From contig JAVXUO010001207.1 in assembly GCA_033065855.1 (NCBI GenBank), positions 95,590 to 159,589 of the forward strand: a stretch of DNA of 64,000 bases. The letters are read 5' to 3'. The notes beneath the pieces are model-generated. The model saw only the letters and a program-made list of their open reading frames with translations. It was not told where the DNA came from and did no database searches. Origin of the DNA: Escallonia rubra. Taxonomy: Eukaryota > Streptophyta > Magnoliopsida > Escalloniales > Escalloniaceae. Below, one piece after another: positions 1 to 64,000 of the stretch (its first letter is position 1; each line of letters opens with the position of its first letter). The position numbers and the translations under genes were made by a program.

Positions 1-195
1 TTTCGTTCTAGGTAAAAATCTACCAACCATATCAACAAAAAGCATAAAATATTCCACACTCCTAACAGCGTGACTTTAGGCAAGGAGCAGCGTAAAGCCA
101 AGCCTCCTTGTATGACCGAGAGCGGCTAAATAGAATAAACGGCTTTAAATAAGAGACGCTACCGAAAACTCGCTCCCTGCTGAATCAGACTCCAA

Positions 196-1310
196 TTATG
201 AACTGATGCTACCATGCTTGAAGCATGGAGGCTCTAAAGGCGTTGCAAGAGTGATAGAGGGGCTACTAAGCATGGGAACGACTTCAGCCATGGACGGCCT
301 GTCAGCTGCAAGTTCTTGAACACATAGCAACCCAATATGGATGCATCTCACGATGTCTTCCATTGAACTCGTGTCAGCCTTCAAGATAGGATCTACTAGA
401 TTTACACATGTTCCTTTCTGCCAACATTTCCAAGCCTGAAAAATTCATCATTGTTCCACTTAATGTTTAAGAATTAGTTTTCGGGATGTTACATTTAAGA
501 TAAGAAATCATCAAAAATCTTATGTCTGTACTTACATAGCTTAGAAGATCCTCTGCATTCTTACTGCTTTGAGGAAAGGTAGCACTGCTCTGGCCACTTA
601 AGGTTTCGAGAACTAACACACCGAAACTAAAGACATTGGACTTTGTGGAATGCTGCCCATGGGAGATACACTCTGGTGCTAGATATCCACTGCAATGGTA
701 GAGAGTGTTAGAAACTAAGGCACTTATATCAGTCGTCTCGCTAATTTCTCCGCATATTCAGGAAACCAAGTTCGATTCTTTAACATGACAGTCGTGCTGG
801 CTTGATTATACAGACAGCATGTACTTGAGGAAATATTATGGTTGGAAACATAATTTGTCCCACTTGAGTGACTTTCCCAGACCAAAATATAAAATTTTTG
901 GATTCATCTCAATGTCTAACAGAACATTGTCAGCTTTTAGGTTGTGGTGCATAATTGGCCCTCGATAACCTTCACGAAGATAAAGAAGTCCCCGAGCAAC
1001 ACCTTCTATTATCTTCCAGCGCTTATGCCAATCTAGATGTGGACGCTCCACCAGATCTAAAGATACAGCCAAGCATATGGAGCACACACAAATTACAAAC
1101 TATCGAGAAACAGAGACTCTCTTCATGAGTTTCAACTGTATGCCTTATAGCTAGTTAATGAATCGTACATGTGCATGTGCAGAAAAGCAGGAGAGTATTT
1201 TTTACCAAACAGGTACTAGGCAACACTTTCATTCGGCAAGAACTCATAGATGAGCAGCATTTCGTCTGCTTTGAAGGAGAAACCAAGGAGCCTAACCAAA
1301 TTTGGGTGCC
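196..1310 (-). pseudogene. TK-Z: truncated CRK-type second-kinase copy
   Basis: This minus-strand copy holds exon 6 (196-435), exon 5 (536-689), most of exon 4 (about 866-1056) and the 3' part of exon 3 (1206 to about 1310). Homology then stops inside exon 3, and no FERONIA-like exon 1 belongs to it. The donor end of exon 4 is deleted near 860. Catalytic motifs read HHN for HRD and YFG for DFG; the usual SDVFSFG is SNVFSFG. Positions 1-1310 are otherwise nearly the same as 39798-41170 (3' half of TK-E), but the exon 4 stretch [12 protein letters not shown] matches TK-A instead, so the copy is a mosaic. It is probably a dead partial duplicate. Confidence 0.75.
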
Positions 1311-2333
1311 GAGGCCGATGCCGAAGCATTGCCTAAGTCAGAATATCAAGTCTAAGTTGACATACAAAATAATGGTGATTCTAGATACAATTTCTTGACT
1401 TAACTTGAAAATCATGTAAGTACTATCCTTTAAGTTGGAACTCTTAAAATTTTTACTATAATGGCTTTCCTCTATCATGTTTTTGTATCCATGTACAATA
1501 ATCAAGAACTACCCTTTGGTCCAAACTCAAATGGCAACAACCTGAACATTTTTTCATTAACAATTATTTTGAACCCGTTCTTTCCATGACCCCTCTTCTC
1601 TTGAAATCTCTTCAATGTTTATTTCTATGTATAAATGACATAATAATGAACACTCATAAAATTACAGTTTATAAATCAAACAAAGAAACACGTACAGTAT
1701 AACACTCCTAAACATACAAGGCAATAAACAAGGAAATGAAGGAGGACAGAAATTACTAGCATTCAACATGTTGGCAAAACTTATAATGCATTTTTTTCCC
1801 GTCAATACTGGTTTTGGATGATAGATTGGTAATTCTGAAATTCACGCTAAAATGTTCTTTATTTCTTAAAGAATTATTGTCAATGAGATTGTTTATTTAA
1901 GTAGCGCGTTAGTTTATTACGTGACAAATTCATAGACTTGTATGTTATTTCTTTGTTTTTTGAAATTTCGGCTGTATTTAATCATGCTAAATGATATGAT
2001 TTGCAATAGAACAAAATTGCATACTGTCCCGTGCAAATGTACACGGGTATAATAGCTAGTTTAAACAATTGTTGTGCTTAGTCATTAACCAAGGAGGAGG
2101 TGTCAAAATTCTAAATAAACATGGTTTCTAAATTATTTTTATAAAATTACACAAATGCCCCTAAAGTTTTCCAAAATTATAAAAATAACCCCAAAATTTA
2201 AAAAATTATATTTTTGTCCCAAAATTCTTTTAAGCTTCAACACTATACTAATACCCGAGAATTACTCAAATTTAACGCCCGTTTTTTTTTCCGGGTCTTC
2301 GATAGTCATTTTAACCCACTCCCATAGTCTGAA
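1311..2333. other. Insert between TK-Z and TK-A, including a Helitron 3' end
   Basis: Array homology is lost at about 1310 and resumes for a few bases at 2334, so this kilobase is inserted or rearranged DNA. It is AT-rich and has no convincing frame. A Helitron-type 3' terminus lies on the plus strand at about 2027-2059: a CCCGTG...CACGGG hairpin followed by a short spacer and CTAG, then a T. The matching 5' TC end was not found. From 2100 to 2280 the DNA is a run of C-rich, A/T-flanked phrases (for example atgcccctaaag and aaccccaaaattt) of unknown origin. Confidence 0.4.
2027..2059 (+). mobile_element. Helitron 3' terminus (hairpin plus CTAG)
   Basis: The palindrome CCCGTG...CACGGG, a roughly 10-nt spacer and the tetranucleotide CTAG followed by T form the standard 3' end of plant Helitrons. 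The same end, reversed, occurs at 10523 and 13636. The element's 5' end was not located, so only the terminus is annotated. Confidence 0.55.
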
Positions 2334-2363
2334 GCGTTGGAAGAGTGATAGAGGGGTGACGAT

Positions 2364-3323
2364 TAGACCTAGCAAAAAAAGAACCGAACCCGCGGGTCGA
2401 TCTGTACTCGGCCAAAAAACCTGGGTTCGGTAGATATTTTGCAGACCTGTTGAAAACAGACCCGTACCCAAATCGAACCGTATTTTTTGGGTAAGTCCGG
2501 GTCGGGTACGGGTTACCCGAACTTTTAGTATATAAGTTCTAGGGTTTTCTGATTTTTCCTTCACTCGGTCATTTTTCTCTCCTTCCAGCCGATCTGCGTC
2601 GCTGCTCCTCTCTCTCTTTCCCCCTCCCGAGATCGATCTACCTCGCAACGTTGCTCTCTGTCTCGCCTGTCAGATCCATCGACGGCAGAGACACGACACC
2701 ACATCAACTCGATGGCCAACTACTGCACATCAAGCGACGGCGTCCATCGTCCCTCTCTCGCTCTGCCGCCAGATCTGCCATAGCTCTGCCGCCAGATCTG
2801 CCATAGCTCTGCCTTCGATCAGATCCACCACGGCTTCGTGGCCACCATCTCCGTCGCCATCGCCAGATCTGCTTGTTTTATTAGTGTTAAAAATCTTTGT
2901 ATGTATTTAAGTATTTTGTAGTGTTATTTTCTTTCAGATCTGCTTGTCTTTTAATTTGTGTTGTGAGATAATTTATATCTAGATTTGCTTGTTCCTATTG
3001 TATATTTGTGTTTGGAGACTTGAGATGATGGGGTTGGTCTGGTTGGATTTGAGAATTGGATTTGAGATGAATCGTCAAGTGTTAATTGTAGAAATGAAAT
3101 TAGAAAGTGATAGTTGTATATTGTAATAATAATAAAATAGAAGGAAAAAACAGGCCAAATGTTTATTAATAAAAAAATAAAAAATTAATAATTTACTCGA
3201 GGGTAATACTTGCTCCGTCGGTAGGGTACAGATTCCAAAAATCCTTACCCGAGAAAAACCGGGTAAAAATTATCCGAACCGATTTTATCCGTACTCGGCC
3301 GGGTTACCCGTTTGCGAAGTCTA
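2364..3323 (+). mobile_element. Non-autonomous hAT element inserted in TK-A exon 6
   Basis: The terminal inverted repeats begin TAGACCTAGCAAA on the left and TAGACTTCGCAAA (reverse complement) on the right, with CCGGGT-rich subterminal DNA, as in plant hAT elements. The flanking 8-mers GTGACGAT (2356-2363) and GTGACGGG (3324-3331) agree at six of eight bases, an aged target-site duplication. The 960-bp body codes for no transposase. It carries a TATA-like tatataag, a telo-box-like ctagggtttt and a long CT-rich tract (about 2530-2900), which resemble the promoter and 5' leader of a plant housekeeping gene, plus a doubled unit containing gccgccagatctgcc. It splits the last exon of TK-A. Confidence 0.75.
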
Positions 3324-4804
3324 GTGACGGGTCACTAAGCATGTGAACGACTGCAGCCATGGACGGCCTGTCAGCTGCACGTAGTTGAACACATAGCAAC
3401 CCGATACCGATGCATCCCATGATCTCTTGAATTGAACTCGTATTAGCCTTCATGATCGGATCTACTAGATTCAAACACGTTCCTTTCTGCCAACATTTCC
3501 AAGCCTGTAAGATTCATCATTGTTCGATTTAATGTTTAAGAATTAGCTTTCGTGAGGTTACATTTAGGATACATAATTATCAAAAATCTTGTGTGCACTT
3601 ACATGCTCTAGAGAAAAACCTGCATTCTCTCCGATATGAAAAAAGGCACGAGCGCCATGGCCACTTATAATTTCGATAACTAACACACCGAAACTACAGA
3701 CATCGGACTTCATGGAATAATGCCCATGCACGAGAGACTCAGGTGCTAGATATCCACTGCAATGGTAGAAAGTGTTAGAAACTAAGGCACTTGTATCAGG
3801 CGTCTCGCTAATTGCTCCCTATATTCAGGAAACCAAGTTCGATTCTTTGACCACAACCTTTTTATTAACATAACAGTCGTGTTGGCTTGATTATACAGAC
3901 CACACATACTTGTTACAAGAGGAATTTTTATGGTTGGAAACATATAGTCAATCAAAATAAACACATACTTACCATTCCCTCTCAGTACGTGTAACAAAAC
4001 GTTGGGCTTCGCGGCACTCTGCCAGACCAAACTCTGAAATTTTTGGATTCATCTCAATGTCTAACAGAACATTGTCAGCTTTTAGGTTGTGGTGCATAAT
4101 TGGCCCTCGATAACCTTCACGAAGATAAAGAAGTCCCCGAGCAACACCTTCTATTATCTTCCGGCGCTTAGGCCAATCTAGATGTTGACGCGTCACCGGA
4201 TCTAAAGATACAGCCAAGCATACGGAGCACACACAAATTACAAACTATCGAGAAACAGAGACTCTCTTCATGAGTTTCAACTGTATGCCGTATAGCTAGT
4301 TAATGTATCATACATGTGCGTGTGCAGAAAAGCAGGAGAGTTTTTTTTACCAAGCAGGTAGTCGGCAACACTTCGATTCACCGAGAACTCATAGATGAGC
4401 AGCGGCACTTTGTCTGCTTTGATGCAGAAACCAAGGAGCCTAACCAAATTTGGGTGCTGAAGCTCTGCCAATAACTCGATCTCAGATAAACGTTCCCATA
4501 CATCTCGTCCATTCTTTATAGACAGACACTTCACTGCTATTTCTTGTCCATTTGGAAGAATGCCCTACATATACAGTGAAAGCAATCTTTAACAGGTCTA
4601 CTCTCAATTCTCCAGGAATGGAGAGTCATTTATGAAGAATGGCAGTGTTTTAGGGAGAATCATGGCTTTTTACCTTGTAAGTAGATCCATATTCATCAGA
4701 TCCAAGAATGCGAGTGCGAGAGAATTTATTTGTCGCTACCCTAATAGCTTTATAGCTTAACTGCAAGTTATTAGGGGTGCTATATTCACCGGAAAAAGGG
4801 CCAC
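3304..4804 (-). CDS. TK-A exons 2-6: CRK-type second kinase, predicted pseudokinase
   Basis: Exons of 131, 214, 229, 154 and 201 nt cover a nearly whole CRK-type kinase. The glycine loop is GSDEYG (second glycine replaced by Asp). The lysine is kept (AVKCLS), HRD is HHN, DFG is EFG, and the APE motif is LAPES. The end of exon 4 differs from the other copies (AECREAQRF) but stays in phase. The hAT at 2364-3323 cuts exon 6 after MLSD. Translation runs seven more residues, partly into the transposon end, and stops at 3304, so the kinase fold is almost complete but the usual tail is missing. A scrap of the original tail survives at 2334-2355. An active kinase is unlikely; a scaffold or regulatory role is inference. 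Confidence 0.75.
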
Positions 4805-7394
4805 CTGCAATGGACTCGAAAAAAAGGACCCAGAAATACATGAGATCCGTAAACACGAACAATTTTGCTTGATACCGCAGTTGAGATTTCCGAGCTCAAG
4901 AAAAGGACAAGAGTCCCCAGAGCAAAATGATTCAAGTGGTTATTATTAAAAAAATAAAACTTGATTTACTTTATTTGCCAATAGAGTGGTGTACTTGTGA
5001 CATGTTATGGCCATTTGTCATGCATTAATGGTGCGTAAATGTTAGAGGTGCATATGCTACAAATGCATAAGCATTAACCAGTGTGTTGTGGGTGGGGGTG
5101 TTATTACAAGTTTAGCAGTTGCATTAGTGCAACAATATAATAAAGCCATCTATTCTAGTCACCTAGGAAGGCGTAAAAATGATGTAAGAACGGTGCAAGT
5201 GTAAGAGATAGAGAGACGAAGAGCGAAGAAGGGCAAGGCCTTTCTCCATTCCTCCCATGAAGGAATAGCGACCTATTGGTTCCATATTAGTGTGATGTAA
5301 ACATTCAAGAACTCTTATGCAAAAATTCCAGAGTTGAGGTCTTCTTTTGGAATGTCCGAGAAAAGAAGGTAAATATCAAAATCTAAGCTACCAAATCATT
5401 TTATACTTTCATATTTACCATAAACTATAGTATCAAGCCACCACGTACCACCATTATTCTACTCCATCAGGCAAAAGGTAACCTTGAAAAATGTAAAGTT
5501 TGAGAACCTGTGTTTGTAAGTTTGAGTCGGATGAATGAGTAAGAGATCAGATGGTTACCATATGTTTGGGTAAATTTGGCGTGCGTGAATGAGCAAGACA
5601 GACTGACAGAGCACAAGGGAGGTTTCTATATTAATAGTAACAGACATTACTTTGATGCCAAAGGAAGGACTGCGTCAAGTTCATCATGTAGCTTATTTCT
5701 CCCTTTCAGCAAGTCCCTACTGCAGTTGTGGTGGGATTATTTCTTTCATTGCCATTACGTTGTTTTATCTTTTACCGGAAGAGATAAACAAAACACAAAG
5801 CGCAATAGACATATGGTTTCAGTTTACCTGAGTTGACCGACGCGCTGCCTAAAAGAAACCATTGGAACCTCTTCCAAAATGGCAATCTAGGTGGCCAAGT
5901 ACGAGACTGCCTGCTGCTTGCATCACCTAGCCGTATATCATCATAAATATGCTTAGTGTGACGGCCACCACCACCAGTTTTGATAGAAGAATCTACATTC
6001 CCCTCCCCTTCAACAGAAAATCCCTCATCAGCCAACTTCTCGCGTCCTAAATCACCCTCTATTGGCTGGACATTATGGCCATCATTACTTGCAGTGATTA
6101 CCTCATGTTCCACAGAGGAACATCCATCGTCTTGGTTGTCATTCTCCTCACTAGAATTTGAACTCTCCTCCTCGACCATAAGAGAATATGTTCCCTCTTG
6201 CAATGCCAATGCATACTCAAGCCTCACCACTACTTCGGCCATTGTAGGACGTTTCCTAGGAAGGTTATGCAGACATTGTTCTGCAATTTGTACAAACACC
6301 GTTAGACAGTCTGACAATATTTTCCCCTGCAAAGAAGGATCTATAATCTGATTAATTTTTCCTTCCTTGATGCAGTGCTTGGCCCATTCAGCTAAACCCC
6401 ACTGCTCCTCATCATCGAGTCTTGTATCCACAGCCGGCCTCCCACACAACACTTCGAACAATACCACCCCAAAGGAATACACATCAGATTTCCTAGTCAG
6501 TTGACCGGTCAAGAGATAATCGGGATCCAAACAACCAAATGTACCTTTGACATGGGTGCTGACGTGGGTGCATGACTGATTTGCCGGGCCTACTTTGGAC
6601 AACCCAAAGTCGGAAATCTTAGCTGCCCAATCTTCGTCCAACAAAATGTTTGAGCTCTTCACATCACGATGTATGACTCTATCCTTGACTCCTGTACCAG
6701 TGTGAAGGTAGTCCAATCCATGCGCTGCTCCAATGCATATTTTAAGGCGTTGCACCCAGGATAAGGGAGCATGACTGGATTTATCAATTTTGTGCAGATG
6801 ATCAGCCAGGGTTCCACGGGGCATATATTTGTAAACAAGGATCATCTCGTGGCATTCGTCACAGTAACCGATAAGAGGGACAAGGTGGCTATGTCGGAAC
6901 CTTGAAAGCAATTCAATCTCAGCCCAAAACTCAGGGGCTCCTTGGTGTGACCCTGGTTTCAACCGCTTAATCGCAACGATACTCGCCCCACTATCTATGA
7001 TCCCTTTGTAGACCTTCCCATACCCACCCCGCCCAATGACTGAAGCATCATCGAAGTTGTTTGTTGCCAACTGGAGCTCACCAAAAGAAAAACGACGGCA
7101 GAGTTGATGTTCTGAAGAGGGCAATGGCAACGGATAGTTTTGTTTTTCTTTGTCATCTAACTTTGATTCCTGAAGTTCCCTCAGGTAGTAAACAATGACA
7201 TTCAACACTACGATTAGAATTATCGCACCATTTGCAATTGGGTTCCCAAAGTCAAAAGCTAACCCAAGTTTTTGTAGCTTCGGAGCTGAAGGTGGATTGC
7301 CATCATAGAGTGAGTCATCAACGGCGGAATAAGGTGCAGGATAACTTCCGGCGACGGCAAACAGTAAAAGATTAAGAAAGAAGAAGTCGAGCAT
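3304..7394 (-). CDS. TK-A: membrane tandem kinase (FERONIA-like K1 + CRK-like K2)
   Basis: Six-exon model: 5828-7394, 4674-4804, 4351-4564, 3973-4201, 3603-3756 and 3304-3504, giving 831 codons plus stop with all junctions in phase. Exon 1 encodes a signal peptide (about residues 1-16), 40 outer residues containing [12 protein letters not shown], a membrane helix near 57-72, and a CrRLK1L-type Ser/Thr kinase: GRGGYGKV loop near 123, AIKRL lysine near 143, HRD near 244, DFG near 262. All catalytic residues are present; the APE-type motif reads LDPDY. An acidic linker of about 120 residues leads to K2. There is no malectin-like domain, so ligand binding as in FERONIA is not implied. If intron 1 is kept, a K1-only protein ends at the stop at 5772. 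The protein is predicted at the plasma membrane; role unknown, signalling or immunity inferred. Confidence 0.8.
4805..5827 (-). other. TK-A intron 1
   Basis: The intron begins GTAAAC after ...AACTCAG and ends CCATTGCAG. It holds a roughly 330-bp block (about 4930-5270, including the ttggccattagtcatgcattaatgg-like stretch) that is also in TK-D and TK-F but not in TK-B or TK-C. No separate promoter or start for K2 is evident in it. Confidence 0.65.
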
Positions 7395-8869
7395 GGTGAA
7401 CAGCAGGAGATTAAGGAAATGAATTCATAAGCTCACACCATCTTTTTATCAGATGAACTAGCTACCAACAATTGTATGTAAAGCTAATCACTCCATCGTT
7501 TGCAGGATCCAACAGTTTTCCAAAATTTACAAATCTACACAGCAATTGTTATATATGCGTAGAAACATAAATCAGGAACCTGGAAAGTTGGCTCTGCAAG
7601 ATTCCAGAACTCCAGTCCACCATCACTCTCTACACACCAACAAATGCTACCAATATTACTTTCTTGAAACTAATATCTAATTCGTGGGTATTTGGTATGT
7701 AACGAAGAACCCAAATCATGGCACATAAAGTGACAAATAAAGCATCACTTATGTACTAAGAATTCTTCTCTTTCTGATTAAGGATGACTGGAGGAGTGTA
7801 GGACAGTGGCTCAGTGGGAAAATAGGGTAATCTGGTCACTGATCGACTTCATGGTCAATTAAAGCAAACGTTCTTCTGAATGATTATTAGACTTGCATCA
7901 TCATATATTAAAGAAAAGGTTTACAGGATAAAAGGCCACGTAGCACATTAGATATACAAAATAATACAAAAAGAAGGAGGAAAGGGTGATAAGCCATGAT
8001 AAGGACTAGCACTAGCTATATATAAATAGGAAACAGCCCGGCAAGATGATGAGTTTGGACATTGAAAAGCAACAAACTTTTAAATTTACTTCATAAGGGT
8101 AAATATCACCAGAATCTCCAAATTTAACATCGTTTTCATTTAAAATCATATTGTTTTAATTTTAGCACATAACACCCTAACGTTTGAAATTGGTTCCCAT
8201 TAAACACGAAATCGAATCTTTCATCAGCAGTCCACATGGAGGGACAAGACACACCCACACGAAACAACCCAACCCCCCCAACCCAACCCACTCACCCACA
8301 CCTTGCACACAAGCCTTGTGAGTTTTACAGAACCAAACATAGGAAGATATAGCAGGAGCACCTAAAACATAATGCATCAGTAATAAACCTAGGAGACAGA
8401 AGGCTAGGATAGCACAGTGGAAGGAAGAGTTGAGGCACGTTAACCAAAGGATAAAGGCATCAATGTAGATCTCCCCCAGTTTCAACTCCTTACTACGTTG
8501 ATCTAACAGTTCTACTATTCACCGAAAAAGAAAAGAGAACTACATGTTACTAGTCATCTAACTCCAGCTCGGAAGAATAGACACAGAAAATTGTCACAGC
8601 ATACATGCGAGCCCTGCTTGATTTTGCGACTGCTTCATTGAATGGTAGTGTGCGGGATGTCGTCCGGCATCACAACCTATCAGAAATGTAAACTGAAGAT
8701 CCTTCGTTTTATAACTTCACTTTTAATGGTACAGAAAGATCATATTACCTCAATATACATTGCATTGACCCACCAACGGAATAGAAATCACTCGAAGTCT
8801 CCGATGACTTCCAACTATAAAAAGAGAAGTAAAAGCTTGCACCTCAGCCCTCGGACAGAATACCAATGG
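7395..8869. other. 5' flank of TK-A and spacer to relic A
   Basis: No gene is seen here. Positions 7500-7660 and 8330-8480 repeat blocks found upstream of the other TK genes (for example near 28860-29010, 37260-37400 and 23280-23430), so they belong to the duplicated unit and probably include the promoter and leader of TK-A and the 3' flank of relic A. Open frames here are short and not conserved as protein. Confidence 0.6.
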
Positions 8870-9116
8870 AATTTGGTATTTGATGCCTCGTGTACTGAAA
8901 CAGCGAGCAGGCATACGTTTGGATCGACCAGACTCCTTCAGTTGCTGGAAAATGCGTCCCATGTGGGGGAATCTATTCGCCTGTCAGCTGCGTCTTTTTG
9001 AACATACGGCATCCCAATGTGGATGCATTTAACGATGTCCACGATTGGACTTGTACCAGCCTTCAATTTAGGATCTACCAGAGGTACAAATGACGCATCC
9101 ATCCAACATTTTCAAG
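8870..9116 (-). pseudogene. Relic A: decayed CRK-type last exon
   Basis: On the minus strand this aligns with relic E (45352-45558), a CRK kinase last exon, but the frame is lost by several small changes. It lies 5' of TK-A as its sister relics do for TK-B to TK-E. Confidence 0.55.
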
Positions 9117-9154
9117 CCTAAACATTGACCATGTTCTACTTACGTTTAAGTACT

Positions 9155-9450
9155 TATATGAAGGCTCTTCCTACATCGTCGGCACCACCGAAGCCCCACC
9201 AGCGCCGGTCGCAACCCCCAGCGGAGAACGCAACCCCGAGCAGAGAAGAGAGAGAGCGGGAGGTTCCGTCCGTCTGTGTCATTAGAGAAGGAGCGATCCG
9301 TGGTAGGGGAGGTTCTGGGTGGCGGCAGATGGAGTTTGGCAGCTGTGGTAGCGGTTGTGTGTTCTCTCAAATTCTGTAGAGTAAAGAAGTGCTGTGAGGA
9401 GCAGAGTTGGGGGCCGCGTTTTTCTGGGAAGAGAGAAATGAAGCAGTTAT
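9155..9450. repeat. GC-rich leader-like segment, copy 1 of 3
   Basis: This is a roughly 300-bp block with the phrases cggcaccaccgaagcccc and ggtggcggcagatggag, followed by purine-rich gagagag tracts. It recurs at about 31370-31660 and 51230-51540. On the minus strand it begins with CT-rich DNA, like the 5' leader of a plant gene. It always lies 5' of a relic, so it may be the former leader of the relic genes. Frames on both strands stay open by composition, and I do not call a protein. Confidence 0.5.
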
Positions 9451-9904
9451 GCTGAAATTTTAATAAATATTGTGTTGATTTCCGTGATATTATTCCTATT
9501 GTAAATTGTAAAAATTCATTAAAGCCGCTTTTAGCGACAATGTTGAGCTCTATTTCCGTGAAGCTCAAATAATTTTTTTTCTCTTCTTTATTGCATATTC
9601 CCCCATTTTTTCTCCTTACACATTTACCATTAGTTTCCCGTGACCACCAAATAAATTTAGTTATTGTGTGTAATAAATGTCTCGATGTCGCACGTGAGTT
9701 ATCTATGACATGATCAACTCTTTGTTTCAGGTTATAACAAAATTTGACATTGCAAACATCAAAACACCTTTATACTAGTAAATATTAGATTTAACAAGCC
9801 ATGATGAGATTAATGTAAATTGTTTCTAAATTAACCTTTATTTAATGATATTTAGGTAGAACATGACTGATGTAACAAAGACTCACTCAGTTAAACTACA
9901 TTTT

Positions 9905-10506
9905 TAGGGGTGAGTACGGTTCGGTTTGAAGGTCAAGGTGCAAACCGAAAAGTTACACTTTAGTTTGAAAAATTATAAATCGAAACAAACCAAACAAAAT
10001 CGGTTTGGATGGTTCGGCTTGGTTGGTTTATAGGGTTCAGTTTAGTCGGTTTGGATCAGTTTGTCTCACTTAAAGACGTCGTTCCTTTGCACACTACTAT
10101 TAGACCTAACAATAATTAAAATTTGAAGTCATATTTTTTCAAAATTGCATATAATCTTGTTACATTCAATATATAATTGCCCACTAATGTATGAGAAACA
10201 ATGAGTAATTATAGAAGAAATTAGTCACCAAACTTTTATGTTATAATTACACTCATTATATTCGTTTCTTTCAACTTTCAAGATTTGTTTATTTAGATTT
10301 TCTTAGTACCATATGCGAAAATTATCAAATGAATGTTACTAAAAATATATTAACACATTATAGATTGGTTCTATTCAGTTTGAAATCGGTTTCAAAATTG
10401 TGAACCGTAACCAAGGTCGGTTCATAAATGTAAAACCGAACGGTTAAGATCTTTAAATGGTTCAGATTGAATTTGTTTGGTTTAGTCGGTTTTAAACTCA
10501 CACCTA
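9905..10506. mobile_element. hAT-like non-autonomous element
   Basis: The ends TAGGGGTGAGTACGGTTCGG and, reversed, TAGGTGTGAGTTTAAAACCG form imperfect terminal inverted repeats with GGTTCGGTTT-rich subterminal DNA, typical of plant hAT MITEs. The interior is AT-rich and non-coding. Comparison with the unfilled flanks near 24360-24385 and 39605-39630 shows it interrupts a conserved spacer. No clean 8-bp target duplication can be defined. Confidence 0.55.
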
Positions 10507-11321
10507 CTTAATTATAAGAAAACTAGCTAATAGACCCGTGCAAATGCACGGGTAGATGTTATTTGGTCGGTTTGAGATATAATTTGCTTCTCATTAATTA
10601 TATATTATAATATAGTTAACAATGCTTTAAATCAAAATAATAACAAATATAATGACTTTCGCTGCATCGATGCATAATCATAATAATCGAGATTACTCAT
10701 GAATATAGATTTCATGAATCAAATAAGCATTACTTAATATTATTAGAATTATATTGACAAAAACTGTGTAAAATACTGAAAATGTATCTCATTTTGATAC
10801 ATCACTATGCTAATAGATTATATCAATGTATCTAAAACTACTATAAAAGTGAAAATGTATTTAGTTTTCACTAACATTCTTATTTTCTAATTCTTTATAT
10901 CCTCTTTTAATTATTACGTAACATGTATTGTTAGAAATAATATTTTACTACGTGATTTGAGTAAAAGAAATGTCAAATGGAGAAGAACTTTTACTCATGC
11001 CTAGCTTATCGTACTTACACATATACAAAAAAAAAAAAACTTTGTGTCTTATAAAATTTTTATTGTCTTTGAATTTAGATTTGTAAAATTTAATGGGGAC
11101 ATTTGCATATAGTTTGTAATCGTTTAATTTTTTTATATACTCAAAATTATTAATAATAGTAATATTAAAACATACAAAATAAAACATTCAAAAAGTAAAG
11201 CATGCAATAAATAATCAATTATTGCACATCAAATTATAATTTTACTCCATTTTAAGGTAATGTTAGAACTAATTTTAGTTTTGCACCAAAAACAAAGTGA
11301 GCTTAAACATTCAAGAAATCA

Positions 11322-11324
<3 letters not shown>

Positions 11325-11380
<56 letters not shown>
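11325..11380. repeat. (AT)n microsatellite
   Basis: About 28 uninterrupted AT units inside the outer Helitron. The IYIYIY frame read through it is an artefact. Confidence 0.9.
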
Positions 11381-11384
<4 letters not shown>

Positions 11385-13635
11385 TACTTATTAACCGTTG
11401 GATGAACTTTTTATCAATATTCTATCTAAGTAAATGTAGGCATTTTCTTCTTTTTCATTTTACAGTTCACATCATTGATCAACATTCCCATTTTATGGAT
11501 GATTCTGATGTAGTTGATGACTATTATTAAATTGAATACAATTGAGAGTCATTTGTATTAAAACTCATAAAAGAAGGTAAAAAGGACACAAATCGTTATT
11601 TAGTAAATATTTGGGTAGACTTAACTAACTTACTATAACATGCCGTGAAACTTTGTAATAAAAAATAAAGCACGTTGAGCTATTTCACTTATTTTCAAAT
11701 AAACACCCTATAAAAATAGATTATATAGCATTATGTATTGGCAATATCTGTGTGTAATTGTTTTCTTCAAGGTCATGTTTGATGATTTTTTGACCATTCG
11801 CTTTGATGTATTTTTTAAGACTTTCTAAGACAATAAATTTAAACATATGCGTACAATGTAGTACTAATGATTATTTTAATTCATTATAAAATTTTTAGAG
11901 TGTTTTACCAAAGTTTTGCATATGATTGAGGTTAAACAGTTATAAAATGAAGACTATTCTTACCCATGTAACACTTTGCAATATTGAGGTCAAACAATTA
12001 AAAAAGAAGAAATCTTTTATCTTATGAAGCATTAATATTAAAATTTCACAAATGATTTTCATAATTTACCTTGGTAATATTTTGTGTTGTTGTTTTAATT
12101 TTTTTTTTAGATGTTAAAAGTGAAATTTAAGGTCTAATATATACATTTTATAGTTATTAGTTAACTAAATTTATCAAAAAAGTGTCATAATAGTTAATAC
12201 AAATTTTGCAAAAAAATTGAGATAGATAATCATATAATGATGATTATGCTTATTGTCAAATAGACTGTAAATAGTTGATTGAGTTTATATCAAATAATAT
12301 GCTTAAATGATTATAAGTTTAGAAATATGAGCTATATTGGTTTAGGTTTTTATTTCACATACTATTGGAAACATTATTTTGAATTTAAAATTTATTTAAG
12401 CTTTAGTAATCAAATTAAATCCTAATACCTTAATTAGTTGATGAGATGAACTTTTAGAATGTGAGGTTACTTAGTTAAAAATTAGAGTAGCTTGCTATTT
12501 TTATATCTTAAAGTACTTTTGAAAATTTAGTCATATCAGGTATGATTTTTTTTTTCCTGCGTCTATTAGAGAATGTGACTTATAAAAGAGTTTGAGGTTA
12601 TAGAATTAAAACTAAGTTTTGTATGTTCCGTATAGAGAAAAGATAGTTAATGTTTCTCATGTATACATTTGTCAGATTTGATTTTGTTATATTTAAGTAC
12701 TTTTAAGGTGTTATTAGTCAAAATTCAAGGCCTAATAAGAATATAGATTGATTAGATAGAGATTTAAAATATGTAAAATTGATATTCCAGTTTTATAGTT
12801 AAGGTTTACAAAACTTCGGCCAAATATACCTACAAAATGTTTAGTAAAAACCATTGTAAAAACTTAGGAAGTAGTATTGTAAATATTTTTCATATTAAAA
12901 GTCTATTTAAGTGCTACTAATCAAATTAAATTCTAGTAAGTTAACCAATTAATAATGCGAAGTGCTAAATTATTGTCAAATGGTACATATTGTTGTAGTT
13001 GCAATACCTAATTTTTAAGTTGATATTTGATGTACTGTAAAAAAGACACAGCCTTGTATATTAAAAGTTTTACATGTAAATGAAGTTAAAATAATTATGA
13101 ATTAATTGATTATGCCTACATTTGTATGATAGATTAGAATGAAACTTTGTAAAATTACAAAAAGAATTAGTAAGTAGGGTATGATTTTCGCACTTTATAT
13201 TTTTGAGATTTTATATTGTTATTTCAAAGTACTTTTGAGGTTTTAATAAGCAAAATTAAGGCTTAATATATGAGTATATTAATTAGGTAGAGTTTTAGAA
13301 GGTGTAAAATTAGTTTCTTAATTTTATAAAGTTTACAAATATAGGGTAAAGTAGACCTACGAATTTTTTAATAATAAATTATAAGAAAGAGTTAAATATA
13401 GTAGGAAAGGAAAAGAATACCAAAACAAATAGGATTCTTGATTATATACATCCAATTCAAAAGAGTTGGACTCTAAATAAAGAGACCAACTAAGTTAGGG
13501 GACTACCACATGCAAAGTTGAAGCTTACGTGGCAGAAGGAGAATGCTCTTAAAAAGTCTTACGTGGCGTAAATATAGAGCTCTAAAAATCCTACGTATTG
13601 CGATTCTAAGCGAAGGCTTCAGCTTTTTATATATA

Positions 13636-16600
13636 CTAGCTAATGTGCCCGTGCAAATGCACGGGATGCGATTTAATTTGATTTTATTGCTAATAACATA
13701 TTTAATATAGCCTATTAATTTCAAAGTTCTAAAAAACAAAGAAAGATAGTTATTTTCAAAGACAAATGAGGTAATTCAACTATGCATCTTGAACGGAATA
13801 GTTGACATTACTCAAGGTACGTAAGTTCCTCCAATACATTAATCCACGTCCTACTGAATTATAGTAAAACTAAGAGAACATTTAAGCCAAACTTTGATTT
13901 TAGATCATTAGCGAAAAAAAAGTGTAGATTTAATTTTACTTTTTCTCAATCTTTTTATGTAAAATATTAGCCAATCCACATATATCCTATAGTCACGCCT
14001 TATATATTCTTTCATGAGAAGTACAGTATTACATATGCTTTTAGATTGGTTCATTCCATTAAGAAGTTCAAACTTCAAAATTTATGTTAAGAAAAAAGAT
14101 GTATGACAATTTTCACAAACATGCTGATTTTGTAGTCCTTTTATCCTCACTAATTGTTCTGTGTACCACAATTTAACAAAGAATGCTTGCATGTTTTATA
14201 TAACGATAGGCCTATTTGCCTCTTTTAGTGACAAAAGGGTGTAGGCTCAGCGAAAAATAGTGTAGATTTAATTTCACTTTTTCTCTTTCTTTTTGTGTAA
14301 AATATTGACAAATCCATGAATAGTCCTACAGTCATATCGTATATATTCTTCTATGAGAAGTACAACATTACATGTGCTTTTAGATTCGATAAGAAATTGT
14401 TCAAACCTCAAAGCGGCCACTTGGCTAAAGAGAACTTTTTGATAATTGTACACGGGTATCAAAACATGATCGGCGGAAAAGCTCCTCTAGTGCAAACATT
14501 AAGAGTTACTATTCCTAGGACAGATTTTACAAACGTGCATGTTTTGTCAAAGAACTAAACGTAGAATCGTCATTTGTTAATATGAATTACCAGTTGTCTG
14601 GTTAGAATTCTCAACATTATTTGTCCCATTATCTTATACTAATACACCAACACCTTACTGCTACCATTTTCATTAAATAGTCTCCATTATTGTCACCAAC
14701 CATTATAGTTATTACCATCTTTACAATTCCCGCCATTACTATCACTACTACCGCCACTTCCGTTGTATAATACTATTGCAGTCAACCGCCACCATTACCA
14801 AAAATATAATATCATTCACATGTGCAAGATCAATTGCACCTTTACTACCAATGGCAGGTCTACCTCCATATTTTGCTAGCGTTAAAAGTTGTATGGTTTG
14901 TAATTGAGTTAAAAGTTAGATCTCATTTATTTTACATTTCTTTTTATTCTCCAAGACTTATACTAATCCGAACTACTTAGTCCCCAATCAAATTCAATTA
15001 CCTCTTGTAATTTAATTTCAAAAAGAATTGGTTCTAAATCAAGTGTAGCATCTTAAACTTAAAATATTAGTTTATGAGACCACAAACTCACAAAAAAGCT
15101 TAGGAAAGATTTTCTCCAAAGTTACTTTTAGCAATCTCAATAGAGAAAATGGTACTCTATTTCAAATCTCTTGGAGATTCTAAGTCTTCTTTCATTATTC
15201 TAGAATGAAATATATGACAGGCGCTGTAATTAAATATATAACAATAGATCAATAGTTAATGACATGATGACTAACCAAGTACAATAGATAAATAAATAGT
15301 GAGATTCAAAAGCATTGATTGTGTTTGGAGCATAGTTTACATTATGTTCTTCAACAAATTAGCTAGAACATAATTGACATTATGGAGCGAAGGTAGAATG
15401 TTTTATCAAGGTGTCAATAGGTTTACTTTTCAAAGTAGAATAAGGGCTTAAGCCCTTATTCTACTTTCTCATTTCTTTCAACCAATGGACTTTATCATTT
15501 TCTTTCCTTTTAAGCAATCCAGATTGGTGTGTTTTGAGAACCAACATCCGAATTAATCCACTAAAATTAATCCATGAAAGCGGACAGTAAACCAAAATAT
15601 AAATAGTGAAGTGTGATTGTTTTATTGCAATAAATGGAGAGCAGGGAATTAAAATATAAGAGGTTCTGAGGCATTTTCTTTTGCCAATATTTCTTGCATA
15701 TATGCACATTGAAGCAGGCATATACTTTCAACAAATAAATTCTATTACCATGTCTCTTTCTAATAACAGGTGAGTGTCTTTTGTCAACCTAACAAAATCT
15801 TTTTAAAACTGATAATAAGAGGACTGAATGCTAGACTAAAACTTTTGTTATTACCATCTAGTTTGTTTTTGAAGCTAGACACTTGATGCTTGCGCCCTAT
15901 ATTTTACCACCTAAATGTTCTCTTTGTAGTTCCATGCTAGTTAGCTTAATATCTAATTGCTAATGAATTAATTGTATGTCCTGTCACAGAATGCGACAAA
16001 AACAAACTAATATCAACCAACTCTATAAGAAATTTGACATCATATTCTCCTCAGGTTGCCTTAACAACACCAAAAACCATGAAAAGCATCTTGTGTCCCT
16101 TGACCATTATTTGCTCATACAGATTACCATAGTATCATACTCGGTAAAACTCTAGGCTGCTAATTATTAACCAAAGATGTTTTCTACATTTGCTTAGGCT
16201 CTCGCCAACAGAAATGTTAGATTTGCTCGGTCTTTATTGCCTAATTGTAGTGTGCATACATTAAGGCGTGATTATTTCAAAGATTTTTCATTTTCTTATG
16301 TTTGCTTGCTACTAAAGATTTCATATAACTGACAAAAAAAAGATTCGTGATAGTATCGATAGGAATAATTATATTGAAAATCTCATAATTAGATTGTAAA
16401 TTGCAGAAATAATAGGCAGAGTATATTAGAATGCATATTCTATGTTCCGTAAAGAAAAAAGATTGTTAATGTTTCTCATGTATACATTTGTCAGATTTGA
16501 TTTTGTTATATTTAAGTACTTTTAAGGCGTTATTAGTCAAATTCAAGGCCTAATAAGAATATATAGATTGATTAGATAGAGATTTAAAATATGTAAAATT

Positions 16601-17499
16601 GATATTCCAATTTTATAGTTAAGGTTTACAAAACTTCGGCCAAATATACCCACAAAATGTTTAGTAAAACCATTGTAAAAACTTAGGAAGTAGGATTGTA
16701 AATATTGTTCATATTAAAAGTCTATTTAAGTGCTACTAATCAAATTAAATTCTAGTAAGTTAACCAATTAATAATGCGAAGTGCTAAAATAATGTCAAAT
16801 TAGAATAATATTTTTTCAAACTTTATTTTAAAGAGAAATGGTACATATTGTTGTAGTTGCAATACCTAATTTTTAAGTTGATATTTGATGTACTGTAAAA
16901 AAGACATAGTCTTGTATATAAAAAGTTTTACACGTAAATGAAGTTAAAATTCTTACGAATTAATTGATTATGCCTACATTTGTATGATAGATTAGAATGG
17001 AACTTTGTAAAATTACAAAAAGAATTAGTAAGTAGGGTATGATTTTCGCACTTTATATTTTTGAGATTTTATATTGTTATTTCAAAGTACTTTTGAGGTT
17101 TTAATAAGCAAAATTAAGGCCTAATATATGAGTATATTAATTAGGTAGAGTTTTAGAAGGTGTAAAATTAGTTTCTTAGTTTTATAAAGTTTATAAATAT
17201 AGGCTAAAGTAGACCTACGAATTTTTTAATAATAAATTATAAGAAAGAGTTAAATAGAGTAGAAAAGGAAAAGAATACCAAAACATATAGGATTCTTGAT
17301 TATATATATCCAATTCAAAAGAGTTGGACTCTAAATAAAGAGACCAATTAAGTTAGGGGACTACCACATGCAAAGTTGAAGCTTATGTGGCAGAAGGAGA
17401 AAGTTCCTAAAAAGTCCTACGTGGCGTAAATATAAAGCTCTAAAAATCCTACGTGTCGCAATTCTAAGCGAAGGCTTCAGCTTTTTATATATATATAGA
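13636..17499 (-). mobile_element. Inner Helitron nested in the 5' tip of the outer one
   Basis: The 5' end TCTATATATATATAAAAAGC starts at 17499 and the 3' end is CTAG at 13639-13636, after the hairpin at about 13648-13665. It is preceded by A (17500) and followed by T (13635), the expected AT target, which here lies in the TA-rich 5' tip of the outer Helitron. The length is about 3.86 kb. It has no coding frame of note. Positions 16440-17490 duplicate 12615-13630 with only scattered differences, suggesting a recent burst. Confidence 0.65.
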
Positions 17500-17507
17500 T
17501 ATAGATG

Positions 17508-17852
17508 TCTCTCTCATGAACAGCATCATTGAGCCGCTTCTAAGTTTATTGGCCTCTCAGTTTGATAATGCCAGAGACTTAAACATATATGACTTAACAA
17601 TATATGTCTCTCACCCATACACAAGTGCTTACATTCGCGTGATGCTATACATTTCTATTCTAGCTTTGGGTAAAAATTCTACCGATCATATATCAACAAG
17701 AAGCATGTAGTATATCGCACACCCAACACCGTGACTTTAGAAAACGAGCGTCACAAAGCCAAACCTCTTGTATGACCAAGAGCGGCAATAGAATAAACGG
17801 CTTTAATTAACTGAGATACTTCGATAGCAAAAGGCAAAGCTGAAATGGCACC
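17508..17852. other. 3' flank of TK-B
   Basis: This conserved unit flank resumes after the Helitrons (atgtctctctcatgaacagc) and leads to the TK-B stop codon. It probably includes 3' untranslated sequence. The same flank precedes the stops of TK-C, TK-D and TK-E. Confidence 0.6.
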
Positions 17853-19849
17853 TCAGTCCTCAGACACTACCGGAGACTCACTCCCTGCTGAATCAGACTC
17901 CAATTCGGAACTGATGCTACCATGCTTGAAGTATGCAGGCTCTGAAGGCATTGGAAGAGTGACAGAGAGGCTACTAAGCATGAGAATGACTGCAGCCATG
18001 GATGGCCTATCAGCTGCAAGTTCTTGAACGCATAGCAACCCAACGTGGATGCATCTCACAATGTCTTGCATTGAACTCGTATCAGCCTTCAAGATCGGAT
18101 CTACTAGATTTAAACACATTCCTGTCCGCCAACATTTCCAAGCCTGAAAAATTTATATCATTGTTCCATTTAGTGTTTAAGAACACGCTTTCGTGATGTT
18201 AACATTTAACATAAGGAATCATCAAAACTGTTAGGCCTGTGCTTACATAGCTTAGAAGGTCCTCTGCATTCTCACTGCCTTGAAGAAAGGTACCAGCCTT
18301 CTGGCCACTTACGGTTTGGAGAACTAACACACCGAAACTAAAGACATCAGACTTTATGGAACATTGCCCATGCATTGCATACTCTGGTGCTATCCATCCA
18401 CTGCACTGGTAGAGAGTGTTAGAAACTAATTAAGGCACTTGTATCAGTCCCAAGAGACTTGCCTCGCTAATTTTTCCCTATATTCAGGAAACCAAGTTCG
18501 ATTCTTTGACCAGAACATTCTAATTAACATGACAGTCGTGTTCGATTGATTATTACAGACCGCTTGTTAAAAGAGGAACTTTCGCGGTTGGAAATATATA
18601 TTCAATCAAAATAAACACATACTTACGATGTCGCACGAATTATTGATGTAGTGCCTTGGGTTTCGTCCAACATGAGTGACCTTGCGAAACCAAAACCTGA
18701 AAGTCTTGGATTCATGTCAATGTCTAATAGAACATTGTTAATATGTAGGTTGCGGTGGGTAATTTGCACTCGAGAATCTTCATGAAGGTAAAGAAGTCCC
18801 CGAGCAACCCCTCCTATTATCTTCCAGCGCTTTTGCCAATCCAGATATGGATGCTTCACCCGATCTACGGACACAGCCAATCATATGGAGCACACACAAA
18901 TTACAAACTATGGAGAAACAACATTGTCTTCATGAGTTTCAACTGTATGCTTTACAGCTAGTTAATGTATCATACATGTGCATGTGCAGAAAAATAGGAG
19001 GGTTTTTTTTACCATATAGGATGTTGGAAACACTGGCATTCGGCATGAACTCATAGATGAGAAGCCTTTTGGCTGCTTTAGAGCAGAAACCAAGGAACCT
19101 AGCCAAATTTCGGTGCTGAAGGTTTGCCAATAACACGACCTCATTTTTAAATTCCGGTTCACCTTGTGTAGAATATCGAGACAGCCTTTTCACTGCTATT
19201 TCTTGTCCATTTGGAAGAATGCCCTAAAGATACAAGAAAAAGCAATTTTAAACGGTTAAGCTCAAGTCTCCACGAATGGATAGTCATTTATGAAAACTTT
19301 AATGCGTTTGACAGTTTTTTCGTTCAGTTTTTTTTCTCCAGTTTTGTAAACTGGAAAAAATTAATGCGTTTGGCACACATTTTTCGTTTTTTTTTCCTTT
19401 CAGTTTTGAAAATCAATTTTTAAAACAGGTTGCTTTTTAAAACTCTTATTTAGGAGTTTTGGTTTTTATTTTGAGACCCCCACCACCACCCTCCCACCGG
19501 CCACTACCTGCCACCGGCGACCATCGGCAGCCACCGCTGGCGACTGGCGGCTACCACCGTCACGTCAAAGAAAAAACTCAAAATAAAAATTGAGTAATCA
19601 AACCCCCCCCCCCCCCCCCTCCCCCCCGTTTTTTTTTATGTTTTTGATACAGAAAACCAAAACTGAAAGTGATTTCAAATGCTACCTTAGTGTTTCACGG
19701 AGAATCATGACTTTTTACCTTGTAAGTAGGTCCAAATGCATCATGTCCAATCTTGCAAGCGGCGGAGAAGTTACCTGTCGCTACACTAATAGTACGAAAT
19801 TCGTACTGCAAGGACTTCAGAGTGCTATCAACATCAAGAAAGGAACCAC
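17853..19849 (-). CDS. TK-B exons 2-6: CRK-type second kinase, predicted pseudokinase
   Basis: Exons of 131, 211, 238, 154 and 291 nt, the standard set of the array. Motifs: glycine loop GHDAFG (second glycine is Asp), AVKRLS lysine kept, αC glutamate kept (EFKNEV), HRN instead of HRD near residue 685, GFG instead of DFG near 703, APE kept (IAPEY), DVFSFG kept. Both missing aspartates are single-base changes of the codons in TK-C. The tail ends SGS-type acidic, ESPVVSED. Intron 2 holds a 385-bp MITE but its splice sites are unharmed. Frames and splice sites look maintained although catalysis should be lost. Confidence 0.78.
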
Positions 19850-22211
19850 CTGCAATGTAATGTACTCAAAATACATGAAATCATTAATAAGGAATAATTT
19901 TGCTAGAAAACGGATTAGACATACATTCTGAGTTAAAAATGGTTTGGGCCAAAACTTCATCCTACAAGCTATCTTCTAATACAACAATTCAGGTTTCTGA
20001 TATACATCGTTAGAATAACACAAGCTCAGAAAAAGGACATGATTCAAGTTTTATCCATCTAGATTTGTTCCATAATAGTGTCATGTAAACATTCAAGAAT
20101 CTTTATACAACTAATTCCAGAGTTGAGTTCTTCTTTTGGAATGTCCAAGAAAAGAAGGTTAATATTTAAACCTCAGCTAACTCCATTTATACCGTAAGTT
20201 CTAGTGTCAAGCCACCACCATCATTATTCTACTCTATGAGGCAAGAGGTAAACTTGAAAAACGTAAAGTTTGAGAACCTGTGTTTGTAAGTCTGAGTTGG
20301 ATGAATGAGTAAGAGATCAATGGTTACCATATGTTGGGATGAATTTTGGCGTCTGAGATAGAGCAAGAGAGAGCAAAAGGAAAGTTTCTATTAGTACTGG
20401 CGAACTTATTTTGATGGCAAAAAAAGGACTGCATCAAGTTCTTCAGAGTTGATGAAATAGACTCTACTTTTATCACGTAGCTTATTTCACCCTTTCAGTT
20501 AGTCCCTACTGCAGGTATGGTGGAATTATTTCTTTCATTGCCATTACATTTTATCGGTTTTACTGGAAGAGAGAGAAAAAATCAAAGCGCAATAGATAGG
20601 TAGTTTCAGTTTACCAGAGTTCACCGAAGCGCAGCCTCTAAACAACGATTGGAACCCCTTCCAAAATGGCACTCTAGGTGGCCTAGTACGAGACTGCCTG
20701 CTGCTGGCATCACCTAGCCGCGTATTATCATGAATATGCTTGGCGTGACGGCCACCATCACCATTGTTGACAGAAGAATCTACAGTCCCATCCCCTTCAA
20801 TAGAAAATCCAGCACCACCCAACTTCTTGCGTCCTAAATCACCCTCAATTGGCTGGACATTAAGGTCGTCACTACTTGCATTGATTACCTCATGTTCCAC
20901 AGAGGAATATGCATCGTCATGGTTGTCATAAGCCTCGCTAAAATTTAAACTCTCCTCCTCGACCATAAGAGAATAAGTTCTTTGTTGCAATGCCAATGCA
21001 TACTCAAGCCTCACCACAACTTCAGCCATTGTAGGACGTTTCTTGGGACGATTATGCAGACATTGTTCTGCAATTTGTACAAACACCATTAAACAGTCTG
21101 ACAATATTTTTCCCTGTAAAGAGGGATCTATAATCTGATCCACTTTTCCTTCCTTGATGCAGTGCTTGGCCCATCCAGCTAGACCCCACTGCTCCTCATC
21201 ATTGAGTCTTGTATCCACAGCCGGCCTCCCACACATCACTTCGAACAATACCACCCCAAAGGAATACACATCAGATTTCCTAGTCAGTCGACCGGTCAAG
21301 TAATAATTGGGATCAAAATAGCCGAATGTACCTTTGACACGGGTGCGGACGTAGGTGCATGACTGATTTGCCGGGCCTACTTTGGACATCCCAAAGTCGG
21401 AAATCTTAGCTGCCCAATCTTCCTCCAACAAAATGTTTGAGCTCTTCACATCACGATGTATGACTCTGTCCTTGAATCCAGTACCAGTGTGAAGGTAGTC
21501 CAATCCACGCGCTGCTCCAATGCTAATGTTAAGGCGTTGCACCCAAGATAAGGGAGCAAGACTGGATTCATCAAAATTGTGCAGATGATCAGCCAGGGTT
21601 CCACGGGGCATATATTTGTAAACAAGGATCATCTCGTGGCATTCGTCACAGTAACCGATAAGAGGGACAATGTGGCTATGTCGAAACCTTGAGAGCAATT
21701 CAATCTCAGTCCGAAACTCAGGGGCTCCTTGGTGTGACCCGTAGTTCAACCGCTTAATCGCAACAATACTTGCCCCATTATCTATGACCCCTTTGTAGAC
21801 CTTCCCAAATCCACCCTGCCCAATGACTGAAGCATCATCGAAGTTGTTTGTTGCCAACTGGAGCTCACCAAAGGAAAAACGGCGGCAAAGTTGATGTTCT
21901 GAAAAGGGCAACGGCAACGAATAATCTCGTTTTTGTTTGTCGTCTAAGTTTGATTCCTGAAGTTCCCTCAGGTAGTAAACAATGACATTCAACAGTGCGA
22001 TTAGAATTATCGCACCATTTGCAATTGGGTTCCCAAAGTCAAAAGCAAACAATAGTTTTCGTAGCTTCGGAGCTGAAGGTGGATGGCCATCATAGAGTGA
22101 GTCATCAACAGCGGAATAAGGTGGAGGAATATTACCGGCGAAGGTAAAAAGTGGAAGACGAAGAAAGAAGAAGTAGAGTATGATGAGAATAGATATATGG
22201 TAGTGGAACAT
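17853..22211 (-). CDS. TK-B: membrane tandem kinase (FERONIA-like K1 + CRK-like K2)
   Basis: Six exons: 20615-22211, 19719-19849, 19013-19223, 18627-18864, 18247-18400 and 17853-18143, giving 873 codons plus stop, in frame throughout. The start at 22211 (MFHYHIS) matches TK-E, TK-C and TK-D. Residues 1-25 are a signal peptide, 26-64 a short ectodomain with [12 protein letters not shown], and 66-82 a membrane helix. K1 spans about 120-410 with loop GQGGFGKV near 133, lysine near 153, HRD near 254 and DFG near 274, all intact; the APE-type motif is FDPNY. The linker (about 410-532) is acidic, then rich in basic residues (SRQSRTRPP). Exon 1 ends in phase 1 at SVNS and joins K2. Kept intron 1 would give a K1-only form ending at 20544. 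No malectin-like domain. Confidence 0.82.
19302..19686. mobile_element. PIF/Harbinger-like MITE in TK-B intron 2
   Basis: The element is flanked by TTA on both sides (19299-19301, 19687-19689) where TK-C has a single TTA. The ends ATGCGTTTGACAG and, reversed, GGTAGCATTTGAAATC form a rough inverted repeat. The inside has poly-T/CAGTTTT arms around a CCACCGGC-rich core (about 19490-19560) and a C-run at 19604-19628. It matches the design of the larger element at 43288-44085. Confidence 0.6.
19850..20614 (-). other. TK-B intron 1 (short form)
   Basis: The intron runs from GTAAAC to CATTGCAG, 765 nt. It lacks the block present in TK-A, TK-D and TK-F. No separate start for K2 is evident. Confidence 0.65.
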
Positions 22212-22377
22212 GCTGCTGGAGCGATGAACAGGAGGGGATTACAGAAGGGATGTACGCTTACAGGTACACAAATTTGCTATTAAAGTCAACGTCTATAAGC
22301 AGAAAATGTTCAACCAAGATGAACAAATTGACCCACCTATACAAGAGTCTTGAAGTCTTGAATCTGGGAAATGGGCT

Positions 22378-22398
22378 CTACAACATAACCAGTGCCAT
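22378..22398 (-). promoter_or_regulatory. Possible upstream ORF (MALVML) in TK-B leader
   Basis: A seven-codon frame, ATG to TAG, lies 187 bp 5' of the TK-B start. It is identical in TK-C (29227-29247) and TK-E (43053-43073), inside a conserved block. Whether the block is transcribed is not known. Confidence 0.3.
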
Positions 22399-23814
22399 GG
22401 CTGCCACTTCACCGCCTCACCACCTCTCCGCTCCAAAAACCACCAGTGTTGAAAAAAGAGAAGAATATTGAAACTGATTAAAGAGGATGAAAGGAGCCGG
22501 GAGACGTAGGACGGCGGCTCAGTGGGACATGGGGTAATCGACTTACTGGTCAAGATTGGTGTGCCGCATGAGAAAGCAAGAATTGGGTTGACTTTTATAC
22601 TCCTATCAGGTATCAGAACTAGATTTTATTCATCCCTTTAGTCTTGAGTTTCTATCTCATTTGCTTCTTTTGGATGGAAACTTGAGATTGAATCAACTCT
22701 TGTACTTAGTCGACCCATCCTCCTCTTGAACATGTTTTCACATTTGACGCCAAACATCAATACATTCGTCAAAGTAAACAAGAGTTAAGTCTTTTCAATC
22801 TAGACAAATATTAGCGTAGCGATTCAAAGGTTTTCATGTTAAAAAAATAAAAGGTCAATTGTCCTTCCGCTTCATTCAAGTTTTGCTCGTTGTTTTATCT
22901 TGAGTTTAACTTGTCAAACAATATTTGTTTAATTTGCAATTACTATTCGAGTTTAGATATAATGTTTACAATACTATAACGTGCCATAAGATTTTTTTTT
23001 TCAGAAAAAAAAAAGTGAAAGGGGAAAAATCCAACAAAAGGGATGGAGAATTTCCTAATATCTTTTGAAGAGCATACCAAGCTCTGAGGGCAAATTATAT
23101 CTTTTGAAGAGCATACAAGAGATGGTCCCTTGGATCACTTAAACTACCACAAGGAGGACATATGTCCTCATCAATGATATCCATTTTCAATACTCAATTC
23201 CTTGAGGCATGGTAAAGATAATTTAGATAGATAGGATATCAACCATAAGCTCAGCCAATAAAAGTCTTAAATGAGTTTTACAGAACCAAAATAGGAAGAT
23301 ATAGCAGGAGCACGTAAAACACAAATGCATCAGTAATAAAATTAGAAGACAGAAGGGTAGGATGACATAGTGGAAGGAAGAGTTGAGGCATGTTAACCAA
23401 AGGATAAAGGCATCAATATAGATCTACCCTGGTGTCAATTCTTTCCTTAATTGATCAAATATCTCTGCTGTTCACCAAAAGAGAAAAGGGATTTATCTTC
23501 TGGTACTAGTCAGCTCACTCCAACTTGGAAGAAGTATAGACACAGAAACTTGCCGCTACACATATGGCAGCCCTACATAATTTGCCACTACTTAATCGAA
23601 TGGTAGAGCGCTGCGTGTCTCCGGCATTACAGCCTCCCAGAAAAGTAAATGGAAGATCCCCCATCGACAACTGTACCTTTAATAGCACATAAATCTTAAT
23701 GTAATTACATTGACGCACCTACAGAAGATAAATCGCTTAATAGTCTCTGATTACATTTTCCATCTATTACAGAGAAGCAAAAGCTTAAACTGATATCTCA
23801 GTACTCAGACAGAA
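22399..23814. other. 5' flank of TK-B and spacer to relic B
   Basis: No gene. The DNA matches the 5' flank of TK-E (about 43074-45240) once the MITE there is removed. It contains the repeated unit phrases ttttgaagagcataccaagc and aggaggacatatgtcctc. Short frames are not conserved. Confidence 0.6.
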
Positions 23815-24088
23815 TCCTAATGTAATTCAGTATTTGAAGCCTCATCTGCTGAAATAACGCATACATTTGGATCGTGGAATCTAAACGTACGTCCAGACTC
23901 CCTCAGTATCTGGAAAATGCGTCCCATGAAGTGGAATCTACGAACTGGAGCGGCTATGCGTTGAATTTCGAGGCTTTGAAGGCATGTGGACGCACCTAAC
24001 AATGTCACCCATTGGACTTGTACCAGCCTTCATTTTAGGATCTACCAGAGGTAAGAATGACGCACCCATCCAACATTTCCAAGCCTAA
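23815..24088 (-). pseudogene. Relic B: decayed CRK-type last exon
   Basis: Related to the last exon of relic E, with broken frames and an internal gap. The preceding exon and FER-like scrap seen in relics C and E are missing. Confidence 0.5.
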
Positions 24089-24764
24089 AGAGTTTACCAT
24101 GTTCCACTTACACTTAAGTATATGCTTTCGTGATGTCAAATATAAATAGGTGGATTGACGTCGAACACAAGTTGTCTATGACATGATCGCCTCGTTGTTT
24201 TAGGTTATAACATAATTTGACATTGCAAACATCAAAACACCAGATACCCAATAAAGATTAGGTTTAGCAAGCAATGATGAGCCTAATGAAAATTGTTTCT
24301 AAATTAATCTTTCATTTAATGATATTTAGGTAGAACTTGACTAATGTAAAAAGACTTATCCAGTTCAGCTACTCCATTTTTAGGCTACTTAGTTTAAAAG
24401 CAAATATATCTCTTATGAACACCATAATTGAGTGGTTTGTAAGATTATTGGCCTCTCAGTTCGGTAATGCCAAATACTTACACTATATGCATATGATTAA
24501 GAATGATGTTCACCCCATGCACAAGTGTTCACAATTGTGCAAAGCTGTACATTTTTCCCATTTTATTGTTGGCCTTGGGTAAAAATTCTACAAATCATAT
24601 CAATAAAAAGCATGTAGTATACCGCACTCCTAACAGCTTGATTTTAGACGAGGAGTGGCATAAAGCCAAGCCTCCTTGTATCACAAAGAGCGACAATAGA
24701 ATATACGGCTTTAACTACGAGACTATGATAGAAAAAGGCGACGTAGAAATTGGCACCTCAGTCC
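24089..24764. other. Spacer between relic B and TK-C
   Basis: A conserved unit spacer (ttgcaaacatcaaaacacc and ctactccatttttaggctac), ending in the 3' flank of TK-C. It shows the unfilled state of the site that carries the hAT and Helitrons at 9905-17505. No gene. Confidence 0.6.
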
Positions 24765-28752
<3,988 letters not shown>

Positions 28753-30265
28753 GCCGCTGGAGCGATGCAGCAGGGGATTAAAGATACCAATTCGTAAGCT
28801 CACAGCAGTTCTTTGTCACATGCACTGGCTACCCACAATTGTATGTGAACCTAATCTCTCTATAGTTTGCAGGATCCAATATTTTTCCACAACTTACATG
28901 TCTATACAGCAATAGTTGCGTATGCATAGAAGCATAAATCAGGAACCTGGGAAGTGGGTTCTGCAAGATTCCAGTACTCCTCTCCACCATCACTCTAACA
29001 GCAACAAATGCTACCAATATTGCTTTCTAAAAGCTTCTCTCTAAATTGTTGGTATTGGTATGTACAGAAAAACCCAAAATACTCTCCTAAAAGAATGGGA
29101 TATGCGCATATCTACACAAATTTGCTATTAATGTAAACTTATATAGGCAGAAAATATTCAACCAAGAGGAACAAATTTGGCACACCTATTCCAAAACCTT
29201 TAAGTCTTGAATCTGGGAAGTGGGATCTACAACATAACCAGTGCCATGGCTGCCACTTCACCGCCTCATCACCTCTCCGCTCCAAAAACCACCAGTGTTG
29301 ACGAAAGAGAAGAATATTAAAAGAGAAAGAATCTTTAATTTGTGTCTTTCTGATTAAGGACGATGAAGGGAGTGTGGAGAGGTAAGACGACTGCTCAGTG
29401 GGACAAGGGGTGATCTGGTTACTGATCGACTTACTGGTCAAGATTGGATTGCCGTGATGTTTGCACAGTTGGGCGAGAAACATTCCAAGTTCATTTCACC
29501 AGTGTTGACTTGTATACATGGTTGGTTTTTTTCTCTCTGCGAAAAGGCTTGTTTTCTTCCAATTTCTTGTCAGATGCGCGAGAATTGGATTGACTTTTAA
29601 CACTCCGTAAGTTTTTCTCTCTCTGCAAAATACTTTTTTGATTTTGAAGTTGCTATCTCGTTCATTTCTTTCTCATCGACAGTTCTTTATTCAGATCAAA
29701 ACTTGGATTAACTTAAAATTCCACGCTATGCGTGAAACAAGTACTGAAGATCCACGTTGACTATACATAGAATCAGAAGGCAGAAGGCAGAAGGCTAGGA
29801 TAACATAGTGGAAGGAACAGTTGCGACATGTTTACCAAAGGATAAAGGCATCGATATAGATCTACCCATTTGTCAACTCTTTCCTAAATTGATTTTATAG
29901 CTCTATTATTCGCAGAAAGAGAGAAGCGAACCACTGGCAGTAGTCAGCTCACTCCAACTTGGAAGAAGTACAGACACAGAAACTTGCCACTACATACATG
30001 GCAGCCCTACTTAATTAGCCACTACTGATCGAATGGTAGAGCGCGGCGTGTCGTCCAGCGATACAACCTATCAGAAAAGTAAATGGAAGATCCTCCGTCT
30101 ATTACTGTACCTTAATAGCACAGAAAGATCGGTATTACCCCACCATACATTACATTGACCCACCAACAGAAGATAAATGACTTGTAGTCTCCAGTTACAA
30201 GAAGCAAAAGCTTAAACTGGCATCTCAGTCGGACATAATCCGAATGTAATTCAGTTTTTGAAGCC
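28753..30265. other. 5' flank of TK-C and spacer to relic C
   Basis: No gene. It holds both conserved leader blocks (about 28860-29010 and 29190-29310, the second with the MALVML frame at 29227-29247) and the relic 3' flank (about 29780-30260). Confidence 0.55.
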
Positions 30266-31060
30266 TCATCTACTGAAACAGCGAGCAGGCATACATTTGG
30301 ATTGACCAGGCTCCCTCAGTTGCTGGAAAATGCGTCCCATGCAGGGGAATCTATGGATTGGAGCTACTATGCATAGAATTTCGAGGCTTTGAAGGCATTG
30401 GAAGAGTGCTAAAGGAGCTGAGCATGAGAACAACTGAAGAGATGGTTGGCCTGTCAGCTGCATCTTCTTGAACACGCGGCATCCCAATGTGGATGCATCT
30501 AACAATGTCACCCATTGGACTTGTACCAGCCTTCAGTTTAGCATATACCAGAGGTAAAAATGACGCATACGTCCAACATTTCCAAGCCTAAAGAGTTCAC
30601 CACGTTCTACTTACATTTAAGTATATATAATGCACAATGTGAATCGGTACTTACATAGCTTAGAAGGTCTTTCTCACTCTTCTGAAAGCAGTAATTCTTC
30701 TGTCCACTAATGATTTCGAGAACCAACACACCAAAACTAAAGACATCTGACTTCTCAGAAAACTGCCCATGAGTTGCGCACTCCGGTGCCATATATCCAC
30801 CGCAAGTGTTAGGTGTTACTGTGTTAGATAGTGCTACACACCCAAAAACAATAAAATTCAACAGGTCCCAAGGTCAAGCACCATACGGTCTGAACCAAGT
30901 ACCATATATCTTTTCCTGGAGATTTCTTGGTCTGAACCAAGTCCCATATATCTTGTCCATAGAGTCCCCATCCCAAGGCAGTCATGGCAGTAACCGATCA
31001 GAGAACACGAGGTGGCTATTTAGAAGCTACGAAAGCAGCTCAATCTCAGTCAGAAAGTGT
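30266..31060 (-). pseudogene. Relic C: decayed tandem-kinase-like gene
   Basis: From right to left: a FER-like scrap (about 30960-31060) reading TEIELLS and then LIGYC-like residues in shifting frames; a nearly intact CRK exon 5 (30655-30799: [28 protein letters not shown]); and a decayed exon 6 (about 30266-30590). The acceptor of exon 5 is GG instead of AG. The order FER-like then CRK-like is that of the TK genes, so this looks like an older, dead member. The same arrangement, better kept in its CRK part, is at 45352-45997. Confidence 0.6.
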
Positions 31061-31189
31061 AACATGAAAAGTGACATGCAAGGAAAAGTGGGTACAACCA
31101 TGGTGGGCTGTAGGGGTCATGTACACTGCCACCACTGTAACAGCATCCAATGCCACACCCCAAAATCAAACATCACTGTACAATAAAAT

Positions 31190-31660
31190 CAAGCATTCCA
31201 TAATCTAATTCAATCCCAAATCTCCTCCATTTCCACCACTATCCGCCACCGCGCAACCCCGTTCCTCCCCCTTCTTCACCGCCGCCCCACCAGCCCGTGA
31301 CGCCTGTCACAACGACCCAAGTCACCGCCACCGTTGAAGAGGCGCTCGCAACCCCCAATGATGTCTAAGGTTCTTCCTACAAAGTCGGCACCACCGAAGC
31401 CCCACCAGCGCTGGTCGCAACCCCCAACAGAGAACACAACCCCGAACAGAGGAGAGAGAGCGGGTGGATCCGTCTGTGCGTGCGTTTAGAGAAGGAGCGA
31501 TCTGTGGTAGGGCAGGTTCTGGGTGGCGGCAGATGGAGTTTGGCAGCTGTGGTAGCGGTTGAGTGTTGCCCCAAATTCTGGAGCAGAGCAAGACGACGGC
31601 GTTCTGGGAAGAGAGAACTGAAGAGAGAGAGAGACTGACGAGACTGAATGGGCCAAAAGG
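31190..31660. repeat. GC-rich leader-like segment, copy 2 of 3
   Basis: Same block as 9155-9450 and 51040-51540, here with its full 5' part (cctcccccttcttcaccgcc). It lies directly 5' of relic C on the minus strand. Confidence 0.5.
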
Positions 31661-33238
31661 GCATATTTGGAAAAATAAGTCAATAATATAGAATTAAACT
31701 TATGATTTATGTTTATGTGTTAAAAGGACAAAAAACCAATAGAAATAAATTAAAGACCGAAAGAATATGTCGGGTGCCTAACACTTTCATGTTGTATAAC
31801 TTAATTTCCAAATCTATATATCTAATTTCAATCGAATAGTAGTCCTTTAGACATTTACCTTTTCACTTTTTATGATATCCTTGATAAATAATTTATTCCC
31901 CCGCTAGAATCATGTCTTTTTTTTTTTCATAATAAGATAATAACATCGATAATTGAAAGATTATAAAGTTTATCCAACGACATATAAAGCTCACAACATT
32001 CTCGTGTCTCATGCGTATACAAAATCATGTAGGTCATAAATTAATGAATTACCTCTAAGCCTATACACATTATAATTAAACTGAAAGAGCATATTCTACA
32101 CTTCAATTTAAGTTAAAGTAATATGCCAAGGTCTAAACAATACAATTTAACACTAAGGACACGTAAATAAATAACAGTACGATGAGGAAGACAACATGGA
32201 ACCACACAAATCAAAAGTGTATTTGACCACCTATGCAATCTCAGCACAAAGACAAGGGCGAAGGGCATCAACACTACAAATTCCACACATTCTACTGGCA
32301 AAACAAACACAAAAAACAATCCCTAGTTAAAAGCTCGCTCTCTCTCTCTCTCTCTCAACAGTTCTCTGCCTTGTCTCTAAACAAAGAATCATGTCTTTTT
32401 TAAAATCATTTTGGGACAGATTAGCAAGGTTGTAAAGTACGGTGGTCATGAGTCAGTCATGGAGGTGCCATGCTGGTTAATGGTGGTGGGGTGATGCAAT
32501 GGTTGTGGTGGTGGTGTTAAGAGGATTGTGGTTGGTCATGTTACGGTGATGGCATGGCGGTCGGGCCGTCGTGGTGGTTGGTGTTTGGAGTTGAAAGGGG
32601 CAGGGAGAGGTGGTGGTGGTGATCTGAGAATGACAGAAGGGAAGGGAGGGAGCGCACTCACATTCTTTCACACAAATTTTTAAGGTTGTGTACATTCCGT
32701 CGTCTGGTCCAAGGACATACATAATATTAACAGAAACCACTGTCCTCTGCGGTAGTTTATCCCTAAACTCAAGGACATACGTGATATTACTCTTACTGTA
32801 AATTGTAAAAAATTCATTAAAGCGGATTTTAGCGACAATGTTAAGCTCTATTTCCGTGGAGCTCAAATAAACTTGTTCTTTTCTCTCTTCTTTATGCATA
32901 CTCCCCTATCTCTGATAATTTTTTCTCCTAACACATTTACTATTAGTTTCCAAAGATCACCAAATAGTTTTAGTCATTGCAGTGCAATAGATGTATTTAT
33001 GTCGCACATGATCGCTTCTTTATTTTAGGCTATAATATACTAGTTTGACATTGCAAACATCAAAACAACTTTAAATATATATGACGTTAAGGATGATGTT
33101 CACCCCATGCTTAAGTGCTTACAATCACGTGATGCTATATATATTTCTATTCTTGGGTTTGGGTAAAAATTTTATCAATAAAAACATATAGTCCAGGATT
33201 GAGTACATTGAAAAAAAGGCGAAGCTGGAATTGGCACC
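31661..33238. other. Spacer between relic C and TK-D
   Basis: No supported gene. It contains a (TC)n run at 32336-32358, a GGT/GTG-rich stretch (about 32460-32640) repeated at 58800-58980, and a conserved AT-rich block (32770-33060) repeated at 9500-9780 and 59110-59430. The last 170 bp are the TK-D 3' flank. Confidence 0.55.
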
Positions 33239-34742
33239 TCAGTCCTCAGACACTACCGGGGACTCAGCTCCTGCTGAATCAGACTCCGATTCTGGATTGA
33301 TGCTACCACGCATAAAGTATGCAGGCTTTGAAGGCACTGGAAGAGTGACAGAGAGGCTACTAAGCATGGCGACGACTGCAGCCATGGACGGCCTGTCAGC
33401 AGCAATTTCTTGAACACCTAGCAACCCAATGTGGATGCATCTCACAATGTCTCGCATTGAACTCGTATCAACCTTCATGATTGGATCTACTAGATTTAAA
33501 CATGTTTCTTTGCGCCAACATTTCCAAGCCTGTAAGTTCATCGTCGTTCCGTTAATGTCTAAGAATTAGCTTTCGTCATGTTACATTTAAGATAAGAAAT
33601 CATTAAAAGTTGTATGTCTGTACTTACGTCGCTTAGAAGGTCCTCTCCCTTCTCCCTGCTTTGACGCAAGTTACTAGTCTTTCGGCCACTTATAATTTCG
33701 AGAACCAACACACTGAAACTAAAGACATCGGACTTCATGGTATATTGCCCATACATTGCATACTCCGGTGCCACATATCCACTGCAATGGAAGCGTGTGT
33801 TAAAGGCACTTGTATTGGCTTGATAATGCAGACAGCACGTACTCGTTACAAGATGAATTGTTATGGTTGGAAATATATACTCGATCAAAATAAACACATA
33901 CTTACATTGGCCGATGAACTATTGTTGTAATCCCTTGGGCTTCGTTCAACATGCGTGACCTTCCCAGCCCAAAAAATGCAATTTTTGGATTCATCTCAGC
34001 ATCTAACAGAACATTGCCAGCGTTTATGTAGCGGTGAACTGTTCGCTCTTGAGAATCTTCATGAAGGTAAAGAAGTCCCCGAGCAACACCTCCTATTATC
34101 TTCCAGCGCTTATGCCAATCCAGATATGGACTCTTGACCCGATCTACAGATACAGCCAAGCATACGGAGCATACACAAATTACTAACTATGGAGAAACAG
34201 CAACTGTCTTCATGAGTTTCAACTGTATGCCTTCTAGCTATTAGGTGTATCAGACAGGATCATATGCAGAAAAGCAGGAGAATTTTTTTTACCAGACAGG
34301 AATTGGGCAACACTCGCATTCGGCATGAACTCATAGATGAGAAATTCTTCGGCTGCTTCTATGCAGAAACCAAGGAACCTAACCAAATTTTCGTGCTGAA
34401 GCTTTGCCGCTATGAATACGTTATTTTTAAAATCTCGTTCCTCTTGTCTGGCATACTCGGACAGCCTTTTCACTGCTATTTCTTGTCCATTTGGAAGAAT
34501 GCCCTAAAGATACAGTAAAAGCAATCCTAAACAGGTTGTCTCTCAACTCTCCAGGAATGGAGAGTATTTATGAAGAAGGACAGTGTTTTGGGCAGAACCA
34601 TGGCATTTTACCTTGTATATACGTCCAGATTCATCATCTCCAAGCTTGCGAGAGTATGAGAAGTTAAGTGTCGCTAAACTAATAGTACGAAAACTGTATC
34701 GCAAGGACTTCAGGGTGCTATCTTCATCGAGAAAAGAACCAT
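33239..34742 (-). CDS. TK-D exons 2-6: CRK-type second kinase, predicted pseudokinase
   Basis: Exons of 131, 211, 238, 154 and 291 nt. Glycine loop GDDESG, AVKRLS lysine kept, αC region FKNNV (usual glutamate replaced by Asn), HRY for HRD, FFG for DFG, VAPEY and DVFSFS near the APE region. Of all copies this K2 has lost the most catalytic residues, yet all frames and splice sites are whole. The tail is the standard acidic end, ESPVVSED. Confidence 0.78.
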
Positions 34743-37130
34743 CTGCAATGGGCTCGAAAAACAGGACCCAGAAATACATGAGATCCGTAAACACGAATAA
34801 TTTTGCAATAGAAACAGATTGTACAAATATTCTGAGTTCAAAATGGTTTGCGGCAAAACTTCATCCTACAAGCTATCTTATAATACCACAGTTGAGATTT
34901 CCGAGCTCAAGAAAAGGATAAGAGTCCCCAGAGCAAAATGATTCAAGTAGTTATTGTTCAAATAAAAATTTGATTTACTTTATTTGCCAATAGAGTGGTG
35001 TATTGGTGACATGTTATGGCCATTAGTCATGCATTAATGGTGTGTTATTAATGTTAGAGGTGCCTTAGTACAACTATATTGTGTGGAGAGTGGGGTGAAT
35101 GGTGTTGTTATTACAAGTTTAGCAGTTGCATTAGTAAAACTATAAAGCCATGTAATCTAGTCATCTAGAAAGGTGTAAAAATGATGCAAGCATGGTGCAA
35201 GTGTAAGGGGTAGAGAGACGAAGAGCGAAGAAGTGCAAGGCCTTACTCTATTCCTCCTGTGAAGGAATAGCGGCCTATTGGTTCCATATAGTGTGATGTA
35301 AACATTCAAGAACTCTTTATGCAACAAATTCCAAGAGTTGAGGTCTTCTTTTGGAATGTCCGAGAAAAGAGGGTAAATATCCAAACCAAAGCTACCAAAT
35401 CATTTTATACTTCCATATTTACCATAAGCTATAGTATCAAGCCACCACCATCACTATTTTACTCCATCAGGCAAAAGGTAAACTTGAAAAATGTAAAAGT
35501 TTGAGAACCTGTGTTTGTAAGTCTGAGTTGGATGAATGAGTAAGAGATCAGATGGTTACCATATGTTTGGGTGAATTTTGGCGTGTGAGATTGAGCAAGA
35601 CAGAGCACAAGGAAGGTTTCTATTAGTAGTGACGGACATTACTTTTATGGCAAAGGAAGGACTGCATCAAGTTCATCAGAGTTGATGAAATAGACTCTAC
35701 TGCAGTTGTGGTGGGATTATTTCTCTCATTGCCATTACGGTTTTTCTCTTTTACTGGAAGAGATAAGCAAAACCGAAAGCGCAATAAACAGATAGTTTCA
35801 GTTTACCAGAGTTCACCGAAGCACTGTCTGTACACAACGATCGGAACCTCTTCCAACATGGCAATCTAGGTGACCTAGTACGAGACTGCATGCTACTGGC
35901 ATCACCTAGCCGTGTATCATCAGAAACATGCTTGGCGTGACGGCCACCATCACCGGTTTTCATAGAAGAATGTACAGTCCCCTCCCCTTCAACAGAAAAT
36001 CCCTCACCAACCAACTTCTTGCGTCCTATATCACTCTCAGTTGGCTGGACATTAGGGTCATCACTTCTTGCTGTTATTACCTCATGTTCCACAGAGGAAT
36101 ATGCATCGTCTTGGTTGTCATAAGCCTCACTAAAACTTAAACTCTCCTCCTCGACCATAAGAGAATAAGTTCTCTCTTGCAATGCCAATGCATACTCAAG
36201 CCTCACTACAACTTCAGCCATTGTAGGACGTTTCTTGGGACGACTATGCAGACATTGTTCTGCAATTTGTACAAACACCATTAAACAGTCTGACAATATT
36301 TTTCCCTGCAAAGAGATATCTATAATCTGATCTACTTTTCCTCCCTTGACGCAGTGCTTGGCCCATCCAGCTAGACCCCACTGCTCCTCATCATCGAGTC
36401 TTATATCCACAGCCGGCCTCCCGCATAGCACTTCGAACAATACCACCCCAAAGGAATACACATCAGATTTCCTAGTCAGTTGACCAGTCAAGTTATAATT
36501 GGGATCCAAATAGCCGAATGTACCTTTGACATGGGTGCTGACGTGGGTGCATGACTGATTTGCCGGGCCTACTTTGGACATCCCAAAGTCGGAAATCTTA
36601 GCTTCCCAGTCTTCGTCCAACAAAATGTTTGAGCTCTTCACATCACGATGGATGATTCTATCCTTGACTCCCGTACCAGTGTGAAGGTAGTCCAATCCAC
36701 GCGCTGCTCCGATGCATATTTTAAGGCGTTGCACCCAAAATAAGGGAGCGTGACTGGATTTATCAATTTTGTGCAGATGATCAGCGAGGGTTCCACGGGG
36801 CATATATTTGTAAACAAGGATCATCTCGTGGCATTCGTCACAGTAACCGATAAGAGGGACAAGGTGGCTATGTCGAAACCTTGGAAGCAACTCGACCTCA
36901 GTCCGAAACTCAGGGCCTCCTTGGTGTGACCCGGAGTTCAACCGCTTAATCGCAACAATACTTGCCCCGTTATCTATGGCCCCTTTGTAGACCTTCCCAA
37001 ATCCACCCCGCCCAATGATTGAAGCATCATCGAAGTTGTTTGTTGCCAACTGGAGCTCACCAAACGAAAAATGACGGCAAAGTTGATGTTCTGAAGAGGG
37101 CAATGCCGACGATATATGGTCGTGGAACAT
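33239..37130 (-). CDS. TK-D: tandem kinase lacking signal peptide and membrane helix
   Basis: Six exons: 35807-37130, 34612-34742, 34293-34503, 33906-34143, 33628-33781 and 33239-33529, giving 782 codons plus stop. The usual start survives (MFHDHIS) but is followed at once by [18 protein letters not shown]. An in-frame deletion of about 90 codons has removed the signal peptide, ectodomain and membrane helix and left K1 whole. K1 motifs: GRGGFGKV near residue 42, IVAIKRL, HRD, DFG, LDPNY. The product should be cytosolic, like the known soluble plant tandem kinases. Kept intron 1 would end the protein at 35751. The deletion also removes the membrane anchor from any K1-only form. Confidence 0.8.
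34743..35806 (-). other. TK-D intron 1 (long form)
   Basis: 1,064 nt, GTAAAC to CATTGCAG, with the roughly 330-bp block shared with TK-A and TK-F. Confidence 0.65.
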
Positions 37131-39372
37131 GCTGCTGGAGCGATAAACAGCTAGCAGGGGATTAAAGATACCAATTCATAAGCTCACATCATTATCGCAC
37201 CACATGACCTAGCTACCCACAATCGTATGTAAAGCTAATCTCTCCATAGTTGGCAGCTGGCAAGATCCAACAGTTTTTACAATTTACGAATCTACACAGC
37301 AATTGTTAAATATGCATAAAAACAGGAACCTGGGAAGTGGCTTCTGCAAGATTCCAGTACTCCTGTCCACCATCACTCTCTGTACACCAACAAATGCTAC
37401 CAATATTGCTTTCCAGAAGCTTCTCTCAAAATTGCAGGTATTGGTATGTACAGAAGAACCCAAATCATGGTACATTAGTGACAAATAAAGCGTCACCTAT
37501 GTACTATAATTCTCCTCTTTCTGATTAAGGATGATGGAAGGAGCCGGGGAGCGTAGGACAGTGGCTCAGTGGGAAAAGAGGGTAATCTGGTCACCGATCG
37601 ACTTACTCGTCAAGATTCGTGTGCCCTGATGTTTGGACTTTCGAGTTTGGAGGCTGTTTTGGATGATTCTTAGACTTGCATTCAATGATAAGGACCTTAA
37701 ATATACAGTGATGAGGACCAGTACTAGCCATGTATAATACGAAGCAGCCCGGCAAGACGATAATGAGATAATTACAGCAGTCTCCCGAGGTTATGGTAAA
37801 ATTACAGTTAATGACACTAAGTTTTAAAATGTAACGTACCCGTGATCAAAAATTTTGAAAATGTATCTGCCGTGTCCATCCGTTCCAGATCCGTTAAAAA
37901 ATTGCACTTTTTGGCTGATGTCATTCATGTGTATTTTCTAAATACCTATACTACCACGGTTTCCTCTTGAGCTGGAATTGTGACATCTAGTTACTGGTCG
38001 GCTCACGGATCAAGATTGGTATGCCATGGTGTTTGCACAGTTGAAAGCAAGAAAGATTCCAAGTTCATTTCATAAAAGCTTGTTCCCGTCAAATATGCGG
38101 GAATTGGGTTGGCTTTTATACTTCTTAGATTTAACATACCCGTTCTCTTATTTCGGATCGACTGTCCTTTATTCGAAATTGAAGCTTGAAATAATTCAAA
38201 TGCATCAGATAAGTGTTAAAGGCCCATATCGACTATACATGAAAATTGAATTCGACTCTTTTACTCGATGAATTTATCATTCTGTTGAACATGCTTTTGA
38301 GTTAAACATTCATCAAAAAAAAAACTAGAGTTAAGCTTTTCTACCCAGACAAATGTTGGCCTATAGTAATTCAAAGGTTTTTATGTAAAAAGAAAGTCAA
38401 TTGTCATTCCGCTTCGTTCAAGTTTCGCTCATTTTTTTATCTTGACTTGGCAAATAATACTTGTTGAATCTAGTGTTGCTATTTGAGTTCAACATAATGT
38501 TTGCAATACTAAAAAGCATCATCAGATTTCGAGAAAAAATCAAAGGAAAAAATATCCAATAAAGGGATGGGGAATTTCCTTATATCTTTTGAAGAGCATA
38601 CCAAGCTCTGAAGGCCAGCTCATCACAGAACTAGCTTTCACGTGTACTTGGGACCAAATGTGGGAGGACTAAAGCATAAAGGAAGAAGAGATGGTACCTT
38701 GTATCACTTAAACTACTACAAGGAGGACATATGTCCTCATCAGTGATATCCATTTCCACCAATCTATCCTCAATACTCAATTTCTTGTTTTATTTTCCTT
38801 TTCATAAGGAGGAGAATATAGATAGATAGATAAGATATCAACCATAAGCTTAGCCATTAGGCTTAAAACAAGTGAACAAACACAATAGGAAGATATAGCA
38901 GGAGCACCTAAAACACAATGCATCAGAAATAAAATTAGAGGACAGAAGGCTAGGATAACATAGTGGAAGGAAGAGTTGAGGCATGTTAACCAAAGGATCA
39001 AATATTTCTGCTATTCGGCAAAAGAGAAAAAGAGAACCACTGGTAGTAGTAAGCTCACTCCAACTTGGAAGAAGTATAGACACAGAAACTTGCCACTACA
39101 TACATGGCGGCCCTACTTGATTTGCCACTACTGATCGAATGGTAGAGTGCGGCGTGTCGTCCAAGGACACAACCTATCAGAAAAGTAAATGGAAGATCCT
39201 CCATCTATTACTGTACCTTAATAGCACAGAAAGATCGGTATTACCCCACCATACATTACATTGACCCACCAACAGAAGATAAATGACTTGTAGTCTCCAG
39301 TTACAAGAAGCAAAAGCTTAAACTGGCATCTCAGTCATTGGACAGAATCCGAATGTAATTCAGTTTTTGAAG
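37131..39372. other. 5' flank of TK-D and spacer to relic D
   Basis: No gene. Unit blocks at 37190-37620 match the TK-A leader and those at 38560-39330 match relic 3' flanks. Positions 37770-38020 hold AT-rich DNA of unknown origin. Confidence 0.5.
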
Positions 39373-39600
39373 CCTCATCTACTGAAACAGCGAGCATGCA
39401 TACATTTGGATCGACCAGGCTCCCTCAGTTGCTGGAAAATGCGTCCCATGCAGGGGAATCTATGGATTGGAGCTGCTATGCGTTGAATTTCGTGGCTTTG
39501 AAGGCATTGGAAGAGTGCTAAACGAGCTAAGCATGAGAACAACTGAAGAGATGGTTGGCCTGTCAGCTGCCTCTTCTTGAACACACAGCATCGCAATGAA
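39373..39600 (-). pseudogene. Relic D: truncated CRK-type last exon
   Basis: Homologous to the relic C and E last exons, but cut at 39600, where it joins the TK-E 3' flank directly. This junction looks like the scar of an unequal exchange that removed the rest of the relic and spacer. Confidence 0.55.
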
Positions 39601-39990
39601 CAGCTACTCCATTTTTAGGCTACTTAAAAATGTCTCTCTCACGAACAGCATAATTTGAGTAATTTGTAAGATTATTGGCCTCTCGATTTGATAATGCCAC
39701 ATACTTGAACTATATGCATATGACAATAAGGATGATGTCCACCCCATGCACAAGTGCTTACAACCGTGTAATGCTACACATTTTTCTATTATATTTTTCG
39801 TTCTAGGTAAAAATCTACCAACCATATGAACAAAAAGCATATAGTATTCCACACTCCCAACAGCATGACTTTAGGCAAGGAGCAGCGTAAAGCCAAGCCT
39901 CCTTGTATGACCGAGAGCGGCAAAATAGAATAAACGGCTTTAAATAAGAGACACTACCGGAAACTCGCTCCCTGCTGAATCAGACTCCAA
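39601..39990. other. 3' flank of TK-E
   Basis: Conserved unit flank, nearly the same as positions 1-195 and related to 17508-17852. No gene. Confidence 0.6.
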
Positions 39991-41476
39991 TTATATGCTA
40001 CCATGCTTGAAGCATGGAGGCTCAAAAGGCGTTGGAAGAGTGATAGAGGGGCTACTAAGCATGGGAACGACTGCAGCCATGGACGGCCTGTCAACTGCAA
40101 GTTCTTGAACACATAGCAACCCAATATGGACGCATCTCACGATGTCTTCCATTGAACTTGTGTCAGCCTTCAAGATAGGATCTACTAGATTTAAACATGT
40201 TCCTTTCTGCCAACATTTCCAAGCCTGAAAAATTCATCATTGTTCCACTTAATGTTTACGAATTAGTTTTCGGGATGTTACATTTAAGATAAGAAATCAT
40301 CAAAAATCTTATGTCCGTACTTACATAGCTTAGAAGATCCTCTGCATTCTTACTGCTTTGAGGAAAGGTAGCACTGCTCTGGCCACTTATAATTTCGAGA
40401 ACTAACACACCGAAACTAAAGACATCGGACTTTGTGGAATGCTGCCCATGGGAGATACACTCTGGTGCTAGATATCCACTGCAATGGTAGAGAGTGTTAG
40501 AAACTAAGGCACTTATATCAGTCGTCTCGCTAATTTCTCCGCATATTCAGGAAACCAAGTTCGATTCTTTAACATGACAGTCGTGCTGGCTTGATTATAC
40601 AGACAGCATGTACTTGTTACAAGAGGAACTAGTATGGTTGGAAACATATAGTCAATCAAAATAAACACATACTTACAATGTCCCACAAATATTTGATGCA
40701 GTGTCTTGGGTTTTGTCCGACTTGAGTGACCTTGCCAGACCAAAACCTGAAATTTTTGGATTCATCTCAATGTCTAACAGAACATTGTCAGCGTTTAGGT
40801 TGCCGTGGATAATTTGCAATCGAGAATCTACATGAAGATGAAGAAGTCCCCGAGCAACACCTTCTATTATCTTCCAGCGCTTATGCCAATCTAGATGTGG
40901 ACGCTCCACCGGATCTAAAGATACAGCCAAGCATACGGAGCACACACAAATTACAAACTATCGAGAAACAGAGACTGTCTTCATGAGTTTCAACTGTATG
41001 CCTTATAGCTAGTTAATGTATCGTACATGTGCATGTGCAGAAAAGCAGGAGAGTATTTTTTACCAAACAGGTGGTAGGCAACACTTGCATTCGGCAAGAA
41101 CTCTTGGATGAGCAGCACTTCGTATGCTTTGATGCAGAAACCAAGGAGCCTAACCAAATTTGGGTGCCGAAGGTTTGCACAAATCTGAATCTCACGTTTA
41201 AGTTCCTGTACAGCTCGTTCATTATCCATATACATTCTCTTCACTGCTATTTCTTGTCCATTTGGGAGAACGCCCTACATATACAATAAAAGCAATCTTA
41301 AACAGGTCAGTCTCTCAACTCTCCAGGAATGGAGAGTCATTTATGAAGAATGACAGTGTTTTTACCTTGTAAAAATATCCAAATGCATCATATCCAGTAA
41401 TGCAAGTGTCGGAGAAGTTACCAGTCGCTTCACGAATAGCACGAAAGCTATATGCACCGAGAAAAGGACCATCTGC
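39991..41476 (-). CDS. TK-E second kinase part, predicted pseudokinase
   Basis: The K2 start lacks a few residues (GPFLGAYSF versus [17 protein letters not shown] in TK-D). The loop is GYDAFG, the lysine is kept (AVKRMY), HRD is HGN (the arginine is lost as well), DFG is GFG, and the APE region is LAPEC with SDVFSFG. The stop comes about 19 codons earlier than in TK-B (tail FKHGSI). Exons of 211, 238 and 154 nt match the array standard. TK-Z is a near copy of this half. Confidence 0.78.
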
Positions 41477-42886
41477 AATGGGCTCGAAAAAAAGGAACCT
41501 CTTCCAATATGGCAATCTAGGTGGCCTAGTACGAGACTGCCTGCTGCTTGCATCACCTAGCCGTGTATCATCATAAACATGCTTGGCGTGACGGCCACCA
41601 TCACCAGATTTGATAGAAGAATCTGCAGTCCCCTCCCCTTCAACAGAATATGTTCTCTCTTGCAATGCCAATGCATACTCAAGCTTCGCCACTACTTCAG
41701 CCATTGTAGGACGTTTCTTGGGACGATTACACAGACATTGTTCTGCAATTTGTACAAACACCATTAAACAGTCTGACAATATTTTCCCCTGCAAAGAGGG
41801 ATCTATAATCTGACCCACTTTTCCTCCCTTGATGCAGTGCTTGGCCCATCTAGCTAGACCCCACTGCTCCTCATCATCGAGTCTTGTATCCACAGCCGGC
41901 CTCCCACACAGCACTTCGAACAATACCACCCCAAAGGCATACACATCAGATTTCCTAGTCAGTTGACCGGTCGAGTAATAATCGGGATCCAAATAGCCGA
42001 ATGTACCTCTGACATGGGTGCTGACGTGGGTGCATGACTGATTTGCCGGGCCTACTTTGGACATCCCAAAGTCGGAAATCTTAGCTGCCCAATCTTCGTC
42101 CAACAAAATGTTTGAGCTCTTCACATCACGATGTATGACTCTATCCTTGACTCCCGTACCAGTGTGAAGGTAGTCCAATCCACGCGCTGCTCCAATGCAT
42201 ATTTTAAGGCGTTGCACCCAGGATAAGGGAGCATGACTGGATTTATCAATTTTGTGCAGATGATTAGCCAGGGTTCCACGGGGCATATATATGTAAACAA
42301 GAATCATCTCGTGGCATTCGTCACAGTAACCGATTAGGGAGACAAGGTGGCTATGTCGAAACCTTGAGAGCAATTCGATCTCAGTCCGAAACTCAGGGGC
42401 TCCTTGGTGTGACCTGGAGTTCAACCGCTTAATCGCAACAATACTTGGCCCATTATCTATGAACCCTTTGTAGACCTTCCCAAATCCACCCCGCCCAATG
42501 ACTGAAGCATCATCGAAGTTGTTTGTTGCCAACTGGAGCTCACCAAAGGAAAAACGGCGGCAAAGTTGATGTTCTGAAGAAGGCAATGGCAACGAATAAT
42601 CTCGTTTTTCTTTGTCGTCTAAGTTTGATTCCTGAAGTTCCCTCAGGTAGTAAACAATGACATTCAACAGTGCGATTAGAATTATCGCACCATTTGCAAT
42701 CGGGTTCCCAAAGTCAAAAGCAAACCATAGTTTTCTTAGCTTCGGAGCTGAAGGTAAATGGCCATCATAGAGTGAGTCATCAACAGCGGAATAAGGTGGA
42801 GGAATATTACCGGCGAAGGTAAAAAGTGGAAGATGAAGAAAGAAGAAGTAGAGTATGATGAGAATAGATATATGGTAGTGGAACAT
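39991..42886 (-). CDS. TK-E: tandem kinase with intron 1 deleted, both kinases in one frame
   Basis: Five exons: 41366-42886, 41064-41274, 40677-40914, 40325-40478 and 39991-40224, giving 785 codons plus stop. The first exon reads from the signal peptide (MFHYHIS) through the FERONIA-like K1 ([26 protein letters not shown]) straight into the CRK-type K2: the protein passes from LPYWKRF to [16 protein letters not shown] without a stop. A deletion has fused exon 1 to the last bases of intron 1 (TTCGAGCCCATTGCAG, acceptor still readable near 41476), keeping the frame. The K1-K2 linker is also shorter: about 50 residues of the acidic part are missing. This copy shows directly that one reading frame spans both kinases. 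Confidence 0.82.
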
Positions 42887-43287
42887 GCTGCTGGAGCGAT
42901 GAACAGCAGGGGATTACAGAAGGGATGTACGCTTATATGTACACAAATTTGCTATTAAAGTCAACGTATATAAGCAGAAGATATTCTACCAAGATGAACA
43001 AATTGGCACACCTGTACAAGAATCTTCAAGTCTTGAATCTGGGATGTGGGCTCTACAACATAACCAGTGCCATGGCTGCCGCTTCACCGCCTCACCACGT
43101 CTCCGCTCCAAAAACCACCAGTGTTGAAAAAAGAGAAAAATATTGAAACTGATTGAAGAGGATGAAAGGAGCCGGGAGAGATAGGACGGCGGCTCAGTGG
43201 GACAAGGGGTAATCTGACTTACTGGTCAAGATTGGTGTGCCACGTTGATTATACATGGAGATTGAATCAAACAAACTCTTGTACTTA
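42887..43287. promoter_or_regulatory. Leader and putative promoter region of TK-E
   Basis: Conserved with TK-B (22212-22600). It includes the MALVML frame at 43053-43073 and GC-rich accgcctcaccacgtctccg. No TATA box can be assigned with confidence. Confidence 0.35.
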
Positions 43288-44085
43288 GGGTTCGTTTGAC
43301 AAAATTTTTTTTTTGGTTTTCAGTTTTTAAAGAGCAGTTTTTTAAAGAGCAGCTTAATTTTTTTTTTATAAAAACAAGTGGGTGTTTGATAACCCCTTTT
43401 TTTTTTAGTTTTTTTTTTTTGGTGTTTGGTAACCCTTTTTATTTTGACTTTTTTTTTGGTGGTTTGCGGTGGCGGTGGTGGTGGTGCAGCGGTGGTGGCC
43501 GGTGGTGGCGGTGGTGGCCGGCGGCCGGAGGTGGCTGCCGGCAGTCGCCGGCGGTGGTCGCCGGCGGCCGGAGGCGGCTGCCGGCAGTCTCCGGCGGTGG
43601 TCGCCGGCGGCCGGAGGTGGCTGCCGGCGGCCGGAGGTGGCTGCTGGCAGTCTCCGGCGGTGGTTGCCGGCGGGCGGCGGTGGTCGCCTGAGGTGGCTGC
43701 CGGCGGTGGTGGCCGGCGGCCGGAGGTGGCTGCCGGCCGTCCCCGGCCGTGGTCCCCGGCGGCCGGAGGTGGTGGCCGTTGGTGGTGGTGGTGGCCGGCG
43801 GCCGGGGGTGGCTGCCGGCAGTCTCCGGCGGTGGTCGCCGGCGGCCGGCGGTGGTCGCCTGAGGTGGCTGCCGGCGGTGGGAGGGTGGTGGTGGTGGTCT
43901 AAGAAAAAAAAACCAAAAGTGAAAAAAAAAACCAGTTTCTGGAGTTTTTTTTTCACTCTTTTTTACTCTTCAGTTTAAAAACTGGTTTTTAAACTGAAAA
44001 AAAAAATGGTTACCAAACGCTCCTTTTTTTTTCAGTTTTTAAAAACTGAAAAAAAAAGAGGAAATTTTTTTTGTCAAACTAGGCC
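43288..44085. mobile_element. PIF/Harbinger-like MITE carrying a GC-rich minisatellite
   Basis: Flanked by TTA (43285-43287 and 44086-44088). The homologous TK-B spacer near 22700 reads straight through with one TTA. The ends GGGTTCGTTTGACAAAA and, reversed, GGCCTAGTTTGACAAAA are inverted repeats. Inside, T-rich arms with CAGTTTTTAAA phrases flank a minisatellite at about 43460-43900 built on ggccggaggtggctgccgg and close variants. It has no transposase. Confidence 0.75.
43460..43900. repeat. GC-rich minisatellite (ccggaggtggctgccggc type)
   Basis: Irregular 15-45-bp repeats with strong strand asymmetry (G on plus). All overlapping long frames on both strands are low-complexity artefacts. 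Confidence 0.85.
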
Positions 44086-45240
44086 TTAGTCGACCAATCC
44101 TCCTTTTGAACATGTTTTTATATTTGACGCCAAACATTAATACATTCGTCAAAGGAAACAAGTGTTAAGTCTTTTCAATCTAGACAAATATTAGCACAGT
44201 GATTCAAAGGTTTTCATGTTAAAAAAAAGGTCAATTGTTCTTCCGCTTCATTCAAGTTTTGCTCGTTGTTTTATCTTGAGTTTAACTTGTCAAACAATAT
44301 TTGTTTAATTTGCGTAGACTATTCAAGTTTAAATATAATGTTTACAATAGTAAAACGCATCATAAGAGCTTTTTTCAAACAAAAAAAAGTCTTAGGGAAA
44401 AAAAATCCAACAAAAGGGATGTAGAATTTCCTTATATCTTTTGAAGAGCATACCAAGCTCTGAGGGCCAGTTCATCACGGGGCAAGTAGTGGCAAATTAT
44501 ATCTTTTGAAGAGCATACAAGAGATGGTACCTTGGATCACTTAAACTACCACAAGGAGGACATATGTCCTCATCAATGATATCCATTTTCAATACTCAAT
44601 TCCTTGAGGCATGTTCCTTTTCATAGTAAAGATAATTTAGATAGATAGGATATCAACCATAAGCTCAGCCATTAGGCTTAAAACAAGTAAACAAATAAAA
44701 GTCTTAAATGAGTTTTACAGAACCAAAATAGGAAGTATAGCAGGAGCACGTAAAACACAAATGCATCAGTAATAAAATTAGAAGACAGAAGGGTAGGATG
44801 ACATAGTGGAAGGCATCAATATAGATCTACCCTGGTGTCAATTCTTTCCTTAATTGATCAAATATCTCTGCTGTTCACCAAAAGAGAAAAGGGATTTATC
44901 TTCTGGTACTAGTCGGCTCACTCCAACTTGGAAGAAGTATAGACACAGAAACTTGCCGCTACACATATGGCAGCCCTACATAATTTGCCACTACTTAATC
45001 GAACGGTAGAGCGCTGCGTGTCTCCGGCATTACAGCCTCCCAGAAAAGTAAATGGAAGATCCTCCGTCTACAACTGTACCTTTAATAGCACATAAATCTT
45101 AATGTAATTACATTGACACACCTACAGAAGATAAATCGCTTAATAGTTTTCGATTACATTTTCCATCTATAACAGAGAAGCAAAAGCTTAAACTGGCATC
45201 TCAGTCCTCTGACAGAATCCTAATGTAATTCAGTATTTAA
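44086..45240. other. Spacer between the MITE and relic E
   Basis: Homologous to 22700-23810 (TK-B flank). No gene. Confidence 0.6.
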
Positions 45241-45351
45241 AGCCTCACTCACCTACTGAAACAGCGAGCAGGCATACATTTGGATCGACCAGGCTCCCTC
45301 AGTTGCGGGAAAATGCGTCCAAGTTGGAGTGAGCTGACTATGCATAGAATT

Positions 45352-45997
45352 TCAAGGCTTTGAAGGCATTGGAAGAGTGCTAAAAGAGCTGAGCATGAGA
45401 ACAACTGAAGAGATGGTTGGCCTGTCAGCTGCATCATTTTGAACACGCAGCATCGCAATGTGGATGCATCTAACAATGTCACCCATTGGATTTGTACCAG
45501 CCTTCAGTGTAGGATCTACCAGAGCTAAAAATGACGCACCCATCCAACATTTCCAAGCCTAAAGAGTTCACCATGTTCCAGTTACATTTAAGTATATGCT
45601 TTCATGATGTCATATATAATGCACAATGTGAATCGGTACTTACATAGCTTAGAAGGTCTTTCTCACTCTTCTGAAAGCAGTAATTCTTCTGTCCACTAAT
45701 GATTTCGAGAACCAACACACCAAAACTAAAGACATCTGACTTCTCAGAAAACTGCCCATGAGTTGCGCACTCCGGCGCCATATATCCACTGAAGTATTAG
45801 CTGTTAGATGATAGATAGTGTTGCACACCAAAAAACAATAACATTGAACAGATTCCAAGGTCAAGCACCATACAGTTTGAACCAAGTACCATATATCTGT
45901 TCCTGGAGATTTCTCAGTCTGAACCAAGTCCCATATATCTGTCCATAGAGTCCCCATCCCAACGCAGTCATGGCAGTAACCGATCAGAGAACACGAG
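45352..45997 (-). pseudogene. Relic E: CRK-type exons 5-6 and FER-like scrap, split by copia
   Basis: Exon 6 (45352-45558) is open: ADRPTISSVVLMLSS preceded by [16 protein letters not shown]. Exon 5 (45644-45788) is open with [10 protein letters not shown] and SDVFSFG, and its AG acceptor is intact. Exons 2-4 are absent. A FER-like scrap starts at about 45880 and continues on the far side of the copia element (50886-50935). Best preserved of the five relics, but it lacks most of a kinase. Confidence 0.6.
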
Positions 45998-46372
45998 TGT
46001 TAAAATTAGTGCATCTTACTGACTTCTATTTTCTGGTTATTTGTTTTAGCTTTGAATAAGTCAATTTCTTTAGTTGGTGAGGTGTCACCTAAAGAGATTA
46101 TCATTAGTAGTGATTAGTCTGTTATTTGTTAGTGGCAGTATCTTAGGAGGGGTTATTTGTTAGTGGCAGTATCTTAGGAGGGGTTATTTGTTAGTGGCAA
46201 TATCTTAGGAGGAGTCAGTTACTGCTCTCTCTTTATATGTTTGTATGCACGGTTCTATTTTCAAGATAAGCAAGAAATAAAGTTTTCCTCCAGATCTTTT
46301 GTTCTTTGAGTACTTCATCTGTAAACTAATGTGGGTGTGACATACTTCTGCAATCTGACCTTTCTTTTGTTA
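45998..46372 (+). repeat. Left LTR of the copia element
   Basis: 375 bp, with three copies of a 31-bp direct repeat (ttatttgttagtggcagtat...) where the right LTR has two. The AATAAA near 46277 may serve as polyadenylation signal. Confidence 0.88.
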
Positions 46373-46465
46373 TGGTATCAGAGCCAGGTTGGAAGTGCTA
46401 ACTTTGCTTGGTGTTAGGTGTGCAGAAGAGGTGTTTGCTGTTTTGTCTCTTAGACTTTTGGTGTA

Positions 46466-47300
46466 GTGATGGAACCCAACAACAGTGGAAGTAACTCAAC
46501 AAATTATGGTATGGAAAAACTTGTAGGCACAAACTACAATTACTGGCGATTGTGCATGGAAGCTTACCTTCAAGGTCAAGATCTATGGGATCTAGTTGAT
46601 AGTGCTGATTCGGATATTCCAAATGACACTCCGGAAAATGCCGAACCAAGACGCAAATGGAAGATCAAGTGTGGAAAGGCTCTCTTTGCTCTGAGAACAT
46701 CAATTAGCAAAGAGCATATTGATCACATTCGTGATGTGAACTCGCCAAAGGAAGTATGGAGACTTCTTGAGAGGCTGTTTACAAAGAAGAACACAGCCAG
46801 GCTACAATTGCTTACAGAATGAGCTTGCTGGGCTGACGCAAGGAGGTATGTCCTTTTCAGATTATTTTTTGAAAATTAAAAATATATGCTCTGAAATTTC
46901 AGAGTTGGATGTGGATGAGCCTGTTAGTGAAGCACGGTTGCGGCGATATCTTATCCGTCGTCTCAGGAAAGAGTATATGTCATTTGTAACCTCTGTGCAA
47001 GGGTGGGCTAGTCAGCCATCAGTCGAGGAGTTAGAGAATTTGATTTCCAATCAAGAAGATTTGGCAAAGCAAATGTCTTTACAAACTGAATCCAATGATG
47101 TTTTTTTTTTCAAAAGAGAATTCCAAGTCAAAGCATTTCTCGGAAGCAACAGGTGGTAACAAGAATGTTGGAGAAAGCTCACATCTGGAGAAGAATAACC
47201 AACTTAGATGGAAAAATGTGCGGTGTTATAGATGTGGACAACTTGGTCACATCAAGAGAATGTGTCATGTGAAGCTTGTAGACGAGAATACGTGGTGACT
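46466..47300 (+). other. Copia gag region (fossil)
   Basis: Plant copia gag: LVGTNYNYWRLCMEAYLQ near its start, and a CCHC zinc knuckle (CYRCGQLGHIKRMCH) at about 47221-47268. Broken. Confidence 0.8.
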
Positions 47301-47399
47301 GATGAAGCTTCAGATCAACCAAAATGGGAGCAATGCTTTTCAAGTGTAGTAGCAGAAGCTCATGCTAATACAAGTGCTACCTTTTCAGCCCCTGTCAAC

Positions 47400-50300
47400 T
47401 ATGAGAAGGAGTGGATCATTGACTCCGGTTGCTCACATCATGTGACTGGAAATGATTCGCTAGAGCTACATCAACATAATGGGGATAAAGTGATTATCAC
47501 AGCTGATAATTCTGTGCATCCTATGGAGAAAGAAGGTAGTGTGTGTATCAAATCCGAAAGGTTAAAGGAAGATGATATTGTTTTAAGCAATGTCTATCAT
47601 GTGCCGGGATTAAGGAAAAATCTTGTTTCAGTCTCCCATGTCACTAATTCCGGAAAGTACGTGTTGTTCGGTCTCGAAGATGTGAAAATTCGGGACAATG
47701 TGAAGAACATAGGTGCTGATGTTCTTGTTGTCGGAGAGAAAAGAGACTCCCTATTTTTCATGTCCGCAGTTGAAGCCTATGTGGAGAAAACAAGCCGAAA
47801 TGATGGTGCCTCAATTTGGCATGCAAGGTTGGGTCATGTAGGATACCAAATGTTGCAGCAGATTTCATCCAAGAAGCTGGTTGATGGTATTCCAGTTATA
47901 AAGGACCCTCCAAAAGGTGTAGTCTGTCAAGGATGTCAATACGGAAAATCTCACATCCTTCCTTTTAAGAAATCGTCAAATCGCAAAAACATTTCTTTTG
48001 AACTGGTTCATGCAGATCTGATGGGGCCAACAAGAACACTGAGTTATAGTGGTTTCCGGTACATGATGGTCATTGTGGATGATTTTTCCAGATACTCATG
48101 GGTGTACTTCTTGAATGAGAAAAATGAAGCTTTCTCAAAAATTTTGGAGTTTGAAAGTACTATTAAAAGGGAGTTTGGCTCGAAGATTAGATGCTTAAGG
48201 ACCGATAATGGAGGAGAATTCATGTCTAGTGAGTTTCTTCAACATTGTGAAGCCGAAGGCATAAACCGACAGATGACTTGTCCTAAAACCCCACAGCAAA
48301 ATGGGGTTGTGGAGAGAAAAATAGGACATATGTCACAAGTTAGTTTATCTTGGCTACACGCAAAAAATCTTCCTCGAGAGCTTTGGGCTGAAGCAATGCG
48401 ATGTGCATGTCATGTGATAAATCGTCTTCCACCATGGTTAGGTATTAAATCTCCTTTCGAACTTCTATATAATGTAAAGCCTGATGTGAGTCATCTTCGC
48501 GTATTTGGTTCTATTTGCTTTGTTCATGTTTCAAAAAGCGATAGAACGAAATTGGACCCCAAATCGAAGAAGTGTTTGTTCATAGGCTATGACTTAAACA
48601 GGAAAGGATGGAGGTGCATGGATCCAGTAACAAAGAGATGTATTACATCGAGAAATGTAGTGTTTGATGAAGTGTCTTTGTACTACAGTCCACAAAAATT
48701 AGTCACTGAAGTTGTTGACAGTGATTTTGAGCTAACGGAAAAGGATGTTGATTCAACCAATAGAGAGTTGTCTTCTCAAAATGTTGAATGCTCCACTCAC
48801 CAAGATGATTTTAGAGCAAGGGGGAGTAGTCAAAATTCTGAAGGCATACTAAATTCTTCAACTTTAGAGAATGATAATGAAGTACGGTGTGCCTTAAGAA
48901 GATCAGCTAGAGAGAAGAGGCATCCTAGTTATTTGAAAGATTACGAGGTTCAGGTAAATCAGTCTACAGTGAGTTCATGTTTCTTTTTAGGAGCAGTGGA
49001 CAACAGTGAGCCATCATGCTATGAAGCAGCAAAGGGTATTCCAGAATGGGAAACAGCTATGGAAGAAGAAACAAATGCTTTGTTAAGAAATGACACATGG
49101 GAGCTTGTACCAAAACCAAAAGACGTTGAGCCAGTAACTTGTAAATGGGTTTACAAAGTGAAAAAGAAGGCAGATGGAACAGTGAACAGATTTAAAGCTC
49201 GCTTGGTGGCTCGTGGTTTTTCTCAACATTATGGGATGGACTACGAGGAGACTTTCAGTCCAGTTGCAAAAATGGTAACCGTAAGAACTATTATTTCTTT
49301 GGCAGCATACAAAGGATGGAAGTTGTGGCAACTTGATGTGAAAAATGCGTTCCTTTATGGAGAGTTAGATCGTGATGTGTTCATGGAGCAACCACAAGGA
49401 TTTGTTTCCAAGCAATTCCCCCATTATGTTTGTCTGCTCAAGAAGGCATTATATGGCTTAAAACAAGCCCCGCGCGCATGGTATGGTAAAATTGCTCAAT
49501 ATCTTACTTTTTGTGGTTTCAAAGTTTCTGATTCAGATTCTAGTATGTTTGTTAAGCTTGAATCAGGGAAACACGTAATAGTTTTGTTGTATGTTGATGA
49601 CATGATCATCACGGGTGATGATAATGTTGGAATTTCATGCTTACGAAATGATTTATCGATTCGATTTGAGATGAAAAATTTGGGTGAAATTGGATGCTTT
49701 CTTGGCTTGGAAGTACAGAAGTTAGAAGATGGGTACTTTGTTTCTCATAAGGGTTATGCTCAGAGCTTGTTGGAGCGTTTCAATATGGGAGAGTCCAAAT
49801 CGATGTCAACTCCTATGGAACCAAATATGAAGTTGAAGAAAGATGAAGGGAAATTGCTGGAAGAAGGAAGAAAGTTTCGACAACTTGTAGGAAGTTTGAT
49901 CTACCTAACCATCACTAGACCAGAAATTGCATATTCAGTTGGAGTTGTTTCTCAATTTATGGACAAGCCTCAAATTTCTCACTTGAATGCAGCAAAAAGG
50001 ATTTTGCGCTATGTGAAATGGACTTTAGAATATGGGTTGAGGTACAAGAAAAGTGATAGCTTTATTTTGAGTGGCTTTGTCGACGCAGATTGGGCAGGTG
50101 ATGTAAATGATCGACGATCAACTACTGGGTACTGTTTTGATACAGGTTCAGCTGCAATTTCATGGTGTAGCAAAAAGCAGCATAATGTAACTCTCTCAAG
50201 CACAGAAGCAGAATATGCAGCAGCAACAATGGCAACGCAGGAATGCGTGTGGCTGAAACGATTGATCAATGACATTTATGCTAAAGTTGATTACGTTATT

Positions 50301-50500
50301 CCAATTCACTGTGACAATGAAAGTGCCATAAAGCTCGCAGAAAATCCTGTGTTTCACGCTCGCACGAAACACATTGAAGTTCAACATCATTTTGTCAGAG
50401 AAAAGGTGGTTGGACAGAAATTACCTTAGAAAATGTGCAAACCGGAGATCAAGTGGCAGATATCTTTACTAAGGCTCTTGCAAACGAAAAGTTCGAGATG
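47400..50500 (+). other. Copia pol region (fossil)
   Basis: Protease with DSGCSHH near 47420; GAG-pre-integrase HARLGH near 47820; integrase core about 48000-48400 (VHADLMGP and later the DNGGEF stretch); reverse transcriptase about 49060-49800 with YVDDM; RNase H about 50070-50430. Gene order PR-INT-RT-RH is diagnostic of Ty1/copia. Confidence 0.88.
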
Positions 50501-50550
50501 TTCATAGATGCACTTGGGGTGATTGATTGTAAGCATGCACTAAGGGAGAG

Positions 50551-50885
50551 TGTTAAAATTAGTGCATCTTACTGACTTCTATTTTCTGGTTATTTGTTTT
50601 AGCTTTGAATAAGTCAATTTCTTTACTTGGTGAGGTGTCACCTAAAGAGATTATCATTAGTAGTGATTAGTCTGTTATTTGTTAGTGGCAGTATCTTAGG
50701 AGGGGTTATTTGTTAGTGGCAATATCTTAGGAGGAGTCAGTTACTGCTCTCTCTTTATATGTTTGTATGCACGGTTCTATTTTCAAGATAAGCAAGAAAT
50801 AAAGTTTTCCTCCAGATCTTTTGTTCTTTGAGTACTTCATCATGTGGGTGTGACATACTTCTGCAATCTGACCTTTCTTTTGTTA
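50551..50885 (+). repeat. Right LTR of the copia element
   Basis: 335 bp, preceded by the polypurine tract aagggagag. Ends at the same tgtta as the left LTR, after which relic sequence resumes. Confidence 0.88.
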
Positions 50886-51040
50886 TGGCTATTTAGAAGC
50901 TACGAAAGCAGCTCAATCTCGGTCAGAAAAGTTTAACAAGCAAAGTGACATGCAAAGAAAAGTGGGTACAACCATGGAGGGCTGTAGGGATCATGTACAC
51001 GGCCACCACTGTATCAGCATCCAATTCAACACCCCAAAAT
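50886..51040 (-). pseudogene. Relic E, 5' part beyond the copia element
   Basis: Continues the FER-like scrap of relic E (TEIELLS-like residues on the minus strand); matches 31012-31190. Confidence 0.5.
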
Positions 51041-51540
51041 CAAAATCACTGTACAATAAATTCAAGCACTCCATAATCTAATTCAATCCCAAATCTCCTC
51101 CATTCCCACCACTATCCGCCACCGCGCAACGCCGTCCCTCCCCCTTCTTCACCGCCGCCCCACCAGCGCGTGACGCCTGTCGTAACGATCCAAGTCACCG
51201 ACACCGGTGAACAGGCGCTCGCAACCCCCAATAATGTCTAAGGCTCTTCCTACAGAGTCGGCACCACCGAATCCCCACCAGCGCCGCTCGCAACCCCCAG
51301 CGGAGAACGCAACCCCTAGCAGAGAAGAGAGAGAGCGGGTGGATCCGTCTGTGCGTGCGTTTAGAGAAGGATCGATCTGTGGTAGGGGAGGTTCTGGGTG
51401 GCGGCAGATGGAGTTTGGCAGCTGTGGTGGCCGTAGTGTGTTGCCCCAAATTCTGTGGAGAGTAAAGAGGTGATATGAGGAGCAGAGGTGGGGACGGCGT
51501 TTTTTTGGGAAGAGAGAAATGAAGAGAGAGAGAGATGAGG
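51040..51540. repeat. GC-rich leader-like segment, copy 3 of 3
   Basis: Matches 31190-31660 and, in part, 9155-9450. It stands directly 5' of relic E on the minus strand, as copy 2 does for relic C. Confidence 0.5.
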
Positions 51541-52472
51541 TAGAATGGTACGGTAGGCCAAAAGGGTATATTCCGAAAAGATGCTAGCAGCTATAAAAAA
51601 ACAAACTAGCATTTCAACCGTTTGATCTGTGGCATGGACGGCTAAGATAAACTGAATAAATAATAAAAATTTAAATATAGATCAACTCACGTATGTGTGT
51701 ATATATTATATATACGAGTTATGCTGCACATGCGATGTTTGTGCGATTCTATCGTTATATACTTTCTGATCATTTTTTAACACGGCCTTCATCCATTCAC
51801 GACCGCCGTCGGTCATCCACACCACTGGCCGCCCACGACCCCCAAGTCCCTCACTAGACCACTTCCTCTGTCAATCGCAAACCAAAGGCCTCCCCAAGGT
51901 TATCAATTTCCTTACTCCAAAAGCTAAAGGGACTGAGCATAGATCCAGGCATGTGCAAAGTCTTGGATTCAAGTATGCTCGCAGATTGGATTTTCTTCAG
52001 AGTTGGTAAGGGAGACGAGGGAATTAAGAGAATGGGAAATGCACATTGAAAAATATAGGAGACGTAGGAAATGCAAAAAATAAATGCACATCACTATCAC
52101 AAAGTCAAAAGAGCATTACCGAGAGTCTTGAAAAAAAATAATTGGATTTCGTAGTTGCCGATTTTCAATATAGAGATGGAAGGACGGAGGATGGGAGAAA
52201 AATTTTCAATCTTGGAGGAGGGAGGATGGGAGAAATATAGTTTGATGAGGGAGAAATGCAGTTACGTAAGTGTGTGTGTGTGTGTGTGTGGGGGGGGGGG
52301 GGGGGTGAGTCTCTCAGATAACTAAATTGTGGAGAGTAGAAAATGATATTTTATAATTTTTATCCTTAAAATGGACACGTGTCGGAATTGCACCAAAAGT
52401 GTTGTTTTTATTATAAGTACTATAGATATATATATAAAAGTGAATACAAGAATAGCCCCACGTATAGCGACC
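51541..52472. other. Non-coding DNA between relic E and the inverted repeat
   Basis: No gene. A (TG)n run passes into a poly-G run at 52270-52305. Confidence 0.6.
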
Positions 52473-52920
52473 AAAATGGCGTAATTTTGTTAAAACAAAT
52501 CTTGCGATTTTTCCCTCGTTTTTGCTCTCTCTCTCTTGCTTCTCCCATTTTTTCCTCTTTTTCTTCTCTAGCAAGCCAACGCCACTATCACACACCACCA
52601 TCTTTGCCGTAGACCACCAAACTTCCATCGGCGGTCACCGTCAACGGCCATCCCTGCTGCAAAATGGAGGCTAGCCTCCGAGCTTCATGGCCATCACACA
52701 CAAACGCCATCCCTGTCGCATGTTTACTTACTTTTTTGATAACGAATTCTGTAACACAAATTTCATGGAGTAAGGTTATCCAAGTGTTCTTGAAGAAAGT
52801 GTTCTAGTTCTATTAAGGATATCAATTCATACCAGTCTCCACATTGAACATGTATACCTGATGCTTTTATGCACATTTGAGCTGAAAGTGTGATTAGAGT
52901 TAGGCAAGAGCATAACTCTT

Positions 52921-53857
52921 TGTTGGAATTGGGTTTTAAACCCATTGCGGAGAAGCAATTTTGACTCAATTTTCAAATTGGTTCCAAACCATATTTTGGT
53001 TAGGAACAAATTGATTCATGTTCATTTATTGAAATAGATGATCATAGTATATTCACATGTTTAAAACGAATGGGAAGTGAACGAGAAAACTGAAGTTAAA
53101 GTTGGTGGTTCACCTAATATCCCACATTGAAGAGATAAAGCCAATGTTGTCTCCTTATAAGGCTTAACCTTGAGCTAAGGGTTGGGTCCCTTGGGGGTAC
53201 CCATGTTTTGTAAGGAGGGAGGACCTAGGTTGACCCAAGGTCCACCATGTGGGGGGCGCCGCCCGCCCTATCTCGGTCCATGGCTTGGGCTTGGGCCATC
53301 AGACTTTATTTTTTTTGGGACAAAAATATTTTAAATAAGTAAAATTTATTTATTTATTTATTTTCTTTTCCGAACAGTTGTGACCTTTCCAGCTTGCCGG
53401 TTTTTTTCTGTGAAGAGTTGTACCCCCAGTGAATATTCTGTGTATAAAAACGAATCAGTTACAGAAGTCAATCAATAATTAATCCCGAATTTTCTTTATG
53501 TAAGATTCTGTTTATTTTTCTGTGTCCGAAAAAGAAAGAACTATGTCATTGTTTGGTTCGCCGGGTCTCGAACATTTTGAGTGCTCATATTTTCAGACGA
53601 AACCGTTGTATCCTGGGAGACTATCGTCAAGAGCCGTCAGCACCGTTGCGGGACGAATAAGTCTTAAGGACAGTGAATCAAATTCACGCCTCGGCCTTTT
53701 TCCTTTGCTGTTCTACAATCTTGTTGTGAGTTATTACGTATAGTTTTATTTCTTTGGTTACGTTACTACTGTTTTTCGAACCTTATTATTTGCATGTTAG
53801 TAATTGTTCGAAACTGATTTTCTACGCAAGTACACACAAGGCTACTTTTTCCCTACA
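52921..53857 (+). mobile_element. Solo LTR of an LTR retrotransposon
   Basis: 937 bp, begins TGTTGGAATTGGG and ends CCCTACA (TG...CA). Flanking 5-mers ctctt and atctt form a near-perfect target duplication, and the right arm of the inverted repeat shows the unfilled site (gcataaatcttaacatccc, reversed). No internal coding part, so a recombination remnant; superfamily not assigned. Its strand is not fixed independently. Confidence 0.6.
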
Positions 53858-53879
53858 ATCTTAACATCCCCTCTCCTCT

Positions 53880-54194
53880 GTGAGCTTATTCCTGTCGCAA
53901 CTAATTGATGGTGCCACAAGTCGGAGATGGCTTCGACCTGTGGTGCTCCGATGGTCGACGGCGAGGATGACGGGACGCCTAGTGCGTCTACTATCGATGC
54001 AGTGGTGCATTGGTGGCATCGCCGCCTCGGGACACAAGTTGTTCGATGAAATGCCTCAGAGAGTCGTCTCCATTGCTGGAAACGTGGATGGGCAAGTAGC
54101 ACAGGAACTACCCTTGGGAGCTTCTGTTTTGGCTGTGGTTATGGGTTTAAATCTCCTAGACGTAATTAATCATGTTGCTGCACTATGGTCTTAG
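53880..54194 (+). pseudogene. Possible captured gene scrap, weakly PPR-like
   Basis: A 104-codon frame contains GHKLFDEMPQRVVS, which resembles the LFDEMP stretch of plant pentatricopeptide repeats. Only one such motif is present and the rest is not repeat-like, so this may be a gene fragment carried inside the inverted-repeat element or chance. Confidence 0.3.
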
Positions 54195-56339
54195 ATTCAC
54201 AAGTTAGATATCATGAGGATGCTACCAAATGGGTAAGCTGCTGCTTAAATATCACATCACTAATTTAGTTAAGAATGTAACAACGGCTAATGAATAGACA
54301 CACCCAATTAACAGGTGGATGTGGTGATAGTTCTCTGGAATTTGTAGTTATCTTACGGTGCTACATAACTCTGATGTGCTGCATATGTGGAGTGTCATAG
54401 TTTAGACTCGAGTCTTGATGAACTTTATCTCCATTCTACCCATTGGCTTTATCTCGCCGAAGTTGTAATTCATTATTGATTACGAACCTTTGATTTTCTT
54501 TTACCAGGTATGGCGCTTATTTCCTGTACACTTGTTCGTCCTTTTTAATGCATATTTTGGGCTTGGTAGTCAGGCTATTTGAATTAAGGTAAAGATCCTG
54601 ATTAATGTCATGAATTTTGTAACGGTATTTACGCGAATTTTACAATTTGTAAGAGCTACCTGGGTTATCCCCTGTGTTCTATCTTGCACATTTTCTTTTC
54701 CTTCTTCTTCTTCTTCTTCTTCTTCCGCTTTCTTATTATTATCTGTGTGACAGCTTTCTTATTCCACTCTGTTTTATTCGTCTTAACCTAGACCTATCAT
54801 TATAATATTCTTTTTTAGTTCATGTTCTCTTAGTCTTAACAGTACTACAATTTCTGCTTCCTTCTGCTAGTCTAACTTAAGTTAGAACTGTGAGTGAGCT
54901 TTTCTTGTTACGAGGAGTTATTGATCGACCACTCTTCAAATCATTTCCTATTTTCCTCTTTTATACCTCTAAAGAACTTTAATTAGTGTGACATATAGCA
55001 TCATCAAGTTCAATTTTTCCCTTTTTGAGTGGTCTTCATAATCCCTGGCATATGGTTTGAAATCAATCAATCAATTTTAAGTTATGATAATTATTCATGG
55101 CGGTGGAGAGTCCGTGCTTCGGTGTTCTTATATCAGGTTGTTTGCTCTCTGCAATCTCGCATCAATTTCCTCAATCGACTGAAAATTGTGGAATCCATTG
55201 GTGTCCTTCCATTATCAGTAATGTAATTGCACAGTTTCCACACTTTGTGTTGAAGCTGCCATAATATTGTGATACTATGCCTAGGGAGAGAGAAATCACT
55301 GAGTAAAGGATTTTTTTCTTGCTAATGACTATCGACTTCAATTCGGAATGTAGAAGAAATTTAGTTCCAATAGATTCCTGGGTTATGTCTCGATTAAAGT
55401 GTATACTTCTGGCAAAGCAAAAGCAAAAGCAAAAGCAAAAAATCCTTATGGCTTCTCTTCTGCGAATGAAATTTGATATAAGAAGCCCAAATGAACATTG
55501 ACAATGGCTCTCTGCATGTCAGTTCTTTTTAGTGAAGAAATGAAACTCAGGCACGCCAACTTTGACCTTTAACGAGTAAAGAAAAACAAAATAAGTTAGA
55601 GCAATTCTTGGTGGGAAGAGACATACTTCAAACTTCTGAACATACTTTTCAAATTGTCAGTAACATGTTGCCGATACTCCAAACTAAGTAAGTGAAACAT
55701 TGGAGATTTTTCGGGCTCCTCCTAAGCTAGCAGGGCCATAAAGTCCTGTAACGACAATGAACTAGTCTCTGATTTCAATGGAAATCAGTAAAATTGAAGG
55801 AAAGAAACTTAAGATGGTTTTGGGAAGAGACATGCTTCAAGCTTCTCAACATACTTTTGCACCTTTCCAAAAGGAGTTAACTTGTTCTGGGAAACTTCCG
55901 GGGCTTCCGTGCTGCCACACGAATGTACGTTCAGTAAAAGATTAATCTGCATCGCTATTTCCAAAGAAATCATCAAATACTATGCTCATCACTTCTTAGA
56001 GCAGACAAGCTCAACAAAATGAAGGCTCAAAAGATCGAAATGCAAGTTCTTATTCTTATCTAACAACTCGGGTACAAGCTGTTTGTCAATTCGATGACTT
56101 TCAATGCGTTTGCCTCTAACGCACATTGAAAATTTCCTAAAAGGTACCTTGTAATTTGAGTACCCCATCAATCACCCCAAATTTAAGTTATAACAAAAAA
56201 AATGTACACACAAGTCTTAGCGATGAAATAAATATCGAGATAAATACTCCAACTGCTAATGTTACTTTATCTACTGACCAGAAACATTCAAAAACTTGGA
56301 TCACATTACAGGTATATGCATAAATTGCCAGTGATGTAT
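54195..56339. other. Core of the inverted repeat, unassigned
   Basis: No gene recognised. A (CTT)n run lies at 54701-54726. Positions 55610-55660 and 55830-55880 are similar short blocks (gacatacttcaaacttct and gacatgcttcaagcttct). Confidence 0.5.
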
Positions 56340-56812
56340 TGAAAAGGGTGAGGGGAATAAGCTCACAGCGGAGAGGGGATGTTAAGATTTATGCTCTTGC
56401 TTAAATGTAATCATACTTGCAGCTCATGTCCAGAAAAGCATCAGTTCGACATGTTGAACGTGGCGAATCCATAACAGAACTAGAACACTTGGAAAACCTT
56501 ACTCCATGAAAATTGTGTTACAAAATTCGTTATAAAAAAAGTAAGTAAACCTGCGACATAGATGGCGTATGGTGTGTGATGGCCCTAAAGCTCGAAGGCT
56601 AGCCTCCGTTTGCAGCAGGGATGGTCGTGGACGGTGGCCGGCGATGAAAGGTTGGTGGTCTACGGCAGAAATTGTGGTGTGATGGTGGCGTTGGTTTGCC
56701 AGGGCCTGCTACAGATAGAAGAAAAAGGGAGAAAAATGGGAGAAGGGAGAGAGAGAAAACGAGGAAAAAAAGCACAAGATTTGTTTTAACAAAACTATGC
56801 TGTTTTATTATA

Positions 56813-58400
56813 CTTATTTCTTTTATTGCATCAGGTTACTACCAAAGAAAATCCTTACTATTTCTTGTTATTCCTTATTATCCAAGGCATACCGACATTG
56901 TAATCAATTTTAACATCTTTTACAAATATTTAATTTTCATCAAACACTACAAGTATGGCATTGCAGTAACAAAAGTGAAGAAAGTGTTCTGAAGACAATA
57001 TAACGAACATAAAATGTAATGTGAAGTGTATAGATTGGAGTTGTCCAATTTGTTGTTATATATTTCTATGACACGTATATAAGTGTAGAAAGTGAAACCG
57101 AAAAGTAATAACTAAGTGATATTAACGAAAGTTCAAAATTTATAGTTTAAAGAGTATCGTAAAAAGTAAAATGCCGAATAGGAAGGAGTTGTGATTAATA
57201 ATATGTACAGCAAATTTTGTACAATGAAAGGAGTTAGGAGTTTAAATGTTGCATATTTGAGACCAACAATTATATAAACTTAAGAGATGTAATACGGCCA
57301 TATAAAAACTCACGTATTTGGGCAGCAAATATAGTAGATGTAACTTTGAATTATTTTCCTAAATTTGCTTCCGTCCACTTCTAAACTTTCAATTTTTTAA
57401 TGTGTTGCCTTTTTTTTTCTTCCATTTTTCGGCTAAACTCACATACAAGATAAATGAATAATGCTTTATTTTCTCTCTTACACACAAACAACAGAAAGAA
57501 AAAAAATTATTCTGTTCTCTTCCTTTCGATCTCTTCTCTTCCATTATCTTCCTTTCTTTTCTTTCTTCTCATCAAAAAACTCCCAACCAAGCTCTAGAGT
57601 AACAAGGAGATATCCATCTTTCTTTGAATAAGTGGCCTCAATAAAATCTTCATATTATCTTCGTATGATGTATGACCAAATATGCTGTGATAAGGATGAA
57701 AAGGAATGGTTAGGCCCTAGCCATGAGATTATATATGATGCAAAGGAATTTTTTTGGCTGCTAGCCGACTTGTAGAAAAATAGCCACAATTTTTTTATAC
57801 CGATAATTATCGCTAATAACTTTTAGTGACTTTTATTCAAGTGATACTAAAAAAGTATTGCTAACAATTATCACTAAAAGTGTTAAAAGAAATGTCACTA
57901 ACGATATTTAACTACCATTAACTGTCGCTCTATGAAGGGTTATAGTTATCTTCCTATGACCAGAGAAGCACCAAAAATTAAAGACACCAAGAAAAGGATC
58001 CAAGATCCTATCCTATGAAAATTTTGATTATGCTAATATTTTAAAGGGATAATATCATTTAAGGCAGCGAGCTTAAGAATAAATTACAATTAAATACACA
58101 GTTTTCACATAGTTTACTTCGAATCCAAAATGTGAAATTTTTGTATCAAATTTGCCCCGTTTTAGGGTCCCGTAACCATAACCAACGATTTTGACTGACG
58201 AGGTAATTTTGTGTTTAGAAATTGCCAATACTACCCTCAATATGTCTATTAACACTAAATACGTATTTTGTACCTACCTCTCTCTTCCAATTTTCTCTGG
58301 CTCACCCACCCTTACATTAGCACATACACACGCAAATTCATCTCCATCATAAACTCGCCATTAATGAGCAAATTGTGTGATAAGGCTGCTTTGAGTACGG
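56813..58400. other. AT-rich intergenic DNA
   Basis: No gene. Positions 57780-57930 contain palindromic tagtgactttt-like phrases of a possible MITE remnant. Confidence 0.5.
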
Positions 58401-59060
58401 GGGAGGGCTGGAGGCAGATTGGTTGTTGTGGTATGGTGGACTTGACCGGTGGGGTGTTGTGTTACAATGGACCGGTAGAACAGGGGTCAGTAGTGGTGGG
58501 TCTTGGTGGTTGGTGATGGCAGAATGGTGTCATGGTGGTGGGTTTGTCTGCTTCAGTGGTGCTACGACACTTGCTATTGGTGGTGGCACTGCCATCATAG
58601 TGGGTCCTGCCCCTACCATTGGTGGCCATAGTGGCAATTGTGCGTGTTTGTGAACCTGTATGCAACTATGTGTGCGTGTATATAAATCTGTGTGTGAGTA
58701 TGTGCATTTATGTGAATGCACAAATTGTGGTGGTGGTGGTGTCATGGTGGTTAATGGTGTTGGGGGACAGATTTGGTGGGTTTTTGGGGCTGATTAGCTG
58801 GGTTGTAAAGTTCGATGGTGGTAAGTCAGTCCTAGAGGTCCTGTGGTGGTTAATGGTGCTGGGGTGATGCAATAATTATGGTTGGTGGTGTTACGGTGGT
58901 GGCATGGTGGTGGGGCCGTGGTGGTGGTTGGTGGTTGGAGTTGAAGGGGGCATGAAGAGATGGTGGTGGTGATGTGAGAATGGCATAAGGGAATGGAGGG
59001 ATGGAGCACAATCTCGTCCTTTCACACAAATTTTTAATGTTGTGTTCGTTTTGTCGTATG
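58401..59060. repeat. GGT/GTG-rich tract
   Basis: Strand-asymmetric simple repeats such as ggtggtggtggtg, part of which (58800-58980) recurs at 32460-32640. Frames read through it are composition artefacts. The G-rich strand could form quadruplexes. Confidence 0.65.
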
Positions 59061-59844
59061 GTCAAAGGACATATGTAATATTAACACAAACTATTGTCCT
59101 CTGCTATAATTTATCCCTAAACTCAAGGACATAAGTGATATTACTCCTATTGTAAATTGTAAAAAATTCATTAAAGCAAATTTTAGCGATAATGTTAAGC
59201 TCTATTTCCATGGAGCTCAAATAATTTTTTTTCTCTTCTTTATTGCATATATCCCCTACCTTTGATAATTTTTTCTCCTAACACATTTACTATTAGTTTC
59301 CGTGACCACCAAGTAACTTAGTAACTACAGTGCAATACATGTATCGATGTCTCACGTGAGTTATCTATGACATGATCGCCTCTTTGTTTTAGGCTATAAC
59401 ATAATTTGACATTGCAAACATCAAAACACCTTTAGTGAGTGTGTGTGTGTGTGTGTGTACCCATGCAAAAGTGCTTACAATCGTGTAATGCTACACATTT
59501 TTCTATTCTATTCTTGGGTTTTGGAAAAAAATCTACTAATCAAATCAATAAAAACATATAATACATGATTGAGTAAAATGAAAAAAAAATACATGATACC
59601 GCATTCATAATGCCTTGACTTTAGACAAGGAACTGCATAAAACCCAAGCCTTCTTCTATGATTAAGAGCGGCAATAGAATAAACGGTAATAGAAACGGTG
59701 AAGAAAAGATAATTATATTAGAGATCATGATAAAACTGAGTACAATGAAACCTTTATATAGGTAAGAAAACTATCTTACCATAAACAGAAAAGAGAATCA
59801 TATATAAGTTATGAGAACTCCGAGATAGGCAATAGAATGAACGG
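59061..59844. other. Unit spacer with partial TRIM LTR
   Basis: 59110-59430 matches 32770-33060 (unit spacer). A (TG)n run is at 59438-59458. At 59687-59828 lies a partial LTR of the element to the right, after host DNA aataaacgg, and a nearly repeated host stretch gcaatagaatgaacgg follows it, suggesting a local duplication. Confidence 0.55.
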
Positions 59845-61528
59845 TAATAGAAACGGTGAAGGAAAGATAATTATATTAGAGAGTATGACAAAACTGAGTA
59901 TAATGAGGCCTTTATATAAGTAAGATTGAGAAAACTATCCTACCAAAAGCAGAAGAAAAAATCATATATAAGTGATAAGAACTTTAGAATGTTTTAGACA
60001 TAGGATAATAGCGCTAAGGTAATTTTCATATTACTATAGTATATATCATCTAACATCCCCCCTCAAACTCAAGTTGGTAGAGAACGAATAAGCTTGAGTT
60101 TGGAGGTTAAGTCCGAAGCGGTGTCTTGTTACTAGCTGCACAATGTGAGATCCAAGTTGAGATGAATTCCATATGTAGAGTCTGGCGATGAAAGAACAAA
60201 AAAGAGTCTCGGGGCGAAGTACGACAACCATCAAGGTCTCAGGGCAATGTCCAGCGAGTAAGAACAAATCAAGAGTCCTGGGATGAAGTCCGACAACCAT
60301 AAAGATCTCGGGGTGAGTCCCGCGACTAAGAACAAGGAAGGAGTCCCAGAACGAGGTCCGGCGACTAAGAGCATAGCAGAGTTCGTGGGCAAATTTTGAC
60401 AACCATAAAGGTCTCGGGGTGAGGTCTGATGACTAAAAACGAGGCAGGAGTCCCAAAACAAGGCTTGGCGACTACGAACAGAGCAGGAGTCCCAGGATGA
60501 AATATAACGAGCGTAAAGGTCTCGGAGTAGGGTCCGATGACTAAGAACAAGATCCACGGTAGCCACAAATAAGAAACGAAAGTAAGAAATAATAAAAGAG
60601 TCGAACAAGTGGCTCAAAGCAAAAAATATAAAGAGCATTGGAGCAAACAAATAGTGGGAATGGGCTCAAAATGATAATAAAAAGAAATGGTTGGGAAACA
60701 GTATGAGATGTGAGAAAACTGGGTCGAAACCAAGTGAACTAGTCAAAAGTAGAAAGACCGGTTTAAGTGAACTAAAAACAGCAAACCGTTTAGAAACCAG
60801 GGTTGGGTCGAGAAAGGTGCCCCGATTTTCGTTGGTTAACCTAAAACCGTGTCTGGAGAACCGAGCACATAGGGCGCGTCAAGGCGTGTGGCTCTATAGC
60901 GGCATGTGGGTTGAAGGTAGAAAATTGCAAGTGGGGATGAAGACGGTAGCATGGTTGGCAGCATTATGATCGGTGGACGGAATGAAATCTTATGGGAGTG
61001 TTGGATTAGGGTTTGGGCTAAAGGAAATTGACAAAGGTAACAGAAGAAGAAGATTTTTTTTTTTTTTTTTTTGAGCGAAAGAGATAAACTACAGTTGATG
61101 AACTGTAAAAGTGGGCGGTGGCTAGGGTTTCAACATAAGCGAAGATCACTGTATAGAAAGGGCAGGAAAGAAAGACCAAATTCTGAATTCAAGAAGCAAA
61201 GAAGAACACGAAAAAAAACAAAAGCACATCAATTGGCCGGGCAAACGGCAAAAGGCCGTCCGCCGGAGTTTGCAAAAATAGTTGAAAGACTCTAAAATCA
61301 GCGAATCGTATGACTCTGATATCATGATAGAAAAGGTAAAGGGAAATATAATTATATTAGAGAACATGATAAAACTGAGTACAATGAGTCTTTCTATAGG
61401 TAAGAAAATTATCTTACCAAAAACAGGAAGAAAAAAAAAATCTATATAAGTTATGAGAACTACATAATGTTCTAGACATAGGACAATAGCGATTAGGTAA
61501 TTTTCATATTAGTATATATCATCTAACA
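59845..61528 (-). mobile_element. TRIM-like LTR element (short, non-coding)
   Basis: LTRs at 59845-60055 and 61325-61528 begin TGTTAGATGATATATA on the minus strand. A 5-bp target duplication AACGG flanks the element (59840-59844, 61529-61533) and splits host sequence still whole at about 17785-17810. A tRNA-Met-type primer site (TGATATCAGAG) follows the right LTR and a G-run precedes the left one. The roughly 1.27-kb inside has no gag or pol and carries degenerate short repeats (60180-60560, ggtctcgg and gactaagaac phrases). The LTRs are clearly diverged, so it is older than the copia element. Confidence 0.7.
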
Positions 61529-61582
61529 AACGGCTTTAATTAAGAGAATATGACAGCGAAAGGCAAAGCTGAAATTGACACC

Positions 61583-63181
61583 TCAGTCCCTAGGCTCTAC
61601 TGGAGACTCGCACCATGCTGGTTCAGACTCCAATTCTGAACTGATGCTATCATGCATAAAGAATGTAGGCTCTGAAGGCACTGGAAGAGTAACAGAGGCG
61701 CCACTAAGCATGAGAACGACTGCAGTCATGGACGGCCTCTTAGCTGCAAGATCTTGAACGCATAGCAACCCAATGTTGATGCATCTCATGATGTCTTGCA
61801 TTGAACTTGTATCGGCCTTCAAGATCGGATCTACTAGATTTAAACATGTTCCTTTCTGCCAACAATTCCAAGCCTGAAAAATTCATCATTGATCCATTTA
61901 TTGTTTAAGAATTAGCTTTCATGATATCACATTTAAGATATAAAATCATCAAAAATCTTATGTCTGTACTTACATAGCTTAGAAGGTCCTCTGTATTCTT
62001 ACTGCTTTGACGAAGGGTAGCATTGCTCTGGCCACTTACGGTTTCGAGCACGCACACACCGAAACTAAAGACATCGGACTTTATGGAATATTGCCCATGC
62101 ATGAGAGACTCTGGTGCTATATATCCACTACAATGGCAGAGTGTTAGAAACTAAGGCACTTGTATTAGTCGTCTCGCTAATTTCTCCACATATTCAGGAA
62201 ACCAAGTTCGTTTCTTTGACCACAACCTTTTTATTAACATGACAGTCGTGCTGGCTTTTGATGATACAGACAGCACGTACTTGTTACAAGAGGAATTTTT
62301 ATGGTTGGAAACATATAGTCAATCAAAATAAACCCATACTTACTATGTCCCACAAACTCTTGATATAATGTCTTCGGTTTCGTCCAACATGAGTGACCTT
62401 GCCAGACCAAACTCTGCAATTTTTGGATTCATCTCAGTGTCTAACAGAACATTGCTAGGTGTTAGGGCGCGGTGAATAATTCGCACTTGAGAACGTTCAT
62501 GAAGGTAAAGAAGCCCCCTAGCAACTCCTTCTATTATCTTCCAGCGCTTACGCCAATCTAGATGTGGACGCTTCACCGGATCTAAAGATACAGCCAAGCA
62601 CACGGAGAACACAAAATTACAAACTATCGAGAAACAACAACTGTCTTCATGAATTTTAACTTTTATGTCTTATAGCTAGTTTATGTATCATACAGGTATA
62701 TGTGCAGAAAAATAGGAGGTTTTTTTTTACCAAACAGGAAGCGGTCAAAACTTTCATTCGGCATGAACTCATAGATGAGAAGCCTTTCGGTTGCTTCCAT
62801 ACAGCAACCAAGAAGCCTAACCAAATTTCGGTGCTGAAGCTTTCCCAATAACACGACCTCATTTTTAAATTCCAGTTCACCTTGTTCAGAATTTCTAGAC
62901 AGCCTCTTCACTGCTATTTCTCGTCCATTTGAAAGAATGCCCTAAAGATACAATAAAAGCAATCTTAAACAGGTCGTCTCTCAACTCTCCAGGAATGGAG
63001 AGTCATTTATGAAGAATGACAGTGTTTTAGGGAGAATCATGGCTTGTTACCTTGTAAATGGGTCCTAATGCATCTTGTGCAAGCATGCAAGTGCGGGAGA
63101 AGTTATTTGTCGCCACGCTAATAGTGTGAAAGCTGTACTTCAAGGACTTCAAAGTGTCATCTTCATCGAGAAAAGAACCCC
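61583..63181 (-). CDS. TK-F exons 2-6 (gene cut by window edge): CRK-type second kinase
   Basis: Exons 63051-63181, 62731-62941, 62344-62581, 61974-62127 and 61583-61873 (131, 211, 238, 154, 291 nt), all in frame; exon 1 should begin beyond 64000, about 0.3 kb past the edge. Glycine loop AQDALG (first glycine also changed, Asp in place of the second), AVKRLS lysine and EFKNEV kept, HRA for HRD, EFG for DFG, APES region IAPES, SDVFSFG. The tail differs from the others (SPVEPRD). Predicted pseudokinase with an intact frame. That it is joined to a FERONIA-like exon 1 is inferred from intron 1, which matches TK-A and TK-D to the edge. Confidence 0.78.
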
Positions 63182-64000
63182 CTGCAATGGGCTCGAAAAA
63201 ATCTATAGCAAATTTGTCCGTAAACAAGAACAATTTTGCAATAGAAATGGATTATACAAATATTCTGAGTTTAAAATGGCTTGCCGCAAAACTTCATCTT
63301 ACAAGCTATCTTATAATACTGCAGTTGAGATTTCCGAGCTCAAGAAAAGGACAAGAGTCCCCAGAGCAAAATGATTCAAGTGGTTATTGTTGAAAAAATA
63401 AAATTTGATTTTCTTTATTTGCCAATATAGTTGTGTATAAGTGACATGCTATGGCCATTAGTCATGTATTAATGGTGTGTTAACAATGGTAGTGGTGCAT
63501 ATGCTACAAATGAATTACTAGCGTGTTTATGAACTTGAGTTTAATGGTCTAGTTATTGTGTGGATAGAGGGGTGAATGGGGTTGTTATTACAAGCTTAGC
63601 AGTTACATTAGTACTACTATATAATAAAGCCATGTACTCTAGTCATCTAGGAAGGTGTAAAAATGATGTAAGAATGGTGCAAGTGTAAGAGGTAGAGGAG
63701 CAAAAAAGGGCAAGGCCTTACCCTATTCCTCCTATGGAGGAATAGCGGCCTATTGGTTCCATACTACCTTACCCTATTCCTCCTATGGAGGAATAGCGGC
63801 CTATTGGTTCCATACTAGTGTGATGTAAACATTCAAGAACTCTTTATGCAACAAATTGCAGAGTTCAGGTCTTCTTTTGGAATGTCCGAGAAAAGAAGGT
63901 TAATATCTAAACCTAACCGACCAGATCATTTTATACTTCCATATTTACCGTAAGCTATAGTATCAAGCCGCCACAATCACTATTCTACTCCATCAGGCAA
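63182..64000 (-). other. TK-F intron 1 (incomplete)
   Basis: Long-form intron as in TK-A and TK-D; the sequence up to 64000 aligns with 34743-35480. It contains a perfect 51-bp tandem duplication (63716-63766 and 63767-63817). Confidence 0.7.

Follow-up and report, generated by a model that had tools for sequence, protein, structure and literature searches.

An array of predicted FERONIA-like kinase and CRK-like pseudokinase fusion genes in Escallonia rubra

Introduction

Plant tandem kinase proteins (TKP) such as WTK1/Yr15 and Rpg1 resemble the proteins predicted from the locus described here in carrying two tandem RLK-type domains, in having kinase and pseudokinase halves and in arising partly by gene fusion, the origin given for 40 of 92 of them in the part of the survey consulted, where CRK-type domains are among the commonest (LRR_8B, 49 of 184 domains) (PMC6170490). 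CrRLK1L-CrRLK1L tandem kinases have been reported from sunflower and lettuce in the OrDeb2 interval; as far as the sections at hand describe them, they are clustered, malectin-free and CrRLK1L-type, with an active site in the first half and none in the second, as at our locus (PMC8866362). A membrane helix is found in Pm36/WTK7-TM, a tandem kinase with CRK-type domains that, according to the part of the report consulted, is required for mildew resistance and occurs in a few wild emmer only (PMC11006675). Pm57 and other DLSV-DLSV proteins likewise bring a DLSV (CRK-class) domain into a tandem kinase, in the portion of that work drawn on here (PMC11153570).

CrRLK1L domains, CRK domains and a membrane helix have each already been described in tandem kinases. 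The initial annotation of this DNA, which knew of no described family pairing a short-ectodomain CrRLK1L-type kinase with a CRK-type kinase behind one membrane helix, therefore claimed too much novelty in view of the CrRLK1L-CrRLK1L (PMC8866362), CRK-type (PMC6170490, PMC11153570) and helix-bearing Pm36 (PMC11006675) examples, so far as the consulted parts of these papers describe them. No description of a CrRLK1L and CRK pairing was found among the full-text literature matches listed, and the 2025 tandem-kinase atlas may list one. Tandem kinases reportedly number in the thousands in that atlas (Reveguk 2025), and many of them have a membrane helix. What the pseudokinase half does in plant proteins of this kind is often argued from analogy, with decoy or bait as the suggested roles.

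Results

The window (the whole 64,000-nucleotide stretch of Escallonia rubra DNA analysed) contains a tandem array from which five complete models of a first kinase (K1) followed by a second (K2) were rebuilt as open frames of 831, 873, 873, 782 and 785 codons (copies A to E), with 0 internal stops, reproducing the whole-codon lengths first annotated. In 5 of 5 the K2 exon set lies on the same strand, 0 to 1064 bp 3' of the K1 exon, and the frame is kept across the junction in every model; all 28 introns of copies A to F are GT-AG. At the usual acceptor position of exon 4, copy C has GG, and its model uses an AG six bases upstream with the frame kept. Gene conversion has occurred among the copies, which are mosaics.

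It is of note that the array extends beyond the five copies of the initial annotation. A sixth K2 set, copy F, lies at the window's end (exons 63181 to 61583), and the 819 bp preceding it align to copy D intron 1 with 87.7% identity over 725 bp. At the window's start lies copy Z (about 1320 to 199), a broken K2 copy with one stop in exon 3, in which the exon 4 end and its donor are missing. The features are as follows (a slash marks the end of an exon).

5828..7394, minus strand: copy A exon 1, signal peptide, helix, FERONIA-like K1, C-terminal linker (open frame, Pfam kinase, donor TCAG/GTAAAC)
4805..5827, minus strand: copy A intron 1 (1023 bp), separating K1 and K2 (GT..AG, phase 1)
4674..4804, minus strand: copy A K2 exon 2 (gene model)
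4351..4564, minus strand: copy A K2 exon 3 (gene model)
3973..4201, minus strand: copy A K2 exon 4, HHN and EFG (gene model, catalytic residues)
3603..3756, minus strand: copy A K2 exon 5 (gene model)
3304..3504, minus strand: copy A K2 exon 6, 3' end entering unrelated sequence (gene model)
20615..22211, minus strand: copy B exon 1, signal peptide, helix, K1 (gene model, Pfam kinase, phmmer)
19850..20614, minus strand: copy B intron 1, 765 bp (gene model)
19719..19849, minus strand: copy B K2 exon 2 (gene model)
19013..19223, minus strand: copy B K2 exon 3 (gene model)
18627..18864, minus strand: copy B K2 exon 4, HRN and GFG (gene model, catalytic residues)
18247..18400, minus strand: copy B K2 exon 5 (gene model)
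17853..18143, minus strand: copy B K2 exon 6 to stop (gene model)
27156..28752, minus strand: copy C exon 1, signal peptide, helix, K1 (gene model, Pfam kinase)
26369..27155, minus strand: copy C intron 1, 787 bp (gene model)
26238..26368, minus strand: copy C K2 exon 2 (gene model)
25923..26133, minus strand: copy C K2 exon 3 (gene model)
25537..25780, minus strand: copy C K2 exon 4, HRD and DFG intact, acceptor 6 bp upstream relative to other copies (gene model)
25155..25308, minus strand: copy C K2 exon 5 (gene model)
24765..25049, minus strand: copy C K2 exon 6 to stop (gene model)
35807..37130, minus strand: copy D exon 1, K1 without signal peptide or helix (gene model, Pfam kinase)
34743..35806, minus strand: copy D intron 1, 1064 bp (gene model)
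34612..34742, minus strand: copy D K2 exon 2 (gene model)
34293..34503, minus strand: copy D K2 exon 3 (gene model)
33906..34143, minus strand: copy D K2 exon 4, HRY and FFG (gene model, catalytic residues)
33628..33781, minus strand: copy D K2 exon 5 (gene model)
33239..33529, minus strand: copy D K2 exon 6 to stop (gene model)
41366..42886, minus strand: copy E exon 1, K1 joined in the DNA to the first K2 exon without intron 1 (single ORF 41315-42886)
41064..41274, minus strand: copy E K2 exon equivalent to exon 3 of the others (gene model)
40677..40914, minus strand: copy E K2 exon equivalent to exon 4, HGN and GFG (gene model, catalytic residues)
40325..40478, minus strand: copy E K2 exon equivalent to exon 5 (gene model)
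39991..40224, minus strand: copy E K2 exon equivalent to exon 6, to early stop (gene model)
63182..64000, minus strand: copy F intron 1, part, with K1 expected past the window end (alignment to copy D intron 1)
63051..63181, minus strand: copy F K2 exon 2 (gene model)
62731..62941, minus strand: copy F K2 exon 3 (gene model)
62344..62581, minus strand: copy F K2 exon 4, HRA and EFG (gene model, catalytic residues)
61974..62127, minus strand: copy F K2 exon 5 (gene model)
61583..61873, minus strand: copy F K2 exon 6 to stop (gene model)
199..1320, minus strand: copy Z, broken K2 fragment, an internal example of decay (stop in exon 3, exon 4 end and donor missing)

The K1 of copy B, searched against solved structures, is by sequence closest to FERONIA, whose chains it matched with phmmer at 1.1e-106 and 357.6-360.8 bits, in agreement with the 'FERONIA-like' label first given to it; the next molecule, at 299.6 bits, was 2qkw, listed as 'Protein kinase', which we take to be Pto. 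Viral contigs, searched for relatives of this K1, yielded none. All five K1 frames match Pfam kinase models, and at E 0.01 Pfam gives kinase domains only in 5 of 5, with no malectin-like ectodomain. The catalytic Lys, HRD and DFG are intact in all five, and K1 would presumably be active. The predicted topology places about 40 residues outside and an N-terminal helix at residues about 53-81 in copies A, B, C and E, so that the earlier description 'membrane-anchored' suits these four of the five and fails for copy D, from which signal peptide and helix are absent through in-frame loss. Pooled pN/pS is 0.55 for K1 and 0.38 for its kinase domain, which is under purifying selection, and 1.08 for the K1 linker; a signal of diversifying selection like that of K2 is absent from K1.

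The best match of copy C K2 among solved chains is BAK1 (phmmer 3.2e-64), and by these matches K1 (of B) and K2 (of C) are both RLK/Pelle-type domains. HRD and DFG are lost from K2 in five of the six copies, C being the exception, and the AVK Lys, the APE Glu, the aF Asp and the catalytic-loop Asn are invariant in 6 of 6; judged from these residues, a kinase (K1) would be followed by a pseudokinase (K2). The initial annotation was silent on this loss of HRD and DFG and on K2, not K1, being the fast-evolving half. We infer the label 'CRK-like' from what we take to be CRK sequence motifs and exon layout. The five exons of the K2 kinase could correspond to exons three to seven of the common seven-exon CRK gene, where the kinase is presumably encoded. 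Bean CRKs have seven exons in 29 of 46 cases, in the part of that survey consulted (PMC6356535). The DUF26 motif C-X8-C-X2-C, sought in six frames over the whole window, was not found in or upstream of any K2 exon set; its three matches lie at 57015 (plus strand), 17755 (minus) and 9124 (minus), that at 17755 about 100 bp past the copy B stop.

The exon 1 donors of A to D are in phase 1 and, as first annotated, read TCTG/GTAAAC (B and D) or close to it (TCAG/GTAAAC in A, TCTG/GTAAGC in C), and CATTGCAG precedes exon 2 not only in A, B, C and D, where it had been noted, but also in F. Donor and phase alone are weak evidence for the junction, amounting to one ancestral event at about 1 in 3, and the case for fusion is therefore not rested on them. 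It has instead been strengthened by the open K2 frames under diversifying selection, by the lack of a local ATG in three copies and by copy E, in which one ORF (41315-42886) spans K1 and the first K2 exon and intron 1 is absent. Because the K2 frames are open while their amino acids change fast, K2 is very likely translated; because the open stretch that precedes K2 in B, C and F contains no in-frame ATG, K2 is most likely made as one protein with K1. The earlier statement that K2 has no start of its own holds for these three copies and is less strict for A and D (two of the five copies examined), which have an in-frame ATG just 5' of exon 2. From the gene models we infer a joined transcript, and consider it highly probable that K1 and K2 are made as one fused protein.

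Two transcription units, with a one-exon K1 ending just past the donor and a K2 whose promoter and start lie within intron 1, could account for the ATGs of A and D, for the readable tails of 18-23 codons after which an unspliced K1 in A-D would stop, and for several features of intron 1, namely a TATA-like word (A, B, D and F), AATAAA (A, C, D and F) and ORFs of 30-40 codons that begin with ATG (three in A, three in B and one in C). We regard this arrangement as improbable, since the tails differ between copies, with B and C partly out of register there, B, C and F lack the ATG, E lacks the intron, and intron 1 of D, like the in-window part of that of F, holds no ATG-started ORF of at least 30 codons. 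On the other hand, because unspliced K1 would end 18-23 codons on in A-D, K1-only proteins are possible, and alternative splicing or early polyadenylation might yield both K1-only and K1-K2 products, the short form serving as a signalling partner or brake. We hold this to be a possibility of less than even weight, compatible with the fused-protein explanation: the tails of four copies, the AATAAA words and the two isoforms that Pm4 gives by alternative splicing, in the part of that report consulted (PMC12830362), speak for it, whereas the tail sequence is unconserved between copies and copy E could not make the short form by the intron 1 route.

K2 is under diversifying selection. Its pooled pN/pS is 1.03 (against 0.55 for K1), and its one-ratio omega of 1.32 exceeds 1 at p 0.008, falling to 1.13, indistinguishable from 1, without A and to 0.99 without A and E, where M2a remains better than M1a at p 0.0006. 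Fitted with home-made M0/M1a/M2a code, not PAML, and on the assumption of a single tree, which gene conversion among mosaic copies violates, M2a exceeds M1a by a 2dL of 61.3 on the full alignment and 60.15 on columns 1-310, the range used later because the C-terminal columns of the first site list were unreliable (C frameshift, A lost end). On columns 1-310 the result stays significant without A, without A and E, without D and on three other topologies, and 0 of 200 null simulations (batches of 24 and 176) reached the observed value of about 60, the maximum being 11.6, with one start and 40 iterations per model in the null fits and two starts and up to 100 iterations in the observed M2a fit. 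A tree-free pairwise test on K2 exons 3-5, whose 15 pairs are not independent, showed that in 9 pairs nonsynonymous change outran silent and intron change taken together (p<0.02), by up to 4-fold (A-E, p 1.3e-15); all nine include A or E, and none of the six pairs among B, C, D and F shows a significant excess (ratios 0.93-1.28, p 0.06-0.7). Exon 6 of K2 carries no selection signal (p 0.22). Fast columns (naive posterior >0.9) number 48 of 310, with 24 of 118 in the N-lobe, 16 of 57 from the catalytic loop to APE, 0 of 28 in aD-aE and 8 of 107 beyond, and include the HRD Asp, the catalytic Lys and the DFG Asp.

A decaying CRK remnant, carried along by K1 duplication with its frames open by chance, might have lost HRD and DFG, show a pooled pN/pS near 1 and lack an excess over silent sites among B, C, D and F. 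Decay would also suit the altered K2 3' ends of three copies (A enters unrelated sequence near 3320 with about 30 residues missing, E stops 19 codons early and one extra base in C shifts the last codons) and the broken CRK fragments scattered over the array. Neutrality, however, predicts stops, whereas the K2 frames are open in 6 of 6 copies (A-F): in a simulation that applied substitutions only to the majority consensus, the chance of zero stops was 0.004-0.04 per copy, or about 4e-11 multiplied over copies if these were independent, which they are not wholly. Neutrality would produce neither the 4-fold A-E excess over the silent plus intron rate nor an omega above 1; fold residues are invariant while surface and catalytic residues vary, and copy Z shows what a broken copy looks like. 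We therefore consider decay extremely unlikely. A pseudogene status of K2 was rejected on the same open frames, omega and A-E excess.

Discussion

Our analyses suggest that K2 has probably been selected for changing binding partners, its fast change being the pattern that an immune sensor would be expected to leave. In the mechanism that we propose, a CrRLK1L-type gene without malectin ectodomain would sit upstream of a CRK-type kinase without ectodomain or membrane exons, and splicing would link the donor at the K1 3' end with the acceptor in front of the first K2 exon. The resulting single protein would have, in order, a signal peptide, an outside stretch of about 40 residues, one helix, FERONIA-like K1, a fast-changing linker and the CRK-like pseudokinase K2. 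K2 would act inside the cell as a sensor or bait: the cleft that was once catalytic (glycine loop, catalytic loop and activation segment) would bind pathogen effectors or, alternatively, mimic CRK kinases that effectors attack, and cleft variation among copies would arise by mutation and gene conversion. K1 would be the conserved signalling half, released or activated on K2 engagement, with an output possibly through an NLR partner, like some wheat tandem kinases.

We lean towards a pathogen effector as the binding partner of K2, and we favour, with some reserve, the overall reading of an array of kinase-pseudokinase fusions in which K2 may be the sensor or bait for effectors and K1 the conserved signalling half. 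More tentatively, and a little short of even confidence, the array may constitute a membrane-held immune receptor family coupling a FERONIA-class kinase to a CRK pseudokinase sensor, whose dead active site has itself turned into a hypervariable surface for recognition, made different from one tandem copy to the next by mutation and gene conversion. Reproductive proteins, too, bear the marks of diversifying selection, and the contents of the window give no pointer to a pathogen. The fusion could thus be real and serve another role, such as self/non-self or pollen-pistil recognition, symbiosis or cell-wall sensing; FERONIA and other CrRLK1L kinases work in fertilisation and cell-wall sensing, according to the part of the source consulted (PMC11646777). 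Such a role seems unlikely to us, in that the fast half would by the predicted topology be cytosolic, where effectors act, and the cloned cereal tandem kinases are resistance proteins, in the parts of the reports at hand (PMC6170490, PMC11006675).

With six paralogous K2 domains behind a conserved K1 and hot spots in the former catalytic cleft, the decoy idea becomes directly testable: the predicted K2 binding face can be named residue by residue, and natural variants are on hand in D without the helix, E without intron 1 and C with intact HRD and DFG. A FERONIA-type kinase would also enter a mixed-family tandem kinase, beyond the CrRLK1L duplicates of sunflower and lettuce.

Compared with FERONIA and other CrRLK1L kinases, which K1 recalls in the best match of copy B to FERONIA chains and in the N-terminal helix, no malectin domain was found here and a second kinase is present. 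The TKP family has no membrane domains according to the consulted part of the paper, the main text of which has 0 occurrences of CrRLK1L, a class that could hide in its 'RK' class; here, by contrast, the genes form a local array and diversifying selection acts on K2 (PMC6170490). Both halves of the OrDeb2 dual kinases are CrRLK1L-like, with no membrane helix in the description at hand (PMC8866362), whereas here K2 would come from a different family and four of five copies retain the helix. In Pm36/WTK7-TM the helix is C-terminal and both halves are CRK-type and likely pseudokinases, as far as the consulted part describes them (PMC11006675), while the helix here is N-terminal in A, B, C and E. 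In Pm57 and the other DLSV-DLSV proteins both halves are DLSV, by duplication, with Ka/Ks values of 0.14 and 0.19 in the part of the report consulted, the opposite of K2 here (PMC11153570). Wheat Sr62, WTK3 and RWT4 belong to other kinase families; the proposed logic would nevertheless be theirs, in which, as described in the portions of those reports available to us, a tandem kinase meets an effector and an NLR executes the response.

Organization of the tandem kinase array

An exon-by-exon rebuild bore out the lengths of the five complete gene models (copies A-E, minus strand) in the initial annotation, which are all open at 831, 873, 873, 782, and 785 codons and join a FERONIA-like (CrRLK1L-type) kinase, K1, in exon 1 to a CRK-like kinase, K2, in exons 2-6. 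As also annotated, the exon 1 donor of A-D is GTAAAC/GTAAGC, in phase 1, in the gene models; intron 1, between K1 and K2, spans 765-1064 bp in these copies, and exon 2 is preceded by CATTGCAG. Copy E has no intron 1, and a single ORF (41315-42886) carries K1 and the first K2 exon, with four more K2 exons downstream; K2 comprises five exons in A-D and in F, a sixth K2 set at the window end. GT-AG borders were found in 28/28 introns of copies A-F; at exon 4 of copy C the acceptor has turned GG, and an AG six bases upstream is an in-frame substitute.

The array extends at both sides, by copies F and Z. Copy F has a complete K2 exon set, and the 819 bp before it match the first intron of D at 87.7% identity, from which its K1 should lie past base 64000.

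Other features of the window
about 1320-199, minus strand: copy Z, a broken K2 whose exon 3 contains a stop and whose exon 4 lacks its end and donor
8980-9111, 23983-24084, 30354-30810, 39472-39603, and 45328-45886, minus strand: second CRK-type kinase fragments, 46-68% identical to K2 (tblastn), derived from the final exon or final two exons and sited between or beside array copies
43266-43978: GC-rich simple-repeat block directly upstream of copy E, open in several frames
46454-50429, plus strand: presumably a Copia-like retroelement, by its integrase and reverse-transcriptase motifs, with a 1065-codon open frame and an upstream part spread over other frames

The ancestral repeat unit probably included a CRK gene, of which the second CRK-type fragments would be the remains. 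Between copies A and B, GC falls sharply to 25% at 10001-14000, where an ORF scan found no open frame of 120 codons. K2 of copy A passes abruptly into unrelated sequence at 3320 and below, at a cost of ~30 C-terminal residues, and intron 2 of copy B (19224-19718) contains ~387 bp, long runs of G and of A among them, with no counterpart in the other five copies.

K2 is very likely translated, because the chance of its staying stop-free after neutral substitution to the observed divergence is 0.004-0.04 per copy, and copy Z shows that copies do break. The annotation had given K2 neither start nor ectodomain of its own: the former holds for B, C, and F (no in-frame ATG in the open stretch of 5, 13, and 23 codons before exon 2) and not for A and D (one in-frame ATG), and the latter agrees with the window's three C-X8-C-X2-C matches, all outside and none upstream of the K2 sets. 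Short or separate K1 and K2 transcripts may occur, given that K1 of A-D could terminate 18-23 codons beyond the donor and that intron 1 contains TATA-like words in four copies and AATAAA words in four copies; counting for one K1-K2 protein, the likelier product, are the missing ATG in B, C, and F and the K1-K2 junction of copy E, which exists in the DNA itself.

Domain identity and catalytic residues

With copy B as the sole K1 query, FERONIA chains were the best match among solved structures (phmmer, 1.1e-106; next molecule, 4e-88). VAIK or LAIK, HRD, and DFG are present in 5/5 K1, and Pfam on the K1 frames gave the kinase domain alone, with no malectin ectodomain found; K1 is conserved and probably active. 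The proposed membrane anchoring stands for A, B, C, and E (helix near residues 53-81) and falls for D, which has lost both the N-terminal hydrophobic stretch and the membrane helix in frame. The second, N-terminal hydrophobic stretch is above threshold in B and E only, so copies A and C had their signal peptides assigned by eye.

K2 of copy C had BAK1 as its best match among solved chains (3.2e-64); its exon layout and sequence motifs suggest that K2 is of the CRK type. The equivalents of the catalytic HRD/DFG motifs are HHN/EFG (A), HRN/GFG (B), HRD/DFG (C), HRY/FFG (D), HGN/GFG (E), and HRA/EFG (F). K2 of C, though intact at HRD/DFG, may be impaired because Asp replaces the second glycine-loop glycine in 6/6 K2.

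Selection on K1 and K2

Pooled pN/pS was 0.55 for K1 (N-terminal part, 0.80; kinase domain, 0.38; C-terminal extension, 1.08) and 1.03 for K2, with one-ratio omega of 0.67 and 1.32, respectively (K2 above 1, p = 0.008). Inclusion of a class under positive selection (M2a versus M1a) brought no gain for K1 (2dL 1.62) and a large gain for K2 (2dL 61.3). Over K2 columns 1-310 (2dL 60.15), significance survived removal of A (33.5), of A and E (15.0), or of D (54.1), and a switch to any of three alternative trees; K2 exon 6 alone gave no signal (2dL 3.03, p = 0.22). Without A, K2 one-ratio omega was 1.13, indistinguishable from 1, and without A and E 0.99. Null simulations without positive selection (n = 200; 24 + 176), their fits searched less hard than the observed fit, reached a maximum 2dL of 11.56. 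A tree-free pairwise test set nonsynonymous change in exons 3-5 against silent plus intron 3-4 change: pair A-E showed 112/459 versus 30/482 (ratio 3.97, p = 1.3e-15), p was <0.02 in 9/15 copy pairs, each involving A or E, and none of the 6 comparisons confined to B, C, D, and F showed a significant excess (ratios 0.93-1.28).

The naive posterior exceeded 0.9 in 48/310 K2 columns, distributed as 24/118 in the N-lobe, 0/28 in aD-aE, 16/57 from the catalytic loop to APE, and 8/107 beyond. The HRD Asp, catalytic-loop Lys, and DFG Asp are among them; all 6 K2 have the AVK Lys, catalytic-loop Asn, APE Glu, and aF Asp, and 5/6 have the aC Glu. Relaxed constraint as sole cause was rejected for K2, as it would not yield rates exceeding those of silent sites. 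A conserved fold with an altered cleft is the pattern that a binding surface in an arms race would show.

In a 150-column stretch around exon 4, identity is 91.7% for Z-A, 87.2% for Z-E, and 75.2% for A-E; outside it, E is the closest copy to Z (up to 99.3%). On these alignments, segments are exchanged between copies, a putative route to shuffled sensor surfaces. K2 is the variable half and would face the cytosol, and a sensor K2 with a signaling K1 appears to be the best-supported logic.

Relation to known tandem kinases

A sensor/signaling split was earlier proposed for tandem kinase-pseudokinases (PMC6170490), and effector contact and NLR partners are reported for some wheat tandem kinases (PMC12830362 and PMC12839863). 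Also published are CrRLK1L doubles without a helix (PMC8866362), CRK-type domains in tandem kinases (PMC6170490 and PMC11153570), DLSV proteins of cotton, soybean, and wheat with multiple kinase domains (PMC5955557), and a tandem kinase of the membrane type (PMC11006675). The literature matches listed, as excerpted, included neither a CrRLK1L+CRK pairing nor, on a topic searched more narrowly, selection on the pseudokinase cleft of a tandem kinase. Tandem kinases as such are already known; set against the matches listed, the CrRLK1L+CRK pairing and the cleft selection would be what is new in this family.
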